From assembly GCA_003134995.1 (NCBI GenBank), contig PLDC01000029.1:1-64000 (forward strand): a stretch of DNA of 64,000 bases, given 5' to 3'. Positions 1-64,000 of this stretch are shown here, piece by piece. The position numbers were made by a program, and so were the translations under genes. The notes beneath the pieces were generated by a model. It ran no database searches and was not told where the DNA came from. It saw nothing but the letters and a program-made list of their open reading frames with translations. The DNA comes from Acidobacteriaceae bacterium. Lineage in GTDB: Bacteria; Acidobacteriota; Terriglobia; Terriglobales; Acidobacteriaceae. Each line of letters begins with the position of its first letter. The stretch's first letter is position 1.

Positions 1-2074
1 AGCCGGAAGCGTTTGTGGCGCTGCGCAAGCATGTTTATCCGAAATTGTTTGAGGGCCGAAAGCCGGATAATCCCTACGAGTCTGGGTGGCGGGCTGCTCG
101 ACTGGCGAAGAAGCGTACTCGATCGCGATCACGCTGCTGGAATACATGTGGGTGCATAGCCGGAACATTTCGCAGGCCACGACTGCGATCCAGATCTTTG
201 CCACTGACATCAGCGACACGGCGCTCGACCGCGCCCGCACCGGCGTGTACACCGAAGCGGCCGTGGCGAAAATTTCTGCCGAACGCTTGAAGCGATTCTT
301 TGTCCGGCTGGATGGGGGATTTCAGATCAATCGGTCCATCCGGGACATGTGCATCTTTGCCAAGCAGAACCTGGTGAAAGATCCGCCTTTTTCGAACATG
401 GACCTTGTGAGCTGCCGCAACCTGCTGATCTATTTGGGACCGGTTCTGCAGCGGCGGGCCATCCCAACACTGCATTACGCCCTGAAGCCGAGCGGCTATC
501 TGATGCTGGGAGCGTCGGAAAATCTGGGAGGATTTGCCGACCACTTCGGGCAGGTCGCCAAGAAGGACAAGATCTACCAAAAGAGGAAGAACTCACGGCG
601 TCTGACGACCTATTTCTCGAGCGCGGATTATCCTTCTGGCTTGGGGGCGGCGAAGCGGGCCCGAGGACTGCAGACTACCCCTCTGGTTGTGGAACGAGAG
701 GCGCAGCGGTTGCTGGTGAGCCGGTTTGTTCCCGCCAGCATTGTGGTAAACGATCAAATGGAAATCATGCAGTTCCAAGGGAAGACCGGGGCATACCTGG
801 AGCCGCCGGCCGGGCAACCGAGCTTCAGCGTGGCAAAAATGGCGCGGGAAGGACTGCTGGTCGACTTGCGGGCGGCGCTGAACACGGCCAGGAAAACCAA
901 TGCAACGGTGCGGAAGCAAGGCGTTGAGATTCAGTCCGAAGGCGGGACGCGAGCGGTGGACTTCGACGTAGTGCCGTTGCGCGTACCCTTGGCGCAAGAG
1001 CGCTTTTACATCGTTGTGTTTCAGGATGCGGTCGGCGAGCCGGCTCTGGAGGGCGCGGGCAAAGGCGGCAAGACGGTGAAGGTCGCCCGGCCCACGACGG
1101 GGGAGATCGACCTTCTGAAGCGCGAGACGAATCAGTTGCGGGAGCAATTGCGGTCGCTCATTCAGGAGCATGAAACCATTGCGGAAGAGTTCCGGTCGGC
1201 CCATGAGGAGGCCTTGTCGGCCAACGAAGAATTGCAGAGCACGAATGAAGAACTGGAGACGGCCAAGGAGGAGTTGCAATCGACGAATGAGGAACTCACG
1301 ACCCTCAACGAAGAAATGCAGAATCGAAATGCGGAGTTGGGCTCAGCTAACAACGATCTGCTGAATCTGCTGGGCCACGTCGATGTTCCGGTGGTGATGG
1401 TGAGTAACGACTTGCGCATTCGCCGCTTCACTCCGCTCGCGCAGAAACTGCTCAATCTGCTGCCCGGGGATATTGGGCGGCGGCTGGGTGAGATCCGTCC
1501 CAACCTTGATATGGAGGATTTGGAAGGGCTGGTTCGCGAAGCGATTCGATGCGGTGCTCCGCGGGAGCGGCAGGTGCGAACCAACGAAGGCGGGTGGCAG
1601 TTGCTGCATGTGCGTCCGTATACGACCTGGGACAATCGGATCGAGGGGGCAGTGATCACTTTGCAGGATGTCGACGTCCTGAAGCGCACGTTAGACCAAA
1701 CGCGCGAATACGCGGACACGATTGTTGAGAGCGCGCGGGAGGCGATCCTGGTATTGAATGCGGGGCTGCAGGTGACAGGAGCGAATCCGGCGTTCTACCG
1801 GGCTTTCGAAGTGACTTCGGAAGAAACGGAAGGGCGTCCGATTTATGAACTGGGCAACGGACAGTGGAATATCCCAAAGCTGCGCGACCTGCTGGAGGAG
1901 ATTGTTCCGCGGAATTCCCGCGTGGACGATTTCGAGATGAGCCACGAATTTCCTCATCTTGGATCGCGCCAGATGCTGCTCAACGCCCGCCGGGTAGAAC
2001 TGCAACCGGGGCATCCGTTCATTTTGCTGGCGATTGAAGATGTGACGCAGAAAAGCCGGGAGGGCGCGGCGTGA
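1..2074 (+). pseudogene. CheR-type methyltransferase/PAS protein, 5' partial, frameshifted
   Basis: The product resembles the CheB/CheR-PAS fusion proteins that methylate chemoreceptors and carry sensory PAS domains; the upstream CheB part would lie outside the window. From base 3 the frame reads PEAFVALRKHVYPKLFEG and then KPDNP. The continuation RVWVAGCSTGEEAYS, the SAM-binding motif of CheR, is in a different frame that is open from about base 71. One missing base beside the CCC at 72-74 restores a continuous reading. Downstream come the rest of the CheR domain (to about base 590), a PAS-like domain, a long Glu-rich coiled coil (about bases 1110-1360), a second PAS-like segment and a C-terminal PAS domain. 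There is no histidine kinase domain before the stop. Family call is firm; whether the lesion is real is not known. Confidence 0.8.
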
Positions 2075-2145
2075 AGGCAGACCCGCATGAGTCCCCGGCG
2101 TGAAGCTCTAACGAGCCAACGGTACAGGCAGCGCGCGCGCTCTCT

Positions 2146-2706
2146 CTAAGCGAGTAGCTTTTGCATTGGCTCCCAATAGTGGGCTTTCCAGCCTGACGCC
2201 AGGCTTTCCGCCGCGCCCTCAGGGAAGCCCGTATGGTCAAAGACGATCCTGGTCCCGGAGCCTTGCTCGACGAGATCGAACCTGGCAATTGAATAAATGC
2301 CCGCCGGCCATGCGCCCGCTCGCCACGCCTGCACAATTCGCTCGTTCGGCACGAGTTCTACGTGTCGTCCCGTGATATATCCGCCGAAAAGCGAGAATGG
2401 GCCTCCCACCTCGCGACTTATCTCCGCGGGCTTGTCTGCCACGTGCATGGTTTGCATGACTCCACTGAGCAGTACGATCTTGTCGAACTGTTTGGCCTCG
2501 GTAAGAGCCTCGTAGACGCGACTTCGGCTCGCTTTGATGATCGGCTCCTGGTGAATGGATTCCGCCGTGCGCGAGATTTCATCTTCAGCTCGAGCCCATG
2601 ACTTCGTAGAGACCACCGCTAGTCCGCCAAATGCGATTGCTACACCAACGATTGCCTGCCGCCGCGTAGGCCCCTGGGTCGGTGCCAGATTATTTGTGTT
2701 GCTCAC
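2146..2706 (-). CDS. Secreted SRPBCC/START-like (AHSA1-type) protein
   Basis: A 186-aa protein with an N-terminal export signal (TRRQAIVGVAIAFGG, twin-arginine-like) followed by an SRPBCC fold domain: QEPIIKASRSRVYEALTEAKQFDKI at the start and GSGTRIVFDHTGFPEG near the end are typical of AHSA1/START-type ligand-binding domains. The frame stays open further upstream to 2913, but that would overlap the blaI start. The GTG at 2706 is preferred because GGAGG lies 6 nt upstream on the minus strand. The gene is divergent from the BlaI-type regulator at 2892. Ligand and role are unknown; an envelope stress or hydrophobic-ligand function is only a guess. Confidence 0.75.
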   Translation of the reverse strand: MSNTNNLAPTQGPTRRQAIVGVAIAFGGLAVVSTKSWARAEDEISRTAESIHQEPIIKASRSRVYEALTEAKQFDKIVLLSGVMQTMHVADKPAEISREVGGPFSLFGGYITGRHVELVPNERIVQAWRAGAWPAGIYSIARFDLVEQGSGTRIVFDHTGFPEGAAESLASGWKAHYWEPMQKLLA

Positions 2707-2891
2707 ACTCGTCCTCCAGATTCTTGATTTCTCTGTCGCTCGCATGAGAACACCGATAGATAATGTGTTCAACAAGAATATTCCCGCGGACGCCCAGGAA
2801 GGCAAAGTCCGGTCAACGAAACTCGCGCGAAAATAATCGGCTGGCGCTCTGTTCCGCTCCACGGTAGAATGCTGAGTCGCTTGGAGTAAGA

Positions 2892-3332
2892 ATGAAGCGG
2901 ATTTTCCATCCATTTCGAAGCTCTACGCAGCAGCTTGGGCCGCTCGAGCAGCGCATGCTTGACGGGTTGTGGGCGAAGGGCAGCGCTACCGTTCGCGAAC
3001 TGGTCGAAGGCGGGTGCCAGGATCTGGCCTACACTACGGTGATGACCACGCTCGACCGGTTATTCAAGAAGGGATTGCTGACGCGGTTGGAAGAGGGCAG
3101 GGCGTTCCGTTACGCACCACGATTCAGTCGCCAAGAAATGCATCGCGAAGTGGCGGGCCAGGCTTTTCGCCAACTGCTGGACGCGAGTCCGGCTTCGTCT
3201 CTGCCGCTTTCGTTTCTGGTGGAGATACTGGGCGAACGCGATGAGCAATTGCTCGACGACTTACGCAAGCTGGTGGATCGAAAACGGCGCGAGCTCAGCC
3301 AGAGCAATCCAGGCCACAAGGAGAAAGAGTGA
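2892..3332 (+). CDS. BlaI/MecI-family transcriptional repressor
   Basis: A 146-aa winged-helix repressor. The sequence LGPLEQRMLDGLWAKGSATVRELVEG followed by YTTVMTTLDRLFKKGLLTR is the characteristic helix-turn-helix and wing of the BlaI/MecI/CopY family, and the C-terminal half is the dimerisation region. GGAGTAAGA precedes the ATG. The gene overlaps the BlaR1-like gene by a TGATG junction at 3330-3334, so the two are translationally coupled. In known systems the membrane metallopeptidase senses a signal and leads to cleavage of the repressor. No beta-lactamase lies nearby, so the regulon is open. I did not find a convincing TACA-N-TGTA operator in the 2707-2891 spacer. Confidence 0.88.
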   Translation: MKRIFHPFRSSTQQLGPLEQRMLDGLWAKGSATVRELVEGGCQDLAYTTVMTTLDRLFKKGLLTRLEEGRAFRYAPRFSRQEMHREVAGQAFRQLLDASPASSLPLSFLVEILGERDEQLLDDLRKLVDRKRRELSQSNPGHKEKE

Positions 3333-4369
3333 TGTTCGCGCTGCGCGGGATCGCGGTTTCTTTCTCCATCTTCATTCTGCTATACAGCGCGCTTTCGCTC
3401 GCGGTTTGTGGCCTGTGGCGGAACGTGCGGCTGGGCGCGCAGCGGCACTCGGCGCGGCGATGCGCGGATTTGCTTTTCATCCTGCGCACGATGCCTTTGC
3501 TGGTGGCAACTGGCGTGACCCTCGCGCTGGCTGTGCCTTCGTTCTTGCTGCTCGAACCTCGTGCTGTGAATGAACCTATCGGGGTTTTGCCGGCCGTTCT
3601 GGGCCTGTGCGGGATGGCGACAGTGCTGACGGGGATGTGGAAAGCGGCGGCGGCGTTGGTGCGGGCTTCGCGAACGGTTGCGCGGTGGTCGGTTGAGGCG
3701 CAGGAGATCGATGCTCGGGAAATCAATGGCCGAGACATCAATGCGCGAGAAATCGGTGTGCGAAGAGTCGCGCGAAAAATTGGAGCCGGCCGCGATGATT
3801 CCACGGATTCAATCCCGGTGCTGCGAGTTTCGGGGGGTGTGCCTCCACTCACCGCAGCCGGTATTTTGCGTCCGCGCGTCTGGTTGTCCCGGGCAGCGGA
3901 GTTCGTGCTGACCGAGCGGGAGTTGCTGAGCGCGCTGCGTCATGAAGTGGTGCACGTGCGTCGCCGCGACAATTTCAGAAAGCTGATTCTGCGGTTGGTG
4001 GTATTTCCCGGCATGGCGGAACTGGAGAGTGCGTGGCGCGAAGCCACTGAAATGGCTGCCGACGATGCCGCGGTTTCAAGCGCGTCGGAAGCGCTGGATC
4101 TGGCTGCGGCGGTGATCAAGTTGTCGCGACTGGCTCCGCTGGAAGCGCCTGCGGAGTTGACGACGGCTTTGGTGAACAGTCCGGCGGAGTCGGTGAATGC
4201 GCGGGTGGAGCGGTTGATCGCGTGGACGGAACCCCGGCATAGTACGGCCAAGAAATATTCTTTGGGATATCCGCTGTTCGCTGTTGCTGCCGTGATGGTG
4301 ACACTGGTCGTGACTTACACCGAACTGCTGATTCGGGTGCACGCCGCGACCGAGTGGCTGGTGCGGTAG
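3332..4369 (+). CDS. BlaR1-like M56 membrane metallopeptidase
   Basis: About 345 aa with two or three N-terminal membrane helices, an HEVVHVRRRDN zinc-binding motif (HExxH) and a downstream EMAADDAA segment typical of BlaR1/MecR1 M56 peptidases, then a last membrane helix (YPLFAVAAVMVTLVVTY). It lacks the penicillin-binding sensor domain of true BlaR1, so it senses something else or acts through a partner. The start is the ATG overlapping the BlaI stop codon, with AGGAGAAAG upstream. Before the catalytic part the protein has four tandem pentapeptides of the form (E/D)-I-(N/D/G)-x-R, encoded by 15-bp repeats at 3704-3763. It probably works with the upstream repressor as a signal-transduction pair. 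Confidence 0.82.
   Translation: MFALRGIAVSFSIFILLYSALSLAVCGLWRNVRLGAQRHSARRCADLLFILRTMPLLVATGVTLALAVPSFLLLEPRAVNEPIGVLPAVLGLCGMATVLTGMWKAAAALVRASRTVARWSVEAQEIDAREINGRDINAREIGVRRVARKIGAGRDDSTDSIPVLRVSGGVPPLTAAGILRPRVWLSRAAEFVLTERELLSALRHEVVHVRRRDNFRKLILRLVVFPGMAELESAWREATEMAADDAAVSSASEALDLAAAVIKLSRLAPLEAPAELTTALVNSPAESVNARVERLIAWTEPRHSTAKKYSLGYPLFAVAAVMVTLVVTYTELLIRVHAATEWLVR
3704..3763 (+). repeat. Four 15-bp tandem repeats coding EIDAR-type pentapeptides
   Basis: Within the BlaR1-like gene the units gag-atc-gat-gct-cgg, gaa-atc-aat-ggc-cga, gac-atc-aat-gcg-cga and gaa-atc-ggt-gtg-cga follow each other without gaps, coding EIDAR, EINGR, DINAR and EIGVR. The insertion lies in the cytoplasmic linker between the membrane part and the peptidase domain. 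Confidence 0.85.
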
Positions 4370-4481
4370 GTATCGCGTGTTGTCATAGTGCGCTCTCGTC
4401 GTTTCTCTGATCGTTGTTCTGAAATGTTTATCCTGAAGTCGTTGTCCTGACCTGCCGCTCGCCTGGTGATAATCTTCCAGC

Positions 4482-5150
4482 ATGCCTCCGGATTCCGGTT
4501 CATCACCTGCTCGATCCTCTAAGGTAATTTTCTTTTTTGCACTCATCATCGGGTTGTTGCTGGGAGTGCTGTGCGTCGGCTCGATGGGATGGTTGATGCT
4601 GTCGCGAGATTCAGGGCGAACACTGTTGAGCCATATATGGTCGGCTGTGACGGGCAGAGCCCTCAGCATCGATGTAAGCCAGCCCACCGTGGTCGATCGT
4701 ATTCAACGATTGCAGCGGCTGGAGACCGTGGTTTACACCATGGACAAGTTGGTGACCGGCGCGAAGGAGAACCCCATCTTCCCGGATTTTCTGGCGGGCG
4801 ACCGGCTCTTGATGATGGTGCACGGTGAAGTTGTCGCCGGAATCGATTTCTCGAATCTGAAGCCGGGCGATGTCAGGGTGGATGGCAGGCAGATTCGCTT
4901 GCATTTGCCTGCTTCGCAAGTGTTCAGCACTCGACTCGACAGCGCGAAGACGCGGGTTTATTCACGGCAAACTGGCCTACTCGCATCTACCGACCCAAAC
5001 CTTGAAACGCAAGTGCGCCAGGAAGCGGAACGTCAGTTGCAAGAGGCCGCGTTGAGCGACGGTATTTTAAAAAATGCCCAGCAGAATGCGACGTCGACGA
5101 TCAGCACTCTGCTGCAGGGTTTGGGGTTCGAGAAAATTGACTTCGACTGA
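4482..5150 (+). CDS. DUF4230-type membrane-anchored protein
   Basis: A 222-aa protein with a short basic N-terminus, one hydrophobic membrane segment (residues about 15-40) and a soluble domain beginning VDRIQRLQRLETVVYTMDKLVTG. The features 'LQxLxxLETV', GEVVAGIDF and the late GLLASTDPNLETQVRQEAERQL segment match DUF4230 proteins, whose function is not known. The C-terminal helix (NAQQNATSTISTLLQGLGF) is amphipathic. GATAAT lies 8 nt before the ATG and no Shine-Dalgarno sequence is visible, so the mRNA may be nearly leaderless. No operon partner: the next gene is convergent. Confidence 0.75.
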   Translation: MPPDSGSSPARSSKVIFFFALIIGLLLGVLCVGSMGWLMLSRDSGRTLLSHIWSAVTGRALSIDVSQPTVVDRIQRLQRLETVVYTMDKLVTGAKENPIFPDFLAGDRLLMMVHGEVVAGIDFSNLKPGDVRVDGRQIRLHLPASQVFSTRLDSAKTRVYSRQTGLLASTDPNLETQVRQEAERQLQEAALSDGILKNAQQNATSTISTLLQGLGFEKIDFD

Positions 5151-5171
5151 CGGGATATTCTGTCAGTGCCT

Positions 5172-8100
5172 CTAAAACGTCACGCGCAAGCCTAACTGCG
5201 CGGCAAATGGAATGCCAACCGTTGTGCCGGGGCCGAAGAAATCTCCCAGTGCGCCTTCGGGTATTTCAAGCTGCTTGAGGCTGGTGATGGGCGCGGTTTG
5301 GGAGCAATCCGCGACTGTACAGATACTGGTGACGTTAGTGATGCCTTGTGAATTCGGCGTCATCTGGTTCTGCGGAACCGGAAGCTGCGCCACATTCACC
5401 GCGAAGTTCGCGCCCGGATTATTGCGGTTGAAAAGGTTGAAGAACTCGATGAACGGGTCGACCTGCCAGCGTTCGTTGATTTTGAAAGGGCGCGTGATGC
5501 GCATGTCTGACTGAATGTAGGGCCGTCCACGGAAGATATCGAGGCTGGTGTAGTTTCCATTTACATAGATGCGGTCGGTGTTGTTGGCATTCGTGATCGT
5601 GATGGGGCGGGCGCTTTCGAGCTGATTGATGGTGCTCACTTCGAAGCCGCCGGGGAGATGCAGGGTGCCGGCCAGCACGAGGCGATGGCGAACGTCTTCG
5701 CCGGATGGGCCGTAGTCGCCTGGTCCGAAGGCGTTCAAGAATCCTGGATTCGGTTGGTTCGGTTGGTTGGGGCAGACGCCATCCACATAGTCAAACAGTT
5801 CGCCCAGCAGGCATCCCCAGGTCTGCGCTTTGGAGAAGTTGTAGTTCGCAACCAGATTGAAGCGGCGCATGTTGCCCTGCAGATGCAGCATCAGCCCGTT
5901 GTAGCTGGAGCGATTGTCAGCTTCAAACACATTGACATTAGGTACCACATTTGTTTGATCAGCAGCATAGTCTGGGTCGGCTGCAGAAATGAGCGGAGTG
6001 AACAGGTTGAGGCCGCTGGTATAAGGGAAGCTGCGGTAACCGTGATTGCCCTGCTCGTGCACGTAATCGGCGCTCGCAAGCCAATGTTGGTTGAAGGCGT
6101 GTTGCATGCCGCCAGTCGTATGAATCGCGTAAGGCGTTTTGTAAGGCGAGCCGATCAGGTTGCCCGTGACGGCTGCACCGCCCGCGAGGCAGCCCGTGCC
6201 GGCGAGCGCATAAGTGCCGGGGCCTCCTGTAAGGCTGCACGTTCCTGTTGTGAAGTTTGAGTTGTTAACGCCTTGAAAAGCAGTGGCCCATCCATTCTGC
6301 GCGAGATCATCGTAGTAGAGGCCGAAACCGGCGCGGATCACGGTCTTCCCGCTGTTGCCGGGGGAGTAAGCTATGCCGAGGCGAGGCGCGATTTGCTTGC
6401 GATAGTCACTGGGGACGCTAGGTACAGTCGGAATCTGCAATGCTTGTAGCGTCACGTATGCGGCATTCTCGGCTTCGCTGCGGCCTGAACCGATGAACAA
6501 TCCCCATGTCGTCTGATAACGCAAGCCGTAGTTGACCGTGAGTTGGCGTGAAACGCGCCAAGAGTCCTCGGCGTAAAACGCGAGACGCTGCACGTTCTGC
6601 GAAAAGCTGCCATCGCCGGCGGGAGTAAAGGTGCAGCTAATTCCGGTGCTTGGATCCGGGGGCGGATTGCACTGCGCATTGGGAGGTGTGTAATAAAACG
6701 GCAGCGCAGTCGTGATTCCGCCGCAATCGGGGCCGGGCGGATTGATGTAGCAATCGGGATTCGAGGGATACGTGGTGAACTGCTCGGCAGTCGCGGCGAA
6801 TGCGCCACTCAACACCGGTTCGTGAATGAAGTCGATGCCGAACTTGAACGCATGGTCCCGCATAACGTGGCTCAGGTCGTAGCGGAATTGATATTTATCC
6901 TGATTGCGCAGGTCTGGGAAGAGAGTGATCGGAGTGGCGAACTGATTGTCGCCGAAGGTCTCAAAGCCAGAGACGGTGAGCGCCGTCACGCTGAAGGGAA
7001 ATTGTATGGCGAAGCCGAGATCCGAATTACGAGTCTGCGTGAGATGCAAGAGGCTGGCATCGAGAACTAGATTGCCCAGCCAGGTTGAGCTGAACGTGTA
7101 AGCGTTGCTGAGCGCGAGGTTCCAGTAGTTGTTGTGCGTGGTCAGGCCGGTCGACGGCAACGTGGCTTGCTGCACCAGAGCGTTGTGAGTGAGGTAGCTG
7201 TCTGACGATGCGCGCAGAAACCAGGTCGATTTCGACGACTGCGCAAAGTCGAGGCGCAGCGAACTGATGTAATCGCGAAAGGGAATTGGAACCGTCGCGG
7301 GCACGGGGATGAAAGGAATGCCAGTGATCAATCCCTCGGACGCCAATTGCGCGAGCGCATCGAATTGTGTAGTGCTGGCCGGGCTGTAGGCGATGCTGGC
7401 ATTCTCTTGGACATTTTCGAAAGAGGTGAAGAACCACACTTTGTCTCGCGCGACCGGGCCGCCGAAAGTTCCAACATAGTTCTGGCGGGAGAACGGCTGC
7501 TTCGGATTCGGCGCCGGGTTCTCAATGGGAAAGCGCGCATTTAGCGCAGCTTGGCGGTCGAAGAAAGCTCCGCTGCCATGCCATTCGTTGGTGCCGCGCT
7601 TGGTAGTGATTACGACGGAGCCGGCGGTGGTCCAACCGGTGTCGGCGTCTTCGTTCGAGGTGCGCACGGCGAATTCTTGAATGCCATCGGGCGAAAAGTT
7701 TTGCAGGAAGCCGCCGATCCAGTCGTCGGAGTTTTCCGCGCCGTCGACTGAAAGCTCGTTGTTCAAGCCGGAGCTCCCGCCGGTCGAGACTGCGGTGATG
7801 CGCGCCTTGGTGGGGTCGGAAGGCTCGACCGGTTCGGTTCCTGGCACGAGGTAGGCAATGTTGGCGAAGCTTCGCGCGGGAAGCGGCAGAGTTTCAAGGT
7901 CATGGCTGCCTACAACGCCTCCGCGCACTGCGCTGGATGTGTCGATTACTTCGGTTGTGATCGAAGAAGAATTGCCCTGTACATTGACGGTCGCCGAGGC
8001 TGCCGCAGGTTTCATCGTGACCGAAATATCGCGTACGGTCGTGACGGCGATTGCAACATCGGCTTGCGCCGGAGCGAAGCCCGCGGCACTGATGGTGATG

Positions 8101-8342
8101 CGGTAGTTGCCGGGGGAAAGGTCATCGAGACGAAACTCGCCGCGATCCTCGCTCGAGGCAGTGCGCTGCACTGACGAGCCGAATAATTGCGCAACGATTT
8201 TGGCGGAGGCGATGCGGGCGCCAGTCGCATCCTGCACGGTGCCGCGCAGCGACCCGCGCGAATTCTGCGCGTGGGAAGCCGCCGAGAGCAGGAGTGCGAA
8301 TAGCGTTATGACGAATGCGGTCTGGCGCGATTTATTTTTCAT
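5172..8342 (-). CDS. TonB-dependent receptor, Oar/CarboxypepD-reg type
   Basis: A protein of about 1056 aa for outer-membrane uptake or surface binding. After a signal peptide (TAFVITLFALLLSAASHAQ) comes a carboxypeptidase-regulatory-like beta-sandwich (GSLRGTVQDATGARI to LSPGNYRITISAAGF), then a plug domain (VDGAENSDDWIGGFLQN, GSVVITTKRGTNEWHGS) and a long barrel ending in the beta-signal QLGLRVTF. This architecture and size are typical of the receptors greatly expanded in Acidobacteriota, often linked to polysaccharide or peptide use. The frame is open to 8450, but the ATG at 8342 begins the signal peptide; no strong Shine-Dalgarno sequence precedes it. The gene stands alone between convergent and divergent neighbours, so its substrate cannot be deduced. 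Confidence 0.9.
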   Translation of the reverse strand: MKNKSRQTAFVITLFALLLSAASHAQNSRGSLRGTVQDATGARIASAKIVAQLFGSSVQRTASSEDRGEFRLDDLSPGNYRITISAAGFAPAQADVAIAVTTVRDISVTMKPAAASATVNVQGNSSSITTEVIDTSSAVRGGVVGSHDLETLPLPARSFANIAYLVPGTEPVEPSDPTKARITAVSTGGSSGLNNELSVDGAENSDDWIGGFLQNFSPDGIQEFAVRTSNEDADTGWTTAGSVVITTKRGTNEWHGSGAFFDRQAALNARFPIENPAPNPKQPFSRQNYVGTFGGPVARDKVWFFTSFENVQENASIAYSPASTTQFDALAQLASEGLITGIPFIPVPATVPIPFRDYISSLRLDFAQSSKSTWFLRASSDSYLTHNALVQQATLPSTGLTTHNNYWNLALSNAYTFSSTWLGNLVLDASLLHLTQTRNSDLGFAIQFPFSVTALTVSGFETFGDNQFATPITLFPDLRNQDKYQFRYDLSHVMRDHAFKFGIDFIHEPVLSGAFAATAEQFTTYPSNPDCYINPPGPDCGGITTALPFYYTPPNAQCNPPPDPSTGISCTFTPAGDGSFSQNVQRLAFYAEDSWRVSRQLTVNYGLRYQTTWGLFIGSGRSEAENAAYVTLQALQIPTVPSVPSDYRKQIAPRLGIAYSPGNSGKTVIRAGFGLYYDDLAQNGWATAFQGVNNSNFTTGTCSLTGGPGTYALAGTGCLAGGAAVTGNLIGSPYKTPYAIHTTGGMQHAFNQHWLASADYVHEQGNHGYRSFPYTSGLNLFTPLISAADPDYAADQTNVVPNVNVFEADNRSSYNGLMLHLQGNMRRFNLVANYNFSKAQTWGCLLGELFDYVDGVCPNQPNQPNPGFLNAFGPGDYGPSGEDVRHRLVLAGTLHLPGGFEVSTINQLESARPITITNANNTDRIYVNGNYTSLDIFRGRPYIQSDMRITRPFKINERWQVDPFIEFFNLFNRNNPGANFAVNVAQLPVPQNQMTPNSQGITNVTSICTVADCSQTAPITSLKQLEIPEGALGDFFGPGTTVGIPFAAQLGLRVTF

Positions 8343-8611
8343 GGTTGCGGGCAGTTGGGGCCTGGGATTGGTTTGTTTGGAGACTAAGCAGACTAGACTG
8401 CGGAGAGCGGCTACTACCAGAGGTCGTAGGGCGAGACAGTGGGCTTGCATTCTTGACAGCTTCCGGCTTGCCCGTCATCCGCCCGTGACTCGCCAAGGTG
8501 AAAGGACGGGACAAGTATCTGACCGCAATCCAATACTTTGCATGGGTGACAGAAGACAACCGGAGTCTCTTCCGCACTGATATCGGGGAACTGCGTTATC
8601 ATTCCTACGTC

Positions 8612-9860
8612 ATGAGTAGCGGGACGACAAATCAGGTTCTGGAACGCCGAGTGCGTGAGCTTCTGTTATTGCAGGACACAGCGAAGAAGGTGAACTCCAT
8701 ACTCGATTTGGAGAAATTGCTGGACGAGATCGTGGGCCGCGTTGCTGAGGCTTTTGGGTGTAACCGGACGGCAGTGCTGCTGCGGGATGACGCTAGAAAC
8801 GATCTGGAGATAATTGCTCTGCGCGGCTTTAGTAATGTTCATCTCAAAGGCTATCGATTTAAGATCGGCGGTGAGGGGATGGTGGGGCACGTGGCGGCGA
8901 CCGCAAGGATGCACTACGCGCCTGACGTGAGGAAGGATCCTTATTACGTAGTCAGTGAGTCCACGACACTTTCCGAAGTGGACATTCCGCTTATCAGCCG
9001 TGGAAAACTGATCGGCTTATTCAATGCACAGAGTTCAGCAGTTGACGCATTTTCTCCTGAACAAATCGACTTGTTGTGCGCATTATCGGATAACATCGCC
9101 ATCGCCATTGAAAATGCCCGCCTCTTCGGGCAAGAGCGCTTGGAGAAGGAAAAGGCTCTCCGTGAGCAGGCCGAGGCCAGGCAAATCCAGCGAGCACTCC
9201 TGCCACAACATGAACCGGCGATTTCCGGCTATGCGATTGACGGTTTCTGTCTGCAATTGAACGCCGTGGGCGGCGACTGGTATGACTATGTGGATCTCGG
9301 CGATGGCTTCTGGGGAATCGCGCTAGGTGACGTTTGCGGCAAAGGGATGGCGGCGGCATTGCTCATGTCAGCGACGCGCAGTCTGTTTCGCATGGCGGCG
9401 GAGGGATTGGAGTCCCCCTCGCAGGTCCTTATGCGCTTGAACCAGGCACTACTGAAGGACCTTCCTGAGGGCCGATTTGTCACCTTGGTCTATTTGATCC
9501 TCGATACTAAACGCGCGACAGTGAGGGTCGCTAACGGAGGCCATCCCTATCCTATCTTCGTCCGGGATCAGACCAGCACTACAGAACTCAAAACGGAAAA
9601 AGGCCTTCCTTTGGGGCTTATGAACTCAGAGTACTCAGATCGGGTTGACCTTACAGACTGGCGACCGCGTGCTGACGTACACGGATGGTGCGGTAGAGGC
9701 GGCGAACGGTGGAGGCGAGGAATATGGAACTTCGCGCCTTGTGAAATCCTTGCAGAAACCAGTTGTATCAGCCCAGTCGGTGTTGACCGAGGTGCAAGAG
9801 TTCGCCAGTGGCGGCACGCTCAGCGATGATGCGACCGCGATCGTTTTGCGACGCGAATAG
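8612..9860 (+). pseudogene. GAF-domain PP2C (RsbU/SpoIIE) phosphatase, frameshifted
   Basis: The protein starts with a short helix and a GAF sensor domain (LLLLQDTAKKVNSILDLEKLL through NIAIAIENARLF), then a PP2C-type serine phosphatase (AVGGDWYDYVDLGDGFWG, IALGDVCGKGMAAALLMSAT, ANGGHPYPIF). The frame then derails at the GGG of 9642-9644: the open frame ends at 9829 with an unrelated tail. Removing one G joins DR to LTLQTGDRVLTYTDGAVEA and ends at 9860 with GTLSDDATAIVLRRE, which holds the metal-binding DD of the PP2C fold. As written, the encoded protein would lose that motif. The ATG at 8612 fits the family's usual length; the frame is open back to a GTG at 8498. Such phosphatases usually act in partner-switching control of sigma factors. 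Confidence 0.85.
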
Positions 9861-9944
9861 CTCGCTCTCCCCCCAATTCGTTTGCTCTCTACATGGAACA
9901 CCTTGGTGACCCAGAGGAAACTCATACCCAGCCTGACAACGACG

Positions 9945-10916
9945 TCAATCCGACCATTTCTGTGGCGTGCGGTCCCAGCGATGTTTTTTCAATTCGGCGA
10001 GCAAAGCTGAATCGAGCGGGCCGGCGTCACTCGCGGCGACGTTCTGGCGTACGTGCTCCGGGCTGCGCATGCCCACGATTGTCGTGCTCACCGCGGGATG
10101 AGAGAGAATAAAGCGCAGCGACATTTCGGGCAGTGTCATGCCTGCGGGCAGAATCTTCTTGAGCTTGTCTACACGCTCAATCGTGTTCGCAAGATTCTCT
10201 GGACCAAAATATCCCGAGCGCCAATCGCTTTTCGGAAAACGGGTTTCGAGCGTCATCTTGCCTCCGAGGCTGCCTTCGTCGAGCGGCACGCGCGCGATCA
10301 CGCCCACGTTGAGTTCCTGGCAGAGCGGAAAAAGATTGTCCTCGGGCGCTTGATCGAAGATGTTGTAAATCACCTGCACGACATCGACCAGGCCGGTGTG
10401 CAGTGCCTTGATGCCATTGTCCGGTTCCCAGCGGTTCAGGCTGAGGCCGAAGCTGCGAATCCAGCCGCCGTCTTTTAACTTTTCCACTGTCGAGCGAAAC
10501 TCCGAATCGTCGGTCCAACTGTCATCCCAGACATGAAACTGCAGTAGGTCGATTGAGTCTACGCGAAGTTTCTTGCGGATCAGGTCGGCATACTTGAGCA
10601 CGTGCTCCGTCGAAAACACGTCACGATATTTGTATTCCGAGAGCGCGGGCCACTTGCCGTTGGCGGGAGGAATCTTCGACGCGGCATAGAGCCGCTTGCC
10701 GGAGTTGCGCGCCATGGTTTCGCCGAGCAGTCCGTCGCTTTTGCCGTCGCCGTACGCCCACGCGCTGTCGAAAAAGTTGCAGTCCGAGTCGACGGCGAGT
10801 TGCAGAGAATCGAGCGACTGCTGGTCGTCGGAGCCGCTCCATCCGCTCATACCCCAGAGTCCATAGGCGACGTCGCTAACGTTGAATCCGGTTCGTCCGA
10901 GCTTGCGGTATTTCAT
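9945..10916 (-). CDS. Aldo/keto reductase
   Basis: A 323-aa NADPH-dependent oxidoreductase of the AKR superfamily. It begins MKYRKLGRTGFNVSDVAYGLWGM and shows the catalytic tetrad context: Asp and Tyr in FFDSAWAYGDGKSDGLLGE, Lys in YAASKIPP and His in DLLQFHVWD. The C-terminal AVSTTIVGMRSPEHVRQN is the usual cofactor-binding end. AAGGAT lies upstream of the ATG. It is a single-gene unit, convergent with the phosphatase gene. The natural substrate cannot be read from the sequence. Confidence 0.92.
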   Translation of the reverse strand: MKYRKLGRTGFNVSDVAYGLWGMSGWSGSDDQQSLDSLQLAVDSDCNFFDSAWAYGDGKSDGLLGETMARNSGKRLYAASKIPPANGKWPALSEYKYRDVFSTEHVLKYADLIRKKLRVDSIDLLQFHVWDDSWTDDSEFRSTVEKLKDGGWIRSFGLSLNRWEPDNGIKALHTGLVDVVQVIYNIFDQAPEDNLFPLCQELNVGVIARVPLDEGSLGGKMTLETRFPKSDWRSGYFGPENLANTIERVDKLKKILPAGMTLPEMSLRFILSHPAVSTTIVGMRSPEHVRQNVAASDAGPLDSALLAELKKHRWDRTPQKWSD

Positions 10917-11141
10917 GAAAAGAGATCCTTGAGGATGAGTTTATGGTTTCTGAGGACTTTTTTCGTCGGAACATCGTAGCAGTTTTGCCTTGGCGCTCGA
11001 AATACGCCAGAAGCTGGGGCCAAATGTCAGTGATGTCACCTGCTGATTTTTCGATAGCTTGCATCGAGAATTTGCAGCCTTGGGATCGCGCTTAAAGTGT
11101 TTCAATGAACCTAGATAATAAACTTGTGGAGGTCTCCCTAG

Positions 11142-11309
11142 ATGAAATCCGAATATCCCTATTCCCCTACACCTTCCTACGGTGAAGAACAGCTGCAAGC
11201 GCCTTCGTCTCGTCTGACCGACGAAAAAATCTCAGATGATACCGGAGCGGAAACGAAGATTGACAGCGCGCTTAAGCCGGCGGGGTTGAAGAATCCGTTC
11301 TGGAAGTAA
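11142..11309 (+). CDS. Small 55-aa protein, unknown
   Basis: A 55-codon ORF with a GGAGG Shine-Dalgarno sequence 9 nt before its ATG (11128-11132). The product is hydrophilic, Pro/Ser/Tyr-rich at the N-terminus (MKSEYPYSPTPSYGEEQLQ), acidic in the middle (LTDEKISDDTGAETKIDSAL) and ends in a basic-aromatic tail (KPAGLKNPFWK). It has no membrane segment or signal peptide. It stands alone between the divergent reductase gene and a hairpin repeat that begins 25 bp after its stop. I do not recognise a family. The good ribosome site and biased composition make it likely to be a real gene; the alternative is a chance ORF. Confidence 0.55.
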   Translation: MKSEYPYSPTPSYGEEQLQAPSSRLTDEKISDDTGAETKIDSALKPAGLKNPFWK

Positions 11310-11334
11310 GTGGTTTCTGGCAGTCCGAACAAAT

Positions 11335-11434
11335 TGTCGTCCCGAGCGTAGCGAGGGATCTTGGTTTAGGCTTGCGCGACTAGTATCGCCGCCGCAAGCA
11401 GACACCAAGATCCCTCGCTTCGCTCGGGATGACA
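11335..11434. repeat. Dispersed hairpin repeat, family A, copy 1
   Basis: About 100 bp able to fold into one long hairpin. The left end reads CCCGAGCGTAGCGAGGGATC then TTGGTTTAGGCTTGCG; the right end is its near complement CGCAAGCAGACACCAAG then ATCCCTCGCTTCGCTCGGG, closed by ATGACA. Other copies lie at 33716, 34787 and 47886. It sits between the 55-aa ORF and the homoserine dehydrogenase stop. Confidence 0.9.
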
Positions 11435-11494
11435 AAATGTGAACGGATGACAAAATCTGAGGCGGATGACCGAATATCAGCGGACAACAAAATG

Positions 11495-12829
11495 TCAGCG
11501 CAGGATGGGCAGCGCGAGGGTCGGCCTTAGCGCGAAGGGCAGGGCGGACATTTCTTGCAGAGCCGGGTGCAATTGGGAATCGCGGCAGGGTTCGAGTGTG
11601 ATCACGAACGGCAGATTGCCTTTGTCGAATCCCGGCTTTTGCAGGACGGCATCGATGTTCAGTTTGTGAGTTGAGAGAATCGATGCTAACCCTGCAATAA
11701 TCCCCGGCTGATCTTTTACTACCAGGCGCAGATACCACGGCGTCTCAAAGTCACAGCTTACTTCTGGCGATGCGAACTGCAGCGCACGCCGCGGACGCGG
11801 GCCGGCGGCGAAGCTTTCCGCGACAGCCATCAAGTCTGACACCACCGCAACCGCTGTGGGATCGCCTCCTGCGCCTGCCCCGAGGAATGCCATGTCGCCG
11901 CCGTATTTTCCCGAGGTCAAAACCAGATTCAGGTTTCTCTGCACGCGGCCAAATGGCGAGTCGGTGGGAACCAGGCTCGGTCCAACCTCGGCGAACAATG
12001 TGTCTGCTTTCAAATCGGCGCGCGAGATTTGGCGGATGGTGCAGCCGAGTTCAGCGGCGTAATCGAAGTCGACTGCATCCACCGGACGAATCGTGCGAGC
12101 ACGAATGTCTTCGGGCGCGACGCGAACCTGCAGTCCGGCCAGCGCAAGAATGGAAAGCTTGGCGCGGGCGTCGCCGCCGTCGAGGTCTTCGCTGGCGTCA
12201 GCTTCGGCATAGCCGCGAGCCTGTGCCTCTTCGAGAGCTTCGCTGAAAGGAATGCGAGCAGTTTCGATACGGCTGAGAATGTAATTGCAAGTGCCGTTCA
12301 GGATGCCGGCAATGCCATGCAGTCGATCTCCGCAAAGCCCGGTGCGTAACGCGGGCAGAACAGGGACGCCGCCGGCGACTGATGCTCCGTATTCAAGCTG
12401 GCAGCCGGTTGCGCTGGCGAGGGCAAGCAGGTCCGGTCCGTGGCGAGCGATGAGTTGCTTGTTGGCCGTCACCACTGACATGCCGCCGTTCAGCGCGCCC
12501 CGCACCAGTTCTTCGGCTGGCGTCAGTCCTCCGATTAGTTCGACTACGATGTCGGCGTCGGAGACAAGAATCTTATGAAGATCGTCAGTCCAGATTACGT
12601 CACTCGGTATCGATAGCTCGGCAGCCCAGCGTTGCTTCTTTTGCTCGAAGTTGCGATTGCAGATGTGTGTCAGGCGCAGCAAACCGTCGTTGCGCTCGCA
12701 GAGAATTTTCGCTACCGCGCGGCCCACGTTTCCGAGGCCCACCAAAGCTACGCGGCGCGCGACCGTGTGATCCCGTGAAGTGGCCGCGGGATTGGCATTC
12801 AATGCTTCCTCTGGCGGAGTCTTAGGCAA
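11495..12829 (-). CDS. hom: Homoserine dehydrogenase
   Basis: A 444-aa enzyme that reduces aspartate semialdehyde to homoserine with NAD(P)H, the branch point to threonine, methionine and isoleucine. The N-terminal Rossmann part has ALVGLGNVGRAVAKIL, followed by VVTANKQLIARHG, the catalytic domain with GGVPVLPALRTGL, LNGTCNYIL and EAQARGYAEADASEDLDGGDA, and a C-terminal ACT domain (PWYLRLVVKDQPGIIAGLASIL) that usually binds threonine for feedback control. Length fits the family's ACT-bearing form. No threonine-synthesis partner is adjacent, so it is not in a thr operon here. The spacer 12830-13002 upstream holds its promoter region, but I see no clear leader peptide. Confidence 0.95.
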   Translation of the reverse strand: MPKTPPEEALNANPAATSRDHTVARRVALVGLGNVGRAVAKILCERNDGLLRLTHICNRNFEQKKQRWAAELSIPSDVIWTDDLHKILVSDADIVVELIGGLTPAEELVRGALNGGMSVVTANKQLIARHGPDLLALASATGCQLEYGASVAGGVPVLPALRTGLCGDRLHGIAGILNGTCNYILSRIETARIPFSEALEEAQARGYAEADASEDLDGGDARAKLSILALAGLQVRVAPEDIRARTIRPVDAVDFDYAAELGCTIRQISRADLKADTLFAEVGPSLVPTDSPFGRVQRNLNLVLTSGKYGGDMAFLGAGAGGDPTAVAVVSDLMAVAESFAAGPRPRRALQFASPEVSCDFETPWYLRLVVKDQPGIIAGLASILSTHKLNIDAVLQKPGFDKGNLPFVITLEPCRDSQLHPALQEMSALPFALRPTLALPILR

Positions 12830-13002
12830 AGGTTATTCTCGAGGTGAAAGTCTTTTTTATCATACGTGGGGGACCTGCGCCTTCGCGAAGCCGAAGCAGC
12901 CAGGAAGGGACATGATCCTGGACGCAGTTTCCTGTACGAAACTCTATGGTGAATTCAACGTAATCTATTCAAGGCCTCTGCGCCTTTCCCAGGAGGGTTT
13001 CC

Positions 13003-13729
13003 ATGAAAGCTTTGTCCAGTTCTCGCTTCCTTGCCATCTACTCCGGCGTTCTGACGCTGGTGTTTGCCGTGACCATCCTGTGCGGATTCGCCATGATGCG
13101 AAGTCCGCACTTTGGCATTATCACAGCTCGTCGCATCAACATCGTCGAGCCCGACGGAACGGTGCGGGCTCACCATCTCGAACCGTGCCGATTTTCCTGG
13201 CGGTTGGATTCATAAGAAAGAGTCGCCCCGGCCGGATCGACGGGAAGCTGCTGGAATGCTTTTCATGAGTGAGGAGGGCACCGAACAGGGCGGCCTGATT
13301 TGGGGAGCGAGCCAACTTCCTGACGGCACCATAGAAAATCATGGACATTTGAGTCTTGACCAATACGAGGAGAACCAAGTCTTCGCTCTCGATGCGGGTC
13401 AGGAGGGAAAAGATAAATTTTCGCGAATCACCATCGCCGATCAGGGAGACTACCCGGTCGAGGAGAAGAGGAAGGCGGAGGAGCGGATCGAGAAGCTGCC
13501 CGAGGACAAGCAGGATAATGCATGGCAGGAATTTTTTGCCAGTCATCGGCACGATGTGAAACGGATGGTGGTGGGGCGCGCTCCGGACGGATCCGTTGGT
13601 TTGAGTCTGCGCGATGGTAGCGGCAAAGTCCGCGTGTCGCTGGAGGTTCAGTCGGATGGGAGGTCAGTCCTGCAATTTCTCGATGAAAGCGGCAAGGTAG
13701 TGAGCGAACTTACTGGTCAGAAAAAGTAA
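13003..13729 (+). pseudogene. Membrane-anchored conserved hypothetical, frameshifted
   Basis: The gene starts at an ATG with AGGAGGG upstream and encodes an N-terminal membrane segment (residues about 9-30) followed by a periplasmic domain (ARRINIVEPDGTVR). This frame stops at 13215. The next part, LTISNRADFPGGWIHKK and EAAGMLFMSEEGTEQGGLIWG, is one frame over and runs to 13729. Deleting one G of the GGG at 13166-13168 joins GTVR to LTISNR exactly. The later part has repeated beta-strand pairs such as GSVGLSLRDGSGKVRVSLEV. I know no function; proteins of this shape (a short anchor plus an INVVEPDG-type beta domain) recur as hypotheticals. Whether it is decayed or missequenced cannot be told from the sequence alone. 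Confidence 0.75.
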
Positions 13730-13881
13730 ATCGTGCCTTGGGGTGCTTCACGGAAAGAACCACCGATGAGCCAGGATACCTGACTGGCTGGCATCAGTGC
13801 GTCATTCATTGACTCGTTCATGCCGCCTCCGTAAGATGAAGCGTCCGAAAACTTTGGTGTCTCCCGAATGATCGGCCAAAA

Positions 13882-16182
13882 ATGATCAACCAAACCATCT
13901 CGCACTACCGCATCGTCGAAAAACTCGGTGGCGGCGGTATGGGGGTGGTCTACAAGGCTGAGGACACCGAGCTTGGCCGCTTCGTCGCCCTGAAATTCCT
14001 GCCCGATGAACTCTCGAAAGATCCGCAGGCGCTGGAACGCTTTCGCCGCGAGGCTCGAGCAGCGTCCGCTCTCAACCATCCCAATATTTGCACCATCTAC
14101 GAGATCGGCAAGCACGGTGAGCAGTCGTTCATTGCCATGGAGTTTCTGGATGGCGAGACGCTCAAACATCTTATCTCGGGAAAGCCGTTAGAGAATGAAA
14201 CCATCCTGTCCCTGGCGATTGAGATTGCCGACGGGCTGGACGCCGCGCACTCCAAAGGGATTGTTCATCGCGATATCAAGCCCGCCAACATCTTTGTCAC
14301 CGAACGCGGGCACGCCAAGATTCTCGACTTCGGGCTGGCGAAGGTGGAGCAGCCACAAAGTTCTTCCAGCCAGATTGCTTCCGCGAACACGATGACTGCC
14401 GCAGTCAATGAGCAACATCTCACCAGTCCCGGTTCCACTCTCGGCACGATCGCTTACATGTCGCCGGAGCAGGTGCGAGCTAAAGAGTTAGACGCCCGCA
14501 CGGACTTATTTTCGTTCGGCGTCGTCTTGTATGAGATGGCGACGGGAGCGTTGCCTTTCAGCGGTGAGAGCACCGGCGTGATCTTTGATGGAATCATGAA
14601 CCGGGCTCCGGCTTCGGCTCTGCGATTGAATCCGAGGCTGCCCGCCGAGTTCGATCGAGTTCTCGAGAAGTCGCTGGAAAAGGAGCGGGAGATGCGGTAC
14701 CAGTCTGCCGCCGAAATGCGCACGGACTTGAAGCGCATTCAGCGGGGCACCGACTCGGGACGAATCTCTTCCGCGGAAATGCAGGCTGCGGCGCGTCCAC
14801 GATCAAAGCGCGGAATCATGTTCGCAGGCGCGGCGGTGCTGGTTTTGCTGCTCGTCATTGGCGGAGTCGCATGGTATCAGAGACATTCCTCGTCGCAGTC
14901 TGGCATCGTGGCGGGCAAACCATCTGTTGCTGTTCTTCCGCTGCAGAACCTGAGCGCGGAGCCTGACAGCAATTATTTCAGTGATGGAATGACTGACGAA
15001 ATCACCACCAAGTTGTCGAAGATTCAGGGAATCGACGTGGCTTCGCATTCTTCGGTCGCCGCACTGAAGCCAACTGACAAGACCGCCGCGGAGATGGGCA
15101 AGATTCTCGGCGTGCGCTACTTGCTCGAGGGCAGTGTGCGGAAGGCGGGTGATCAGGTGCGGGTCAATGTCCATTTGATCGACGCAACCAGCGGATTTCA
15201 GGTGTGGGCAGATGACTTCGTCGGAGAAATGAAGGACGTATTTTCCCTGCAGGAGCAAACTGCGCTGAAAATCGCAGAGTCGCTCAACCTCAAGCTCACT
15301 CCCCAGGAGCAGCAGGCCATTCAGCATCGTTACACGCAAAATCCTCAAGCATACGACGCGTACTTGCGAGGGGAAGATTTGCTCCAGTTCGGCGACCAGG
15401 CCGATAAGTTGGAAGCTGCGCGGCGAAATTTTGAGACTGCCCTCCAGGCCGACCCGAATTACGCTCCAGCCCTCGCCGGACTGTCATGGATTGAAGGTCA
15501 GTTCTATCGCAATATCGATGCGAGTCCGTCTCATCTGCAGCGCGCTGAGCAATTCGCTCAGCGTGCCCTGGCGATCGAGTCGCAACTCTCTGAGACGCAT
15601 ATGGCTCTGGGGATGGTGAGCGCCGATAAGTATGACTACGCGACTGCTACGCGAGAGTTCCGCAGCGCTACGGAATTGAATCCGGCTAATGCCTATGCCT
15701 GGGATTTGCTTTCATGGACGCTGGCGTATGAACAGCCTCCGGAGGCAGTCGCCGCGGAGAAAGCCGCACGGGAATCTCTGCGTCTGCGGCCCGCGCGTTA
15801 CCAAACGTATTATCATCTTGGTCGTGCCCTTTTGCTGCAGCAGCGCTATCCGGAGGCGATTGCCGCATTCGAGCAGGCGCAGCAATTAGACACAGGCAAC
15901 ACCGTAGCGCAACTGGGGCTTGGCCAAACTTATCTGGCGCAAGGGGACTACGACAAAGCTCTGACGGCCATGCTGAAGGGGCTGCGCCCAGTCGGTATCA
16001 ACTATTTCTGGCTCAGTGCGGCCTATGCCGCTCGCGGCGATAAAGAGAAAACTCTCGCCACGCTGCAAAAAGCATTCGAGGTGGGATTTAACGATTTTGC
16101 CGCCCTCGATACTAGCCCGTACTTCTCCTCGGTGCGCTCGGACCCTCGCTACCTGCAGTTAACCCAGCGCTATCGCAAGTGA
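13882..16182 (+). CDS. Receptor-type Ser/Thr kinase with TolB-like and TPR domains
   Basis: A 766-aa membrane signalling protein. Residues about 9-285 form a PknB-like kinase: glycine loop [15 protein letters not shown], the VALKFLP lysine, catalytic [17 protein letters not shown] and the activation-segment [14 protein letters not shown] transmembrane helix (about 311-333) follows, then an extracytoplasmic TolB/FlgO-like domain ([42 protein letters not shown]) and about eight TPR-like repeats to the C-terminus. This order is frequent in Acidobacteriota, where such genes are numerous. The start ATG has no obvious Shine-Dalgarno sequence. It stands alone; substrates are unknown. Confidence 0.92.
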
Positions 16183-16397
16183 TGCGCGCGTCGCGTAATT
16201 CTGGCGGGCGGCATGCCGCGCACAGTCGGCATCAAAGTTGATAAGATAATGCGATCCCGCCGCAACCAAGGAAATGCCTTCTTGCGAGGAATCACAAGCG
16301 GAACCCTGGTCAACTGAACGTTGATGCATTGCGCCTCTCGCCTCTTCATGCCGAGCGCTACGGTCCGCCACCACGCCCAGTTATGGGAGGAGAATGG

Positions 16398-17207
16398 ATG
16401 ACAGGAAAGTTCGTGACTGCGACTGCGCTGCTGGTTCTGACAATTGTGATGGGAGCGCAGGGACGGGGATTCGCTCAGACCGCGCCCGCGGGACAGGCTC
16501 CGGCGACAACGCCAGCCACGCCGGCGCAACAACCCGCCGCTCCCGCTGACGCAGCCCAGAAGCCCGACACGAGTCAGGAGCCTGCAGACCTGGATTCCGT
16601 TTCACGGCGCCAACGCATCCACGACTACAAGAATTGGAGCTACAACGTCGGCGCCGGCGCCAATCTTAATAGCGGCACGACGCGCACGTGGGTGCGCCAG
16701 GGAGGCTTTGTAGGATCGGTAGGAGTGGCTCGCAACGGGAACAAATACTTAGGGCTGCGCATGGACTTTGATTTTGCAAACATGCCGCTGCGCGACTCCA
16801 CGCTAGAATTCGCGGAAGCCACCGGAGCCTCGACCCATGCTTACTCTGTCACGCTGGATCCCATCATCAACATTCCCGTGACCAAGGAATACGGCGGATA
16901 CGTTCTGTTTGGTCCGGCCTTCATCCATCGCACTGGAAGCCTGAGCAGCGATACTACAATTCCTGGTTCGCCGTGCAGTTCGTTCTGGAACTGGTGGGGC
17001 GCGTGCCAGAACTCGAATTACAACATTCCCCTGAGCGGCGACTTTACCAACTCTACCGTGAACGAATTCGGATACAACATTGGCGCAGGCGTAACGCGCA
17101 AGATGCCGAGCGGCGTCGAGATTTACGCCGAGTTCCGCCTGATGCACGGATCGCGCAACAACATACAAACCGACTATCGTCCCATAACAATCGGATTCCG
17201 CTGGTAG
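16398..17207 (+). CDS. Outer-membrane beta-barrel protein
   Basis: A 269-aa protein with a signal peptide (VTATALLVLTIVMGAQGRGFAQ), a Pro/Ala-rich linker (APATTPATPAQQPAAPADAA) and a barrel-like remainder with alternating strands, beginning WSYNVGAGANLNSGTTRTWV and ending in PITIGFRW, whose terminal aromatic is usual for outer-membrane insertion. The ATG at 16398 is chosen because GGGAGG lies 7-8 nt upstream; longer starts at 16329 and 16383 are also open. I do not recognise the specific family beyond an OmpA-/OmpW-size barrel. It precedes a short repeat and the convergent pqqE. Confidence 0.65.
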   Translation: MTGKFVTATALLVLTIVMGAQGRGFAQTAPAGQAPATTPATPAQQPAAPADAAQKPDTSQEPADLDSVSRRQRIHDYKNWSYNVGAGANLNSGTTRTWVRQGGFVGSVGVARNGNKYLGLRMDFDFANMPLRDSTLEFAEATGASTHAYSVTLDPIINIPVTKEYGGYVLFGPAFIHRTGSLSSDTTIPGSPCSSFWNWWGACQNSNYNIPLSGDFTNSTVNEFGYNIGAGVTRKMPSGVEIYAEFRLMHGSRNNIQTDYRPITIGFRW

Positions 17208-17227
17208 GACGAGGTTCAGGATTTGCC

Positions 17228-17266
17228 CTGTGAGCCTCTGTGTTCCCTGTGTTAAAGGTTTTTTTT
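17228..17266 (+). repeat. Solo repeat related to the ends of the GxxExxY element
   Basis: The segment with CCTCTGTGTTCCCTGTGTT and then AAAGGTTTT closely resembles the inverted ends at 51437 and 51917 (CTCCGTGCTCCCCGTGGTT then AAGGTTT when read in the same sense). It lies between the barrel protein and the pqqE stop, with no GxxExxY gene beside it. Confidence 0.6.
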
Positions 17267-17275
17267 GCCGGTCGA

Positions 17276-18409
17276 TTACTCGGGATTAATCCGGTAACTC
17301 CAGAGACTTTCGGCGCGCTGCTGCAACTGCACGAATGACGTGGCGGAAACGGGCTGCGAAACCGCGTCGCCGCAATTCGCTTCGGCGAGCGCGGCTTCGA
17401 CGATGTGGTGCGCGGGAGCGAGCGAGCAGGCTGGATCGGTAGCCTCTGCGTTGCCGGTGAGCAGCAGAGCCTGGCAGCGGCAACCGCCGAAATCCTGGGT
17501 CCGCTGGTCGCAACTGCGGCAAGGTTCCGGCATCCATTCTTCTCCGCGAAAACGCTGGAATGAGGAAGACTGCTGCCAGATGAAATCGAGCGTCCTCTCA
17601 CGGACGTTTTCGAATTCGAGTCCTGGAATCACTTCCGCGGCGTGGCAGGGAAGCACCTTGCCTGCGGGATTGATGAGCATCAATCTACGTCCCCATCCGC
17701 CCATGCAGGCCTTGGGAAAGCGCGCATAGTAATCAGGGACTACGAAATCGATACGGATGCGTGCGGCGAGGCGTTTGTCAGCGGCGGCAACTGTCTCTGT
17801 AGCCTTTTCGAGTTGCACTCGTGTGGGCAGTAATGCGGCGCGGTTCTTCAATGCCCAGCCGTAATACTGGGTGTGGGCGATCTCCATGCGCTCGGGCGCG
17901 AGCTGTTCGATGAAGGCGATCATCTCCTCAAGGTGATCGATGTTCTGCCGGTGCACGACAAGATTTACAGTGAATGCGATCTTGTGGCGGCGGATGATGC
18001 GCGATAGTTCAATCTTGTGCGCATGTGCTTTCGCGCCCGCGATCCAGTTCGCAGCGTCTTCGCGAGAATCCTGAAAGCTGATCTGGATGTGATCGAGCCC
18101 GGCCTCGACCAGCGTTTGCAGACGCGACTCGGCGAGACCAATTCCTGAGGTGATCAGATTTGTGTAGAGGCCCGCTGCGCGCGCGCCCGCGATGAGTTCG
18201 GTTAGGTCCGGACGCGCGAGCGGTTCGCCTCCGGTAAAGTGCGCGTGCAGCATCCCCAACTTGCCTGACTGCTGGAAGACGTCGATCCATTCTGCGGTGG
18301 AAAGCTCCGAACTGACTGCGGCCAATTCGAGCGGATTCGAGCAATAGACGCAGTGCAGCGGGCAGCGGTGCGTTACTTCGGCGATTAGGGCTAGCGGGTT
18401 GGGAATCAT
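17276..18409 (-). CDS. pqqE: PqqA peptide cyclase (radical SAM)
   Basis: A 377-aa radical SAM enzyme that makes the C-C crosslink between Glu and Tyr in the PqqA precursor peptide in PQQ synthesis. The SAM cluster motif is in VTHRCPLHCVYCSNPLEL (CxxxCxxC), followed by FTGGEPLARPDL. The SPASM region holds extra cluster cysteines (INPAGKVLPCHAAE, MPEPCRSCDQRTQDFGGCRC). Length matches PqqE. It is the last minus-strand gene of the pqq set but is separated from pqqD by about 1.4 kb of plus-strand TA genes, so it probably needs its own promoter. No pqqA was recognised. Confidence 0.95.
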   Translation of the reverse strand: MIPNPLALIAEVTHRCPLHCVYCSNPLELAAVSSELSTAEWIDVFQQSGKLGMLHAHFTGGEPLARPDLTELIAGARAAGLYTNLITSGIGLAESRLQTLVEAGLDHIQISFQDSREDAANWIAGAKAHAHKIELSRIIRRHKIAFTVNLVVHRQNIDHLEEMIAFIEQLAPERMEIAHTQYYGWALKNRAALLPTRVQLEKATETVAAADKRLAARIRIDFVVPDYYARFPKACMGGWGRRLMLINPAGKVLPCHAAEVIPGLEFENVRERTLDFIWQQSSSFQRFRGEEWMPEPCRSCDQRTQDFGGCRCQALLLTGNAEATDPACSLAPAHHIVEAALAEANCGDAVSQPVSATSFVQLQQRAESLWSYRINPE

Positions 18410-18457
18410 CGGCGATGTGGGCGAAGAACCCTGAAAAACTAAGATTTTATTATATGC

Positions 18458-18487
18458 TTGACCGGCATTGTTACTTTAAGTAACAAT
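18458..18487 (+). promoter_or_regulatory. Promoter with perfect palindromic operator for the RelE-HTH module
   Basis: TTGACC at 18458-18463, a 17-bp spacer and TAACAA at 18481-18486 make a plausible promoter. A perfect palindrome, ATTGTTACTT-T-AAGTAACAAT (18467-18487), covers the spacer and -10. The toxin GTG at 18494 lies 7 nt after the -10, so the transcript is probably leaderless. The site is a natural binding site for the HTH antitoxin. Confidence 0.65.
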
Positions 18488-18493
18488 TAGCGA

Positions 18494-18748
18494 GTGTACA
18501 CCGTCGTCACCACAAAATCGTTTGCCAGTGCGCTTTCCCGGCTCCCGGTAAACTGGCAGAGGCGGATCGTAGCGAAGATCAAAGAAGTTGCCGCCGATCC
18601 CTACGGCAGGCACAGGAACGTTACCAAGCTTCAAGGACGTGAGGGCTACCGGCTGAGAATTGGCAACTGGCGTGTGATTTACGAATTGCACGACGACCGT
18701 CTTGAGTTGTGGGCTCTGGAACTAGGAACGAGGGGAGGAATTTATTGA
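18494..18748 (+). CDS. RelE/ParE-family toxin
   Basis: An 84-aa toxin of the RelE superfamily, likely an mRNA endonuclease. It has KSFASALSRLPVNWQRRIVAKI, LQGREGYRLRIGNWRVIYEL and a final Leu/Glu-rich strand, the typical helix-helix-sheet order with Arg residues in the core strand. It starts with GTG and is followed by an HTH antitoxin through a TGATG overlap, the toxin-first order of HigBA- or RelE/Xre-type modules. A perfect palindrome lies just upstream. It sits inside the pqq cluster in antisense orientation, which suggests insertion by transfer. Confidence 0.85.
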   Translation: MYTVVTTKSFASALSRLPVNWQRRIVAKIKEVAADPYGRHRNVTKLQGREGYRLRIGNWRVIYELHDDRLELWALELGTRGGIY

Positions 18749-19116
18749 TGCGTGTCGAAACCATAACCCGCAGGGGCAAGGAATTCGCCGTGATCCCGGT
18801 GAAGCATCTGGAGAAGCTGATGGAGGACGCGGAAATGCTTGCCGACGTAAGGGCGTACGATGCTGCAAGAGCGCGTCTTGAGAATGGCGAAGACGAACTC
18901 ATACCGCTGGAGATAACCGAGCGCAGACTGAAGGGAGAGCCCGCGCTCCGAATTTGGCGGGAGCACCGAAAGCTTACGCAGGAGCGTCTTGCGAGGAGGG
19001 CCAAGGTCTCGCGCGCATTGATTGCGGCGCTTGAAACCAAGCGCAAGGCCGGGTCTGTTAGTACTTGGAAGAAACTGGGCGCGGTACTCGATGTGAGCTG
19101 GGAGCAACTGGCATAG
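18748..19116 (+). CDS. XRE-type HTH antitoxin
   Basis: A 122-aa protein whose C-terminal half is an XRE helix-turn-helix (ALRIWREHRKLTQERLARRAKVSRALIAALETKRKAG, here in two parts: LTQERLARRAKVSRALIAAL carries the recognition helix). The N-terminal part (FAVIPVKHLEKLMEDAEMLADVRAYDAA) is the toxin-binding, Phd-like segment. The ATG overlaps the toxin stop codon. It should neutralise the upstream RelE-like toxin and repress the operon through the 21-bp palindrome. Confidence 0.85.
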   Translation: MRVETITRRGKEFAVIPVKHLEKLMEDAEMLADVRAYDAARARLENGEDELIPLEITERRLKGEPALRIWREHRKLTQERLARRAKVSRALIAALETKRKAGSVSTWKKLGAVLDVSWEQLA

Positions 19117-19183
19117 GGTTTTTCTTTGCGTAACGCTGTCGTGAAACCATGGTAAGAGGTTTAAGATTAAGAGGGGGTCGAAC

Positions 19184-19453
19184 ATGGCAACTCTCGATTG
19201 GTCCCAATGCCCCGCTGTTGAAAGCGTGCCGGGAAGAGTAAGCGGTGCATGGGTGTTTCGCGACACCCGCCTGCCCGTATCCACCGTGTTTGAGAACCTC
19301 GAAGCTGGTGCGACTGTAGATGAGATTACTGAGTGGTTTGACATCTCAAAGGAGCGGGTGATCGAGGTCTTGCAGTTCGCCGCTCGCAGCCTTGCTGCAC
19401 CGGTTCCCGCGCAGTCGGTCAGCGCGTCCTCCCGAGATGCTCATTCTCTTTGA
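19184..19453 (+). CDS. DUF433 antitoxin-like protein
   Basis: An 89-aa DUF433 protein (VPGRVSGAWVFRDTRLPVSTVFENLEAG in two parts, then ATVDEITEWFDISKERVIEV), a small winged-helix family commonly paired as antitoxin with PIN-like DUF5615 proteins. GAGGGGG precedes the ATG. Its last 17 bases overlap the next gene. Two direct TAAGAGG repeats lie just upstream (about 19154-19176) and could be an operator. Second TA module in the pqq cluster. Confidence 0.82.
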   Translation: MATLDWSQCPAVESVPGRVSGAWVFRDTRLPVSTVFENLEAGATVDEITEWFDISKERVIEVLQFAARSLAAPVPAQSVSASSRDAHSL

Positions 19454-19784
19454 CCATGGCGTACCAGCCCCACTGCTTCCGTATTTGATCGGCCACGCTG
19501 TCGTCAGAGCAAGGGGCCGAGGATGGGAGAGGCTTTCCAACGGCGACTTGCTGGCACAGGCGGAGCAGGCCGGGTTCGAAGTTTTTCTTACTGCAGACAA
19601 GAATATTCGATACCAGCAGAATCTCGCTGGCCGCAAGATAGCCGTTATCGTCTTGAGCACTCCGCAGTGGCCGATTGTTCGATTGCACGTCGCAAGAATT
19701 GCGGCGGAAGTGAATGCGGCTACCCAGGCAGCTATGTCGAAGTTCAGATTCCGTAAAAGTTATGCTGCCGACGGAGTGGGCTAA
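19437..19784 (+). CDS. DUF5615-type PIN-like toxin
   Basis: A 115-aa PIN-like nuclease domain. MLILFDHGVPAPLL holds the first acidic residue, FEVFLTADKNIRYQQNL the second acidic cluster, and KIAVIVLSTPQWPIV the following strand, as in DUF5615 (VapC45-like) toxins. The frame is open to 19392, but the ATG at 19437 begins the domain and overlaps the antitoxin end. Its stop codon overlaps the convergent pqqD stop by 4 bp, so the junction is very tight. Confidence 0.8.
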   Translation: MLILFDHGVPAPLLPYLIGHAVVRARGRGWERLSNGDLLAQAEQAGFEVFLTADKNIRYQQNLAGRKIAVIVLSTPQWPIVRLHVARIAAEVNAATQAAMSKFRFRKSYAADGVG

Positions 19785-20071
19785 TAATCCACGATCCGCT
19801 TGTGGCGCAACTGTTCTAGGAACTGGCTGATGTCGGTGCGAATCTTTGCCGGGTCAGCGTCGGCGAACTGGGCCTGCAATTCCTGGATGATTTGGCTGAA
19901 AGTGCGCTGGCCGTCGCAGCGCTCCAAGACTTGGCGGCCTGTGCCTTGCAGCTTGATAGCGCCTTCGGGAAAAAGGATTACGCGGACTTCTTCGGTGCCG
20001 GTCTTCTGTTCGGGACCCCAGCGGCAACCGGTTGCCAGGCGCGGCTGGCTGTTGTCTTCGGGAGGGGGCAT
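19781..20071 (-). CDS. pqqD: PQQ biosynthesis peptide chaperone
   Basis: A 96-aa PqqD, the carrier that presents PqqA to PqqE. The family pattern is visible in VRVILFPEGAIKLQGTGRQVL, RCDGQRTFSQIIQELQAQF and the C-terminal ISQFLEQLRHKRIVDY. It follows pqqC with a 176-bp gap and ends against the convergent PIN-like toxin. In most clusters pqqE follows directly; here it is 1.4 kb away. Confidence 0.92.
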   Translation of the reverse strand: MPPPEDNSQPRLATGCRWGPEQKTGTEEVRVILFPEGAIKLQGTGRQVLERCDGQRTFSQIIQELQAQFADADPAKIRTDISQFLEQLRHKRIVDY

Positions 20072-20162
20072 GCTAGAGCTGGCCCTCCAAGTGTCGTGCG
20101 CTGCACGCGAAAGCAGGTTCCTCGACTCCGCATTGCGATTGATGAAGCCAATCGCAATGCTC

Positions 20163-20230
20163 CGCTGGGAATGACAAAGTTTGAAATGGGGATTGAAAAA
20201 GCCGTCCGCCCCCCTGCGCTCGGAATGACA
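20163..20230. repeat. Pair of partial hairpin-repeat ends
   Basis: CGCTGGGAATGACA (20163-20176) and CGCTCGGAATGACA (20217-20230) are direct repeats that resemble the right end of family A (CGCTCGGGATGACA). They lie in the pqqC-pqqD spacer and look like degenerate half-elements. Confidence 0.4.
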
Positions 20231-20247
20231 GGTTTTCTTGCATCATG

Positions 20248-21015
20248 CTAAACGCCCTCGATACGAAATGCGCCGGGTGGCGGCCAGCCCGGTTGCACGT
20301 AGGCGAAGTACAGGGCGTCGAGCTGGGCCCACAGGATGTCGCACTTGTCGCGCAGGGCTTGGATCGCGAGTTCTTGCTCGGCCCGCGTCTTCGCATTGTC
20401 GTAGACATAGTTCACGGCGAACTGCGAATCTTCGGGCGCCTGATAGAGTCTGGCTTCGAAATAATCCAGACCTCCTGAGAGCCAGGGATAGTGCTCGCGC
20501 AATTTTTCCACGCGCAAAGTGATCAGCTTCGTGGAAAACAATTCGGTCAACGAGGACGCGACTGCCTCGAGCAGAGTACGGTTGCGAACGATGTTCAGAT
20601 ATTCGTTGACCGCGAAGCGGGTTGCCGGAAGAATGCCTTTGCCGGCACGCACCGATTGCGGATCAAGTCCCGTGGCTTCGGCCAATTTTACCCAGCGTTT
20701 GATGCCTCCTTCACTGGTCGCGTCGCCATCGTGGTCGACAATGCGCTTGCGCCACGCTCGCCGAAAGACCGGGTCGGGCCCGCGCGAGAGGATGATCGAG
20801 TCTTTGATTGGAATGATCGATTGATAGTAATAACGATTCAGCGCCCAGGCCTGCAGTTGACCGCGGGTGAGCTTGCCGTCGTGCATCAACAAATGAAACG
20901 GGTGCTTGTGATGGTAGCGCTCTTCGCCCGTCGCTTGTAATTGCGCGCGCAATTCTTCGAGCGATAGCAGCGGTGCCGGCGCTGCGGTTTCATTCTCTAC
21001 AGGGTGAACTGCCAT
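20248..21015 (-). CDS. pqqC: Pyrroloquinoline-quinone synthase
   Basis: A 255-aa cofactor-less oxidase catalysing the last ring-closing, eight-electron oxidation in PQQ synthesis. It shows RYHHKHPFHLLMHDGKL, RYYYQSIIPIKDSIILSR and KRIVDHDG, the helical all-alpha PqqC pattern with active-site His, Tyr and Arg residues. Its start overlaps the pqqB end by 19 bp, so both are translated from one mRNA. Confidence 0.95.
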   Translation of the reverse strand: MAVHPVENETAAPAPLLSLEELRAQLQATGEERYHHKHPFHLLMHDGKLTRGQLQAWALNRYYYQSIIPIKDSIILSRGPDPVFRRAWRKRIVDHDGDATSEGGIKRWVKLAEATGLDPQSVRAGKGILPATRFAVNEYLNIVRNRTLLEAVASSLTELFSTKLITLRVEKLREHYPWLSGGLDYFEARLYQAPEDSQFAVNYVYDNAKTRAEQELAIQALRDKCDILWAQLDALYFAYVQPGWPPPGAFRIEGV

Positions 21016-21920
21016 CCATCCTCCGCGATCTCCCAGCCCGCGTCCCGCACTGCGCGATGTTCGGGACTTGCCTCGTCGAGCATGGGGTTGGTGTTGTTGA
21101 TGTGTAGAAATATTTTACGCGGATGGCGTACTCCCGCCAACCTAACGAGTGTTTTTTCTACCGGGATGTGGCCCATCTGTTGGGCTGTTTGGCCTCCGCC
21201 CTGAACGCGAATCAATTCGTCATCGCTCCAGAAGGTGCCATCGAAGAGCAAAACGTCGCAAGCATCGAGCTGATCGAGAAGGCGGTCGTCGAGATGAGGA
21301 ACGGCGGGCATATATGCGAATCGTGGGCCCGAAGGCGCAGTAACAATGAATCCCAGGGAAGCTTCGCCGAGCGCGAGTTGAGACTGCCGCTCCGCCGTGA
21401 CGTAAGCCGGATAGTGCGTCCCCAAAGAAAGCGCACTGCAGCGCATGCCGGAGTCTTCGTCTCGGGAATTGAGAAGCGGGAAGGGAAGCTCTAATCCGAA
21501 ATCGATCCACTTTGCCTGGTTCGCCACGCGCTGCAGCATGCCGAACATAGAATTGTCTTTAACTAGAATGCTGCGGACGGAAGCTGTGGCGTAGATGCGA
21601 AGCGGCTGAAGTTCGCGCAACAGAAGAAGTCCAAGAACGTGATCGACATCGGCGTTACCCAATACCACGCCCGCGATCGGCGACTGGCGCAATCCCTCAC
21701 GGGGGTGCAATTCCGGCGTGAATTCGATCTGCGTTCGCAGGTCCGGAGATGCTCCCAGCAGAAACCAGGAGCGACCGTCCTCGGTAATTGCAACTTGCGT
21801 CTGCGTGCGCGGCTTGCCGTGGAACGTGCCCGCTCTAACGGCGCGGCAATTGGCGCAGTCGCAGTTCCACTGCGGAAACGCGCCTCCGGCGGCTGAACCC
21901 AGAATCTTTACCTGCATCAT
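20997..21920 (-). CDS. pqqB: PQQ biosynthesis protein PqqB
   Basis: A 307-aa metallo-beta-lactamase-fold protein proposed to hydroxylate the crosslinked tyrosine in PQQ synthesis. It begins VKILGSAAGGAFPQWNCDCANC and has the reduced metal motif NADVDHVLGLLLLREL plus LLFDGTFWSDDE and IFLHINNTNPML, all typical of PqqB. It is the first recognised gene of the pqq set; upstream (21921-22207) I find no convincing pqqA with an ExxxY core on the minus strand. Confidence 0.94.
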   Translation of the reverse strand: MMQVKILGSAAGGAFPQWNCDCANCRAVRAGTFHGKPRTQTQVAITEDGRSWFLLGASPDLRTQIEFTPELHPREGLRQSPIAGVVLGNADVDHVLGLLLLRELQPLRIYATASVRSILVKDNSMFGMLQRVANQAKWIDFGLELPFPLLNSRDEDSGMRCSALSLGTHYPAYVTAERQSQLALGEASLGFIVTAPSGPRFAYMPAVPHLDDRLLDQLDACDVLLFDGTFWSDDELIRVQGGGQTAQQMGHIPVEKTLVRLAGVRHPRKIFLHINNTNPMLDEASPEHRAVRDAGWEIAEDGWQFTL

Positions 21921-22195
21921 CTCTGGTGAGTTTACCGCTTTTCGGCAAACCAGGTTTCAGGAAGGAAAATACGACTGAAGCACGAAAGGATGACAAAACT
22001 TGCAAGGTTTTCACGATGGAATGCAGCAAGTATGAAAGATTCTGCAGGTTTTCGAGGGAATTCTGGCCGTTACTCCGCTTTGTTCTTGCCTTTGCACCGG
22101 TCTCGCTGCATACTTCAAATGGCCCGCGCAGAGCGGGTTTCGGCCCTCCCCCCGGCCCTCCCCGCTTCTTCCATTCTCCAAATCCACTTCGGGTT

Positions 22196-22201
22196 TATAA
22201 T
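22196..22201 (+). promoter_or_regulatory. -10 box TATAAT, 6 nt from the start codon
   Basis: A perfect TATAAT ends 6 nt before the ATG at 22208. With normal spacing the transcript would begin at or next to the A of the start codon. The -35 match is weak. Confidence 0.5.
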
Positions 22202-22207
22202 CCCGGC

Positions 22208-23119
22208 ATGCGCTTTCGACCGGCGCAAGTCGTCATCTTCACCATCGCGTGCCTGTTATCGGACAACATGCGAGTTCAGGCGCAGGATGCGGCTCCTGAA
22301 GCCGAAGCCGCGAAGCCCTGTTCGCCATCCGCCTCTCATGGCAAGCAGCCTTCTGATTCTGAAATGTCGGTCGTCGGAGTGACCTTTTCAGGTTTCCTTC
22401 GAATGCCGGTTTCAGACCAAGACGAAATTGCGGCATCGATCAAAGAGAGAACCTACGCAGACTCCATCGATCACCCTGAGTGGGCAACCGACGAAGCGCT
22501 GGAGACTGCGACGGTTGGCTGGCAGAACCATGGCTACCTCAAAGCTCGTACCAATGGTTATGCGACAACGCTGAGTAGCAATCCCGCTGGACGGCGCGTC
22601 GCTCTTAGCGTTCACGTGGATGAGGGACCGCAATATAGGCTGGGCGGCATCGCATTCCAGCACAACAGGGCGATTGCAAACGTCGCAGCTTTGCTCGGTG
22701 TTTTTCCGATCAAAGAGGGCGACGTCTTCAGCAAGGAGACGGTTGCGGTTGGTTTGGACAATCTGCGCAAGATTTATGGAGAACTTGGCTATGCCAGCTT
22801 TAGGTCCGTCCCGGAAACAAGGTTTGACGAAGCGAAGAAGCTGGTTTACCTCGATATCGACATGGTCGAGGGCCAGCAATTTATTGTGAATGATATAAAC
22901 ATTCTGGGGTTGAACGAAAGTGCTCGGCTACAATCGTTGCAGGACTTTTTGTTGAAACCGGGTCAGATTTATAACGAAAGACTTGTGGAGTTATCCCTGA
23001 AACGGGAGCGTGGCTCCGTGCTCCCCAGTTGTGGATGCAGCGATCGCCCAGCGTTGGACCTAGACGAAAAAACCGGGCTAGTCACGCTTAGGTTCGACTT
23101 CCGCTCCTGCGGCCATTAG
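22208..23119 (+). CDS. Secreted POTRA-domain protein without barrel
   Basis: A 303-aa exported protein (signal VVIFTIACLLSDNMRVQAQ) with tandem POTRA-like modules: VALSVHVDEGPQYRLGGIAF, then VFPIKEGDVFSKETVAVGLDNLRKIYGELGY and KLVYLDIDMVEGQQFIVNDI. These match the POTRA repeats of BamA/TamA, but the gene stops before any beta-barrel. It could act as a periplasmic partner of an outer-membrane assembly protein. A longer upstream frame exists, but the signal peptide and TATAAT support the ATG at 22208. Confidence 0.7.
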   Translation: MRFRPAQVVIFTIACLLSDNMRVQAQDAAPEAEAAKPCSPSASHGKQPSDSEMSVVGVTFSGFLRMPVSDQDEIAASIKERTYADSIDHPEWATDEALETATVGWQNHGYLKARTNGYATTLSSNPAGRRVALSVHVDEGPQYRLGGIAFQHNRAIANVAALLGVFPIKEGDVFSKETVAVGLDNLRKIYGELGYASFRSVPETRFDEAKKLVYLDIDMVEGQQFIVNDINILGLNESARLQSLQDFLLKPGQIYNERLVELSLKRERGSVLPSCGCSDRPALDLDEKTGLVTLRFDFRSCGH

Positions 23120-23122
23120 AAT

Positions 23123-23452
23123 CTAGCTCTGCCCCGCCGCCGCCGCACAACGCAGCGGATCTACATCCCAAAGATTGGTGTCGACGGAAAGATTCTCCAC
23201 TCCAACTTCGCCGGCCATTTCGGTTCCAGGCTTGCCGCACCACACGATGCGAAATTGCGCCTTGGTGCCGAGGTACAGAACATCTACTGTGTCTCCCGGC
23301 TTCAGTTGAGCGTCTACGCACTGCAGGGTTGCGCCACGGCCGCTGATGGTGCGCAGGCTGGCGGGTTGGGTGAAGGGGCGGGAATGAGCGTCCATGCCCC
23401 AAATCTGGACGGGAAGATCCACGAAAACGCGCGACTGACGGCGCCGATCCAT
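23123..23452 (-). CDS. PilZ-domain protein
   Basis: A 109-aa single-domain PilZ protein, a likely cyclic-di-GMP receptor. It opens with MDRRRQSRVFVDLPVQIWGMD, the RxxxR-type binding motif, and continues as a beta-barrel (LKPGDTVDVLYLGTKAQFRIVW) with the second loop VENLSVDTNLWDV. The frame is open to 23504, but the ATG at 23452 fits the family. It ends 3 bp from the convergent POTRA gene. Confidence 0.78.
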   Translation of the reverse strand: MDRRRQSRVFVDLPVQIWGMDAHSRPFTQPASLRTISGRGATLQCVDAQLKPGDTVDVLYLGTKAQFRIVWCGKPGTEMAGEVGVENLSVDTNLWDVDPLRCAAAAGQS

Positions 23453-23597
23453 CTGATGCTCCTTGGGTTCGAGTGGGGGTCAGAGCATCGTAGGCGGGAG
23501 GCATGGCGAAACATAGGTAACCTCAGTCACAGGCGCAAGTGTGCCGAAAGTTTGGTGGATTGAGATTGAGAGCAGTTTTGCGAATGGCGGGGAGGCG

Positions 23598-23837
23598 CTA
23601 GTCGAGGTCGCCGAGCGAGCACGCGCCCGGTCCGCGAGGATCGCCACAAGATCCGCATGAGCCCGCGGGAGCGGATTTTGTGCCGCTCGACATGCCTTTC
23701 GACGACATGGCAAAGACGCTAAGCTGCGGACTTAACTTCTGGCTTTGACACTGCGGGCACTTGGCCTTATCGCGACCGAAGACCAGACTTTCAAACTCGT
23801 GCTGGCATTCCTGGCAGATGTATTCAAAAATCGGCAT
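23598..23837 (-). CDS. FmdB-family zinc ribbon protein
   Basis: A 79-aa protein beginning MPIFEYICQECQHEFESLVFG and continuing KCPQCQSQKLSPQLSVFAMSS, the two CxxC knuckles of the FmdB/regulatory zinc-ribbon family. The Gly/Ser/Cys-rich tail (APAGSCGSCGDPRGPG) is also common. The internal ATG at 23837 is chosen because GAGGGAGTG lies just upstream and the family starts here. Function is unsettled in the family. Confidence 0.85.
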   Translation of the reverse strand: MPIFEYICQECQHEFESLVFGRDKAKCPQCQSQKLSPQLSVFAMSSKGMSSGTKSAPAGSCGSCGDPRGPGACSLGDLD

Positions 23838-23977
23838 GACGATCACTCCCTCGGGTCTGTCTGATCCTATTAGAATCAATTTGTGGGAACTTCGCAAACT
23901 ACTCGGAAAGTTTATTTCACGAAGCAGCGTGGTGACGCCTGACCCCTTCCAGTTCACGAACTGAGTTCGAACGCGGA

Positions 23978-24979
23978 GTGACGGCGAAGCCGGCGGCATT
24001 CGTGCCGTCCGTCTTTCGTCCGCGTCGTTGGCTGCGGGGCGGGCATGTGCAGACGCTCGGGGCTTTTTTTCTTCCGCGGCGAATCGATCTGGCAGCCGCA
24101 GAGGAACGTTTGGTCGAAGTAGAACCCGGCGTTCCCGTGCTGTGCCATTGTCATTGGCAGAAAGACCGGCGCGCGCTGACGCTGATCGTGGTGCATGGAC
24201 TCGAGGGATCGAGCGAATCACAATACATGCTGGGAATCGCGCGGAACGGGCTAGCCGCGGGCATGAACGTGGTGCGCATGAACCAGCGCAACTGCGGTGG
24301 CATGGACCATAGCGCGCCCACGCTCTACAACTCAGGCCGATCGGCGGACGTTGCTGCGGTCGCGCGCAATCTGGTCGAGCGCGACGGAATTCCTGGCTTT
24401 GTGTTGATTGGTTTTTCCATGGGCGGCAATCTGGTTCTGAAGCTCGCCGGAGAGTGGGGAGACGACGGTCCCGCGCAGTTTCGGGGAGTGGCGGCAGTCT
24501 GTCCGGCGATTAATCTGGCGGCTGGTGCCGACGCCCTTCATGAGCCGCGCAATCGAATCTACGAATATTATTTTTTGTTGCAATTGTTCCAGCGGCTTCG
24601 CCGCAAGGCGCGGCTGTTTCCCGAGAACTTTGATGCTGCGCGCCTGCGCGGAATTAAGACATTGCGGGACTTTGATGACCGCATAACCGCTCACTATTGC
24701 GATTTCACCGGCGCCGACGATTACTATGCACGGTCAGCCGCCGCCAGCGTCATTGGGCGAATCGCGCGGCCAACGCTGGTGATTCACGCTGCGAACGATC
24801 CTTTCGTTCGAATTTTGCCGGAGACGCGGCAGGCGCTGCTTTCCAATCCGAACATCACTTATTTCGAAACTGAAGACGGCGGCCACTGTGCTTTCATCGG
24901 CGAACGAGGCGGCGATGCGGCTTACGATGGCCGTTGGGCGGAGCGTGAAGTTGTGGAGTTCGCGAAGCAGTTCCGGTGA
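23978..24979 (+). CDS. YheT-like alpha/beta hydrolase
   Basis: A 333-aa alpha/beta hydrolase. RWLRGGHVQTLGAFFLPR is the hallmark N-terminus of YheT/ABHD1-3-type hydrolases; VVHGLEGSSESQY forms the oxyanion region, VLIGFSMGGNLVLK carries the nucleophile Ser, IHAANDPFV the acidic residue and EDGGHCAFIGE the His. The start is a GTG with a weak ribosome site, so the N-terminus could differ by a few codons. Likely an esterase; the substrate is unknown. Confidence 0.88.
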   Translation: MTAKPAAFVPSVFRPRRWLRGGHVQTLGAFFLPRRIDLAAAEERLVEVEPGVPVLCHCHWQKDRRALTLIVVHGLEGSSESQYMLGIARNGLAAGMNVVRMNQRNCGGMDHSAPTLYNSGRSADVAAVARNLVERDGIPGFVLIGFSMGGNLVLKLAGEWGDDGPAQFRGVAAVCPAINLAAGADALHEPRNRIYEYYFLLQLFQRLRRKARLFPENFDAARLRGIKTLRDFDDRITAHYCDFTGADDYYARSAAASVIGRIARPTLVIHAANDPFVRILPETRQALLSNPNITYFETEDGGHCAFIGERGGDAAYDGRWAEREVVEFAKQFR

Positions 24980-25029
24980 GATTGTCTTCCTGGTTAGATT
25001 TCGCGGGCAGGAGTGCCCGCGCCACATAA

Positions 25030-26202
25030 TCAACTTGCGCTCGCTGGACGCCGCATCCAAGCCAGCATCTCAGTCCCACGGCCCTTCATTCGCGTTCGCA
25101 AGAATGCGAGGAGCAGCATGGCGAGAAAGATTGCTAACAATCCTAACGATGCGGTTCGAATGCTTTGAATGTGTTTAGGCAGAATGGATAAACGTCCGTA
25201 CACGAATTGGAGATGTACCCAGTAGACGAGCAGGGACGCCTGGCCTAACTGAATGAGCGGGCTAAAGCTCCACGATCCGGCGGGCAGTTGTCCGATAACC
25301 CAGCGGCACCAGGCATAACTCGCTGTTAGGATTACGAGAAGCATCCCCAGCCGGATGAAAAAGAAGTCTGGGCTCGTGTGCCAATAGTCGTAGACTGCGT
25401 AAAGCTGGTGCGGCCGGGCGTCGAACCAGCGTGAGGTTGCGATGAATACTAAACCCACCGTGCCCGCCAGCAAGAAAATCAGAGCTTCGCGCTTGCGCGC
25501 CCATTCGCTTTGCAAAATAAATCCGGTAGCCAGGCCGGCGAACGCGAATGCGGTCCAGGGGAAAATCGGAAATAGCCACGCCTGCGGTGTGCCGAGATTG
25601 TGTACGCCGTTGATGTAGGATTCCAGCGGCCACGGCAGCCATTCCGGGCGCCAGGTCGTCCATAGCGGCGGCGTGAGCAGAGAAATCAGCACGGCTGTTC
25701 CTGCTGAGGCAAGAACGAGCGCGAGCGTTGTCTGCTCGGCGCGGCGAATCGCGAGCACAAGCCAACAGAGAATGCCCATCAGCATCATCGAGAGGCCGAT
25801 GGTGTTGAGCACATCCACGCGCAGCAGGTCGCTGAGCGGCGCCCACCCCCAGGCGATCAGATATTCCTGCAGTCGAAAAAGCAGGCCAAAAGCGAAAATC
25901 TCGGCACCGCGGCGGATGGTTGTTCGAGCTATCTGTGCGGGCGGCAGATTCTTCGTCCACAATTTCTCCGTTACCAGGGCGAATGAAATACCCGCCAGAA
26001 ACAAAAACAGGGGAGCAGGGAAGGTTCCTCCCAGTTGCGAATACATGAAAAACTTGCTCTGGCGCGCGCTGGGGTTGAGCCAGGAGTCATAGCAATGCGT
26101 CTGGAACATCAAAACGCAGGCCAGTCCACGCATCCAGTCGATGTAGGCCAGGCGAGATGGAGGGACGAAATTCAAGTGACACCGAATGATACCTTTTGGC
26201 AT
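25030..26202 (-). CDS. Multi-pass membrane acyltransferase-like protein (DUF1624/HGSNAT type)
   Basis: A 390-aa integral membrane protein with about ten helices. The start RLAYIDWMRGLACVLMFQTHCYDSW and the pattern LFLFLAGISFALVTEK match DUF1624/heparan-alpha-glucosaminide N-acetyltransferase-type proteins, which move acyl groups across the membrane onto sugars. Helices such as ALVLASAGTAVLISLL and ALIFLLAGTVGLVFIA follow. It is divergent from the ferritin-like gene, with a 63-bp shared spacer. The substrate is unknown. Confidence 0.75.
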   Translation of the reverse strand: MPKGIIRCHLNFVPPSRLAYIDWMRGLACVLMFQTHCYDSWLNPSARQSKFFMYSQLGGTFPAPLFLFLAGISFALVTEKLWTKNLPPAQIARTTIRRGAEIFAFGLLFRLQEYLIAWGWAPLSDLLRVDVLNTIGLSMMLMGILCWLVLAIRRAEQTTLALVLASAGTAVLISLLTPPLWTTWRPEWLPWPLESYINGVHNLGTPQAWLFPIFPWTAFAFAGLATGFILQSEWARKREALIFLLAGTVGLVFIATSRWFDARPHQLYAVYDYWHTSPDFFFIRLGMLLVILTASYAWCRWVIGQLPAGSWSFSPLIQLGQASLLVYWVHLQFVYGRLSILPKHIQSIRTASLGLLAIFLAMLLLAFLRTRMKGRGTEMLAWMRRPASAS

Positions 26203-26265
26203 CTACCTATGGACATTCCAGATGTATCCAAATTAATCTGTCTCTCACTTCACAGGAGGAACAAG

Positions 26266-26772
26266 ATGGCCGAAAACAAATCCAACGCAAACGAAATCGA
26301 AATTACACGCGACCGCCTCGCAGAGCTGTTGAACGAAGATCTTTCCCGCGAGTATCAGGCAATCATCGCCTACGTAGTCTATTCGCAGGTGCTCAGCGGC
26401 GCCGAATATATGGACATCGCCGACCAGCTCGAAATCCACGCTAAACAGGAACTTGATCACGCTCTGACCCTCTCGCGGCAGATCGATTACCTCGGCAAGA
26501 TGCCGACGGTCACGCCGAAGCCGGTTCGCACATCCAAGGATGCGAAAGAAATGCTCCGCTTCGATCTGGATAATGAAAATGAAACCATTCGCAATTACCG
26601 CGATCGCGTCCGGCAATGTGAGGCGCTTGAGGAATACGCAATGGCAGAACAGATTCGCCAGATCCTCGTGCAGGAGCAGGATCATCAAATCGATTTAGCG
26701 ACTGCCCTCGGCGTGGAAGTACCAGACGTGAGCGGCGGCCCCAGAGGACGCGCCCTGCGCAAGAGCCGCTAA
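26266..26772 (+). CDS. Ferritin-like (bacterioferritin-type) diiron protein
   Basis: A 168-aa four-helix protein with diiron ligands in LSREYQAIIAYVVYSQ, LEIHAKQELDHALTLSRQID, NETIRNYRDRVRQCEALEEY and LVQEQDHQIDLATAL, that is E, ExxH, E and ExxH. These sites support iron oxidation and storage or stress protection. GGAGGAACAAG precedes the ATG at 26266, which rules out the longer upstream frame. Single-gene unit. Confidence 0.9.
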   Translation: MAENKSNANEIEITRDRLAELLNEDLSREYQAIIAYVVYSQVLSGAEYMDIADQLEIHAKQELDHALTLSRQIDYLGKMPTVTPKPVRTSKDAKEMLRFDLDNENETIRNYRDRVRQCEALEEYAMAEQIRQILVQEQDHQIDLATALGVEVPDVSGGPRGRALRKSR

Positions 26773-26911
26773 CACCGCTTGCCAGTCAACGTCCGCCCGT
26801 TGCTGAGTGATGGCAGCCGAGGCAGAAGTGTCGCTGCGATCAGTTGGCCGACATTCAGCAGGATCGCGGCCGCGCGGAAATGCAGGACGATTTGTGAAAT
26901 GGAGCAACGAA

Positions 26912-28213
26912 ATGAGTGATTCATTAAGGCTTATGCGAGCAGTGCGAGCAATTTCCCAGTGCCGCTGGATCGTATTATTGCTGTTGCTGGTCGGCAGCGC
27001 GCTTTCAGCGCAGACCGCATCTGCACAGACAGAGCAGCATCGCATTCGGAATATTGTTCTGGTACACGGCGCATGGGCAGACGGCTCCGGATGGAAGGGC
27101 GTTTACGACATTCTTGCCAAAGATGGCTTCAACGTCAGCATTGTGCAAGAGCCGGAGACGTCCTTTCAGGAAGATGTCGCTGCCACGAAACGCGTCCTTG
27201 CTCAACAGGATGGGCCATGCATTCTCGTCGCACACAGCTATGGAGGCGCAGTGATCACCGAAGCGGGGACCGATCCGTCGGTCGCCGGCTTGGTATACAT
27301 CGCCGCTCACATGCCGGATGCTGGAGAGAACGAAGCCGACGACGGAAAGCGCTTTCCCAGTGACCTCAGCAAGTCTACTGTGATCAAGAAGACCGCAGAC
27401 GGCTTCACCTACCTTGACCCGGCGCAGTTTCATGAATACTTCGCGGCTGACGTGTCCGCTGACCAGGCCGCTTTCATGGCGCGATCGCAGGTGATGAACG
27501 CAGCCAACAGTTTCAAGGCCGTCATCACCACCGCCGCGTGGAGGAGCAAGCCAAGCTGGGCGCTGATAGCCGGAAGCGACAGAGCCATCAGCCCAGACCT
27601 CGAGCGCTGGTATGCCACGCGAGCCAATAGCCACAAAGCTGAAGTCCCAGGCGCCAGCCATGCGGTCTACGTCTCAAGGCCAAAAGAGGTTGCCGCGCTG
27701 ATCGAAGAAGCAGCATCGCAGGCTCTTCAGAAAGCGAGCGTCGATGCTGACGACGGTGGCCTGCTTCGTGTCGGCCTGAGGTCGTATCAGTTCACAGTGA
27801 GAGAATCCGGGGAGATATCTATGACGAATCAAGGTAACGGAATCATCGGCAAACCCAGCAATCATTCAGTGGAAGAAACGGTGGAAAAGCTGAAGAACAT
27901 TCTGCAAGCAAAAGGAGTCACTCTCTTCGCCCTGGTCGATCACAGCGGAGAAGCGGCAAAGGTTGGAATGAAAATGCCACCCACTAAGCTGCTGATCTTC
28001 GGCAGCCCCAAGGCCGGCACGCCGCTGATGCTGGCTGCGCCCAGTATCGCTATTGATCTTCCGCTGAAGATTCTTGTTTCAGAGGATGCTCAAGGCAAGG
28101 TCTGGATCAGTTACAACAGCGCTGCCTATTTGCAGGAGCGGCACAACCTGCCGGCCGACTTGCTGCAGAATATTGCCGTGGTTGAAAGTTTGGCAGCGAA
28201 AGCTTCGGAATAG
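26912..28213 (+). CDS. Secreted alpha/beta hydrolase fused to a DUF302 domain
   Basis: A 433-aa protein with a signal peptide (WIVLLLLLVGSALSAQTASA), an alpha/beta hydrolase (VLVHGAWADGSGWKGVYDIL, nucleophile in VAHSYGGAVITEAG, His in PGASHAVYVSRPKEV) and, from residue 304, a DUF302 domain (VEETVEKLKNILQAKGVTLF, LIFGSPKAGTPLM). The junction is unusual: GGGGAG lies 6 nt before an in-frame ATG at 27821 that starts a complete free-standing DUF302 protein. The two parts may be one fusion, or the second may also be translated separately. GGAGCAACGA precedes the ATG at 26912. A DUF302 part exported with the hydrolase would be odd. Confidence 0.82.
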   Translation: MSDSLRLMRAVRAISQCRWIVLLLLLVGSALSAQTASAQTEQHRIRNIVLVHGAWADGSGWKGVYDILAKDGFNVSIVQEPETSFQEDVAATKRVLAQQDGPCILVAHSYGGAVITEAGTDPSVAGLVYIAAHMPDAGENEADDGKRFPSDLSKSTVIKKTADGFTYLDPAQFHEYFAADVSADQAAFMARSQVMNAANSFKAVITTAAWRSKPSWALIAGSDRAISPDLERWYATRANSHKAEVPGASHAVYVSRPKEVAALIEEAASQALQKASVDADDGGLLRVGLRSYQFTVRESGEISMTNQGNGIIGKPSNHSVEETVEKLKNILQAKGVTLFALVDHSGEAAKVGMKMPPTKLLIFGSPKAGTPLMLAAPSIAIDLPLKILVSEDAQGKVWISYNSAAYLQERHNLPADLLQNIAVVESLAAKASE

Positions 28214-28278
28214 TGCTACCCAAGCTATCAGGGAAGGTAAATACTGAAATCTGCGCAGTAAGAAATCAAGGAGATGAT

Positions 28279-29151
28279 ATGGCGCGTGATCACGTATCGC
28301 GCTTGGAGTTGGACCGCCGGCGTTGGCTGAAACTTGGGATCACTTCCGCAGCGGCGGTTTCTCTGCGCGGTACGCTGCTTGCTCAATCGGAAGCGCAAGC
28401 TTGCGCTCCTCCCATCCCTCAGAATCACGAGCCGTCGAATGGCGGCACGTGTCCGTATCCGATTCCATGGCTCGACAAGAACGGTAATCACAATCAGGCT
28501 GCGATGCCGGATGTCGAACTCTCCAGCATCTATCACTTCAAAGGAAAGCTGGCGCGGTGCAATGGCTTCCATGGCATGGGCACGGATAACAAGGGCAATC
28601 GCCTCGCCTGGGGCACTCCCACCACCGACTATAGTTACATGGCGGGCGAGTATTGGGCGGCGCGCCAGGCGCACAAAGCTGTCTTCGCGCACACCTGACT
28701 TACGGTGTTCAAGGGACCGGCGGTCCCTGCGAACCAGATTCACGATTTTCATTCACCGATTTCACCCGAGGGCCTGTATTGGGTTACGCCTGTGCCGTCG
28801 CAGGGCCTCACGTTCAGTGCCGATGGCAAAACGGCCACGCTTCAGATGGCGAATGTTCCCATCATCGATCAGCCACGTTGGCCGGCGATGGATGCGGAAA
28901 CGACTCCGGCATTCCTGGATTTCAAGCTCGTCTTCACCGCGGCCGATGAGCCGGTGAGATACGAAGATGCGGCGCGGCAGTATCGATTCGAAGGCCTCAA
29001 GGCGAACGCACAGCTTGAGGCCGCGATCCGCGTGCCCTCGATCGATTTTGTATTCAAGACCGATCCGCTGGAGACGTCGAAGTGCGACTTCGCAGTCATG
29101 GGCAGCGAAGTCAACGGAAAATATTACGAAACGACGAAGATCGGAGCCTGA
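28279..29151 (+). pseudogene. Tat-exported conserved protein with internal TGA
   Basis: AAGGAGATGAT precedes the ATG. The product starts with a twin-arginine signal (DRRRWLKLGITSAAAVSL) and a Cys/Pro-rich segment (CAPPIPQNHEPSNGGTCPYP), and reads on to HKAVFAHT, where TGA at 28696-28698 stops it. The same frame resumes without loss as LTVFKGPAVPANQIHDF and runs to 29151. A TGG-to-TGA change would explain this: the two halves look like one 290-codon gene. No selenocysteine signal is evident. Function is unknown; it follows the hydrolase-DUF302 gene in the same direction and may belong to that transcript. Confidence 0.75.
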
Positions 29152-29160
29152 ACCCCATGC

Positions 29161-30426
29161 CTATGGTGCGATCTCGAAAACAGCTCCGCAACCGCCATAG
29201 CATGAAGAGAAGTTGTCGCCGCCACTAATCGCCGCGCCGTATAGATTACCGAAGCTGTCGATTGTGACACCGGGCGCAGGACTGTGCGCCGCTCCGCCCG
29301 CGGAGCTAAAACTGTCTAGAATTTTTTTGGTCCAGTCGCCTTCGCCGGTCGGCGTCAATTCGTAAGCTGTCCCTCCACCAGACGCTCCGCCTGACTCTGT
29401 GGTTCCGTAAAGATTTCCGGCAGCATCGAAGATGAGCGGAGCCTGAGGATTCATCCCGTCTCCCAAGTGTGGGCTGAAGGTATGAAGAATACTCTCCGTC
29501 CATCCGTTGCCCGCCGGTGTTAGTTCGAAGATCGCGCCGAAATTGCCGGAAGCGCCCTGGCTGGTTGCACCATAAAGATTGCCCGATGCATCGAGGATGA
29601 GGCCGCCGTAAGGATTAGCTCCGTCGGTGTTGCGGAAGCTGAGCGTCTTCTCCATCCAGTTGCCGGCCTTGGTAGGGATTAATTCGAAGACGGTGCCGCA
29701 ACCGCCATTGCATGCCGCGGACGTGCCGCCGTATGCGGTTGTGCCGTAGAGATTCCCCGAGGCATCAAAGACCAAGCTGGAATAAGGATTGGCTCCATCG
29801 CCGCCGCTGCTGCCGCTGAAGCTGCGCAGGATCTTCTCGGTGAAGTCTCCGCCCGCGGACGGGCTCAACTCGAAGACTATCCCGTCGCCATCGTGGCCGC
29901 CACCGGCTGCCGTTCCGTAGAGATTGCCGGAAGCATCGACGATCAGGCCCGCGTGAGGATACGATCCATCCAGGTTCTTGGGATTAAAGTCGTGGATTGT
30001 TGTCTCCGTCCAGCTGCCGCCCGCAGCCGGGCTCAATTCAAAAACCGTGCCCACTTGGAACTGACCGCCAAAGAATGTCGTCCCGTAAAGATTTCCCGAG
30101 GCATCGAAGACCAGACGCGAGTTGGGCCAAAATCCTGCGGAGCTGGCGCCCGTGAAGCTATACAGAACGGTTTCAGCCCAGACGCCGGCGTGCGGCGTCA
30201 GTTCGAAGATCGTACCGTTGCCGTAAGCGCCGCCGTAGAACGTCGTTCCATAAAGATTTCCCGCAGCGTCCATGATCAGGCCAGCGATGGGCTCGTCCCC
30301 GTTGTTGTAGCTGAAGTTCAGCAGAACGGTTTCCTGGGCAGACACGTACGCGCACATCACGAACAACGTGAGAGAAAAGATCGTCAATTTTGCTCTCAAC
30401 CCGCTGGAAAGTTTCTTGCGCTGCAT
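29161..30426 (-). CDS. Secreted repeat protein with 'NLYGTT' tandem repeats
   Basis: A 421-aa exported protein: signal peptide LTIFSLTLFVMCAYVSAQ, then about eight repeats of the type DASGNLYGTTFFGGQF..GTVFELSP, each some 40-50 residues. This is the choice-of-anchor GloVer-type repeat common in Acidobacteriota and Verrucomicrobia, probably a beta-propeller at the cell surface. The ATG at 30426 is supported by AGGGAGATCC upstream. The final repeat ends CYGGCGAVFEIAP with no separate anchor domain. The role is unknown. Confidence 0.82.
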   Translation of the reverse strand: MQRKKLSSGLRAKLTIFSLTLFVMCAYVSAQETVLLNFSYNNGDEPIAGLIMDAAGNLYGTTFYGGAYGNGTIFELTPHAGVWAETVLYSFTGASSAGFWPNSRLVFDASGNLYGTTFFGGQFQVGTVFELSPAAGGSWTETTIHDFNPKNLDGSYPHAGLIVDASGNLYGTAAGGGHDGDGIVFELSPSAGGDFTEKILRSFSGSSGGDGANPYSSLVFDASGNLYGTTAYGGTSAACNGGCGTVFELIPTKAGNWMEKTLSFRNTDGANPYGGLILDASGNLYGATSQGASGNFGAIFELTPAGNGWTESILHTFSPHLGDGMNPQAPLIFDAAGNLYGTTESGGASGGGTAYELTPTGEGDWTKKILDSFSSAGGAAHSPAPGVTIDSFGNLYGAAISGGDNFSSCYGGCGAVFEIAP

Positions 30427-30683
30427 GAATGGATCTCCCTGGGCCCTCGGCCGGAACTCCTTTTTTGAATTCCAAAGCGCGGCGAGTGTAACACGGATAA
30501 TGAGTCCAAACAATGCGGATGCGCCCGAAAGCCGCGCCAATACTGGCAGTTTGGCCAGACACTGCATTGGACCAAGGACAGCAGCGACTTCGGCCGCAGA
30601 TTGTGGCAGAATGAAATATCTCCGAGGCGCGGCCACCGAGACTCGATCGGCCCTCGGACGACAGGGTGGTCATAAATCACCGC

Positions 30684-30760
30684 GGGCGCGTAGCTCAATT
30701 GGATAGAGCACCGGATTTCTAATCCGGTGGTTGCAGGTTCAAGTCCTGCCGCGCCTACCA
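30684..30760 (+). tRNA. tRNA-Arg (anticodon TCT), CCA encoded
   Basis: A 77-nt cloverleaf: acceptor GGGCGCG pairs with CGCGCCT (one G-U), D-arm GCTC..GAGC, anticodon stem CCGGA/TCCGG with loop TTTCTAA (anticodon TCT), T-arm GCAGG-TTCAAGT-CCTGC, discriminator A and encoded CCA. It is read on the plus strand. No other tRNA gene is adjacent. Confidence 0.95.
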
Positions 30761-30765
30761 GAAAA

Positions 30766-30882
30766 GCAGTGGTCAGTGGCTAGTGGTCAGTGGCCAGTTA
30801 ACCCTCCTCGGCGCCATCCGTTCAATATCCGATTCGAGTTTTTGATCCTTCTGACCACCGACCACTGATCACTGACCACTGC
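30766..30882. repeat. Inverted pair of 32-bp GTGGTCAGTGG repeats
   Basis: GCAGTGGTCAGTGGCTAG and following bases (30766-30797) are matched, inverted, by 30851-30882 with about four mismatches; 53 bp separate the arms. The arms are themselves tandem GTGGTCAGTGG-like units. The right arm supplies the last codons (SSGQ) and stop of the ferredoxin gene. Confidence 0.75.
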
Positions 30883-31231
30883 TCCCCCGATGTTCGCACG
30901 TTGCCGTATTGAGGCAATCCTCGGCTAGCATCAGGCGCTCGACTGGCTTGCCGCCTGCAATGTGCGACTCGATGATTTCGTCGACATCGGCCTCGGTGAC
31001 GTGCCCATACCAGACCGCCTCGGGATAAACCACGATATTCGGGCCATGTTCGCACTGATCGAGACAGCCGGACTGGTTGGCTCGCACTTTGCTTTTGAGG
31101 CCGCGCTCCGCAAGCTTCTGTTTGAATAGTTTTTGCAGCTTCGCCTGGCCGGTGGGGTCGCAGCATCCGCGCGGATTTCCTGGAGGGCGCTGGTTGCCGC
31201 ATACGAAAATATGTTTTTCGAACTTGGGCAT
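30869..31231 (-). CDS. Thioredoxin-like [2Fe-2S] ferredoxin
   Basis: A 120-aa protein with the thioredoxin-like ferredoxin fold: KHIFVCGNQRPPGNPRGCCDP and ANQSGCLDQCEHGPNIVVYPE carry the cluster cysteines, followed by VWYGHVTEADVDEIIESHI. This is the family of cyanobacterial-type (2Fe-2S) ferredoxins also seen as the NuoE-like domain. The internal ATG at 31231 fits the fold better than the frame's first ATG at 31273. The C-terminus runs into an inverted repeat. Confidence 0.88.
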   Translation of the reverse strand: MPKFEKHIFVCGNQRPPGNPRGCCDPTGQAKLQKLFKQKLAERGLKSKVRANQSGCLDQCEHGPNIVVYPEAVWYGHVTEADVDEIIESHIAGGKPVERLMLAEDCLNTATCEHRGSSGQ

Positions 31232-31453
31232 GAAGTCACATCTTACCTGACAGGCTCGCTCAGCACGCGGCACTACGCGTTGCTATCCTCTGCGTGGGCG
31301 CGATAAGATACTTCGTACACATCTTCTCCGCCTTCATCCCAAGTAAGCCTTTCGAGTTTCCCGCGGCAAGGCGTGTGCGACCCCAGGGTGTTCGTACGTA
31401 CGCGCAGCACGTCTTTCATTCTGCGCCTGCAAATCTCTGTGAGGGAGTTGGCT

Positions 31454-32776
31454 TTGAAACGAGGCAAGACCGCGGTTATCGTCGGCGCGCAATGGGGCGA
31501 CGAAGGCAAGGGCAAGATTGTCGACGTGTTGTCGGAGAATTTCTCCGTTGTAGCCCGCTATGCCGGCGGCCACAATGCCGGCCACACCGTCATCATCGGC
31601 GGCAAGAAGTTCGTCCTGCAGCTTGTGCCCTGCGGAGTGTTGCGGACGGCCTGCCGCAGCGTGATTGGCAACGGCGTGGTTCTCGATCCCATGGCATTTC
31701 TTAAGGAAGTGGGAGCGCTGCGCGACGCGGGCCTGCGAGTTGAGGGAAATCTGTTTGTGTCGAACCGCGCCCAGGTGATTCTGCCCTACCATCGCATGAT
31801 CGAGCTGGCGGCGGAGAATGCTCCGGGGCGCGTGAAGATTGGCACTACTTCGCGCGGCATCGGTCCTGCGTACGAAGACAAGATGGGACGCCGCGGGCTT
31901 CGCATTGCGGACCTGCTCGATTTGCAGTTGTTGAGAAAGCACATCGAGAATGCGGTGCGCGAAAAGAACATGATTGCGCACGCGCTCTTCAATTCCGAGC
32001 CGCTTGACGCCGACAAAATGTATACGGAATACGCCGCGGCCGCCGAGAAGATTGCGCCGTTTGTGTGTGACACTGCGTTGCTGCTCAACGAGGCGTTGGC
32101 CGCGGGTGAGGCGATCCTATTCGAAGGCGCGCAGGGCACCATGCTCGACATCGACCACGGCACTTATCCATTTGTAACTTCTTCCAGCGCGACCTCGGGA
32201 GGCGCGGCGACTGGCACGGGTGTTGCTCCGAACGCAATCGATTCCGTGATTGGACTGACCAAGGCTTACTGCACGCGTGTCGGCGAAGGTCCGTTTCCCA
32301 GTGAGGACAAAGGCGAGTTAGGCGAGCAACTTCGCAAACGCGGCAATGAGTTTGGCGCGGTTACGGGACGTCCGCGGCGCACGGGTTGGCTCGACCTGCC
32401 TCTGCTGCGCTACGCTGGCATGATTAATGGAATCTCCTGGCTCGTTGTGACCAAGCTGGATGTGCTCGACGAACTTCCGGAGATTCCGGTGTGCGTGGGC
32501 TACAAGATCGATGGCAAGGGAACGATAGAAATTCCCGCGCAAGCCAGCGGATACGAAAAGATCGAATGCGTTTATCACAAGATGCCGGGATGGAAAACTT
32601 CCACGCAAGGCATCACGAACTTCGACCAGTTGCCGAAGCAGGCTCGCGAATACCTAGACTTCGTGGAGAAAGAAACCGGAGCGAAGATCGGGATGATCTC
32701 GACCGGTCCGGACCGCGATCAGATAATCTTCTTGGACGAATTCGCAAACGAGATGAAGATGGTGGCAGCCCGGTAA
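31454..32776 (+). CDS. purA: Adenylosuccinate synthetase
   Basis: A 440-aa enzyme converting IMP, GTP and aspartate to adenylosuccinate. Motifs include AVIVGAQWGDEGKGKIVDVL (P-loop and catalytic Asp), AGGHNAGHTVIIGGKKFVL, GTTSRGIGPAYEDK, EGAQGTMLDIDHGTYPFVTS and TGRPRRTGWLDLPLLRYA. The start is a TTG with GAGGGAG 6 nt upstream; it gives the standard N-terminus, whereas the first ATG in frame (31373) adds 27 atypical residues. Single gene followed by an ABM-domain gene in the same direction. Confidence 0.96.
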   Translation: MKRGKTAVIVGAQWGDEGKGKIVDVLSENFSVVARYAGGHNAGHTVIIGGKKFVLQLVPCGVLRTACRSVIGNGVVLDPMAFLKEVGALRDAGLRVEGNLFVSNRAQVILPYHRMIELAAENAPGRVKIGTTSRGIGPAYEDKMGRRGLRIADLLDLQLLRKHIENAVREKNMIAHALFNSEPLDADKMYTEYAAAAEKIAPFVCDTALLLNEALAAGEAILFEGAQGTMLDIDHGTYPFVTSSSATSGGAATGTGVAPNAIDSVIGLTKAYCTRVGEGPFPSEDKGELGEQLRKRGNEFGAVTGRPRRTGWLDLPLLRYAGMINGISWLVVTKLDVLDELPEIPVCVGYKIDGKGTIEIPAQASGYEKIECVYHKMPGWKTSTQGITNFDQLPKQAREYLDFVEKETGAKIGMISTGPDRDQIIFLDEFANEMKMVAAR

Positions 32777-32842
32777 GTCTTGTCTTGACTTCTGATTAGC
32801 CCTTCCCTAACACTACTTACTAAATCAGGTAAGGAGCGCACG

Positions 32843-33130
32843 ATGGTGGTCTTGGCGGTGACGTGGATGGCGAAGGCAGGGCACGATGGCGATGTCCCCC
32901 CAATTTTTGCGAAGCTGACGGAAGAATCACGCAAGGAGGCCGGCTGCGTCATGTATCAGGTACACCGGCATAAAACCGAGCCGCGGCGCTTCTTTATCTA
33001 CGAACAGTACAAGGACGATGCCGCGCTCGAAGCCCACCGCGCGAGTACGCACTTCTTGCAATATGCGCGCAAAGACCTGCCCAAGGTTGCGGACCGCGTG
33101 GAAGGCAATCTGTTCGAGCCGTTGGGATAG
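32843..33130 (+). CDS. Antibiotic-biosynthesis-monooxygenase (ABM) domain protein
   Basis: A 95-aa dimeric ferredoxin-like fold protein (LTEESRKEAGCVMYQVHRHK, FFIYEQYKDDAALEAHRAST, FLQYARKDLPKVAD) of the ABM family, small cofactor-free oxygenases or quinol-related enzymes such as YgiN. TAAGGAG lies upstream of the ATG. It follows purA by 66 bp and may be cotranscribed. The substrate is unknown. Confidence 0.85.
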   Translation: MVVLAVTWMAKAGHDGDVPPIFAKLTEESRKEAGCVMYQVHRHKTEPRRFFIYEQYKDDAALEAHRASTHFLQYARKDLPKVADRVEGNLFEPLG

Positions 33131-33206
33131 TTTCGTGTAGCGCCTGCGTCCCGCCGGTAGTTGCATTCCGCATGCACACTGGCCCGCCGCGCCGACGGCT
33201 CCACGA

Positions 33207-33632
33207 CTACTTCGCCAGTTCGTATCCGGCAAAGAAGAAACTTAATTCGAAGCGCGCCGTATCTTCGGCATCGGAGCCGTGAATGGCATTGTGCTCGATG
33301 CTCGACGCCCACTTCTTGCGGATTGTGCCTTCCTCTGCATTGGCTGGATTGGTGGCACCCATCAGCTTTCTCAGGCCGGCAATGGCGTCCTCTTTTTCCA
33401 ACGCCAAAGCCACAACAGGTCCGCTCGACATAAAATCGGTGAGCGAACCATAGAAGGGGCGGCTCGCGTGAACAGCATAAAACTGTTCTGCCTGATGCTT
33501 GGAGATTTCCAGCATCTTCATGGCGAGAATGCGGAAGCCATTCTTCTCGAATTGTTCAATGATGTCGCCGACTGCGTTCTTGGCGACGGCGTCAGGTTTC
33601 ACGATGGTAAGAGTGCGTTGCAGAGTTTTCAT
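33207..33632 (-). CDS. ndk: Nucleoside diphosphate kinase
   Basis: A 141-aa enzyme that transfers phosphate between nucleoside tri- and diphosphates. It has [18 protein letters not shown] at the start, [21 protein letters not shown], and the active-site His in [16 protein letters not shown]. It lies downstream of sucC-sucD on the same strand, separated from sucD by a hairpin repeat. The three genes link succinyl-CoA ligase output to the nucleotide pool. Confidence 0.96.
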
Positions 33633-33715
33633 ATCGGTCGTTGGTCGTTCGTCCTTGGTCGTTGGCTAACGCTTTCATCTGGCACGATTCAACTGTATCG
33701 AATCTTACTGCGGAC

Positions 33716-33815
33716 TGTCATCCCGAGCGAAGCGAGGGATCTGGGTGTTGGCCTGAGGCGGCAATATCGCTGGCGCAGGCAAGAACCAAGGTCCCTCGCT
33801 TCGCTCGGGATGACA
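33716..33815. repeat. Dispersed hairpin repeat, family A, copy 2
   Basis: TGTCATCCCGAGCGAAGCG at the left and CGCTTCGCTCGGGATGACA at the right are exact complements; the inner part pairs GGCCTGAGGC/GCGCAGGC with a short unpaired centre. It fills the sucD-ndk spacer. Confidence 0.9.
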
Positions 33816-33848
33816 ACTCGTTTTGCGAAACAGAAGTTTGAAGGCAAA

Positions 33849-34727
33849 CTAGACTTTGACTCCCAGCGCGGCCACGAGAGTCTCCCCAATGTCCGCGGGA
33901 GATTTTGCCACTCGAATGCCAGCCGCTTCCATGGTCTTGATCTTCTCAGCAGCCGTTCCCTTACCGCCGGAGATGATCGCGCCGGCATGGCCCATGCGGC
34001 GTCCCGGCGGCGCGGTCTGTCCGGCAATAAAGCCGACCACCGGCTTTTTCATGTGAGTCTTCACAAATTCCGCCGCGGTCTCCTCGGCATCGCCTCCGAT
34101 TTCGCCAATCATGATCACAGCTTCGGTTTCAGGGTCGCGATTGAAAAGATCGAGTGCGTCTAGAAAGTTGGTTCCGATAATCGGATCGCCGCCGATGCCG
34201 ATGGCAGTCGACTGCCCAATGCCGCGCTGCGTGAGTTGATGCACCGCTTCGTAAGTCAGCGTGCCCGAGCGGGAGACAATGCCGATCGATCCTTCTTTAT
34301 GAATCGACCCCGGCATAATTCCGATTTTGCATTTGCCGGGTGAGATGATGCCAGGACAATTTGGCCCAATCAGCCGTGAGCGCCGGTTCTGTAGAAATTC
34401 CCAGGCCTTAACCATGTCGAGCGTGGGGATGCCTTCCGTGATGCAAACGATGAGGTCGAGTTCGGCATCGGCCGCTTCCATGATCGCGTCGGCGGCGAAC
34501 GGCGGAGGAACAAAAATTACGGTTGCATCCGCGCCGGTCTTCTCGACGGCTTCGTTGACAGTGTTGAAAATCGGCCAGCCTTCGTGCGTGGTGCCGCCTT
34601 TGCCCGGCGTCACTCCACCGACAACTTGCGTTCCATAAGCTGCGCAGGCTTTGGCGTGGAATGTGCCTTCGCGTCCGGTCAGACCCTGTACGATTAAGCG
34701 CGTCTTCTTGTTAACCAGGATTGCCAT
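33849..34727 (-). CDS. sucD: Succinyl-CoA ligase alpha subunit
   Basis: A 292-aa subunit of the TCA-cycle enzyme making ATP or GTP from succinyl-CoA. It shows [19 protein letters not shown] (CoA-binding), [37 protein letters not shown] and the phosphorylated His in [18 protein letters not shown]. Downstream of sucC on the minus strand with a repeat-bearing 184-bp spacer. Confidence 0.97.
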
Positions 34728-34786
34728 AAAAATAATTCCTCTTGCCTAACTCTTGTCACTCGACTTCTTTGTCATCCCGATTTCTC

Positions 34787-34886
34787 TGTCTTCCCGAGCG
34801 GAGCGAGGGATCTTGGTTTTTGCTTACGCCGCGTTTGGTGCCGCTTCAGGCAAACCCCAAAGTCCCTCGCTGCGCTCGGGATGACA
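34787..34886. repeat. Dispersed hairpin repeat, family A, copy 3
   Basis: TTCCCGAGCGGAGCGAGGGA at the left pairs with TCCCTCGCTGCGCTCGGGA at the right; the inner arms are TTTTTGCTTACGCC and GGCAAACCCC. An extra TTTGTCATCCCGA just before (34769-34781) looks like a stray end. It fills the sucC-sucD spacer. Confidence 0.88.
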
Positions 34887-34911
34887 GCGCGCGGACGACA
34901 CCATACTTCTC

Positions 34912-36087
34912 CTACACTCCGCGCGCTGCAGCCACTACTTTGTCTGCCGCATCTTTCATGGTCTCGGCTACGACGAAGTTGAAGCCAGATTCCATGAGGA
35001 TCTTCTTGCCCTCGTCCACGTTCGTGCCTTCGAGGCGCAGGACAATGGGGAGCTTGATGTTAGTTTTCTTCGCCGCTTCGACCACGCCTGTGGCCAAAGT
35101 ATCCACGCGCAGAATGCCGCCAAAAATGTTGATCAGGACTGCTTTCACACTTTTGTCGCTGAGCAGAATTTCGAATGCGTGGGCAACTTGCTCGGCATTA
35201 GCTCCGCCGCCTACGTCGAGAAAGTTCGCAGGCATGCCGCCAGCGTATTTGATGATATCCATCGTAGCCATCGCGAGCCCAGCGCCGTTCACCATGCAAC
35301 CCACGCTGCCGTCGAGCTTGATGTAGTTCAGGCTGTACTTCGAAGCCTCGACCTCGAGCGGATCTTCCTCAGTAATGTCGCGAAGTTCGCGAATATCAGG
35401 ATGGCGGAAGAGCGCGTTGTCGTCGAAGGTCAGCTTGGCATCGAGCGCGAACAAGCGGCCGTCCGTGGTGGTGATGAAGGGATTGATCTCGAGCAGCGAC
35501 GCGTCCGTATCGAGGAATGCTTTGTAGAGGTTCGAAAGAAACTGCACCGCAGGATTAATCTGTTTGGCGTTGAGTCCAAGCTTGAAAGCCATCTTGCGGG
35601 CCTGAAACGCCTCAAGGCCCATGCCGGGATCGATATGTTGCTTGAGAATAGCGTCGGGATTTTCCGCGGCGACCTGCTCGATCTCCATTCCGCCCGCAGC
35701 TGAGGCCATGAAAACAGGTTTGGCTTCCGCGCGGTCGACCAGAATTCCCAGATACAATTCTTTTTCGATGGGCAAGGTTTCTTCGATCAACAATCGCCGT
35801 ACGATGCGGCCTTCGGGACCGGTCTGATGCGTGATCAACCGCATGCCCAGCATCTTTTCGGCGATGTCCCCCGCTTCGCTGACGGACTTGGCGATCTTCA
35901 CTCCTCCACCCTTTCCGCGCCCGCCTGCGTGTATCTGAGCCTTGACCACAACTCCGGTCGCGCCGGAACTGAACAATTCTCTGGCAGCGGCTTCGGCGTC
36001 TTCGCGCGACATCGCCATCGTCCCGCGCGGCACAGTCACGCCGTACTTCTTAAGAATCCCTTTTCCCTGATACTCGTGGATTTTCAT
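34912..36087 (-). CDS. sucC: Succinyl-CoA ligase beta subunit
   Basis: A 391-aa ATP-grasp subunit beginning [17 protein letters not shown], with [21 protein letters not shown] (nucleotide binding), [21 protein letters not shown] and the C-terminal [20 protein letters not shown]. Length and motifs match SucC. The first gene of a likely sucC-sucD-ndk unit, although hairpin repeats separate the genes and could affect transcript stability or ratio. Confidence 0.97.
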
Positions 36088-36246
36088 AATCGCTCGTCAG
36101 TTATGCTTTGGGAGGAACCTGCTTGCAGCTATCGACTGAGGGCAGCAAACCTTTAATCTTATAGAAGGGCAGCGGATTTGAGCAAACCGGGTGGGTCGCG
36201 GGCAGAAATCCTAACGGGAGGTGACCGTGTAGAAACCGCTGCTCCC

Positions 36247-36744
36247 TTACTTCTTTGGCGTTGACGGCGTCGACACGCTCAGCGAATAAGAGGCAATCAG
36301 ATATTTGGCCTGGTCGCTGTCAACCGCGCCAAGAAACAAGTACGAGTCGTTTCCGTAAACGACTCGCGCGTCGAAGTAATAAACCTTTCCTGCCTCCGCC
36401 GTAAAATGCAAGAACCCCACGGGAACCCCCGGGATGCCCGTAGGCGTGCGCACGTCAGCACAGACATGATGCTCTCCCGGCTCTACGGACACGGCGAAAT
36501 AGGAGCCACTCTTGTTTGCGCCCACCCATGCTCCGTCCAACCCGATCTCGGAGGCGGCGCCCTTTTCCTGGATGAAGTAAACCAGCCCCTTCCCCGGATC
36601 GGACTGCAGCAGCGCGTGTTGGGTTTTGTCCAGTTTCACATCGAAACTGGCATCCTTGGGACCGCAGGCCGATGTCGCGCCACCAGATGGCGCTTGGGCA
36701 AACGCCGATGTCGCAAGAAGTAGTGCGATGAAAGCGATTCTCAT
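36247..36744 (-). CDS. Secreted DUF2846-like protein
   Basis: A 165-aa exported protein (signal MRIAFIALLLATSAFAQ) with a beta-rich domain: GKGLVYFIQEKGAASEIGLDG, YFAVSVEPGEHHVCADV and HFTAEAGKVYYFDARVVYG. This order, 'phage-like lipoprotein' pattern VYxxR...G..Y....VxPGxH, matches DUF2846. Function unknown. Isolated, upstream of the divergent trpD. Confidence 0.7.
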   Translation of the reverse strand: MRIAFIALLLATSAFAQAPSGGATSACGPKDASFDVKLDKTQHALLQSDPGKGLVYFIQEKGAASEIGLDGAWVGANKSGSYFAVSVEPGEHHVCADVRTPTGIPGVPVGFLHFTAEAGKVYYFDARVVYGNDSYLFLGAVDSDQAKYLIASYSLSVSTPSTPKK

Positions 36745-36941
36745 GATCTTCCCCTCAAGTTTCGAGCCCCGACATCAGCTGCACCTAACACTCGTTGGAC
36801 GATCTATCTTTCGAAAGGGTAGTAAAGAGTTCGTCAGTTCGAGTAAAGTTTTGTCGGCTTAAAACAGGCTTCGGGCTTGATAATTACCTATCGGTACAAT
36901 GGACTCTGGCGTTTTGGTCGACACATTCTGTACACACACGT

Positions 36942-38027
36942 ATGATCATCGACGCTCTCCATCGCATCGCCAATCACGGGCAGTCGCTCACGCGCGCGGA
37001 AGCGTGCGAGGTGATGGCGGAAGTTCTCGCGGGCAACTGTACTGACGCGCAGATTGCGGCGCTGCTCACGGCTCTGCGCATGAAAGGCGAAACAGTCGAA
37101 GAGATTGTGGGATTCGCCGAGGCAATACGCGCGGTGGCGACGCCTTTGCCTATTTCAATTTCTCAAGCTGGTGCAGTCGCACCCGGCGCACTCGATCTGA
37201 GCGGCACAGGCCGCGACGCGCTGGCAGAATCTCTCGTCGACACCAGCGGCACCGGCGGCGACGCGAGCGGCACGTTCAATATTTCAACCGCCACTGCATT
37301 CGTGACTGCCGGTGCGGGAGTACGTGTAGCCAAGCATGGCAATCGCAGCATCAGCTCGAAATGCGGTTCGGCGGACGTGATGGAGGCGCTGGGCGTGAAC
37401 ATTCAGCTCACTCCGGCGCGAGCGGCGCAGTGCCTGCGCGAAGTCGGAATCTGTTTTTTATTCGCGCCCGATTTGCACTTGTCGATGAAGCAGGTGCAGA
37501 AGGTGCGGCGTGAACTGCGCTTGCGAACCATGTTCAATCTGCTCGGTCCACTTACGAATCCGGCGCACGCTTCGGGACAGGTCGTAGGCGTGTACGCGAT
37601 CGACATGGTGGAAAAACTCGCCGAAGCGCTAAGCATGCTGGGTTTGCATCGCGCGCTCGTGGTTCACGGCCTTGATGGGCTCGACGAGATCACTGTCACC
37701 GGGCCGACTCGCATTGCCGAAGCTCGCGAGGGGTCGGTGCGGACTTATGAAGTTGATCCCGAAGAGTTTGGCATGAAGCGGGCTACGCTTGCCGACATCT
37801 CTGGCGGGGATGCGTCTGAAAACGCAGCGATTATTCGCGAAGTTCTCAGTGGAAAGAAATCCCCACGCCGCGATGTAGTAGTGCTGAACTCCGCAGCGGC
37901 GCTCGTAGCAGCGGGATGCGCCGATCGCTTGGCGGATGGAATCCCGCTGGCGACACAGTCGATCGACTCCGGCGCGGCGGCGGCTAAGTTGGAAGCGCTG
38001 GCGATGTTTACCGGATTCCATCGTTGA
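36942..38027 (+). CDS. trpD: Anthranilate phosphoribosyltransferase with insertion
   Basis: A 361-aa enzyme of tryptophan synthesis joining anthranilate and PRPP. Family motifs are [54 protein letters not shown] and [15 protein letters not shown]. About 25-30 extra residues ([20 protein letters not shown] and neighbours) lie just before the glycine-rich PRPP loop, and SGTGRDA looks like an imperfect copy of SGTGGDA. The ATG at 36942 fits the usual N-terminus; the frame extends to 36795 without family similarity. No other trp gene is in the window. Confidence 0.93.
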
Positions 38028-38079
38028 TTTTTCTTGTAGAGGTTTCGAGCACGGTGCAGAGTTTCTTAAGGAGGTGGTC

Positions 38080-38739
38080 ATGGATAGAAAAATGTTTGTG
38101 CTTGTTCTGTTTTCTTGGGTAACGATCGCGTCGGCCCAGGACATTCAGATAAATCGCCAAAATAAAACCATCGCTGTTACCGCCGACGAGTCGGTTACCG
38201 CGGATGCCGAAGTGGCTGTCCTTGTGATCGGGTATCACGACTACGGCCCTAGTCAGGATCTTGCATTTCGCGAGAATGTGCGCGTCGCGGAACAGATTGC
38301 AAAGGCGATGCTTGCTGCGAAAGTACCTGAGGCAAACATTGAAACGGACAAGTTGAACTTGGGACGCTCAGAGGCCGAAGAAAAGTGGACTGAGGACATG
38401 AAGAAAGAGCGTCGATTTCAGGCGCGGCAATCGTGGCATGTCACGGTGCCTGCCTCGCAAGCTCAAACCATCGTCGATCTCTGCGTGAGCGCTGGAGCGA
38501 ATGAAGTTGACGATGTGGAGTGGAACGTGGCCGATCCCGTGGCGCTGCAGGCGAAGGCGGGAGGCGCCGCGCTCCTCAAGGCCAGAAACATCGCCGAGCA
38601 AATGGCTAAGGGACTCGGAGCAAAGCTGGGCGAGCTAGTGTATGCGAGCAACCGCGCTCCGACGGCGAAAATGTGGAGAGGGATCACGCTAAACACCGTT
38701 TCCGCGATTGTCAATCCAGCGGATCAGAAGCCAAGTTGA
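38080..38739 (+). CDS. Secreted SIMPL-domain (DUF541) protein
   Basis: A 219-aa protein with a signal peptide (FVLVLFSWVTIASAQ) and a SIMPL/DUF541 domain (NKTIAVTADESVTADAEVAV, DLAFRENVRVAEQIAKAML, ALLKARNIAEQMAKGLGAKLG), a periplasmic fold of uncertain role related to BP26/OMP28. AAGGAGGTG lies directly before the ATG at 38080. It follows trpD by 52 bp in the same direction. Confidence 0.85.
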   Translation: MDRKMFVLVLFSWVTIASAQDIQINRQNKTIAVTADESVTADAEVAVLVIGYHDYGPSQDLAFRENVRVAEQIAKAMLAAKVPEANIETDKLNLGRSEAEEKWTEDMKKERRFQARQSWHVTVPASQAQTIVDLCVSAGANEVDDVEWNVADPVALQAKAGGAALLKARNIAEQMAKGLGAKLGELVYASNRAPTAKMWRGITLNTVSAIVNPADQKPS

Positions 38740-38827
38740 AATTATTTCCAGAAAAAGTCAAAAGCGACGCTACGGTGTACGCTGTTTTCTCAATCGAGTA
38801 ATTGGAGCTGTAATGAGCAACCGGTAA

Positions 38828-40555
38828 CTACTTCGCATCATCAGCAGGGTCGATCTTAAACACATTGTTCGTCATATCGCTTTCAGGCACGCTGCCGTCG
38901 TTCACCACGATTTCTTCTGGCTGATTCGGAACTTCGACGCGAATCACAGCGTTCCTTTTGCCGCGTATCACCAGCTGTTTTACGATCACTCCGCCCACAA
39001 ACTTCACCGTGACTGGAACCTCCGCTCCTGCCGCTCCTAAATTCTCCACCGTGATAGTGAGCATGTAATTATCCGGCGAAGTTTTGCGCGAGAACGCGGA
39101 TGCCACTTTGAAATCAGGCAGGCCGCGGTCGCGATTAACCCAGTCGTCGAAGAACCACTCCAGATCGCGCTGTGTCTGCGCCTGAATCAAGCGTTGCATG
39201 TAAGAAGGCTCGTTGTCCTGATCCGCATGGTAAGACGCGAGTGCCTTTTTCAGCGTCGGATCGCCGATCATCTCGCGCAACATCCACCACACACACATCG
39301 CTTTGCTGCGGTAAAGTTCCTCGTCGTGAGTGTTGATCAAAGAATGGATTGCCTCATCTTCCGATCGAGGCGCCGTCGTCTGCTTTTCCTTCTCGAAAAC
39401 ATTAAGAGCAGAGGTATGCAATGCCATGTAATCGAGCGCAGCCTGGCGTCCACTCTGATGTTCGAGATAGAGTGCCTGCGCGAAGTGAGCCAAGCCCTCG
39501 TCGATCCATGGCCGTGGCGACGAAAAAGCCGCGTGGGTTAACTGGTGAGCGGCCGTAAGCCCCGCCAGCTTTGGATCGGTGCCGGTGAGCGCCGTCAACA
39601 ACAAAGGCCCGCTCTCAAACGGCGCAGCATTCGGATCGGCAAGGTCAGCTGTTTCAGCCTTGCCTCGAAGCGGTCCGAACCATTCGGTCACCAACGGGAC
39701 TACCTTCTCCGCTGCGTCGGCGTAATTTGTGGCCGCCGCGCCGTGGCCATGAATGAAATGGACCGCTATGTCCGCACGATCTATAAGTTCGTAATTTGCA
39801 ATAACGAAGGTCGGCACGGTCGCCCCTACGGACCGTTGCGTGCAATCCGCCACGAACTGATGCTCCAGTTGATGTGTACTTGCACATGCGGTCGCATTCA
39901 CTAGAAGCTCCGGGGGTTCCTCAGCATCATTCTGTAATTCGATCTGCAAGTGCAGCGAAGATGCACGCGCTCTTTCTTTCCACCGGCCCAAGACCTCCGC
40001 CAGGCTTCCATCTGCAAGGCTCGCATCCTCGGCGTCTATCGGATACCAAGTCACATATCCAGCTCCGCGCACCGCGGTGAATGCCGTGCTGATCTGGTCC
40101 CAGTCGGTGCTATTCGCGATGCTGTCTGGCGTTCCAATCCGCGTGAGTCGCGTCGCATCGAGCACGATCACACCTTCGTAGGCGACTTCCAATTCGAGAG
40201 CGCCATTGTGCGGTACTGCTGCGGGCAAAGTAATCACAGCTTCCGAAAGCGCGCCGGTGTGATCGATATCGGAGTCGTATGGTTGCGAAGCGAACTGCAG
40301 TGGCTTGCCGCCAGCCTTAATGGAAAGCCAGTTCAGCGACGAAGAAATCTGCAGCACGGCAATCTTCTGCGACGCAGAAGAATCATTCCGCAGCATGATC
40401 TTGCCGCGAACAGCCAACCGTTGCTGCCGGGGCTCGACGCGAACATTCAGATCGTAGCTGGTAAAAGTGAAAGCTTCGCGGTCGAGAGCAAAACCATTTG
40501 CGGCGAAAGCGAAGAAAATGCAGAGCACGGAAACATACAACCTGTGCAACTTCAT
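38828..40555 (-). CDS. Secreted M1-like peptidase homologue with altered HExxH
   Basis: A 575-aa exported protein (signal YVSVLCIFFAFAANGFA) with the M1 aminopeptidase layout: an N-terminal beta domain (DLNVRVEPRQQRLAVRGKIML), a central gluzincin-like domain and a C-terminal region with LEWFFDDWVNRDRGLPDF. The expected HExxH reads HQLTH (TAAHQLTHAAF), so the catalytic Glu is Gln, while the third ligand helix WIDEGLAHFAQAL is kept. It probably binds zinc poorly or lacks peptidase activity. Its ATG overlaps the rlmB stop (ATGA), so translation is coupled to rlmB. Confidence 0.82.
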   Translation of the reverse strand: MKLHRLYVSVLCIFFAFAANGFALDREAFTFTSYDLNVRVEPRQQRLAVRGKIMLRNDSSASQKIAVLQISSSLNWLSIKAGGKPLQFASQPYDSDIDHTGALSEAVITLPAAVPHNGALELEVAYEGVIVLDATRLTRIGTPDSIANSTDWDQISTAFTAVRGAGYVTWYPIDAEDASLADGSLAEVLGRWKERARASSLHLQIELQNDAEEPPELLVNATACASTHQLEHQFVADCTQRSVGATVPTFVIANYELIDRADIAVHFIHGHGAAATNYADAAEKVVPLVTEWFGPLRGKAETADLADPNAAPFESGPLLLTALTGTDPKLAGLTAAHQLTHAAFSSPRPWIDEGLAHFAQALYLEHQSGRQAALDYMALHTSALNVFEKEKQTTAPRSEDEAIHSLINTHDEELYRSKAMCVWWMLREMIGDPTLKKALASYHADQDNEPSYMQRLIQAQTQRDLEWFFDDWVNRDRGLPDFKVASAFSRKTSPDNYMLTITVENLGAAGAEVPVTVKFVGGVIVKQLVIRGKRNAVIRVEVPNQPEEIVVNDGSVPESDMTNNVFKIDPADDAK

Positions 40556-41322
40556 TTCGCACCCGAAGACGCCTCTTTGTTCAGCGCGCTCTCTTTCGTG
40601 CGCCGCTGCCGCACGATTTCATACATCACCACCGCGCCCGCGACCGACACATTCAGCGAAGGAACTTTTCCAAGCATCGGAATCGAAACCAGAAAGTCGC
40701 ATTTCTTCTTCACCAGGTCGTGCAGTCCTTTGCCCTCAGCGCCCAGAACCAGTGCGCAGTCCATGTTGTAGTCGAGGGCGTCGTAGGTTTGTGGGCCGCG
40801 TTCGTCCAGACCAACAGTCCAGATGTTGCGCTCTTTCAAATCTTCGACCGTGCGGGCGATGTTGGTGACTCTTGCGATGGGCAGGTATTCGCTGGCGCCT
40901 GCAGAAGTTTTTGTTACCGTGCCGGTGACGGGGGCGGCGCGGCGCTCTGGAATCACTACTCCGTCGGCGCCCGCGGCGTCAGCCGTTCGCATCAGCGCGC
41001 CTAAGTTGTGCGGATCTTCAACGCCGTCGAGCACGATCACGAGGGAATACCGTCCGCGTTTAGCGCCGACCACATCATCGAGATCGCTGTATTGTTTGGC
41101 CGACGTAACGGCGACCACGCCCTGGTGCGCGGCCCTTCCGGCCATCTGATCGAGTTCCGTGCGCGTCAAAAATTTCACGGGCACACCAAGGCGTCGGCAG
41201 TCTTCGATCATCCTCTGCAGGCGGATGTCGTGCCGCTCCTTCGCCATGCCCACCCACTGAAAAGCGCGCCCGCGAGCCTTGAGCGCCTCGGTGACGGCGT
41301 TGATGCCGTAGATGTAGTTCAT
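40552..41322 (-). CDS. rlmB: 23S rRNA (guanosine-2'-O-)-methyltransferase, RlmB type
   Basis: A 256-aa SpoU/TrmH-family methyltransferase. It starts MNYIYGINAVTEALKA, has an N-terminal RNA-binding domain and then the SPOUT motifs EDPHNLGALMRTADAAG, LVLGAEGKGL and IPMLGKVPSLNVSVAGAVVMY. This matches RlmB, which methylates G2251 of 23S rRNA. The frame is open to 41598 but the family start is the ATG at 41322. It overlaps the next gene by 4 bp. Confidence 0.92.
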   Translation of the reverse strand: MNYIYGINAVTEALKARGRAFQWVGMAKERHDIRLQRMIEDCRRLGVPVKFLTRTELDQMAGRAAHQGVVAVTSAKQYSDLDDVVGAKRGRYSLVIVLDGVEDPHNLGALMRTADAAGADGVVIPERRAAPVTGTVTKTSAGASEYLPIARVTNIARTVEDLKERNIWTVGLDERGPQTYDALDYNMDCALVLGAEGKGLHDLVKKKCDFLVSIPMLGKVPSLNVSVAGAVVMYEIVRQRRTKESALNKEASSGAK

Positions 41323-41491
41323 AAGAACAGTTGCCGGTTGCCAGCTGCCAGCTGCCAGTTTTGGAATCCGAACATCTTTCAAGTGTACCGAAAGCTGAGG
41401 ATTCGGACAGCGTCGGCGCAGTGCAAGTGGCAAGATCGGGAAGGGCAAGACTTCAGTCGTGCCGTGCGAACGCCGAAAAGAAAACTGGGAT

Positions 41492-42190
41492 TCAGTCCCC
41501 GCGGGCCGCGTGCAGGAAGCGTACGATTTCCTCCGGCTCGACTCGCTCCGTGTAATCCTCATTCGCGGAAGCAAAGAGTACGGCCCCATCGCGATCAATG
41601 ACGTAGGTCGCCGGAATCGGCAGCTCCCAACTGTCGTCCCCGTTCACAAAGGGCAGGTTCACGAACGCACGCTGATAAATAGCTTTCTGCTCATCAGGTA
41701 CACGATAGGTGAGTCCGAACTGACGAGCAACTTTGTTTCCTGCATCAGAGAGCAGCGGAAAGCGCAGCTTGTGCTGGTCGCGCATGAAGAAAGATTGCTG
41801 CACGGTCTGAGGAGAAATGGCCACGAGCGTTCCGCCTGCCTGTTCGATCGCTGGCACGACGAGATTCATCGCTTCCATCTGAGCAACGCAGAACGGGCAC
41901 CAGCGCCCGCGGATGAAGCAGAGCACGAGCCGACCTCTGGCGAGCAAGTCGGCGGATGAAATGTGCTTCCCGTCGTGATCTTGAAGCTGGAATTCGGGAA
42001 TCTTCGAGCCGACGGCGAGAATATTCGCGGCTAAGCGTTGCTTCTTTAATTCAGCAATCGCTCGCGCGTGAACAGCCTGGGTCTCCACCGGAACGTACTT
42101 CGTAATCAGTTCTTTGCGCTCGGCAAAAATCTCGCGCAGCGGTCTCCTATCCGTATCCTCGCCGCGTTCCTCCAGAGATCTCCACTTCAT
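41492..42190 (-). CDS. Peroxiredoxin-like (AhpC/TSA) protein
   Basis: A 232-aa thioredoxin-fold protein. ILAVGSKIPEFQLQDHDGKH is the AhpC/TSA start, LVLCFIRGRWCPFCVAQMEAM holds a CxxC pair at the peroxidatic position, and PIPATYVIDRDGAVLFA follows. The N-terminal extension of about 50 helical residues is typical for the AhpC/TSA-like subfamily (redoxin with RGxWCPFC). The start is uncertain; the frame is open to 42355, overlapping the FG-GAP gene end. Confidence 0.82.
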   Translation of the reverse strand: MKWRSLEERGEDTDRRPLREIFAERKELITKYVPVETQAVHARAIAELKKQRLAANILAVGSKIPEFQLQDHDGKHISSADLLARGRLVLCFIRGRWCPFCVAQMEAMNLVVPAIEQAGGTLVAISPQTVQQSFFMRDQHKLRFPLLSDAGNKVARQFGLTYRVPDEQKAIYQRAFVNLPFVNGDDSWELPIPATYVIDRDGAVLFASANEDYTERVEPEEIVRFLHAARGD

Positions 42191-42308
42191 GCGATATGCG
42201 TCTTCAATCCATCTTCTCACCTTTCCCTTGCGCGTCTGCGAAAAGGATCGTGGAAAAGAAAACGCGCGGCCTGAGATCCGGCCGCGCTTAAGCCAATCGT
42301 TCAACCTG

Positions 42309-43598
42309 CTAGTTCTGCTGAAAGATGTAAGCGGCACCTTCTCTCGCGATGCCATTCCTCGTTGCGCCCTGCGCGCCGATCACGATGGTGCCCCCGCTAA
42401 TCGATACTGCGTGAGTCCCGAAGTAGTCGCCCGCGGCCTCATCGGAGGGAAACACCGTGACATTTGGCGTGGAGGCATTCTGCCAGCCCCCGGCGGGCTC
42501 GTCATACAGCGTCAGAGCAAACGAAGTGCCATCCTGATATTCGGCAATCACCGCGGCCGTCGAGCCATCCAGCGCACTCCCGTTGCCTATCGACGTGACG
42601 CCCTTGTTCGTGTTGGTCAAGGTAGCCGTCTGAGTACCGTTCACCCAACCACCCGCAGGCTCGGTGTAAATGTACGCTCCAGTGGTGGTAGAACTGGGGA
42701 GGGTGAGTGGCGCCAGGATTGTGCCGCCGCTCAGGGCCACTGTGGCACCCAGATAGTCGGTAAGGCCATTGGTGTGTCCCGTCAGCTTCGCCGTCTCCGA
42801 CATGGTTCCCCATCCGCCCGCCGGCTTGGTGAAAACGTACAACGCACCCGGAGCGACAGGCGGCGTCATTCCCCCACCCGAACGCCCCACAACGGCAGTG
42901 TCACCCTGTATGGCCACGGCGTCTCCGTAGCGGTCGCAACCGATTGGATCTGTTTCTTCCAGCAGCCCCGTCTGGGTCATGTCGGTCCACCCACCCGCCG
43001 GCTTTACGAACAAATACGCTTCGCCGGAACTGAAATCCCCATTGCCGGAGCAGCCCAATGATCCCACCAGAATATCGTCTCCGTCCGTCGCGATGGCGTA
43101 GCCGAAGTTCGAAGCGCCTCCATGCGTCGCATGCAAGATCGCGGTTTGCGTCATGTTGACCCAACCGTCCGCCGGCTTCAGGAAAACATACACTTGGGCA
43201 TATAGCTGGTTCTTGACGTAGCCGGACGCCACGATGGTGGAGCCGTCGGGGCTCATCACTACCGGCGGGTAAAGCCATTGCGCACCGGTCACTGTAAGTT
43301 CTGCGCTGAGAGTTGCGTTCTGCCAGCCGGTGGCGGGCTTTTCGTAAACGTAGATCGCACCACCTCCGGCGGCGTTATTGAACGATTCCACGGCAACCGT
43401 GTTTCCGTCGGAACTGATGGCAACGGATTCACCAAAGTACCCGTCCTGCACTCCGTCCGGAGGCGTGAGTTCGATGAGTTGCTGCACTGAGTTAGCGCCC
43501 GAGTGGGCGTGGCTGGGCGTGGTGCTCTTGGGATTCTCCGAGGCGTTGCACACGGTCAAGAGCAGAAAAGAAGCGAGAACTGAGGAAGTGAATCTCAC
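42309..43598 (-). CDS. Secreted FG-GAP-type beta-propeller protein
   Basis: A 429-aa exported protein (signal FTSSVLASFLLLTVCNA) made of seven or so repeats such as GYFGESVAISSDGNTVAVESF, VYVFLKPADGWVNMTQTAIL and GDAVAIQGDTAVVGRSG. The 'F.KPAGGWxxMxxTAxL' unit alternates with 'G.sVAisgdTivVGa', as in FG-GAP repeat propellers. Seen in many Acidobacteriota; presumably surface-exposed. No anchor domain at the C-terminus (AAYIFQQN). Confidence 0.78.
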   Translation of the reverse strand: MRFTSSVLASFLLLTVCNASENPKSTTPSHAHSGANSVQQLIELTPPDGVQDGYFGESVAISSDGNTVAVESFNNAAGGGAIYVYEKPATGWQNATLSAELTVTGAQWLYPPVVMSPDGSTIVASGYVKNQLYAQVYVFLKPADGWVNMTQTAILHATHGGASNFGYAIATDGDDILVGSLGCSGNGDFSSGEAYLFVKPAGGWTDMTQTGLLEETDPIGCDRYGDAVAIQGDTAVVGRSGGGMTPPVAPGALYVFTKPAGGWGTMSETAKLTGHTNGLTDYLGATVALSGGTILAPLTLPSSTTTGAYIYTEPAGGWVNGTQTATLTNTNKGVTSIGNGSALDGSTAAVIAEYQDGTSFALTLYDEPAGGWQNASTPNVTVFPSDEAAGDYFGTHAVSISGGTIVIGAQGATRNGIAREGAAYIFQQN

Positions 43599-43754
43599 GG
43601 GTGAACCTCCGGTTTAACAGGAAATGCTGAGGGGGAGAAGCAAGAACCGCGGTCGGTCGAAACTGTATCAGCGAAAAACGTGGGCGTCAAGATGAAGAAA
43701 TCTGCACAGTTCTTCGATATCGCGGGGCCGGAGCCCGAAAGCCGGAGCCCGCTT

Positions 43755-45113
43755 CTACATTCCCGGCAACTTCATCCCAGCCATTCTTCGCGCGAAGCTG
43801 GGCTTGCCCATTTGCTTGAACATCTTTTTCATCTGCGCGTATTGGCGGAGCAGGTTGTTCACTTCCTGCACGGTCGTACCGGAGCCGCGAGAGATACGTT
43901 TGCGGCGGCTGCCGTTAATTACTTCGTGATGATTGCGTTCGTGCATGGTCATCGAGTTGATGATGGCCTCGACGCGGTTGATCTGTTTTTCGTCAACGTT
44001 GTCGGCGGCTTTTTGCAGGCCGGAGAACGGACCGATCGAAGGCAGCATTCCGATCAGACTCTTCATCGAGCCCATCTTCTTTACTTGCCGCAACTGATCG
44101 CGAAAATCTTCCAGCGAGAAGCCGGCGCCGGTGAGGGCCTTGGTGGCCATCTCCTCGGCTTTTTTCTTGTCGATCTGCGACTCGGCGCGCTCGATCAGCG
44201 AAAGAATGTCGCCCATGCCGAGAATGCGCGACACGATGCGGTCGGGATGAAACGGCTCCAGCGCGTCATACTTCTCACCCACGCCGATAAACTTGATCGG
44301 CTGTCCCGTAACCTGGCGAATGGAAAGCGCCGCACCACCGCGTGCGTCGCCATCCATCTTGGTGAGTACGACGCCGGTGAGCGACAGCTTTTTGTGAAAC
44401 TCATCGGCGGAGCGCACCGCGTCTTGTCCGGTCATGGCGTCGGCGACAAACAGAATCTCCGACGGATTCAGCAGCTTTTTCAGCGACTGCATCTCGTTCA
44501 TCAGTTCGTCATCGATGTGCAGTCGGCCGGCGGTGTCCACGATCAGCACATCGCAGCCGGAAACGATGGCCTCACGGCGTGCTTCCTTTACTAACCGCTC
44601 GACGGTTGCTGTGTTCGCCTCGCCCACTTCACCTTCGTAGATCTGAGCCTTGACGGCCTGCGCCACAACCTTCAACTGCTCGCGCGCTGCGGGACGGTAC
44701 ACGTCCACAGAAACCAGCAGTGGCCGATGCCCGCCCGCCTTGAACCAGTGCGCCAGCTTGCCCGAAGTCGTGGTCTTGCCGGAGCCTTGCAGTCCGGCCA
44801 TGAGCACGACCGTAGGCGGTTGCGATGCGAACTTCATGCGCGCCGTGTCTTTGCCCAGAGTCTCGACCAGTTCATCGCGCACAATCTTGATGACCTGCTC
44901 GCCCGGCGAAAGCGCAGTCAGCACTTCCTGACCTACGGCCTTGGCCTGGATGCGGTCGATCAACTCCTTGACAACTTTGAAGTTGACGTCGGCTTCAAGC
45001 AATGCGAGGCGGATTTCGCGCAGCGCCTCAGCAATGTTCTCTTCACTCAGCCGGGCCTGGCCGCGAAGCGACTTAAACGCACGTTGCAGTTTTTCCTGAA
45101 GATTCTCGAACAT
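43755..45113 (-). CDS. ffh: Signal recognition particle protein
   Basis: A 452-aa SRP54 GTPase that targets membrane proteins. N-domain MFENLQEKLQRAFKSLRGQA; GTPase motifs GLQGSGKTTTSGKLA, DVYRPAAREQL, DTAGRLHIDDELM and TKMDGDARGGAALS; methionine-rich M domain with GMLPSIGPF, SRRKRISRGSGTTVQEVN and the end FKQMGKPSFARRMAGMKLPGM. Complete and of normal length. The 4.5S RNA gene is not visible in the window. Confidence 0.97.
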   Translation of the reverse strand: MFENLQEKLQRAFKSLRGQARLSEENIAEALREIRLALLEADVNFKVVKELIDRIQAKAVGQEVLTALSPGEQVIKIVRDELVETLGKDTARMKFASQPPTVVLMAGLQGSGKTTTSGKLAHWFKAGGHRPLLVSVDVYRPAAREQLKVVAQAVKAQIYEGEVGEANTATVERLVKEARREAIVSGCDVLIVDTAGRLHIDDELMNEMQSLKKLLNPSEILFVADAMTGQDAVRSADEFHKKLSLTGVVLTKMDGDARGGAALSIRQVTGQPIKFIGVGEKYDALEPFHPDRIVSRILGMGDILSLIERAESQIDKKKAEEMATKALTGAGFSLEDFRDQLRQVKKMGSMKSLIGMLPSIGPFSGLQKAADNVDEKQINRVEAIINSMTMHERNHHEVINGSRRKRISRGSGTTVQEVNNLLRQYAQMKKMFKQMGKPSFARRMAGMKLPGM

Positions 45114-45176
45114 AGGGATAGGAACATTCTAGCAGTCGGGTAGGCGAGCTCTTAACGTCGTAGCAATCGCCAGAGC

Positions 45177-45995
45177 TTAGTTCGCGTTCAGCCCATGCTC
45201 GCGTGTGAGTAGGGCGTTTTTCCAATGGGACTCGCGCCCAAGGGTCTCCTCCTTGGTAGCGTGGACGTCCGCGATCTCAAGAATGGAAAATCGGAAAGAG
45301 TTTGACCGCTCAAGACCGCCTTCACTTTCGAGGATCCGCCTTAGTTCCACATTACCAGCGTGACCACACGCCGAATACTGACACCATCTCTGCCAGATTC
45401 CTCCCTCACCGAATGCGCTGCCGACATAGAGCTTCCCAGATTTCTGATCTGAGACGAGGTATACGCCGGAGACGTTGGACAGAGCTGTTCGCCAGGACTC
45501 GTAGCTGTTCCTCACGACCACGTCGAGCTGCAGCTTTGTGAGGTTTACTGCTTTGAAGCCAGGGAACTCCCCAATGCTAATGCGTTCGCGCGTGATCTGG
45601 CACACAGTGAGATCATTGACCCAGTTATCCAAGTTGAGGTAAGACTGCCTTCCGGGCCGTTCGAAGTCGATGACCAGTCGTCCGCTAAATTCCGAGCAAG
45701 ATGCGCGCGCCTGCAAGCGGTAATGGTACATCTTGAAATCTTCGTGCCACTCGCATCCGTCACAGTTGTAGACGCCGACGTACAGCCACTGGCGAGTGGC
45801 GGGCATATCGATCAGAGACACCACGAATGGGCGCCCAAAATTTCTCTTTACTTGCCACGACTGCCAGTCGTCGAACCTGCCCGCAAGGTATACATCGAAG
45901 GGATTCTCTTCTCCGTTCCAGCTCGCGAGGTGAACTTTAGCTTCTCCGGGCACGACCTCTTTATCCATCAGCGCTATGAGATCCGAGACTCGCAC
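45177..45995 (-). CDS. GIY-YIG domain protein
   Basis: A 272-aa protein whose last 100 residues form a GIY-YIG nuclease-like domain: SGVYLVSDQKSGKLYVGSAFG with an Arg-containing helix (GIWQRWCQYSACGHAGNVELR) and the Glu in ATKEETLGRESHWK. The N-terminal 170 residues (MRVSDLIALMDKEVVPGEAKV, NPFDVYLAGRFDDWQSWQ) are not familiar and probably recognise a substrate or partner. It resembles stand-alone GIY-YIG proteins found in accessory regions. It has no partner gene. Confidence 0.78.
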   Translation of the reverse strand: MRVSDLIALMDKEVVPGEAKVHLASWNGEENPFDVYLAGRFDDWQSWQVKRNFGRPFVVSLIDMPATRQWLYVGVYNCDGCEWHEDFKMYHYRLQARASCSEFSGRLVIDFERPGRQSYLNLDNWVNDLTVCQITRERISIGEFPGFKAVNLTKLQLDVVVRNSYESWRTALSNVSGVYLVSDQKSGKLYVGSAFGEGGIWQRWCQYSACGHAGNVELRRILESEGGLERSNSFRFSILEIADVHATKEETLGRESHWKNALLTREHGLNAN

Positions 45996-46155
45996 GGAGG
46001 AAATTATAGCAGTGCGTTCCCGCGATGGGCCTTCGCTAAATTACCGTGTTTCAGAGGATGGTCACGGCGTCCCAAGGATGCGCGTGTAGCCGCCGGCAGG
46101 GGGCACGACCGCGCGCTCGCACCACGCGGGATGCGATCCTATCATCAATCTCGGC

Positions 46156-46800
46156 CTACCCGACCTTAGGCCGCACCATCTCGAATCGCTGCGTCGTCCG
46201 CGTGTATTGAATTCCGCCCATGCGTCCGATCATATCCAGCGAATTCCGGTCCAGCTTGCCATCTTTGAGATGTGCGTCACTGATGTGAATCGAGACGATC
46301 GCGCCGATCACGAGGCTGCTGCTGGTCGGCGCAGGCGAGAAATCGAGAATCTGATGCAGCTTGCACTCAAAGCTGACCGGAGACTCAGCTACCCTCGGCG
46401 GACGAACAATCGTCGACGCCTGCGGAGTAACCTTCGCCAATTCGAATTCGTTCACCGACGGATCATATTCACCGCTGGTTAAGTTCATCGCCTCGGCCAA
46501 TTCGTAAGTGACGACGTTGACCACAAATTCTCCAGTGTCACGAATGTTTCGCAAAGTGTCTTTAGGTTCTCCACGGACGCCTTCTCCACGGCCAGCTTTC
46601 GCCTTGGGCTGCCGAAGTCCGGGCGCAAAGGCCAGTAACGGCGGGTCGACGCACACGCAATTGAAGAACGAAAACGGCGCAAGGTTCGGCTCTCCCGATA
46701 AGCTGATCGTCGAGACCCACGCTATCGGCCGCGGCGCCACCGAGTTGAGCAGGATGCCATACAGTTCGCTGTGCGAAAGGTTCGAGGGCGTGACAATCAT
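46156..46800 (-). CDS. Flavin reductase-like (flavoredoxin) protein
   Basis: A 214-aa FMN-binding split-barrel protein. LLNSVAPRPIAWVSTISLSGEPNLAPFSFF is typical (shown here as PRPIAWVSTIS and NLAPFSFFN), followed by DTLRNIRDTGEFVVNVVTYE and VIGAIVSIHISDAHL. Such proteins reduce flavins or bind FMN in electron transfer. Single gene, 26 bp after the deacetylase gene in the same direction, so the pair may be cotranscribed. Confidence 0.87.
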   Translation of the reverse strand: MIVTPSNLSHSELYGILLNSVAPRPIAWVSTISLSGEPNLAPFSFFNCVCVDPPLLAFAPGLRQPKAKAGRGEGVRGEPKDTLRNIRDTGEFVVNVVTYELAEAMNLTSGEYDPSVNEFELAKVTPQASTIVRPPRVAESPVSFECKLHQILDFSPAPTSSSLVIGAIVSIHISDAHLKDGKLDRNSLDMIGRMGGIQYTRTTQRFEMVRPKVG

Positions 46801-46826
46801 TCCATCGAGTATAACTTTTCACGCGC

Positions 46827-47840
46827 CTACTTCGTTACGCCGAACACTTCCTTCGCCGCAATCACCGTATTGCTGTGGATGGTCACGGTGTCTTCCACGT
46901 TCTGCGCGTAGCCGCCGGCGTAGGTCACCATCACAGGAAGATTGCGCGCGCGCGCCACGCGAAAGACAAGCTCATCGCGTCGCTTCAATCCGTCGATCGT
47001 CAACGAAAGCCCGCCCAGTTGATCTTCACGGTAAGGGTCGGCGCCAGCCACATAGCACAGCAGATCAGGCTCGAATCGCCGCAGCCCAGAACTCAGAGTG
47101 TTGTCGAGCCACGCGAGGTAGTCGTCGTCGCCAATGCCATCGGGCAGATCGACGTCGATCGAGGAATGCGGCTTCCACAGCGGATAATTATTGTGCTGAT
47201 GCAGCGAAATGGTGAAGACCTCGCCGGTGTGCGCTCCGCGCATTTTGCCCGGAAGCACGCCAGTCCGCAGAGGCGACCCCGGCATCGACGGCCCCGCTGA
47301 AGGCAACGGCTCGCCTCCAGTCCGCGTTCCCGCAAAAATCGCCGCTGTGCCGTTACCCTGGTGCACATCGCAATCCACGGTCATTGCGTTGCGAATCTTG
47401 CCATCACGCTGCAGCCGGCGGATGGCGACAGCCACATCGTGAATCATGCAAAATCCCTCTCCGTGGTCGGGAAAGGCGTGATGAAATCCGCCGCCAATGT
47501 TAATGCTGACGCCGTCGCTTAACGCCTGCCGCCCGGCCAGGATCGATCCTCCGGCCGCCAGCCAGAATGACGCCACAAGTTGAGGCGAAAAAGGAATTTC
47601 AAGCTCCCGTTCTTCGCGCGGACTGAGCGTGCCGGTCTTCAGCTTGTGCACATACTCCTGGGTATGAACCAGCAGAATGTCCTGATCGGTAGCCGGTTTA
47701 GGGTCGAGAAAGTCGCCCGCTTCGGCGACGCCCTCCGCTAGGAGTCGGTCGCGGATGCGCCGGAATTTTTCAGCAGGGAAGACATGCTCGCCGATGGGCA
47801 AGTAGTAGCCGTCGCTGTAGATCAGCTTGAAGGGGAGCAT
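46827..47840 (-). CDS. Histone-deacetylase-family protein (AcuC/amidohydrolase type)
   Basis: A 337-aa zinc-dependent deacetylase of the arginase-deacetylase fold. Motifs: NIGGGFHHAFPDHGEGFCMIHDVAVAI (cut here as GGGFHHAFPDHGEGFC), VDCDVHQGNGTAAIF (Asp and His zinc ligands), CYVAGADPYREDQLGGL (Asp ligand) and TYAGGYAQNVEDTV. About 25 extra Gly/Pro-rich residues (GGEPLPSAGPSMPGSPLRTG) interrupt the loop after the DVHQGNG motif. The ATG at 47840 fits the family start. The substrate may be an acetylated small molecule or protein. Confidence 0.88.
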   Translation of the reverse strand: MLPFKLIYSDGYYLPIGEHVFPAEKFRRIRDRLLAEGVAEAGDFLDPKPATDQDILLVHTQEYVHKLKTGTLSPREERELEIPFSPQLVASFWLAAGGSILAGRQALSDGVSINIGGGFHHAFPDHGEGFCMIHDVAVAIRRLQRDGKIRNAMTVDCDVHQGNGTAAIFAGTRTGGEPLPSAGPSMPGSPLRTGVLPGKMRGAHTGEVFTISLHQHNNYPLWKPHSSIDVDLPDGIGDDDYLAWLDNTLSSGLRRFEPDLLCYVAGADPYREDQLGGLSLTIDGLKRRDELVFRVARARNLPVMVTYAGGYAQNVEDTVTIHSNTVIAAKEVFGVTK

Positions 47841-47885
47841 GGGGCTACGCTTCCGATGACAGTTCGTGCCTGGTTTCAACGCGCC

Positions 47886-47985
47886 TGTCATCCCGAGCGC
47901 AGCGAGGGACCTTGGTTCCTGCCTGACGCATCAATACTGCCGCCGCGCGCAAACACCAAGATCCCTCGCAGTGATCGGGATGACA
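47886..47985. repeat. Dispersed hairpin repeat, family A, copy 4
   Basis: TGTCATCCCGAGCGCAGCG at the left and CGCAGTGATCGGGATGACA at the right; the inner arms are GACCTTGGTTCCTGCCTG and CGCGCAAACACCAAGATC. Right arm has more changes than in copies 1-3. It lies between hspR and the deacetylase gene. Confidence 0.87.
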
Positions 47986-48044
47986 GCATTTCCTTAGACG
48001 CCGTTCCCTCTACCGCGGTTCCCTTAAGATGACACTGAAAACGA

Positions 48045-48446
48045 CTACCGCTTCTTCCCCGGCTGCACCGACGGTATCACCATCGCCCTTCTCACCGGCA
48101 CGATCGCGCCCTTCGCCGGATCGGCCGCCGCATTCGCGCGCGTCAGCACTTCCTCCTGGATATACTGCACGAACTCGTGAATCTGGCGCTGCATCTCCTC
48201 CATGCGCTCCCGCATTTGCAGGATGATCGCCATGCCGCTGATGTTCACACCCAGATCGCGCGCCAGTGACAGGATGAACTCCAGCCGCTGTAAATCTTCG
48301 TCGGTGTAAAGGCGCGTGTTGCCTTCGGTGCGCGATGGCTTCAGCAACCCCTCGCGCTCGTAAAGGCGCAGCGTCTGCGGATGAATTCCATACATCTCGG
48401 CTACGGCGGAAATCATGTAGGCGCCCTTCGATTTCCGTTTAGTCAT
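48045..48446 (-). CDS. hspR: MerR-family heat-shock repressor (HspR-like)
   Basis: A 133-aa MerR-type regulator with AYMISAVAEMYGIHPQTLRLYEREGLLKPSR (cut here as ISAVAEMYGIHPQTLRLYER), NTRLYTDEDLQRLEFILSLARDLG and a coiled-coil dimer helix. The pattern fits HspR, which represses dnaK-type operons. It is on the same strand as dnaK and dnaJ but lies some 3.5 kb beyond dnaJ, separated by a permease, a cupin and the GxxExxY element. I find no perfect HAIR (CTTGAGT-N7-ACTCAAG) site; the dnaK promoter palindrome at 55594 is the best local candidate. Confidence 0.82.
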   Translation of the reverse strand: MTKRKSKGAYMISAVAEMYGIHPQTLRLYEREGLLKPSRTEGNTRLYTDEDLQRLEFILSLARDLGVNISGMAIILQMRERMEEMQRQIHEFVQYIQEEVLTRANAAADPAKGAIVPVRRAMVIPSVQPGKKR

Positions 48447-48563
48447 AGGTCTCCTCCGGTCGATTTTAGAGCAGGACGGGTTTTCTTCCTAATTTCACCC
48501 CGGCAGAATTCACGCCGAACTCTTTTCAGTAGCAAAGCATCCAACTTGCGGAGGTATTTATTT

Positions 48564-49016
48564 ATGGACGAAAATAATGCTATCAGTGTGGTCGAAAATC
48601 TTATTGAGACGTGCAAAGACGGTCAAAAGGGCTACCAGGATGCAGCAGTTCACGCAAAGCGCTCTGACCTGAAGACCTTTTTTAACGAGCAAAGTCTGGA
48701 GCGGGCTCGCTTTGCAGGTGAACTGGAATCGGAGCTGATACGGTTGGGCAAGCCCGACAAGAAAGTTTCCAGCTCGGTCTCCGGGAGCCTTCGCCGCGCC
48801 TGGATCGATACCAAAGTCAGCCTTGGCGGCGGAGATAAGACGATCCTCGAGTCGGTTGAGGCCGGAGAGGATAATGCCAAGGAAAGCTACGAGAAGGCAG
48901 TCGCTGGCGATTTACCGGAAAACATCGCGCAGATTGTTCGCCGGCAGGCGGCTAGCGTTCAAAGAGCGCATGACAAGGTAAAGAGCCTGCGAGACGAGGC
49001 CAGAGCTGCTGCATAG
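48564..49016 (+). CDS. PA2169-type (DUF2383) four-helix-bundle protein
   Basis: A 150-aa ferritin-like helical protein: NAISVVENLIETCKDGQKGYQDAA, LKTFFNEQSLERARFAGELESELIRLG and ESVEAGEDNAKESYEKAVAGDLPENI match the PA2169/DUF2383 family. Its role, often linked to stress, is uncertain. GCGGAGG precedes the ATG at 48564. An intrinsic terminator follows at 49078. Confidence 0.86.
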   Translation: MDENNAISVVENLIETCKDGQKGYQDAAVHAKRSDLKTFFNEQSLERARFAGELESELIRLGKPDKKVSSSVSGSLRRAWIDTKVSLGGGDKTILESVEAGEDNAKESYEKAVAGDLPENIAQIVRRQAASVQRAHDKVKSLRDEARAAA

Positions 49017-49077
49017 TTCGGAAATAGTTAGGAAATAGTGCGGAAAAATGCATTTCGGAAAAATGTCTAAACAATAA

Positions 49078-49109
49078 AGAGGGCCGGAATATTCGGCCCT
49101 CTTTTTTTG
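49078..49109 (+). terminator. Intrinsic terminator
   Basis: AGAGGGCCG pairs with CGGCCCTCT around a short AT-rich loop and is followed by a run of Ts. It ends the DUF2383 gene and also serves as a bidirectional barrier for the convergent permease gene. Confidence 0.85.
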
Positions 49110-49125
49110 AAGATGCCGGGCCGAC

Positions 49126-50595
49126 TCACGCCGCCGGTTGAGGTTTTTCCGTGGAGGCGGCCCATCCATGCGGCTTCAGCAGGTGATTAATGCCGTAAGC
49201 CACAAAGCCCGCCGCGATCAGAATCATGCCGAAGGCAAACGAACTCATGTTCCAAACCTGCTCATGCTCGCTGCGGATGATGGAAAACGCCAGCAGCAGC
49301 ATCGGCGGGATGCCAATCGCAATCGCCCCGAACAATCCCCCGGGAACGCGGAATGGACGCACCAACTCCGGTTCGCGGAAGCGCAGCACCGCTAACGCGA
49401 CGAACTCCAGCAGCAAGCTGAAGCCATACAGAAGAATGTCGAGTGTCACCAACCGGGCAAAACCCAGTCCGAGGCACATCGCCCAGCACGTGGCCAGCGC
49501 GATAATCGCAACCCAGGGCGCGCGCGACTTCTTCTGCAGCTTGGCGAAGATTCCAGGCAGCATGCCATCTTGCGCCATGGCCAGTGGCAGCCGCGAGTAG
49601 CTCATCACCAGCGCGTTGAACATGCCAAAGGCGCTGATGATTCCTCCCAGCACCACGCCGATGCGGAGCAGCGGTCCGCCCAGCAATCCTGCGATGTCAG
49701 CCCACGAGCCAGTCTCCCACGCGGTGGAAGTTAACCCCGTCATCCACATGGCGGCAAACGGCAGCACGTAGCTGACAGCCACGATGCAAACCGCAACCAG
49801 CATCGCGCGCGGATACGTCCGCTGCGGCTTCTCGACTTCCGTCGCGATGGTCGAGGCATTATCCCATCCCATGTAGTTCCACATGCAGATCAGCAGCCCA
49901 CCCAGAATATCGACGCTCGAAGTGGTGGGCTTGGTGACGGCGTTCGCCAGAGCGCCAATCTTAAACGGAGCAATCAGAACGATCGCGACAAACGGCGCCG
50001 AAAGCGCGAAGAACAGCCACAGCGACGTGAGCGAAACCACTTTCACGCCCGCAATGTTCAACACCGCGCAAGCAATCACCACCGCCAGCGCAACCCACCA
50101 TCCGCGATTTCCCTGCTGGAACCACGGGAACATGCGGGTCAGGTAAGCCACGAACAGCGTGGGATAAATCGCCATATCGAAGATCGACGCGACCAGCGAG
50201 AGCCAGGCTTCCTGGAATCCCCAGAAATTTCCCATGGCGCGGCGCACCCATGCGTAGTAGCCGCCTTCATAAGGCAGCGCGCTCGAAAGCTCGCCGATCA
50301 TAAAAGCCGTAGGCAGGCTCCAGAGCAGCGGAGTGAGCAGCAGAATCAGAATCGCACGTCCGTAGCCGGCTCCGTGAACAATGTCTTCCGTGCCGTAGGT
50401 TCCGCCTGACACCATAAAGAAGGTGGCGGCGACCAGAGGCCACAACGTGAGGCGGACGAATTTCTTTGGGGCAATCGGGTTGGGGGCAATCGGGTTGGGA
50501 CCGATCGGGTTCGGGGCGTTCAGGTTCCGGTTGGGTACGGCGGCGAGAGGCTGGGGATTTTCGAGTTGTTGACGCGGGGCGCTAACTGTTGCCAA
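49126..50595 (-). CDS. APC-family amino acid permease
   Basis: A 489-aa transporter with twelve hydrophobic segments, e.g. LTLWPLVAATFFMVSGGTYG, YGRAILILLLTPLLWSLPTA, LGGLLICMWNYMGWDNASTI and VSYVLPFAAMWMTG. GTYGTEDIVHGAG is the unwound TM1 substrate site of APC carriers. The start is TTG with GAGGAGG about 13 nt upstream; a stop lies just before it, so no longer start is possible. The N-terminus carries a short tandem PNPI(A/G) repeat. Substrate unknown. Confidence 0.9.
   Translation of the reverse strand: MATVSAPRQQLENPQPLAAVPNRNLNAPNPIGPNPIAPNPIAPKKFVRLTLWPLVAATFFMVSGGTYGTEDIVHGAGYGRAILILLLTPLLWSLPTAFMIGELSSALPYEGGYYAWVRRAMGNFWGFQEAWLSLVASIFDMAIYPTLFVAYLTRMFPWFQQGNRGWWVALAVVIACAVLNIAGVKVVSLTSLWLFFALSAPFVAIVLIAPFKIGALANAVTKPTTSSVDILGGLLICMWNYMGWDNASTIATEVEKPQRTYPRAMLVAVCIVAVSYVLPFAAMWMTGLTSTAWETGSWADIAGLLGGPLLRIGVVLGGIISAFGMFNALVMSYSRLPLAMAQDGMLPGIFAKLQKKSRAPWVAIIALATCWAMCLGLGFARLVTLDILLYGFSLLLEFVALAVLRFREPELVRPFRVPGGLFGAIAIGIPPMLLLAFSIIRSEHEQVWNMSSFAFGMILIAAGFVAYGINHLLKPHGWAASTEKPQPAA
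50462..50515 (-). repeat. Tandem 15-bp repeats coding PNPI(A/G)P units
   Basis: The bases gggttgggggcaatc recur with small changes in the 5' end of the permease gene, coding NPIGP, NPIAP and NPIAP in tandem before the first membrane helix. Three to four units are visible. Confidence 0.7.
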
Positions 50596-50920
50596 TTTCT
50601 ATGTCTTCCTCCTCAAGCGACTCACTCTCAGCTACTCCGCAGCGGCTGGTCGTTCCTGGTAAAGCATGCTCGAGTTTTCTGGTTTGTTTAGATTCCAGAA
50701 ATCGCGCTGGAGTTAGTTCGCACGTTAGAGATTACGGGAATTTTCCACAGATGCAAGAAAAATGTTGAGATTTTTCTGAAAAGTTTTGTCAGAGAGGCCA
50801 GCGACGGAGGTAACGACTTCAGGTGAATGGCTCGGCTGAAATTATATCTTCGGCAAAGCGTTGTTGCCGCCGGCTCTACCGCCGATTTATGATGCCGCCA
50901 CCGCACTTGGAGGCGGACCA
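50596..50920. promoter_or_regulatory. Divergent spacer between the permease and the cupin gene
   Basis: 325 bp without a gene. It holds GAGGAGG of the permease on the minus strand, an AT-rich middle (ttttctgaaaagttttgtc) and ATTATAT about 75 bp before the cupin gene, both plausible promoter parts. I see no RNA gene or repeat here. Confidence 0.4.
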
Positions 50921-51385
50921 ATGAAACAACCGTTCCTAGTTGTTTTTGCTGTCGCGCTTGTAGTCGTCATTGCTGTTCCTGCGCTCACCCAAAATGCTTT
51001 CACTGCCGATCAAGTGAAATACGGCCCCGCTCCGCCGTTTATGCAACCCGGTGCGCAACTGGCCGTTCTGGAAGGGAACCCGATGGCTGATTCCGGTGAT
51101 TTCACCATCAGGCTCAAATTGCCGGACGGCTACAAAATCGCTCCTCACTATCATCCCGCCCGCGAAAACGTCACCGTAATATCCGGCACCCTCAAGGTCG
51201 GTATGGGAGATCAGTTCGACGCCACCAAGATGATGAGCTTCGGCGCAGGCAGCTTCGCTTATCTCGACCCAAGCATGCATCACTATGCCGCCGCTTCTGG
51301 AGAAACGGTGGTCCAGATCCACGGCATGTCGCCGGTCAAGTTCAACTACATCAACCCGTCGGACGATCCGACCTCGAAGAAATAA
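50921..51385 (+). CDS. Secreted cupin-domain protein
   Basis: A 154-aa exported cupin: signal VVFAVALVVVIAVPALTQ, then the cupin strands DGYKIAPHYHPARENVTVISG (metal motif HxH..E), VGMGDQFDATKMMSFGAGSF and YLDPSMHHYAAASGETVVQ (second His). GGAGGCGGACC precedes the ATG at 50921. A terminator follows at once. A similar secreted cupin is at 60233, on the minus strand. Likely metal-binding; substrate unknown. Confidence 0.88.
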   Translation: MKQPFLVVFAVALVVVIAVPALTQNAFTADQVKYGPAPPFMQPGAQLAVLEGNPMADSGDFTIRLKLPDGYKIAPHYHPARENVTVISGTLKVGMGDQFDATKMMSFGAGSFAYLDPSMHHYAAASGETVVQIHGMSPVKFNYINPSDDPTSKK

Positions 51386-51387
51386 AG

Positions 51388-51419
51388 GAAGGGCCCGGCT
51401 CTCGGGCCCTTCACTTTTT
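51388..51419 (+). terminator. Intrinsic terminator of the cupin gene
   Basis: GAAGGGCCCG and CGGGCCCTTC form a 10-bp perfect stem with a 5-nt loop, followed by ACTTTTT. Confidence 0.88.
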
Positions 51420-51436
51420 AGGAAGCAAGACAAACC

Positions 51437-51955
51437 TTAACCACGGGGAGCACGGAGTTACACGGGGTAAACCCCTACTTTTCCCAAGTGTCGCCATCAA
51501 CCATGCGCTTGATTCCGTTGCGCAGGCTCTTCACATTGAAATTAATAAGAAGCCCGACTCCTATCCCGCTCAATCGCATGTAGGACAAGATCTGTGCTTG
51601 GTGCACCGGATGGATCGCCTCCACGCTCTTCACTTCAACGATAACCACGTTCTCAACGACCAAGTCAATCCGATATCCAAGCTCAATCTTTTCCCCGTCG
51701 AACACCACGGGCAGTCCAACTTGACAGGCGACCGCGAATCCACGCTTTCTGAGTTCATGAGCGAGGCAGGCTTGATACGCACTTTCCAGCAATCCAGGCC
51801 CGAGCACCGCGTGGACATGCATCGCGGACGACACGACCGCGCCAGAAACCTCGTTAACCCGAACCGCTTTAAGGCAGGAAACGCGCGCAGCTATAAGAAC
51901 GGTCTAACACAAATTGAAAGGTTTACCCCGTGAAACCCCGTGCTCTCCGTGGTAA
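51437..51955. mobile_element. 519-bp element with long inverted ends around a GxxExxY gene
   Basis: The left end (51437-51475: TTAACCACGGGGAGCACGG, then AGTTACACGGGGTAAACCC) and right end (51917-51955: GGTTTACCCCGTGAAACC, then CCGTGCTCTCCGTGGTAA) are inverted copies with about four differences over 36-39 bp. Between them lies one gene, coding a GxxExxY protein, filling nearly all of the space. No transposase is present, so the unit would move in trans or by recombination. A related solo end is at 17228. Confidence 0.7.
51475..51834 (-). CDS. GxxExxY protein (PD-(D/E)XK-like)
   Basis: A 119-aa protein of the GxxExxY family, named for GLLESAY (here within VLGPGLLESAYQACLAHEL). LGYRIDLVVENVVIVEVKSVE has the D..ExK pattern of PD-(D/E)XK nuclease folds, and LLINFNVKSLRNGIKRMV is the usual end. 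Homologous frame continues upstream (NEVSGAVVSSAMHVH) with no good start codon, so the true N-terminus may use a non-ATG start or be lost. The stop codon falls at the edge of the left inverted repeat. The function of the family is not established. Confidence 0.82.
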   Translation of the reverse strand: MSSAMHVHAVLGPGLLESAYQACLAHELRKRGFAVACQVGLPVVFDGEKIELGYRIDLVVENVVIVEVKSVEAIHPVHQAQILSYMRLSGIGVGLLINFNVKSLRNGIKRMVDGDTWEK

Positions 51956-51990
51956 TTGTTGCTGTTAGTTCCAGATTCGGAAACCTGAAG

Positions 51991-53232
51991 CTAGACCTTC
52001 TTCCAAAGCTCTTCCCGAGGATCCTCCGGGTTAAGCTTGGCCAGTTCCTTCAGCAACTCTTTAGTGCGCTCGTCACGAGGCATGGGCACGGCCAATGTGA
52101 TCTCCACAATCTCATCGCCGCGCACGCCCTCCTTCGTAGCCGAGGGTACACCCTTTTCGCGCAGCCGCAGCTTCTGTCCCGACTGCGTCCCCGGAGGAAT
52201 CTTCAGCAGCGCTCGCCCATCGATAGTCGGCACCTCGATCTTGGCTCCCAGCGCCGCCTCCGCGACCGTAACTGGGACACTAAGATAAATGTCGTCTCCA
52301 TCGCGCCGGAAAACCGGATGCTCGCCGATCCGGATAATCACGTACAAATCCCCGGCCGCTCCGCCATGCGCCCCGGCGTTGCCCTTGCCGGCCAACCGGA
52401 TGCGCTGCCCATCGCGCGTCCCAGCCTTGATGCGAACCTCGAGCGGTTCGGTGCGGCTGACCGTGCCCTCGCCGTGACAAGTGGGGCACGTAGAAATATT
52501 CTTGCCCGTTCCCTGGCAGCTCGGGCACGCCACATTGAACTTCATCCGCCCGCCAGTCTGCGTAACCTGACCGGTTCCATCGCACTCGGTACATTTGCCG
52601 GGAGCCTCGATATAGCCCTGCCCGTGGCAAGTCGGGCAGACGTCCTGCCGCGTAATATTCAGCCGCATCACGCCGCCGCGGATCGCCGTCCAGAACGGCA
52701 CATTCACCTGATATTCAAGGTCAGTGCCCGCTTCGGTCTCAGTCTCAACCGCCGCGCCGCCGCGCCCACCACCGAAAATGCCTGAAAAAATATCGCGAAA
52801 TCCGCCGCTGCCGCCACTGCGCCGACTCCGACCCGCGCTGTCGGCGAGATCCGAAAAGTCGAACCCACTGAAATCAAAGGGAACACCCTGGCCGCCTGCT
52901 TGTCCCGCGCCGCCGCCGGGAAATCCTCCGGACGAACCTCCGGCAAATCCGCCCTGGCCTCCGCCGCGCGCATAAGCCTCAGCCGTAGCCGGATCAATGT
53001 TGTCAGAATAAAACCCGATCTGATCGTAGATCTTGCGCTTCTTAGGATCGCTGAGAACGTCATTCGCCTCAGAGAGCGCCTTGAACTTCTCCTCCGCAGA
53101 CTTGTCCCCAGGATTCACGTCAGGATGGTACTTCCGCGCCAGCTTGCGAAACGCCTTGCGAATCTCATCCGCCGACGCGGACTTCTTCACCCCAAGAATC
53201 TTGTAATAATCTTTTTTTGGTGTAGTGGCCAT
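51991..53232 (-). CDS. dnaJ: Chaperone protein DnaJ
   Basis: A 413-aa Hsp40 co-chaperone. J domain [21 protein letters not shown] with HPD in [10 protein letters not shown], a long Gly/Phe-rich linker ([21 protein letters not shown]), four zinc-binding repeats [24 protein letters not shown] and CPTCHGEG, and the C-terminal client domain ending [14 protein letters not shown]. It lies downstream of dnaK, with a 58-aa ORF between, on the same strand. Complete and functional by sequence. Confidence 0.97.
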
Positions 53233-53242
53233 TAGAACAGTC

Positions 53243-53302
53243 TGTCATCCTGAGCGAAGTTTCCGTCCGCGAAGCGGACGGAAACGCAGTCGAAGGATCC
53301 CT
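53243..53302. repeat. Hairpin repeat, family B, short copy
   Basis: TGTCATCCTGAGCGAAG at the left and CGCAGTCGAAGGATCCCT at the right flank an inner hairpin TTTCCGTCCGC-GAA-GCGGACGGAAA. The flanks recur at 59263 with a different inner hairpin. It lies between dnaJ and the 58-aa gene. Confidence 0.85.
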
Positions 53303-53303
53303 A

Positions 53304-53480
53304 TTAATTCGGCATCCTCTGCTTCTCTTCTTGTAACACGACAATGGGTCGCATCTTCGGCGCGTCCACATAAACCGGCACCTCGCGCGCCCCAGTCGGA
53401 GTCTCCACCATAACTTCCCACCGATTTTCATCCTCGGCAAGGTTAAGAAAATATGTCTGCTCATGCACCTGGAAATCCAT
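53304..53480 (-). CDS. Small conserved-looking protein between dnaK and dnaJ
   Basis: A 58-aa protein starting MDFQVHEQTYFLNLAEDENRW and continuing EVMVETPTGAREVPVYVDAP. It has strand-like hydrophobic alternation, no membrane segment and no known motif. The ATG at 53480 is preferred over the 53549 frame start because the upstream part is composition-poor in a protein sense. Position inside the chaperone operon suggests a linked role, but nothing else supports one. Confidence 0.5.
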   Translation of the reverse strand: MDFQVHEQTYFLNLAEDENRWEVMVETPTGAREVPVYVDAPKMRPIVVLQEEKQRMPN

Positions 53481-53572
53481 TGCCCCCCCGCTTTCTGATT
53501 GCCCCACAAACGGATGACGCGGGCAAAAAGCCCGCGCCACCCAAATCAAGCTGAAAGCTGATAGCCGACAGC

Positions 53573-55513
53573 TTACTTCTTATCCTCCACGTCCACGTAC
53601 TCAGCGTCGATCACGCCTTCGTCTTTCTTCTGACCGCCGCCATTCGCGCCCGCTCCAGCTCCGTCCGTCGGAGCAGCCCCACCCGGTCCGCCCGCCGGAC
53701 CACCCTTCGCCTGCGCCGCCTTATACATCTCTTCGGCCAGCTTGTGCGAAGCCTTAGTCAGGTTCTCGCGAGCCTTGTCCATCTGCGCCTTGTCGTTCGA
53801 TTCCAGCGCCTTCTTGGCATCGGCCACAGCATTCTCAACATCTCCACGCTCTGAGCCCGAGATCTTATCCCCGTTCTCTTTGAGCATTTTCTCGACGTTG
53901 TAGAGCATGCTGTCGAGCTGATTCTTAGCCTCGATCGCATCGCGCTGCGACTTGTCCTCAGCCGCATGCGCATCCGCTTCCTTGGCCATGCGTTCGACTT
54001 CTTCCTTCGACAATCCAGAAGACGACGTAATCGTAATCTTCTGATCCTTCTGGGTGGCCGTATCTTTCGCAGTCACGTTCAGGATGCCGTTGGCGTCAAT
54101 GTCGAACGTCACTTCAATCTGCGGCACGCCCCGCGGAGCCGTCGGAATTCCGGTCAAGTGGAACTTGCCCAGAGTCCGGTTCTGCGCCGCCATCGGACGC
54201 TCACCCTGCAGCACATGCACCTCAACCGAGGTCTGATTATCCGCAGCAGTCGAGAATGTCTCCGTCTTCTTCGTAGGAATCGTAGTATTCCGCGGAATCA
54301 TCGGAGTAGCCACGCCGCCCAAAGTCTCAATCGACAAAGACAGCGGAGTCACATCCAGCAGCAGAAGGTCTTTGACTTCGCCGCCAAGCACGCCACCCTG
54401 AATCGCCGCACCAATCGCCACGACTTCATCAGGATTCACTCCCTTGTGCCCTTCCTTGCCAAACAACTCCTTCACCAGCGCCTGAATGCGAGGCATACGA
54501 GTCTGCCCGCCGACCAGCACCACTTCGTTGATCTTGCTGGCATCCACGCCCGCATCTTTCATGCACTGCTTGCAAGGCCCAACCGACTTCTGGATGATGT
54601 CTTCCACCATCGACTCAAGCTTCGCCCGCGTCAGCTTCTTCACCAGGTGCTTCGGACCATTCGCATCCGCCGTGATAAACGGCAGGTTGATCTCAGTCTC
54701 CATCGTGGTGGAAAGCTCAATCTTCGCCCGCTCGGCCGCGTCACGCAGCCGCTGCAAAGCCATCTCGTTGCCTTTGCCGCGCAGATCGAGCCCTTCATCT
54801 TTCTTGAACTCATCAATCAGCCAATCCACCAGCCGCTGATCGATGTTGTCGCCGCCGAGGTGCGTGTCGCCATTCGTAGCCTTGACCTCGATGACGCCTT
54901 CGCCCACTTCCAGAATTGAAATGTCAAAAGTTCCGCCGCCAAAGTCGTACACGGCGATCATCTCGTCTTTAGTCTTGTCGAGCCCGTAAGCCAAAGCCGC
55001 CGCCGTAGGCTCATTGATAATGCGCTTCACCTCAAGCCCGGCAATCTGCCCGGCATCTTTCGTGGCCTGCCGCTGCGCGTCGTTAAAGTACGCCGGAACG
55101 GTAATCACCGCCTCGGTAACTTTCTCGCCGAGGTAGTCTTCCGCCGCCTTCTTCAGCTTCTGCAAAATCAGCGCCGAAATCTGCGGAGGCGTGTACTCCT
55201 TGCCCTGCGCCAAAACCGCCACGTTGTCGCCCGACTTCACGACCTTATACGGGACCATCTTGATCTCTTCCTGCACCTCGTCAAAGCGCCGTCCCATAAA
55301 GCGCTTGATCGAAAACACGGTGTTCTCCGGATTGGTAATCGCCTGCCGCTTCGCGACCTGCCCCACCAACCGCTCCCCAGTCTTGGTAAACCCAACCACG
55401 GAAGGCGTAGTCCGCCCTCCTTCTTCATTAGGGATAACTTTAGGCTCGCCGCCCTCCATCACCGCCACGCAAGAATTGGTCGTTCCAAGGTCAATTCCAA
55501 TAATCTTCGCCAT
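53573..55513 (-). CDS. dnaK: Chaperone protein DnaK
   Basis: A 646-aa Hsp70. ATPase motifs [69 protein letters not shown] and [17 protein letters not shown]; substrate domain [19 protein letters not shown]; a helical lid and a Gly-rich acidic tail ending [12 protein letters not shown]. Complete. The gene begins a minus-strand unit running through the 58-aa gene to dnaJ, from a clear promoter at 55601-55629. Confidence 0.97.
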
Positions 55514-55593
55514 AATCGTCTCCTGTAATCTTCCTTTACTTCTTTGCCTGATGCAAATAAGTGCTTTGTAATCAATGCATTTATGATTGCCAA

Positions 55594-55629
55594 CAGGTCC
55601 ATGCTAAGACCTGAGTGGAATGTTGTCAA
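55594..55629 (-). promoter_or_regulatory. dnaK promoter with palindrome over the -10
   Basis: On the minus strand TTGACA (55624-55629) is followed by a 17-bp spacer and TAGCAT (55601-55606). The inverted repeat CAGGTC-N8-GACCTG (55594-55613) is centred on the -10 box. Operator for a heat-shock repressor is an inference; the sequence is not a perfect HAIR or CIRCE element. Confidence 0.65.
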
Positions 55630-55742
55630 GGTTTAGATGCTGTGGGGAGGCGCGAAGTTGCGCGGATCGGCCGGACCGAACGGCTGCCAGAACGGGATTC
55701 GCCCTCTGCTGTCCCATCCTGGATGCTACACTCGTAGCCGCC

Positions 55743-56423
55743 ATGGGTTGGCTCGCCACTACCCGCGCTATTCTGGAGTTGTCGTACTTTGCCTCGGGTA
55801 TAGTGATCGCCGTCTTCGCATTCCTCGGCCTGAGGCAGATCAAGCTCGGTCTAGAGCAACTCAAGATCACGAAGGAAATCGCTAAGACGAACGCAAAGCG
55901 CGAGTCGGTTAAGTTCGCGTCCGACCAGTGTCGCTACTTCGCGGAGATAGCCTTGCCACTCCGGTTCAGAATGTTGCAAGAATACACTCGGGCGAAGTGG
56001 ACTTTTTTGTCGGATCCTAAACCACCAGATCGGCTTCTGTTTGTGATACAGGATGGAGAAATCGCGAGCAACCGGTTCGACCTCAAGGCGCTCGATGAGC
56101 AGTTTCCGAACACGGGGGAAATTGTTGTGAACTATCTTAACGCCTTAGAGGCTTTCGCAATTCCATTTGCCTCCGGCGTCGCTGACGAGGAAATCGGCTA
56201 CAGAGAAACTGCCCGCGCGTTCTGTCAGGATATGCAAAGGTGCATGCCCGTCATCTTCCAGATGCGAAATGAGAACCTTGCGCGATACGAAAGTTCAATG
56301 AGACTCTTCGTCCTTTGGAATAATAGGCTCGCCGCCGAGGCAGCGGCGCCCGTGATGAAAGCAATGGGAGAGCTGAAGAAAGCCGCGGAGGAGCGAATCA
56401 GGCCCCTAGACCATAACTTCTGA
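55743..56423 (+). CDS. Membrane-anchored protein, unknown
   Basis: A 226-aa protein with one N-terminal membrane helix (LSYFASGIVIAVFAFLGLRQI) and a helical cytoplasmic domain (VKFASDQCRYFAEIALPLRF, PNTGEIVVNYLNALEAFAIPF, and a final VMKAMGELKKAAEERI). The layout resembles DUF4760-type single-pass proteins of accessory regions; this match is tentative. The ATG at 55743 follows TACACT by 11 nt. It begins a run of three + strand genes ending with the SUMF1-fold protein. Function unknown. Confidence 0.6.
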   Translation: MGWLATTRAILELSYFASGIVIAVFAFLGLRQIKLGLEQLKITKEIAKTNAKRESVKFASDQCRYFAEIALPLRFRMLQEYTRAKWTFLSDPKPPDRLLFVIQDGEIASNRFDLKALDEQFPNTGEIVVNYLNALEAFAIPFASGVADEEIGYRETARAFCQDMQRCMPVIFQMRNENLARYESSMRLFVLWNNRLAAEAAAPVMKAMGELKKAAEERIRPLDHNF

Positions 56424-56602
56424 CCGCGGGTGGCCCTTGCTTCGTGCTCTCTGCGAAGCATGGGATTCCACGGGCCCCGGGATCTTCTCGACTTTCTACA
56501 CCTCTTTTGCATTGATTAACGCCAGAATCCGATGTAATCTTCCGCAGACCCTTGGGGGTCGAAGCCTCGGGCTCTCGACCGCCGACAGGATCGAGTTAGG
56601 CT

Positions 56603-57079
56603 ATGCCGCGCAGTAGTCCGGAAAAAACGTGGCCGCAGATAATCAAAGAGGTCACATCCTTCTATAGCGTGTGTGCGCTAGTCCTGCTCGTGGTGGGAGT
56701 TGCGTTCTCCGCGACGGCGGCCGCCGGAAAAGTTGACAGTCTAGGTTTTTTCGGGCTGCTGGTGTTCCTCGTTTTGCTCCTCTTCGCCTGCCTGCACCAC
56801 TCCCTCTACGAAAGCAAGCTCACCTTCCGTGTCCGGATATCGAAGTCGGTTGGCGACACGTTGCAGCCTTGGGAAGGAGTTGAAGTCAAGCTCGTTAAGA
56901 ATGGCCGACTCGTAGACACCAAGCAGACCGGCGACCAGGGAGAGGTAATGTTCTCGGAGTCCCTGAAACGGAGGGACGAACTGGAAATACGGGTAACCGG
57001 GGACGGAGGGAGCACGAAAACAGCGGCCCTCTACGCGGAAGGGCAAGTTCAGGTGGTCAAGTCAATCGTGCTAGCTTAA
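56603..57079 (+). CDS. Two-helix membrane protein with C-terminal beta domain
   Basis: A 158-aa protein with two hydrophobic helices (VCALVLLVVGVAFSATAAAG and FFGLLVFLVLLLFACLHHSL) followed by a soluble part with LTFRVRISKSVGDTLQPWEG, EVKLVKNGRLVDTKQTGDQG and ELEIRVTGDGGSTKTAALYA. The last part looks like a carboxypeptidase-regulatory or Big-like beta-sandwich. It is followed 10 bp later by the SUMF1 protein, so both are likely cotranslated or cotranscribed. Unknown function. Confidence 0.55.
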   Translation: MPRSSPEKTWPQIIKEVTSFYSVCALVLLVVGVAFSATAAAGKVDSLGFFGLLVFLVLLLFACLHHSLYESKLTFRVRISKSVGDTLQPWEGVEVKLVKNGRLVDTKQTGDQGEVMFSESLKRRDELEIRVTGDGGSTKTAALYAEGQVQVVKSIVLA

Positions 57080-57089
57080 GACGTTGAAT

Positions 57090-57800
57090 ATGGAACCGAC
57101 GAGAATTGGAAAGGACGGTGCGGAAATGATACTTGTGCCCTCGGGCTCTTTTGTCTATGGCATCACGGATTCTCAGCTAGAGCGGCTTGCAGGGGGCAAG
57201 AAGCGTGCGGAAATATTCCGACAAAGCTACTCAGAACTACAGCAAGACGTGATCCAACTACCCAGTTTCTACATCGACAAATATCTTGTGACGAACAAGC
57301 AATATCGTAAATTCATCAATGAGACAGACTATCCCAGGAAGCCCCGACTACTCGATTCAAGCATCTGGGGTGCAGATAAAAAGCCCGTAGTCGGAATTAT
57401 GTGGCGGGATGCACAAGCCTACGCGGAGTGGTGCGGCAAAAGACTGCCAGGCGAGCGCGAATGGGAGAAGGCGGCGCGAGGCGTGGACGGGAGACTTTAT
57501 CCGTGGGGGAGCGAGCCTATTCGTACCATGTGCAATTGCTTCGAGGCGGGTCTTGAGAGTACATCGGAAGTGGGCGCATTTCCGGCATCGGTCAGCCCCT
57601 ATGGCGTTCACGACATGGCAGGCAACGTGTGGGAAATGACCTCTGATCGATGGGACGATGAGTCCTATGTCATGCGGGGCGGAGCCTATCTGACCTATGT
57701 AAGCTTCTGTCGGGCAACTGCGAGATGGACTCCAAGCAGCCAGGAGCATGAAAAAGGCCCGAAATGGCTTGGGTTTCGTTGCGTCTGCGATCCAACATAA
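57090..57800 (+). CDS. SUMF1/formylglycine-generating-enzyme-fold protein
   Basis: A 236-aa C-type-lectin-like SUMF1 domain: EMILVPSGSFVYGITDSQLE, LPSFYIDKYLVTNKQYRKFI, YAEWCGKRLPGEREWEKAAR, GRLYPWGSEPIRTMCNC, SPYGVHDMAGNVWEMTSDRW and RGGAYLTYVSFCRATARWTP. The family's catalytic cysteine pair is incomplete: where formylglycine-generating enzymes have LCH..YC, this protein has LTYVSFC, so the first Cys is Thr. It is therefore unlikely to oxidise sulfatase cysteines. Such domains serve as binding modules in signalling, defence and DGR-variable proteins. No reverse transcriptase is nearby. Confidence 0.82.
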   Translation: MEPTRIGKDGAEMILVPSGSFVYGITDSQLERLAGGKKRAEIFRQSYSELQQDVIQLPSFYIDKYLVTNKQYRKFINETDYPRKPRLLDSSIWGADKKPVVGIMWRDAQAYAEWCGKRLPGEREWEKAARGVDGRLYPWGSEPIRTMCNCFEAGLESTSEVGAFPASVSPYGVHDMAGNVWEMTSDRWDDESYVMRGGAYLTYVSFCRATARWTPSSQEHEKGPKWLGFRCVCDPT

Positions 57801-57817
57801 CTGCGTCGAAGCCGCGT

Positions 57818-57851
57818 GCCCCACTGCTTCCTTCTTTTGCGAGAAGTGGGC
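57818..57851. repeat. Hairpin flanking the TA array, left copy
   Basis: GCCCCACTGCTTC and GAGAAGTGGGC form an imperfect stem. A related hairpin occurs at 60176-60211; the two bracket the TA genes from 57931 to 60156. Confidence 0.6.
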
Positions 57852-57930
57852 CCCCCGATCTCATCAATTCCTCCGGAGATTTTGTCGATGCACCCACTCT
57901 TTCCCGTACCCTACACCCCAGGAGCCAATC

Positions 57931-58041
57931 ATGACCATCGAAATCCGCGACGCATCCTTGGAGGCCAGAATCCGAAAGCAACTCCAAGCCACCGGCTCCA
58001 GCAGCGTCGAGGAAGTCCTGCTCCGCATGCTCGAAACCTAA
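57931..58041 (+). pseudogene. Truncated antitoxin-like ORF (36 aa), copy 1
   Basis: A 36-codon ORF, MTIEIRDASLEARIRKQLQ then ATGSSSVEEVLLRMLET, with AGGAGCC upstream of the ATG. The text matches the start of short ParD/VapB-like antitoxins of this group, which in my recollection continue for 40-50 more residues; here a TAA follows directly. The near-identical copy at 59145 supports common descent. It is either a truncated remnant or a very small antitoxin without a toxin. Confidence 0.55.
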
Positions 58042-58064
58042 CCCTCCCGCGTTGACCAGCACGA

Positions 58065-58070
58065 TATAAT
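58065..58070 (+). promoter_or_regulatory. -10 box TATAAT, 6 nt before the start codon
   Basis: TATAAT ends 6 nt before the ATG at 58077, implying a leaderless transcript. TTGACC upstream is only 7 bp away and so does not serve as the -35 for this box. Confidence 0.45.
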
Positions 58071-58076
58071 CACTTC

Positions 58077-58355
58077 ATGGCTGACCACGTGATCCACATT
58101 TCAGAGGCGGACGCCGCCAGCGATTTCGCTGGACTCTTGGCCCGTGTGCGCGCCGGTGCGGAGGTGGTTATCGAGAACGGCACGCTACCGGTGGCGGTGA
58201 TTCACGCGCCAGTCCCGTCGCGCCGAACGATTTCCGAGTGCATCGCGCTGCTCCCCGAAGACTCGACTGCGGTTATGGACGCTGACTTCGCCAAAGATGT
58301 AGAAGCGGCGATCGAGAGCCATCGCGAGCCGCTCTCACCACCCACATGGGAGTAA
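58077..58355 (+). CDS. Phd/YefM-like antitoxin
   Basis: A 92-aa antitoxin. VIHISEADAASDFAGLLARVRAGAEVVIENG (cut: ISEADAASDFAGLLARVRAG) is the Phd/YefM N-terminal DNA-binding fold; the C-terminal tail ALLPEDSTAVMDADFAKDVEAA is the toxin-binding part. It overlaps the VapC gene by 10 bp. TATAAT lies 6 nt from its ATG. Confidence 0.82.
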   Translation: MADHVIHISEADAASDFAGLLARVRAGAEVVIENGTLPVAVIHAPVPSRRTISECIALLPEDSTAVMDADFAKDVEAAIESHREPLSPPTWE

Positions 58356-58759
58356 TCCTCGATTCGAGCGTCCTCATCGCCGCCGAGCGGCAGGGGCAGA
58401 ACGCACGCCAGATGCTCTCCGCCATGGTTCGCAAGACGGGAGACACTGAGATTGCGCTCTCCGTTATCACTCTGCTGGAACTGGCCCATGGAATGGCCCG
58501 CGCCGATACGCGAGAAAGAAAATTGAAGCGCGAGCAGTTCATTCAGGAACTGATTGTGGCCCTGCCGATTTATCCGGTGACCACAACGATTGCCCTGCGC
58601 GTGGGCCAGATCGACGGCGCGAGCCAATCCAAAGGGATTCGCCTTCCGCTTGCCGATCTGTTGATCGGTGTGACGGCATTGGAACTGGGCTACGCCGTGG
58701 CAACCGGCAATCTGCGCCACTTCCAGAGGATTTCTGGAGTTACCGTGACGCAACTCTAG
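58346..58759 (+). CDS. VapC-type PIN-domain toxin
   Basis: A 137-aa PIN ribonuclease toxin: GVILDSSVLIAAERQGQ (first Asp), IALSVITLLELAHGMARADT (Glu), LPLADLLIGVTALELGYAVATGN (Asp, and the last acidic region in the ATGNLRHFQRI motif). All expected acidic positions are present. It is the partner of the Phd-like antitoxin. A short piece of a HigB-like toxin follows its stop codon in the same frame. Confidence 0.9.
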   Translation: MGVILDSSVLIAAERQGQNARQMLSAMVRKTGDTEIALSVITLLELAHGMARADTRERKLKREQFIQELIVALPIYPVTTTIALRVGQIDGASQSKGIRLPLADLLIGVTALELGYAVATGNLRHFQRISGVTVTQL

Positions 58760-58762
58760 ACG

Positions 58763-58807
58763 GCGCAGGGCGCTGCCCGCGACATTGACCTGATCGACTA
58801 TCACTGA
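58763..58807 (+). pseudogene. Remnant of a HigB toxin C-terminus
   Basis: After the VapC stop, the frame reads AQGAARDIDLIDYH and stops 9 bp before the HigA start codon. '..DI.LIDYH' is the usual end of HigB toxins, which precede HigA. Only about 14 codons remain, so the toxin is lost, apparently replaced by the VapC module. Confidence 0.6.
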
Positions 58808-58816
58808 GAGGCCAGA

Positions 58817-59104
58817 ATGCCCATGAAGAACCCGCCGCATCCCGGCGACCTGATAAGAACCGAAGTGATCGAAGCTCTTGGCCTCACCGTGTCGAAGGCG
58901 GCGGAGATTTTGCAAGTGCGCCGCGCTACGCTCTCCGACCTTGTGCACGGCAAGGCCGCGCTGACACCGGAAATGGCCCTGCGCATCGAAAAAGCCTTCG
59001 GCCCCGACATGGATCACCTTCTCCGCATGCAGCTCGCCTATGACGTGGCAAAAACGCGCGAGCAATCACGGGGTCTGTCGATCAAACGGTATGCGCCGGC
59101 CTGA
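58817..59104 (+). CDS. higA: HigA-type XRE antitoxin, orphan
   Basis: A 95-aa antitoxin: NPPHPGDLIRTEVIEALGLT, VSKAAEILQVRRATLSDLVHG (helix-turn-helix) and LTPEMALRIEKAFGPDMDHLLRMQLAYDVAK (cut: RIEKAFGPDMDHLLRMQLA). It is the HigA/VapI family. An intact higB is missing; only a C-terminal remnant is left just upstream. It may still act as a repressor or neutralise toxins elsewhere. A second ATG at 58823 is possible. Confidence 0.9.
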   Translation: MPMKNPPHPGDLIRTEVIEALGLTVSKAAEILQVRRATLSDLVHGKAALTPEMALRIEKAFGPDMDHLLRMQLAYDVAKTREQSRGLSIKRYAPA

Positions 59105-59144
59105 AGCAGCAATTCTGCATCCCCGCAAACCCAAGGAGCCAACC

Positions 59145-59273
59145 ATGACCATCGAAATCCGCGACGCATCGTTGGAGGTCAGAATCCGAAAGCAACTACA
59201 ATCCACCGGCTCCAGCAGCGTCGAGGAAGCGCTGCTCCGCTTGCTAGCAACTACGTCAGTTCTGTCATCCTGA
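59145..59273 (+). pseudogene. Truncated antitoxin-like ORF (42 aa), copy 2
   Basis: A near-repeat of the ORF at 57931: the first 34 residues differ in five places, then the reading runs into the family B repeat and ends LATTSVLSS. AAGGAGCC lies before the ATG. The repeat appears to have cut the gene. Together with the copy at 57931 it shows a duplicated segment of about 110 bp including the ribosome site. Confidence 0.6.
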
Positions 59274-59488
59274 GCGGAGTGGCTGCTTCGCGCTTCGCGA
59301 AGCAGCCGCGCAGTCGAAGGATCCCTTACCCGCGTGCAGTGATGCCGACCCCGCAGGGAGTTTCCACCAGTGCTCTCGACTGCTTCGGGAGAACTCCCTG
59401 AGACGGCGTCGGCAGTCCCGGCTCGGCAGGGGTCCTTCGACTGCGTTGTCGCTCGCTTCGCGACCGCCAACTCCGCCCAGGGATGACA
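59263..59488. repeat. Hairpin repeat, family B, long copy
   Basis: TGTCATCCTGAGCGGAGT at the left, an inner hairpin GGCTGCTTCGCG-C-TTCGCGAAGCAGCC, then CGCAGTCGAAGGATCCCT. About 100 bp of further material with partial symmetry is followed by the inverted counterpart GGGGTCCTTCGACTGCG and a last end CAGGGATGACA. It is a compound, roughly palindromic 226-bp unit between an antitoxin remnant and relB. Confidence 0.8.
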
Positions 59489-59491
59489 AAA

Positions 59492-59521
59492 TTCAAGAAT
59501 GTAATTCAAATGAAGTACAAT
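59492..59521 (+). promoter_or_regulatory. relB promoter with inverted repeat
   Basis: TTCAAG (59492-59497), 18 bp, then TACAAT (59516-59521). The imperfect palindrome TGTAATTC-AAAT-GAAGTACA (59500-59519) covers the spacer and -10, as expected for an autoregulated antitoxin operon. Confidence 0.5.
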
Positions 59522-59537
59522 GGGGCAGGAGCCTTCC

Positions 59538-59834
59538 ATGACCGCAAACGCCTTAGTCCAAACCCGCATCGATCCCGCTGTAAAAGAGCGTGCCGCGGAA
59601 GTTCTCGAAGAATTGGGGATCACCGTCTCCGAAGCGGTGCGCATTCTATTGACGCGAACCGCCAAGGAAGGCGCGCTCCCATTCGAACTGACTGCCGACG
59701 CTGCCGCCCATGACGCTTGGTTCCGCGCCAAGGTACAAGAAGCGTTGAGCGATCCACGCCCCGCCATCCCGCACAAAAAGGTCGAAGCACATTTCGCAAA
59801 AAGAAGAGCGGTCGCGATGCGCAAAGCGCGATAA
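59538..59834 (+). CDS. RelB/DinJ-family antitoxin
   Basis: A 98-aa antitoxin. ALVQTRIDPAVKERAAEVLEELGITVSEAVRILLTR (cut: RIDPAVKERAAEVLEELGIT) is the ribbon-helix-helix of RelB/DinJ, followed by PFELTADAAAHDAWFRAKVQ, the toxin-binding tail. AGGAG precedes the ATG at 59538. It overlaps nothing; the RelE-like gene starts 6 bp after its stop codon. Confidence 0.88.
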   Translation: MTANALVQTRIDPAVKERAAEVLEELGITVSEAVRILLTRTAKEGALPFELTADAAAHDAWFRAKVQEALSDPRPAIPHKKVEAHFAKRRAVAMRKAR

Positions 59835-59840
59835 TCATTC

Positions 59841-60156
59841 ATGCGGAAACGCCTCCGGCTGGAATGGTCCGCCTACGCCCAGACCGACCGCGATGCGATC
59901 TTCGATTACATCGAGGCTGACAGCCCGAAGGCCGCCATTGCCGTAGACGAACGCATTCGTGAGCAGGTCGAAACCTTAGCGCGGTTCCCGGAGAGCGGAC
60001 GCCCCGGCCGCATTGAGGGCACGCGCGAAACTAGTTATTAGCCGCACGCCCTATATCGTCGCTTACCGCATCACGGGGAACACTCTCCGGATCCTGCGGG
60101 TGCTGCACGGTGCCAGGCGTTGGCCCGAGGATATGTCCGAAAAGTCGGAAGAATAA
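59841..60156 (+). pseudogene. RelE/ParE-family toxin, frameshifted
   Basis: The reading starts RLEWSAYAQTDRDAIFDYIE and runs to RPGRIEGTRE, then stops at 60041. One extra A in the AAA at 60028-60030 causes this: in the next frame the sequence continues LVISRTPYIVAYRITGNTLR and then ILRVLHGARRWPED, ending at 60156. That is the usual C-terminal half of RelE/ParE toxins (with VLHGARRWP). If the lesion is real the toxin is dead while its antitoxin is intact. Confidence 0.85.
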
Positions 60157-60175
60157 AGTACGACGCGGATGCCCG

Positions 60176-60211
60176 GGCCCCACTTCCCGCTAGCCTCGCG
60201 AGAAGTGGGCC
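60176..60211. repeat. Hairpin flanking the TA array, right copy
   Basis: GGCCCCACTTC and GAGAAGTGGGCC pair as a stem with a short loop. It matches the hairpin at 57818 and sits just after the RelE gene. Confidence 0.6.
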
Positions 60212-60232
60212 TGATCATTTAACTCATGACTT

Positions 60233-60667
60233 CTACTTCGCAGGAATCAAATCGAACTCGCCCGACCCCTCCTCATAGAACAGCGCGCCCTCTTTTTTAT
60301 CGCCGCCGCTCCAGTGTTTATGCCCGCCCGGGACGCGTATAAAATCTCCCGCACCGACACGCTTTTCGCCGGCGTCGTCTTTGTAAAGATATGCCCCCTT
60401 GATAACCACGATCCACGTGTCATTCGTATGTGAGTGCATACCGTTGTCCTGTCCGGGATCGAACTTGCCGAAGGTCGCGTGTGCGCCCTGATCGGCATCG
60501 CCCCAGATCGCCGCCGCCGATACGCCTTTGGCGCGTGGCTTGTAGTCGGCTTTAGCGGAGGAAGCAAAAATTACCTTATCCTCGCTTTTCTGTCCCTGAA
60601 CCCGTCCCAGTGACCACGCACCGATGATCGTCACTGCCATTGCAAACACAAAAAGAGATCGCTTCAT
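60233..60667 (-). CDS. Secreted cupin-domain protein
   Basis: A 144-aa exported cupin (signal FVFAMAVTIIGAWSLGRVQG). The core is QDNGMHSHTNDTWIVVIKGAYL (HxH metal ligands) followed by RVGAGDFIRVPGGHKHWSGGD (third His). It is related in type to the cupin at 50921. The ATG at 60667 has AAGGAGAAGTG upstream. A long hairpin lies about 110 bp upstream (60775). Confidence 0.85.
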   Translation of the reverse strand: MKRSLFVFAMAVTIIGAWSLGRVQGQKSEDKVIFASSAKADYKPRAKGVSAAAIWGDADQGAHATFGKFDPGQDNGMHSHTNDTWIVVIKGAYLYKDDAGEKRVGAGDFIRVPGGHKHWSGGDKKEGALFYEEGSGEFDLIPAK

Positions 60668-60774
60668 TCACTTCTCCTTGCTTACCGTAGTTTCTAGATT
60701 TCACCCCAAGACCCACGCATTCTACACGCCGCGTGCGCAACGGCCATGCCTTCGGCCCAATTTGCTCCAGGCTA

Positions 60775-60815
60775 CCCCGTCCTTGTCTCGCCTTTTCATG
60801 CGAGACAGGGCGGGG
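60775..60815. repeat. Long hairpin in the cupin-ASCH spacer
   Basis: CCCCGTCCTTGTCTCGC and GCGAGACAGGGCGGGG form a long stem around CTTTTCAT. It is in the 271-bp divergent spacer 60668-60938, where no gene is seen. Its role is open; it could be an RNA stem in the cupin leader. Confidence 0.55.
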
Positions 60816-60938
60816 AATTTGATTTCCTACGGATCGTCCCAACCCAGCCGCGCATCGGGCGCGTGAATCCAGCGCGCCAACTCGGCCTCGTCGAAAATGC
60901 CCGGGTATAATCGCAGCTCGCAGTGTTCAGAGAAGTCT

Positions 60939-61250
60939 ATGGTCTTCGCAAAGCGTCTTCGCGATGGGGTAATTCGCGGCGACATCACTTGCAGCGTCAG
61001 GATTTGGACAAGGCCCCATGTCACGGAAGGCCGCCGCTATCGCATGGGAGACGGCGAGATCGAAATCGAATCGGTCACGCCAATCGGGTTTCCGGATATC
61101 ACTCCCGAACTGGCGCGGGAATCCGGCTTTCTTGGCGTCCTCGACCTGCTCAAGGTTGCCAAGCACGGGAAAGGCAACAACATATACCTGATTCGATTTC
61201 ACTACATTCCGCCTCGCGGGAAACGCAAAAGCGGATCGAACAAAAAGTAG
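60939..61250 (+). CDS. ASCH/PUA-like domain protein
   Basis: A 103-aa single-domain protein. MVFAKRLRDGVIRGDITCSV, RIWTRPHVTEGRRYRMGDGE and IGFPDITPELARESGFLGVL are the pattern of ASCH (PUA-superfamily) proteins, RNA-binding folds often found near TA or defence genes. The ATG at 60939 is chosen over the frame start at 60897 by family length. TATAAT lies at about 60905. Function unknown; a role as RNA binder is inference. Confidence 0.7.
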   Translation: MVFAKRLRDGVIRGDITCSVRIWTRPHVTEGRRYRMGDGEIEIESVTPIGFPDITPELARESGFLGVLDLLKVAKHGKGNNIYLIRFHYIPPRGKRKSGSNKK

Positions 61251-61289
61251 AAAGAAGAGCGTCTCGTAGGTCCGATATGCCGAGGATGA

Positions 61290-61329
61290 TTGACATGTTC
61301 GCCACATGAAAGTATGTTGGGAACATGTC
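61290..61329 (+). promoter_or_regulatory. vapB promoter with inverted repeat GACATGTTC/GAACATGTC
   Basis: TTGACA (61290-61295), a 17-bp spacer, TATGTT (61313-61318), then 6 nt to the ATG at 61325. A perfect 9-bp inverted repeat lies at 61292-61300 and 61321-61329, one arm over the -35 and one over the start codon. A leaderless transcript under VapBC control is the likely reading. Confidence 0.7.
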
Positions 61330-61555
61330 AAAGATGATCCAGCTCCGTAACGTGCCTGACTCCCTGCATCGCAGCCTGAAGGCCCGCGCCGCCATCGCAG
61401 GCATGTCGCTCTCGGACTATCTGCTTACAGAAATTAAAGAGATCGCCGAGCGGCCGACTCTGGCGGAATTGCGCGATCGTTTACACAATCGCAAAGCCGT
61501 GACACTCTCACTCGATACCGCGCGCCTCGTGCGCGAAGAGCGCGAAGCCCGGTGA
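61325..61555 (+). CDS. vapB: VapB/FitA-type antitoxin
   Basis: A 76-aa ribbon-helix-helix antitoxin: IQLRNVPDSLHRSLKARAAIAGMSLSDYLL (cut: IQLRNVPDSLHRSLKARAAI) is the FitA-like fold and LAELRDRLHNRKAVTLSLDTA the toxin-binding tail. Its end overlaps the vapC start by 4 bp (GTGA). Start is leaderless by promoter spacing. Confidence 0.9.
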   Translation: MSKMIQLRNVPDSLHRSLKARAAIAGMSLSDYLLTEIKEIAERPTLAELRDRLHNRKAVTLSLDTARLVREEREAR

Positions 61556-61956
61556 TCGTTCTGGATGCGTCTGCGGCGATTGACTGGCTCCTGCAGACCG
61601 CTGTGGGAAAGCAAATCGAAAAGCGAATTTACTCGCGCAGAGAATCACTTCACGCTCCGCACCTTCTGGATCTGGAGGTCGCCCGTGTTCTGCGGCGGTT
61701 GGAGCAGCAAGATGTGATCTTTCCCCAACGCGCCGATCAGGCGATTCAGGATTTAATAGACCTTCGGATCATTCGTTATCCGCACTTCATCTTCCTGCCG
61801 CGCATCCAGAGGCTTCGGTATCAACTGGCGGCTTACGACGCGGCCTACGTTGCCCTTACAGAAAAGCTCGGCGCCACGCTTCTTACCCGTGATGCTCGCC
61901 TCGCCGCCGCTTGCTCCTCGGTTTCAGCACGTGGAGTGAATGTCGAGCTGTTCTGA
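61552..61956 (+). CDS. vapC: VapC-type PIN-domain toxin
   Basis: A 134-aa PIN ribonuclease. IVLDASAAIDWLLQTAVG (first Asp), LHAPHLLDLEVARVLRRLE (Glu), YQLAAYDAAYVALTEKLGATLLTRDARLAAA (Asp, DAAYVALTEKLGATLLTRD) give all acidic residues. GTG start overlapping vapB. Complete module with the antitoxin. Confidence 0.93.
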   Translation: MIVLDASAAIDWLLQTAVGKQIEKRIYSRRESLHAPHLLDLEVARVLRRLEQQDVIFPQRADQAIQDLIDLRIIRYPHFIFLPRIQRLRYQLAAYDAAYVALTEKLGATLLTRDARLAAACSSVSARGVNVELF

Positions 61957-62302
61957 TTGCTCCAGGCCGCCCCGTCAAGAATTTTCGGCCCATTCTCGCG
62001 CGCAAAACAAAACGCCCCAGACTCATTCGAGTCGTGGGACGTATGTCGATCAGCCCTCCCCCAAGTGCTGCTCAATTAGGAGACTAAACTTAAGCCGCGT
62101 ATTGGTAAATGGCCAGTTCGGGCCATTGCTTTCACCTAAGTAACCCACAATGGTAACCTGCGTTCTCGGTGTCATCCAGAAGACCTGACCGGCCGACAGC
62201 TCCGTTTCGGATGACGGAAAGAATTGACAATCTCATGACAAGCGCCGCGAGGCCGGATCGTTTATCCTTAGTGTGACCCTAAGTGATCATCAAAGGAGCG
62301 TT
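61957..62302. other. 346-bp spacer, no gene
   Basis: Holds a perfect 7-bp stem AATGGCC-AGTTCG-GGCCATT (62108-62127) that may end the vapBC transcript, a second hairpin near 62013-62040 whose minus-strand side ends in Ts, and AAAGGAG before the peroxiredoxin ATG. Also GTCATCC..GGATGAC (62170-62218), reminiscent of the repeat ends. Confidence 0.45.
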
Positions 62303-62836
62303 ATGAAAATTTTCTCCCTGCTTCTCGCGATTTTGCTGTTTGCTTCACTCTCTGCCATTGCTGCCGATCAGCCTCAGCCTCCCGCCGCGGGCGCGCAAGC
62401 CCCGGCTTTCTCGTTGCCCAGTCAGGAAGGCACACAGGTTTCTCTCGATCAATATAAAGGGAAGTGGGTTGTGCTTTATTTCTATCCCAAGGATTTCACT
62501 TCCGGCTGCACGATTGAAGCGCACAACTTTCAGCGTGACATCGACAAGTACACGCAGAAGAACGCGGTGATTCTCGGCGTCAGCGTCGACAATGTCGATT
62601 CGCACAAGGGTTTCTGCACGAAAGAAGGATTGAACTTTAAATTACTCGCCGATCCCGATCATGAGGTCGTCCAACAGTACGGTTCGATCATGGAATACAA
62701 CGGAATGACACTGGCCGCACGCAATACGTTCCTGATCGATCCGTCTGGTGTGATCAGGAAGGTTTATCTGAAGGTGAGCCCGCAAGGCCACAGCGACGAA
62801 GTGCTGGCCGATCTGCAGCAACTGCAAGCGAAGTAA
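62303..62836 (+). CDS. Secreted peroxiredoxin (Bcp/PrxQ-like)
   Basis: A 177-aa exported thiol peroxidase: signal FSLLLAILLFASLSAIAA, then APAFSLPSQEGTQVSLDQYK and WVVLYFYPKDFTSGCTIEAHN with the peroxidatic Cys in SGCT, and FLIDPSGVIRKVYLKVSPQG. The second Cys position of PrxQ (five residues on) is H, so it probably needs an external thiol. AAAGGAGCG precedes the ATG at 62303. Confidence 0.9.
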   Translation: MKIFSLLLAILLFASLSAIAADQPQPPAAGAQAPAFSLPSQEGTQVSLDQYKGKWVVLYFYPKDFTSGCTIEAHNFQRDIDKYTQKNAVILGVSVDNVDSHKGFCTKEGLNFKLLADPDHEVVQQYGSIMEYNGMTLAARNTFLIDPSGVIRKVYLKVSPQGHSDEVLADLQQLQAK

Positions 62837-62968
62837 TAGCATTCTCGCTTCTTGTTTCCCTTGGAAGCCGCGATCGGTGCGGGGAGAAGTAAGGAGCCGG
62901 GAACGTCCCTGACAAAACAGACCGGGGACATTCCGGCACCCGCCATTTATTTTCGATCAGGAATTCAC

Positions 62969-64000
62969 TCAGAAGGTGAAACGACCGCCGATCGTCGGAG
63001 CGCAGTTATTGTTGTAGTTATAAGGGACGCCGGGACCATGAGGAATGGCGATGGCCAGACCTCCGCTCACCCAGGAATACGCAAGTCCGATAAAACCGTC
63101 GAAACGCTTTGTGAAGTGGTGATCCACATAAAACGACCCTTCATTGAGGGTGCCCGCGCAGGAAGCGCGGAACCCGGCTGAGGCCGAGCAGGTCTGCGGA
63201 ACCCGGAAGTCGTTCTGCCGCTGTTGATACCACGCGAAAGTGAAGTCGGTCTTGGTGCGGTAGGTGTACTTCACTCCCGTCCACCAGATGTTCAGCAATT
63301 TTTCGGAATCAAGATTGTTGTCTTCCACCCCGCTCAGGGAGTAACCGCCCTGGTCCGAGGCTCCAACTCCCAACGGGTCCGCCGGGTTGTTTTGCCAGAT
63401 GTATTCGTAGCCTACAAAAAATTTCCACGGGTCGCGGACATATTTGGCGGCGAACATAATTGCATTGTTGTCAGTCACAATGCCATATAGGGTATTGTTC
63501 GTGTCGATTAGATTGGGCCCCATTCCCGGCCCCCCGTTGATGGGATTTGTATTAATGCTGTCCGTGGTCGATTGATATTGCCCTGCCCCAGCCAGACTCG
63601 AAGGTCCGAGCAAGGGGTTTAACACGCTGATCGCCTGGTTGTAATGTTGGTAGACGATGTCAGCAGAAAACTTGTCCTGATCTCGGCCGATGTCTCCGCC
63701 GAGGTCGAATCCGTACCCATTGTTATGTGCCGATTCCGGCGTACACGTGGTGGCGGTCCACGAGGCGGCGGCCGAGTAACAGCCGCCGGAGCCATCGGCG
63801 AATTTATACATCGCGCCGAAATGGACCGGGCCATACGCGATGCGATACTTCACGGCGTCGTCCCAACGGCTATTCTCAGTGTCGCCGCCGCCGGCCATCG
63901 TACCGTTATACCCAATGTAGGAAAAGGCGTAGGCGCCGTTGGCCGGATCGTAAAGCAGCATCGCATCGGTGCCGAGAGAGCGCTGACGACCGAAGGTCAG
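62969..64000 (-). CDS. Porin, 5' partial at window end
   Basis: At least 343 aa of a Gram-negative-type porin. The sequence LTFGRQRSLGTDAMLLYDP at the window edge, ADGSGG.. and many Tyr/Trp-rich strands (FFVGYEYIWQNNPADPL, YTYRTKTDFTFAWYQQRQND) end in the barrel signal GGRFTF. The missing N-terminus would hold the signal peptide. It is convergent with the peroxiredoxin gene. Confidence 0.82.
   Translation of the reverse strand: MTFGRQRSLGTDAMLLYDPANGAYAFSYIGYNGTMAGGGDTENSRWDDAVKYRIAYGPVHFGAMYKFADGSGGCYSAAASWTATTCTPESAHNNGYGFDLGGDIGRDQDKFSADIVYQHYNQAISVLNPLLGPSSLAGAGQYQSTTDSINTNPINGGPGMGPNLIDTNNTLYGIVTDNNAIMFAAKYVRDPWKFFVGYEYIWQNNPADPLGVGASDQGGYSLSGVEDNNLDSEKLLNIWWTGVKYTYRTKTDFTFAWYQQRQNDFRVPQTCSASAGFRASCAGTLNEGSFYVDHHFTKRFDGFIGLAYSWVSGGLAIAIPHGPGVPYNYNNNCAPTIGGRFTF

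Follow-up and report, generated by a model that had tools for sequence, protein, structure and literature searches.

The GxxExxY gene of the window (the whole 64,000-nt stretch of DNA analysed) lies between two inverted copies of a short repeat, and a third copy stands alone elsewhere in the window. This is one confirmed case of a wider pattern: GxxExxY relatives in many bacteria and some archaea adjoin their own version of the repeat, and further copies are dispersed through the genomes. We moderately favor the reading that gene and repeat work in the manner of REP-RAYT, with an unrelated nuclease at the core: the resident enzyme would act on paired units and so enable their spread. The nuclease probably recognizes and spreads the repeat.

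The protein encoded in the window belongs clearly to the GxxExxY family TIGR04256 (E 1.3e-40, 138.4 bits, curated cut-off 35 bits) and to PF13366, PDDEXK_3 (E 1.1e-39, 135.8 bits, curated cut-off 22 bits); GxxExxY is its sole NCBIfam match and the PD-(D/E)XK family its sole Pfam match. The PD-(D/E)XK pattern proposed in the initial annotation is borne out by residues D62, E72 and K74 (the conserved D and E-x-K), invariant in 30 sequences, and by the predicted structure (pLDDT 95.9), whose PD-(D/E)XK fold neighbors are Cas4-like, Hjc-like and restriction-like nucleases. With these residues and a modeled nuclease core fold, the protein is predicted to have nuclease activity. The TIGR04256 and PF13366 entries name no biological role. 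The family is very common, with at least 8000 members: one search scored 8000 candidates, every one of them a match; tblastn returned no match in phages, and seven plasmid records contained one. The GxxExxY frame is open upstream to about 51903, and its first ATG, GTG or TTG is the GTG at 51834, upstream of which the homologous frame extends.

Table 1. Repeat units and GxxExxY gene in the 64,000-nt window.
Feature	Coordinates	Strand	Matrix score	Remarks
Left 43-bp unit	51431..51473	+	53.4 bits	Three heptamers, spacing 9-10; adjoins GxxExxY stop codon
GxxExxY gene, PD-(D/E)XK nuclease family	51475..51849	-		Family match 51499-51849
Right 43-bp unit	51920..51962	-	41.7 bits	Inverted relative to left unit; upstream of GxxExxY gene
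Solo 43-bp unit	17220..17262	-	57.3 bits	Same type as cassette units; without attached GxxExxY gene; close behind ORF end

The repeat unit was defined with a weight matrix built on 27 copies in the genome, among them the solo at 17220 but neither cassette end. It spans 43 bp, over which single units are sharply conserved, and comprises three ~9-bp-spaced heptamers (CACRGRG); the consensus in the window's own genome is a non-palindromic triple repeat. In the window the matrix found the three units of Table 1 and no others; the reversed window gave no hit. Allowing up to two mismatches, the core pattern gave four hits in the window, the three units and an unrelated one at 40063, against 0.27 expected, and 0 of 100 shuffled windows had four or more. 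The inverted ends initially placed at 51437-51475 and 51917-51955 are thus real, with edges shifted by the matrix, and the gene stop does lie at the edge of one: the stop codon, 51475-51477, abuts the left unit. The compact flanked gene also stands, its length changing from 519 bp to 532 bp (51431-51962) when bounded by the 43-bp units. An Rfam search of 51300-52050 gave no match.

Searching the genome for the end sequence, as the initial annotation had proposed, returned dozens of copies. The core of the window's repeat type (type A) occurs at 69 exact sites, the window's three included, with none for the reversed pattern; 13 more sites have one mismatch, for a total of 82. The gene-less end noted at 17228-17266 is therefore present and no isolated relic, being one of those 82. 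Type-A pairs that converge less than 2 kb apart are only two in this genome, one mini-pair and the GxxExxY cassette. A second GxxExxY gene in the same genome goes with a different repeat type, copies of which are likewise dispersed and also form inverted mini-pairs without a gene at many unrelated sites. The genome has one GxxExxY gene per repeat type. The layout, dispersed singlets and inverted doublets with a matching repeat beside the gene, is REP-RAYT-like. A greedy ORF call placed 7 of 27 solos within ORFs; on re-reading these turned out to sit at the edges of ORFs or in questionable frames; at one (L005) no frame spanned the core. No rule was seen in the orientation of solos relative to neighboring ORFs.

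The cassette idea depended on GxxExxY genes usually bearing such ends, and they do. With up to two mismatches, the triple was found at one or both edges of 98/106 genes and at both, inverted, in 76/106, compared with 3-6 of 97-105 flanks 900 bp away. With zero mismatches and in the expected orientation it was present in 62/110 upstream and 59/107 downstream near flanks, and in 1-2 of 97-105 flanks 900 bp away. A second gene set had the triple at its edges in 29/40; a recognizable end was absent in 8/106 and 11/40 genes, respectively. Both ends of a gene had a common spacing pattern in 57/70 (12.3 expected by shuffling). Inverted-repeat scores exceeded the controls' 99th percentile in 62/107 genes; de novo triple scores, which hit a ceiling, did so in 28/107 upstream and 0/107 downstream, and their distributions in genes and controls nonetheless differ strongly.

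Gene and repeat also occur together at the level of whole genomes. Among 297 genomes of a first phylum, 89 had both, 17 the gene only, 24 the repeat only and 167 neither (odds ratio 36, p 1.7e-35); in 294 genomes of a second phylum the same classes numbered 105, 34, 29 and 126 (odds ratio 13, p 1.7e-23), with the reservation that genomes and genes are related to one another and the p-values overstate independence. In the first phylum, a site of the generic pattern was thus lacking in 17/106 gene-bearing genomes and present in 24/191 gene-less ones. Genomes had between 1 and 858 copies. The repeat types follow the tree of the proteins, and dispersed copies match the type of the resident gene at a fraction of 0.503 vs 0.188 when permuted (0/10000 permutations, 13 genomes). 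A clear counterexample is G267, where 85/85 dispersed sites mismatch the single gene. Paralogues within one genome often have different ends; the two G173 genes have a common upstream type.

Residue 2 of the protein and base 5 of the heptamer covary (z 19.4): Thr occupies residue 2 in 43/64 G-type but 1/30 A-type genes, or 40/59 vs 1/27 when only clean heptamers are counted. Genes outside the discovery set gave 26/33 vs 2/14 (p 6e-5), 23/29 vs 2/14 with clean heptamers (p 1.3e-4) and 16/22 vs 2/14 after removal of near-duplicates (p 0.0016); genes with less than 70% identity to every discovery row gave 15/18 vs 1/12 (p 9e-5), while the phylogenetically supported independent pairs number only three. 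Residues 2-3, at the start of the first helix, would probably read base 5. A fourth heptamer in the coding start was rejected as the source of the covariation, because G-type genes lack Ala at residue 2 even with a heptamer CGC, and because Glu codons are split (GAG 13, GAA 10), as are Lys codons (AAA 8, AAG 4). Heptamer base 7 (T) goes with many protein columns at once; this was taken as clade signal and set aside.

The window's cassette is absent from 8/8 congeners with both neighbors on one contig, and occupancy varies at a second site. These absences agree with the initial view of a mobile mini-cassette, while other observations speak against a jumping gene. In one orthologue trio dN/dS was 0.05 and 0.09, the third pair being saturated, and the gene at its site appears from these comparisons to be old and under purifying selection; this, and the presence of one gene per repeat type, makes a resident gene of the RAYT type likelier. 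Target duplications, which the initial annotation had suggested looking for, were not detected, as 70 flank pairs with boundaries taken at the first heptamer showed no clear excess over permuted pairs. We met no near-identical full gene copies, nor any other direct evidence that this enzyme transposes DNA. The sole near-identical copies met were about 27 N-terminal gene fragments in G097; all 26 that were fetched lie inside one transposase-bearing element, whose transposase we take to be IS5-like, so their number reflects hitchhiking rather than recent self-mobility. The one recent burst examined, in G613, has long same-strand runs that suggested replication-linked insertion, a reading since dropped: what repeats there is another short element that contains the repeat pair. 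Judged by eye, its inverted ends measure roughly 16 bp and a 9-bp duplication is apparent. The runs were not followed by GC skew, and no mechanism was drawn from them. No clear orientation runs were seen in G087.

We propose a two-part system. One part would be the small PD-(D/E)XK-family nuclease, and the other the short non-palindromic unit of three heptamers that it recognizes, in the form of an inverted pair around the gene, a gene-less inverted pair (mini-element) or a single unit. The resident nuclease would process paired units, which would then multiply across intergenic DNA, leaving target sites unduplicated; the gene would mostly stay where it is. We infer binding and cleavage of the units by the nuclease, and their spread by that route, and the strand chemistry is likewise put forward conditionally. 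PD-(D/E)XK enzymes are known to cut rather than transfer strands, so the join step would need host functions. A bolder version, which we hold tentatively, is that GxxExxY proteins founded a class of prokaryotic mobile repeat systems of its own, present across bacteria and archaea, in which a lone nuclease moves gene-less pairs with triple-heptamer ends under a partly readable residue-base code and with no target duplication, by a chemistry unlike that of DDE, HUH, serine or tyrosine transposases.

Alternatively, the repeats may be functional sites bound by the nuclease (an operator, a Chi-like site or protection in repair or defense), selected and spread by recombination, with the enzyme no mobilizer. 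The purifying selection, the Cas4-like, Hjc-like and restriction-like fold neighbors, the sharp conservation of single units and the lack of target duplication would all fit this reading, which we nonetheless think unlikely, since the scatter of mini-pairs without a gene over many unrelated sites, the range of copy numbers and the empty orthologous sites look like spread. Homing was raised in the initial annotation and is now disfavored; here the nuclease would cut units already in place, or empty targets, and the cassette with its gene would be copied in during repair. A lone PD-(D/E)XK-family gene tightly bounded by its ends, and variable occupancy at one site, are what homing might leave, but it should split its target, with half on each side, whereas a whole inverted unit is found on each side. 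Moreover, the emptiest sites (in G313, G304, G105 and G181) have no unit, which would count against homing if the enzyme cuts within the unit, and many gene-less copies would be left unexplained; we therefore consider homing improbable.

Still less credence goes to another transposase moving the repeats with the nuclease gene as cargo. The shortened cassette in the IS5-like element of G097 and the repeat pair in the short element of G613 show that such rides occur, but neither gene-by-gene matching to repeat type nor residue-base covariation is expected of cargo, and in the window's own genome the only close convergent type-A pairs are the mini-pair and the GxxExxY cassette. An artefact of chance or composition is hardly credible: the heptamers are simple, purine-rich words, but reversed patterns gave 14 sites vs 5158 real ones in the 297 genomes and 12 vs 4663 in the 294, and the far-flank controls at 900 bp were low.

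How does a REP-RAYT-like system on an unrelated nuclease compare with known ones? Its inverted ends and its gene-bearing and gene-less forms recall MITEs and insertion sequences, but unlike MITEs and DDE insertion sequences the cassette has no transposase gene, no target duplication in the 70 flank pairs and no near-identical full copies. With homing endonuclease genes it shares a single nuclease gene variably present at a site, and differs in having two whole inverted units as ends and many gene-less copies. As for Cas4 and RecB-like nucleases, no sequence match of the window protein to a solved structure was found. A literature search on a GxxExxY-repeat system found nothing on point, and the pairing of family and repeat is new relative to the TIGR04256 and PF13366 entries. 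It gives a very common family a concrete, testable substrate, and accounts for one class of short repeats between genes. The closest parallel is REP/REPIN-RAYT (TnpA-REP), for which PMC3116915 and PMC8266576 describe repeats dispersed between genes, singly or as inverted doublets, together with a resident gene next to its own repeat type and type-specific pairing; the RAYT there belongs to the HUH transposases, with kinship to IS200/IS605, and the REPs are palindromic and bear a GTAG motif. The GxxExxY repeats likewise occur singly and as inverted doublets, the gene is flanked by the repeat that is dispersed, and pairing is by type, but a PD-(D/E)XK enzyme replaces the Y1 HUH transposase between the repeats, and a non-palindromic triple heptamer replaces the palindromic REP with its GTAG-type tag. 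The GxxExxY system would thus be a counterpart to REP-RAYT, made from an enzyme and DNA units apparently unrelated to it.

The GxxExxY nuclease family (TIGR04256/PF13366; PD-(D/E)XK) is genomically coupled to repeat families of its own, whose units are inverted, dispersed and non-palindromic; the coupling includes matching of types between gene and repeats and covariation between protein residues and repeat bases. In the window, the initial annotation had placed inverted, near-identical ends around a GxxExxY gene and a related end without a gene at 17228, and both were borne out. Alignment of 27 copies dispersed in the window's genome gave a 43-bp unit of three heptamers (CACRGRG type) at ~9-bp spacing, with a consensus of roughly AAA-cCTTtAaC-ACRGRG-Ga-CACRGRG-gNt-CACRGGG-TAAA-C and sharp edges, beyond which information is near zero on either side. 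A matrix from these copies matched the window at three sites and no others, and the reversed window nowhere. Each cassette end is therefore one whole unit, and the solo end is a single unit of that kind standing alone.

The GxxExxY gene and 43-bp units of the window
Feature	Position	Strand	Basis
GxxExxY gene	51475-51849, open frame to about 51903	minus	PF13366 + TIGR04256 matches
Left 43-bp unit	51431-51473	+	matrix match
Right 43-bp unit	51920-51962	-	matrix match
Solo 43-bp unit	17220-17262	-	matrix match

In the window gene, an ATA codon (minus strand, 51892-51894) aligns with the start methionine of a close homologue, P0002, and the first ATG, GTG or TTG in frame is a GTG at 51834, within helix 1. 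A protein 81% identical to that of the window (P0118) comes from a record named Candidatus Binatia bacterium, which may reflect inter-phylum transfer or faulty binning.

A genome search with the end sequence, suggested by the initial annotation, found that the ends are not single elsewhere: the core pattern has 69 exact sites and 13 with one mismatch in 5.62 Mb, and its reversed control none. The only convergent core pairs less than 2 kb apart are the GxxExxY cassette and a mini-pair on contig C9 (starts 44 bp apart). Twenty of the 27 solo units checked fall within no predicted ORF of ≥100 codons, many of them ≤30 bp from an ORF edge. The second GxxExxY gene of this genome has another heptamer, CGCCGAG, with 16 sites at ≤2 mismatches, that gene's own ends counted, and 34 sites vs. 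2 in the control at three mismatches. Nine convergent pairs of this type, spanning 68-130 bp, lack a full gene; the sequence between their arms varies and the arms are often unlike in spacer bases. At gene ends, agreement is 0.52 for spacers vs. 0.88 for heptamers. Since between-arm sequence and spacers vary and heptamers agree, the heptamers, not a hairpin, appear to be the conserved part.

How general such ends are was assessed in 111 genes. The window's genome contributed two and other members of its phylum 29; the remaining 80 were the best of at least 580 confirmed relatives among the matches listed, which come from named genomes across many phyla, archaea among them. The relatives were found via a single GPGLLE-like peptide pattern, so the remaining branches of the family are under-sampled. 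De novo scores for 107 genes lay above those for 494 control ORFs, both for the inverted repeat (p 4e-40) and for a triple of heptamers upstream (p 3e-44) or downstream (p 4e-38). A second test used a fixed generic heptamer, with flanks 900 bp away as control. At 0 mismatches, an upstream triple in the expected orientation was found at 62/110 genes and a downstream inverted triple at 59/107, vs. 1-2 of 97-105 far flanks; at ≤2 mismatches the counts were 92/110 and 86/107 vs. 3-6 of 97-105, with triples at both ends of 76/106 genes and at either end of 98/106. Triples in the opposite orientation also exceed background (20/110 and 30/107 at two mismatches), and these stem from tandem or nested units at several loci. 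Rates were lower in 40 further genes from chosen genomes of the window's phylum (two mismatches; either end 29/40, both 20/40, far flanks 0/39). Ends of this kind are thus usual at GxxExxY genes; their usual absence was what the initial annotation named as counting against it. A gene's two ends agree in spacing pattern in 57/70 cases vs. 12.3 expected (2000 shuffles reached at most 26), with a heptamer likeness of 0.876 vs. 0.73. A GxxExxY gene with a CACAGAG-type end (L420) also lies on plasmid NZ_OY725952.1, a 24.8-kb Bacteroides finegoldii record.

Genes and repeats also occur together across genomes. Among 297 genomes of the window's phylum, 89 have both, 17 the gene only, 24 the repeat only and 167 neither (odds ratio 36, p 1.7e-35); the same order reads 105/34/29/126 for 294 genomes of a second phylum, to which G342, titled Phycisphaerae and bearing locus L127, belongs (odds ratio 13.4, p 1.7e-23), both p-values ignoring kinship among related genomes. 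Generic repeat sites number 5158 vs. 14 in the reversed control and 4663 vs. 12, respectively. As a single site may be a gene's own end, stricter tables required ≥10 sites, giving 65/41/7/184 (odds ratio 42) and 67/72/12/143 (odds ratio 11). Repeat sites are present in 26/30 named gene-holding genomes of mixed phyla, one Methanosarcinales archaeon having 230; four of the named genomes have just one or two sites, one of these with a control match too.

The repeats tend to match the resident gene in type. With own gene ends excluded and multi-gene genomes represented by part of their genes, dispersed copies in 13 genomes matched the gene's spacing and heptamer base 2 at a mean of 0.503 vs. 0.188 permuted (0/10000). 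End types can differ among paralogues of one genome (three in G038, two in G141), and spacing and heptamer fit the protein tree more closely than labels drawn by shuffling do (45 changes in spacing vs. 59.3, 0/200). Matching fails in G075 (0/1), G114 (0/2) and G132 (0/4), and G267 is a full counterexample (0/85). The triple-repeat sites of G267 number about 85, are frequently grouped in short clusters and lie on contigs C3, C4, C8, C14, C16 and C17; its single GxxExxY gene is unlike them in type, and the gene cognate to these repeats may have been lost or may be absent from the assembly.

Genes were labelled G-type or A-type by base 5 of their end heptamers, and residues were numbered along the 117-residue family match, residue 2 being the start of helix 1. 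In 94 labelled genes, the column most informative on base 5 was residue 2 (z 19.4), followed by residues 3 (9.7) and 98 (8.3). Thr occupies residue 2 in 43/64 G-type vs. 1/30 A-type genes of this discovery set, and Lys or Asn residue 3 in 16/30 A-type vs. 2/64 G-type genes. In 47 genes outside it, Thr at residue 2 recurs in 26/33 G-type vs. 2/14 A-type (p 6e-5). Restricted to clean C-R-C heptamers, the Thr counts are 40/59 vs. 1/27 in the discovery set and 23/29 vs. 2/14 in the new set, the latter becoming 16/22 vs. 2/14 (p 0.0016) with near-duplicates removed and 15/18 vs. 1/12 (p 9e-5) also without rows ≥70% identical to any discovery row. In these last rows Lys/Asn at residue 3 is weaker (0/18 G-type vs. 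3/12 A-type, p 0.054). For 127 genes collapsed at 85% identity, residues 2 and 3 again lead (19.5 and 11.7; median of 112 columns 0.4). The underlying tree is weakly supported, with three supported independent pairs, too few for a formal independent-pair test. We read this covariation as evidence that the GxxExxY protein itself would contact the heptamer. The enzyme would cut at the units, and such cutting would spread them.

Empty sites in relatives, a comparison proposed by the initial annotation, were found at two sites; target duplications, which it had also raised, were not found in 70 flank pairs. At the window's cassette site, none of the eight congeners in which a single contig spans the two neighbours has the cassette. 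Six of them (G313, G304, G307, G314, G300 and G312) have a gap of 84-193 bp, four of these with another repeat pair there; in G301 and G305 it measures about 1.1-1.2 kb, with no GxxExxY by tblastn and no triple at ≤1 mismatch. In G309 and G299 the gene adjoins dnaJ and the left neighbour differs. A different dispersed repeat lies at 53242-53300 of the window, with copies 76-95% identical in many congeners; a TCATCCTGAG-like pair, perhaps of the same kind, stands in place of the cassette in four congeners. The other site, in a second genus, lies between genes that we take to be sufD and sufS. The cassette occupies it in G283, G038 and G149. There, G114 and G173 have an inverted mini-pair, G251 and perhaps G189 have a remnant unit, G105 and G181 have neither cassette nor unit, and G141, G157 and G227 have 0.8-1.2 kb without gene or triple. 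Because dN/dS is 0.05 and 0.09 for the orthologues in G000, G309 and G299 (one pair saturated in dS), we infer that the gene is old and under selection, and one that has not moved recently.

Other elements can carry copies of the repeats: genome G097 has 26 near-identical copies (L240-L265) of an element, presumably IS5-like, in which a GxxExxY cassette of reduced length sits between transposase and right end. Singlets may be decayed pairs. Genome G613 holds a burst of short elements (L340-L359, L380-L399, L401-L413) that are nearly identical, have CTTRTCCTTACCCAC ends and enclose a triple-repeat pair. These show an apparent 9-bp duplication and are oriented in long same-strand runs along the chromosome, for which GC skew does not account.

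In the open literature we found no paper on a pairing of GxxExxY/TIGR04256/PF13366 with repeats; preprints and most subscription papers lay outside this scope, so others may have noticed it earlier. Two open papers mention GxxExxY in passing, and one of them lists a GxxExxY protein gene for the Chrysochromulina parva virus genome (PMC12085832), so the name appears to extend beyond prokaryotes. The closest working analogue is REP-RAYT, a dispersed-repeat system with a resident HUH enzyme. As excerpted, its literature describes RAYT genes as single-copy with type-specific repeats beside them, and REPs as singlets and inverted doublets on which, when single-stranded, the HUH enzyme acts (PMC3116915, PMC8266576). 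Unlike in REP-RAYT, the GxxExxY enzyme is not HUH and its unit is not palindromic, so the GxxExxY system is not a member of it; by analogy, it may work like one.
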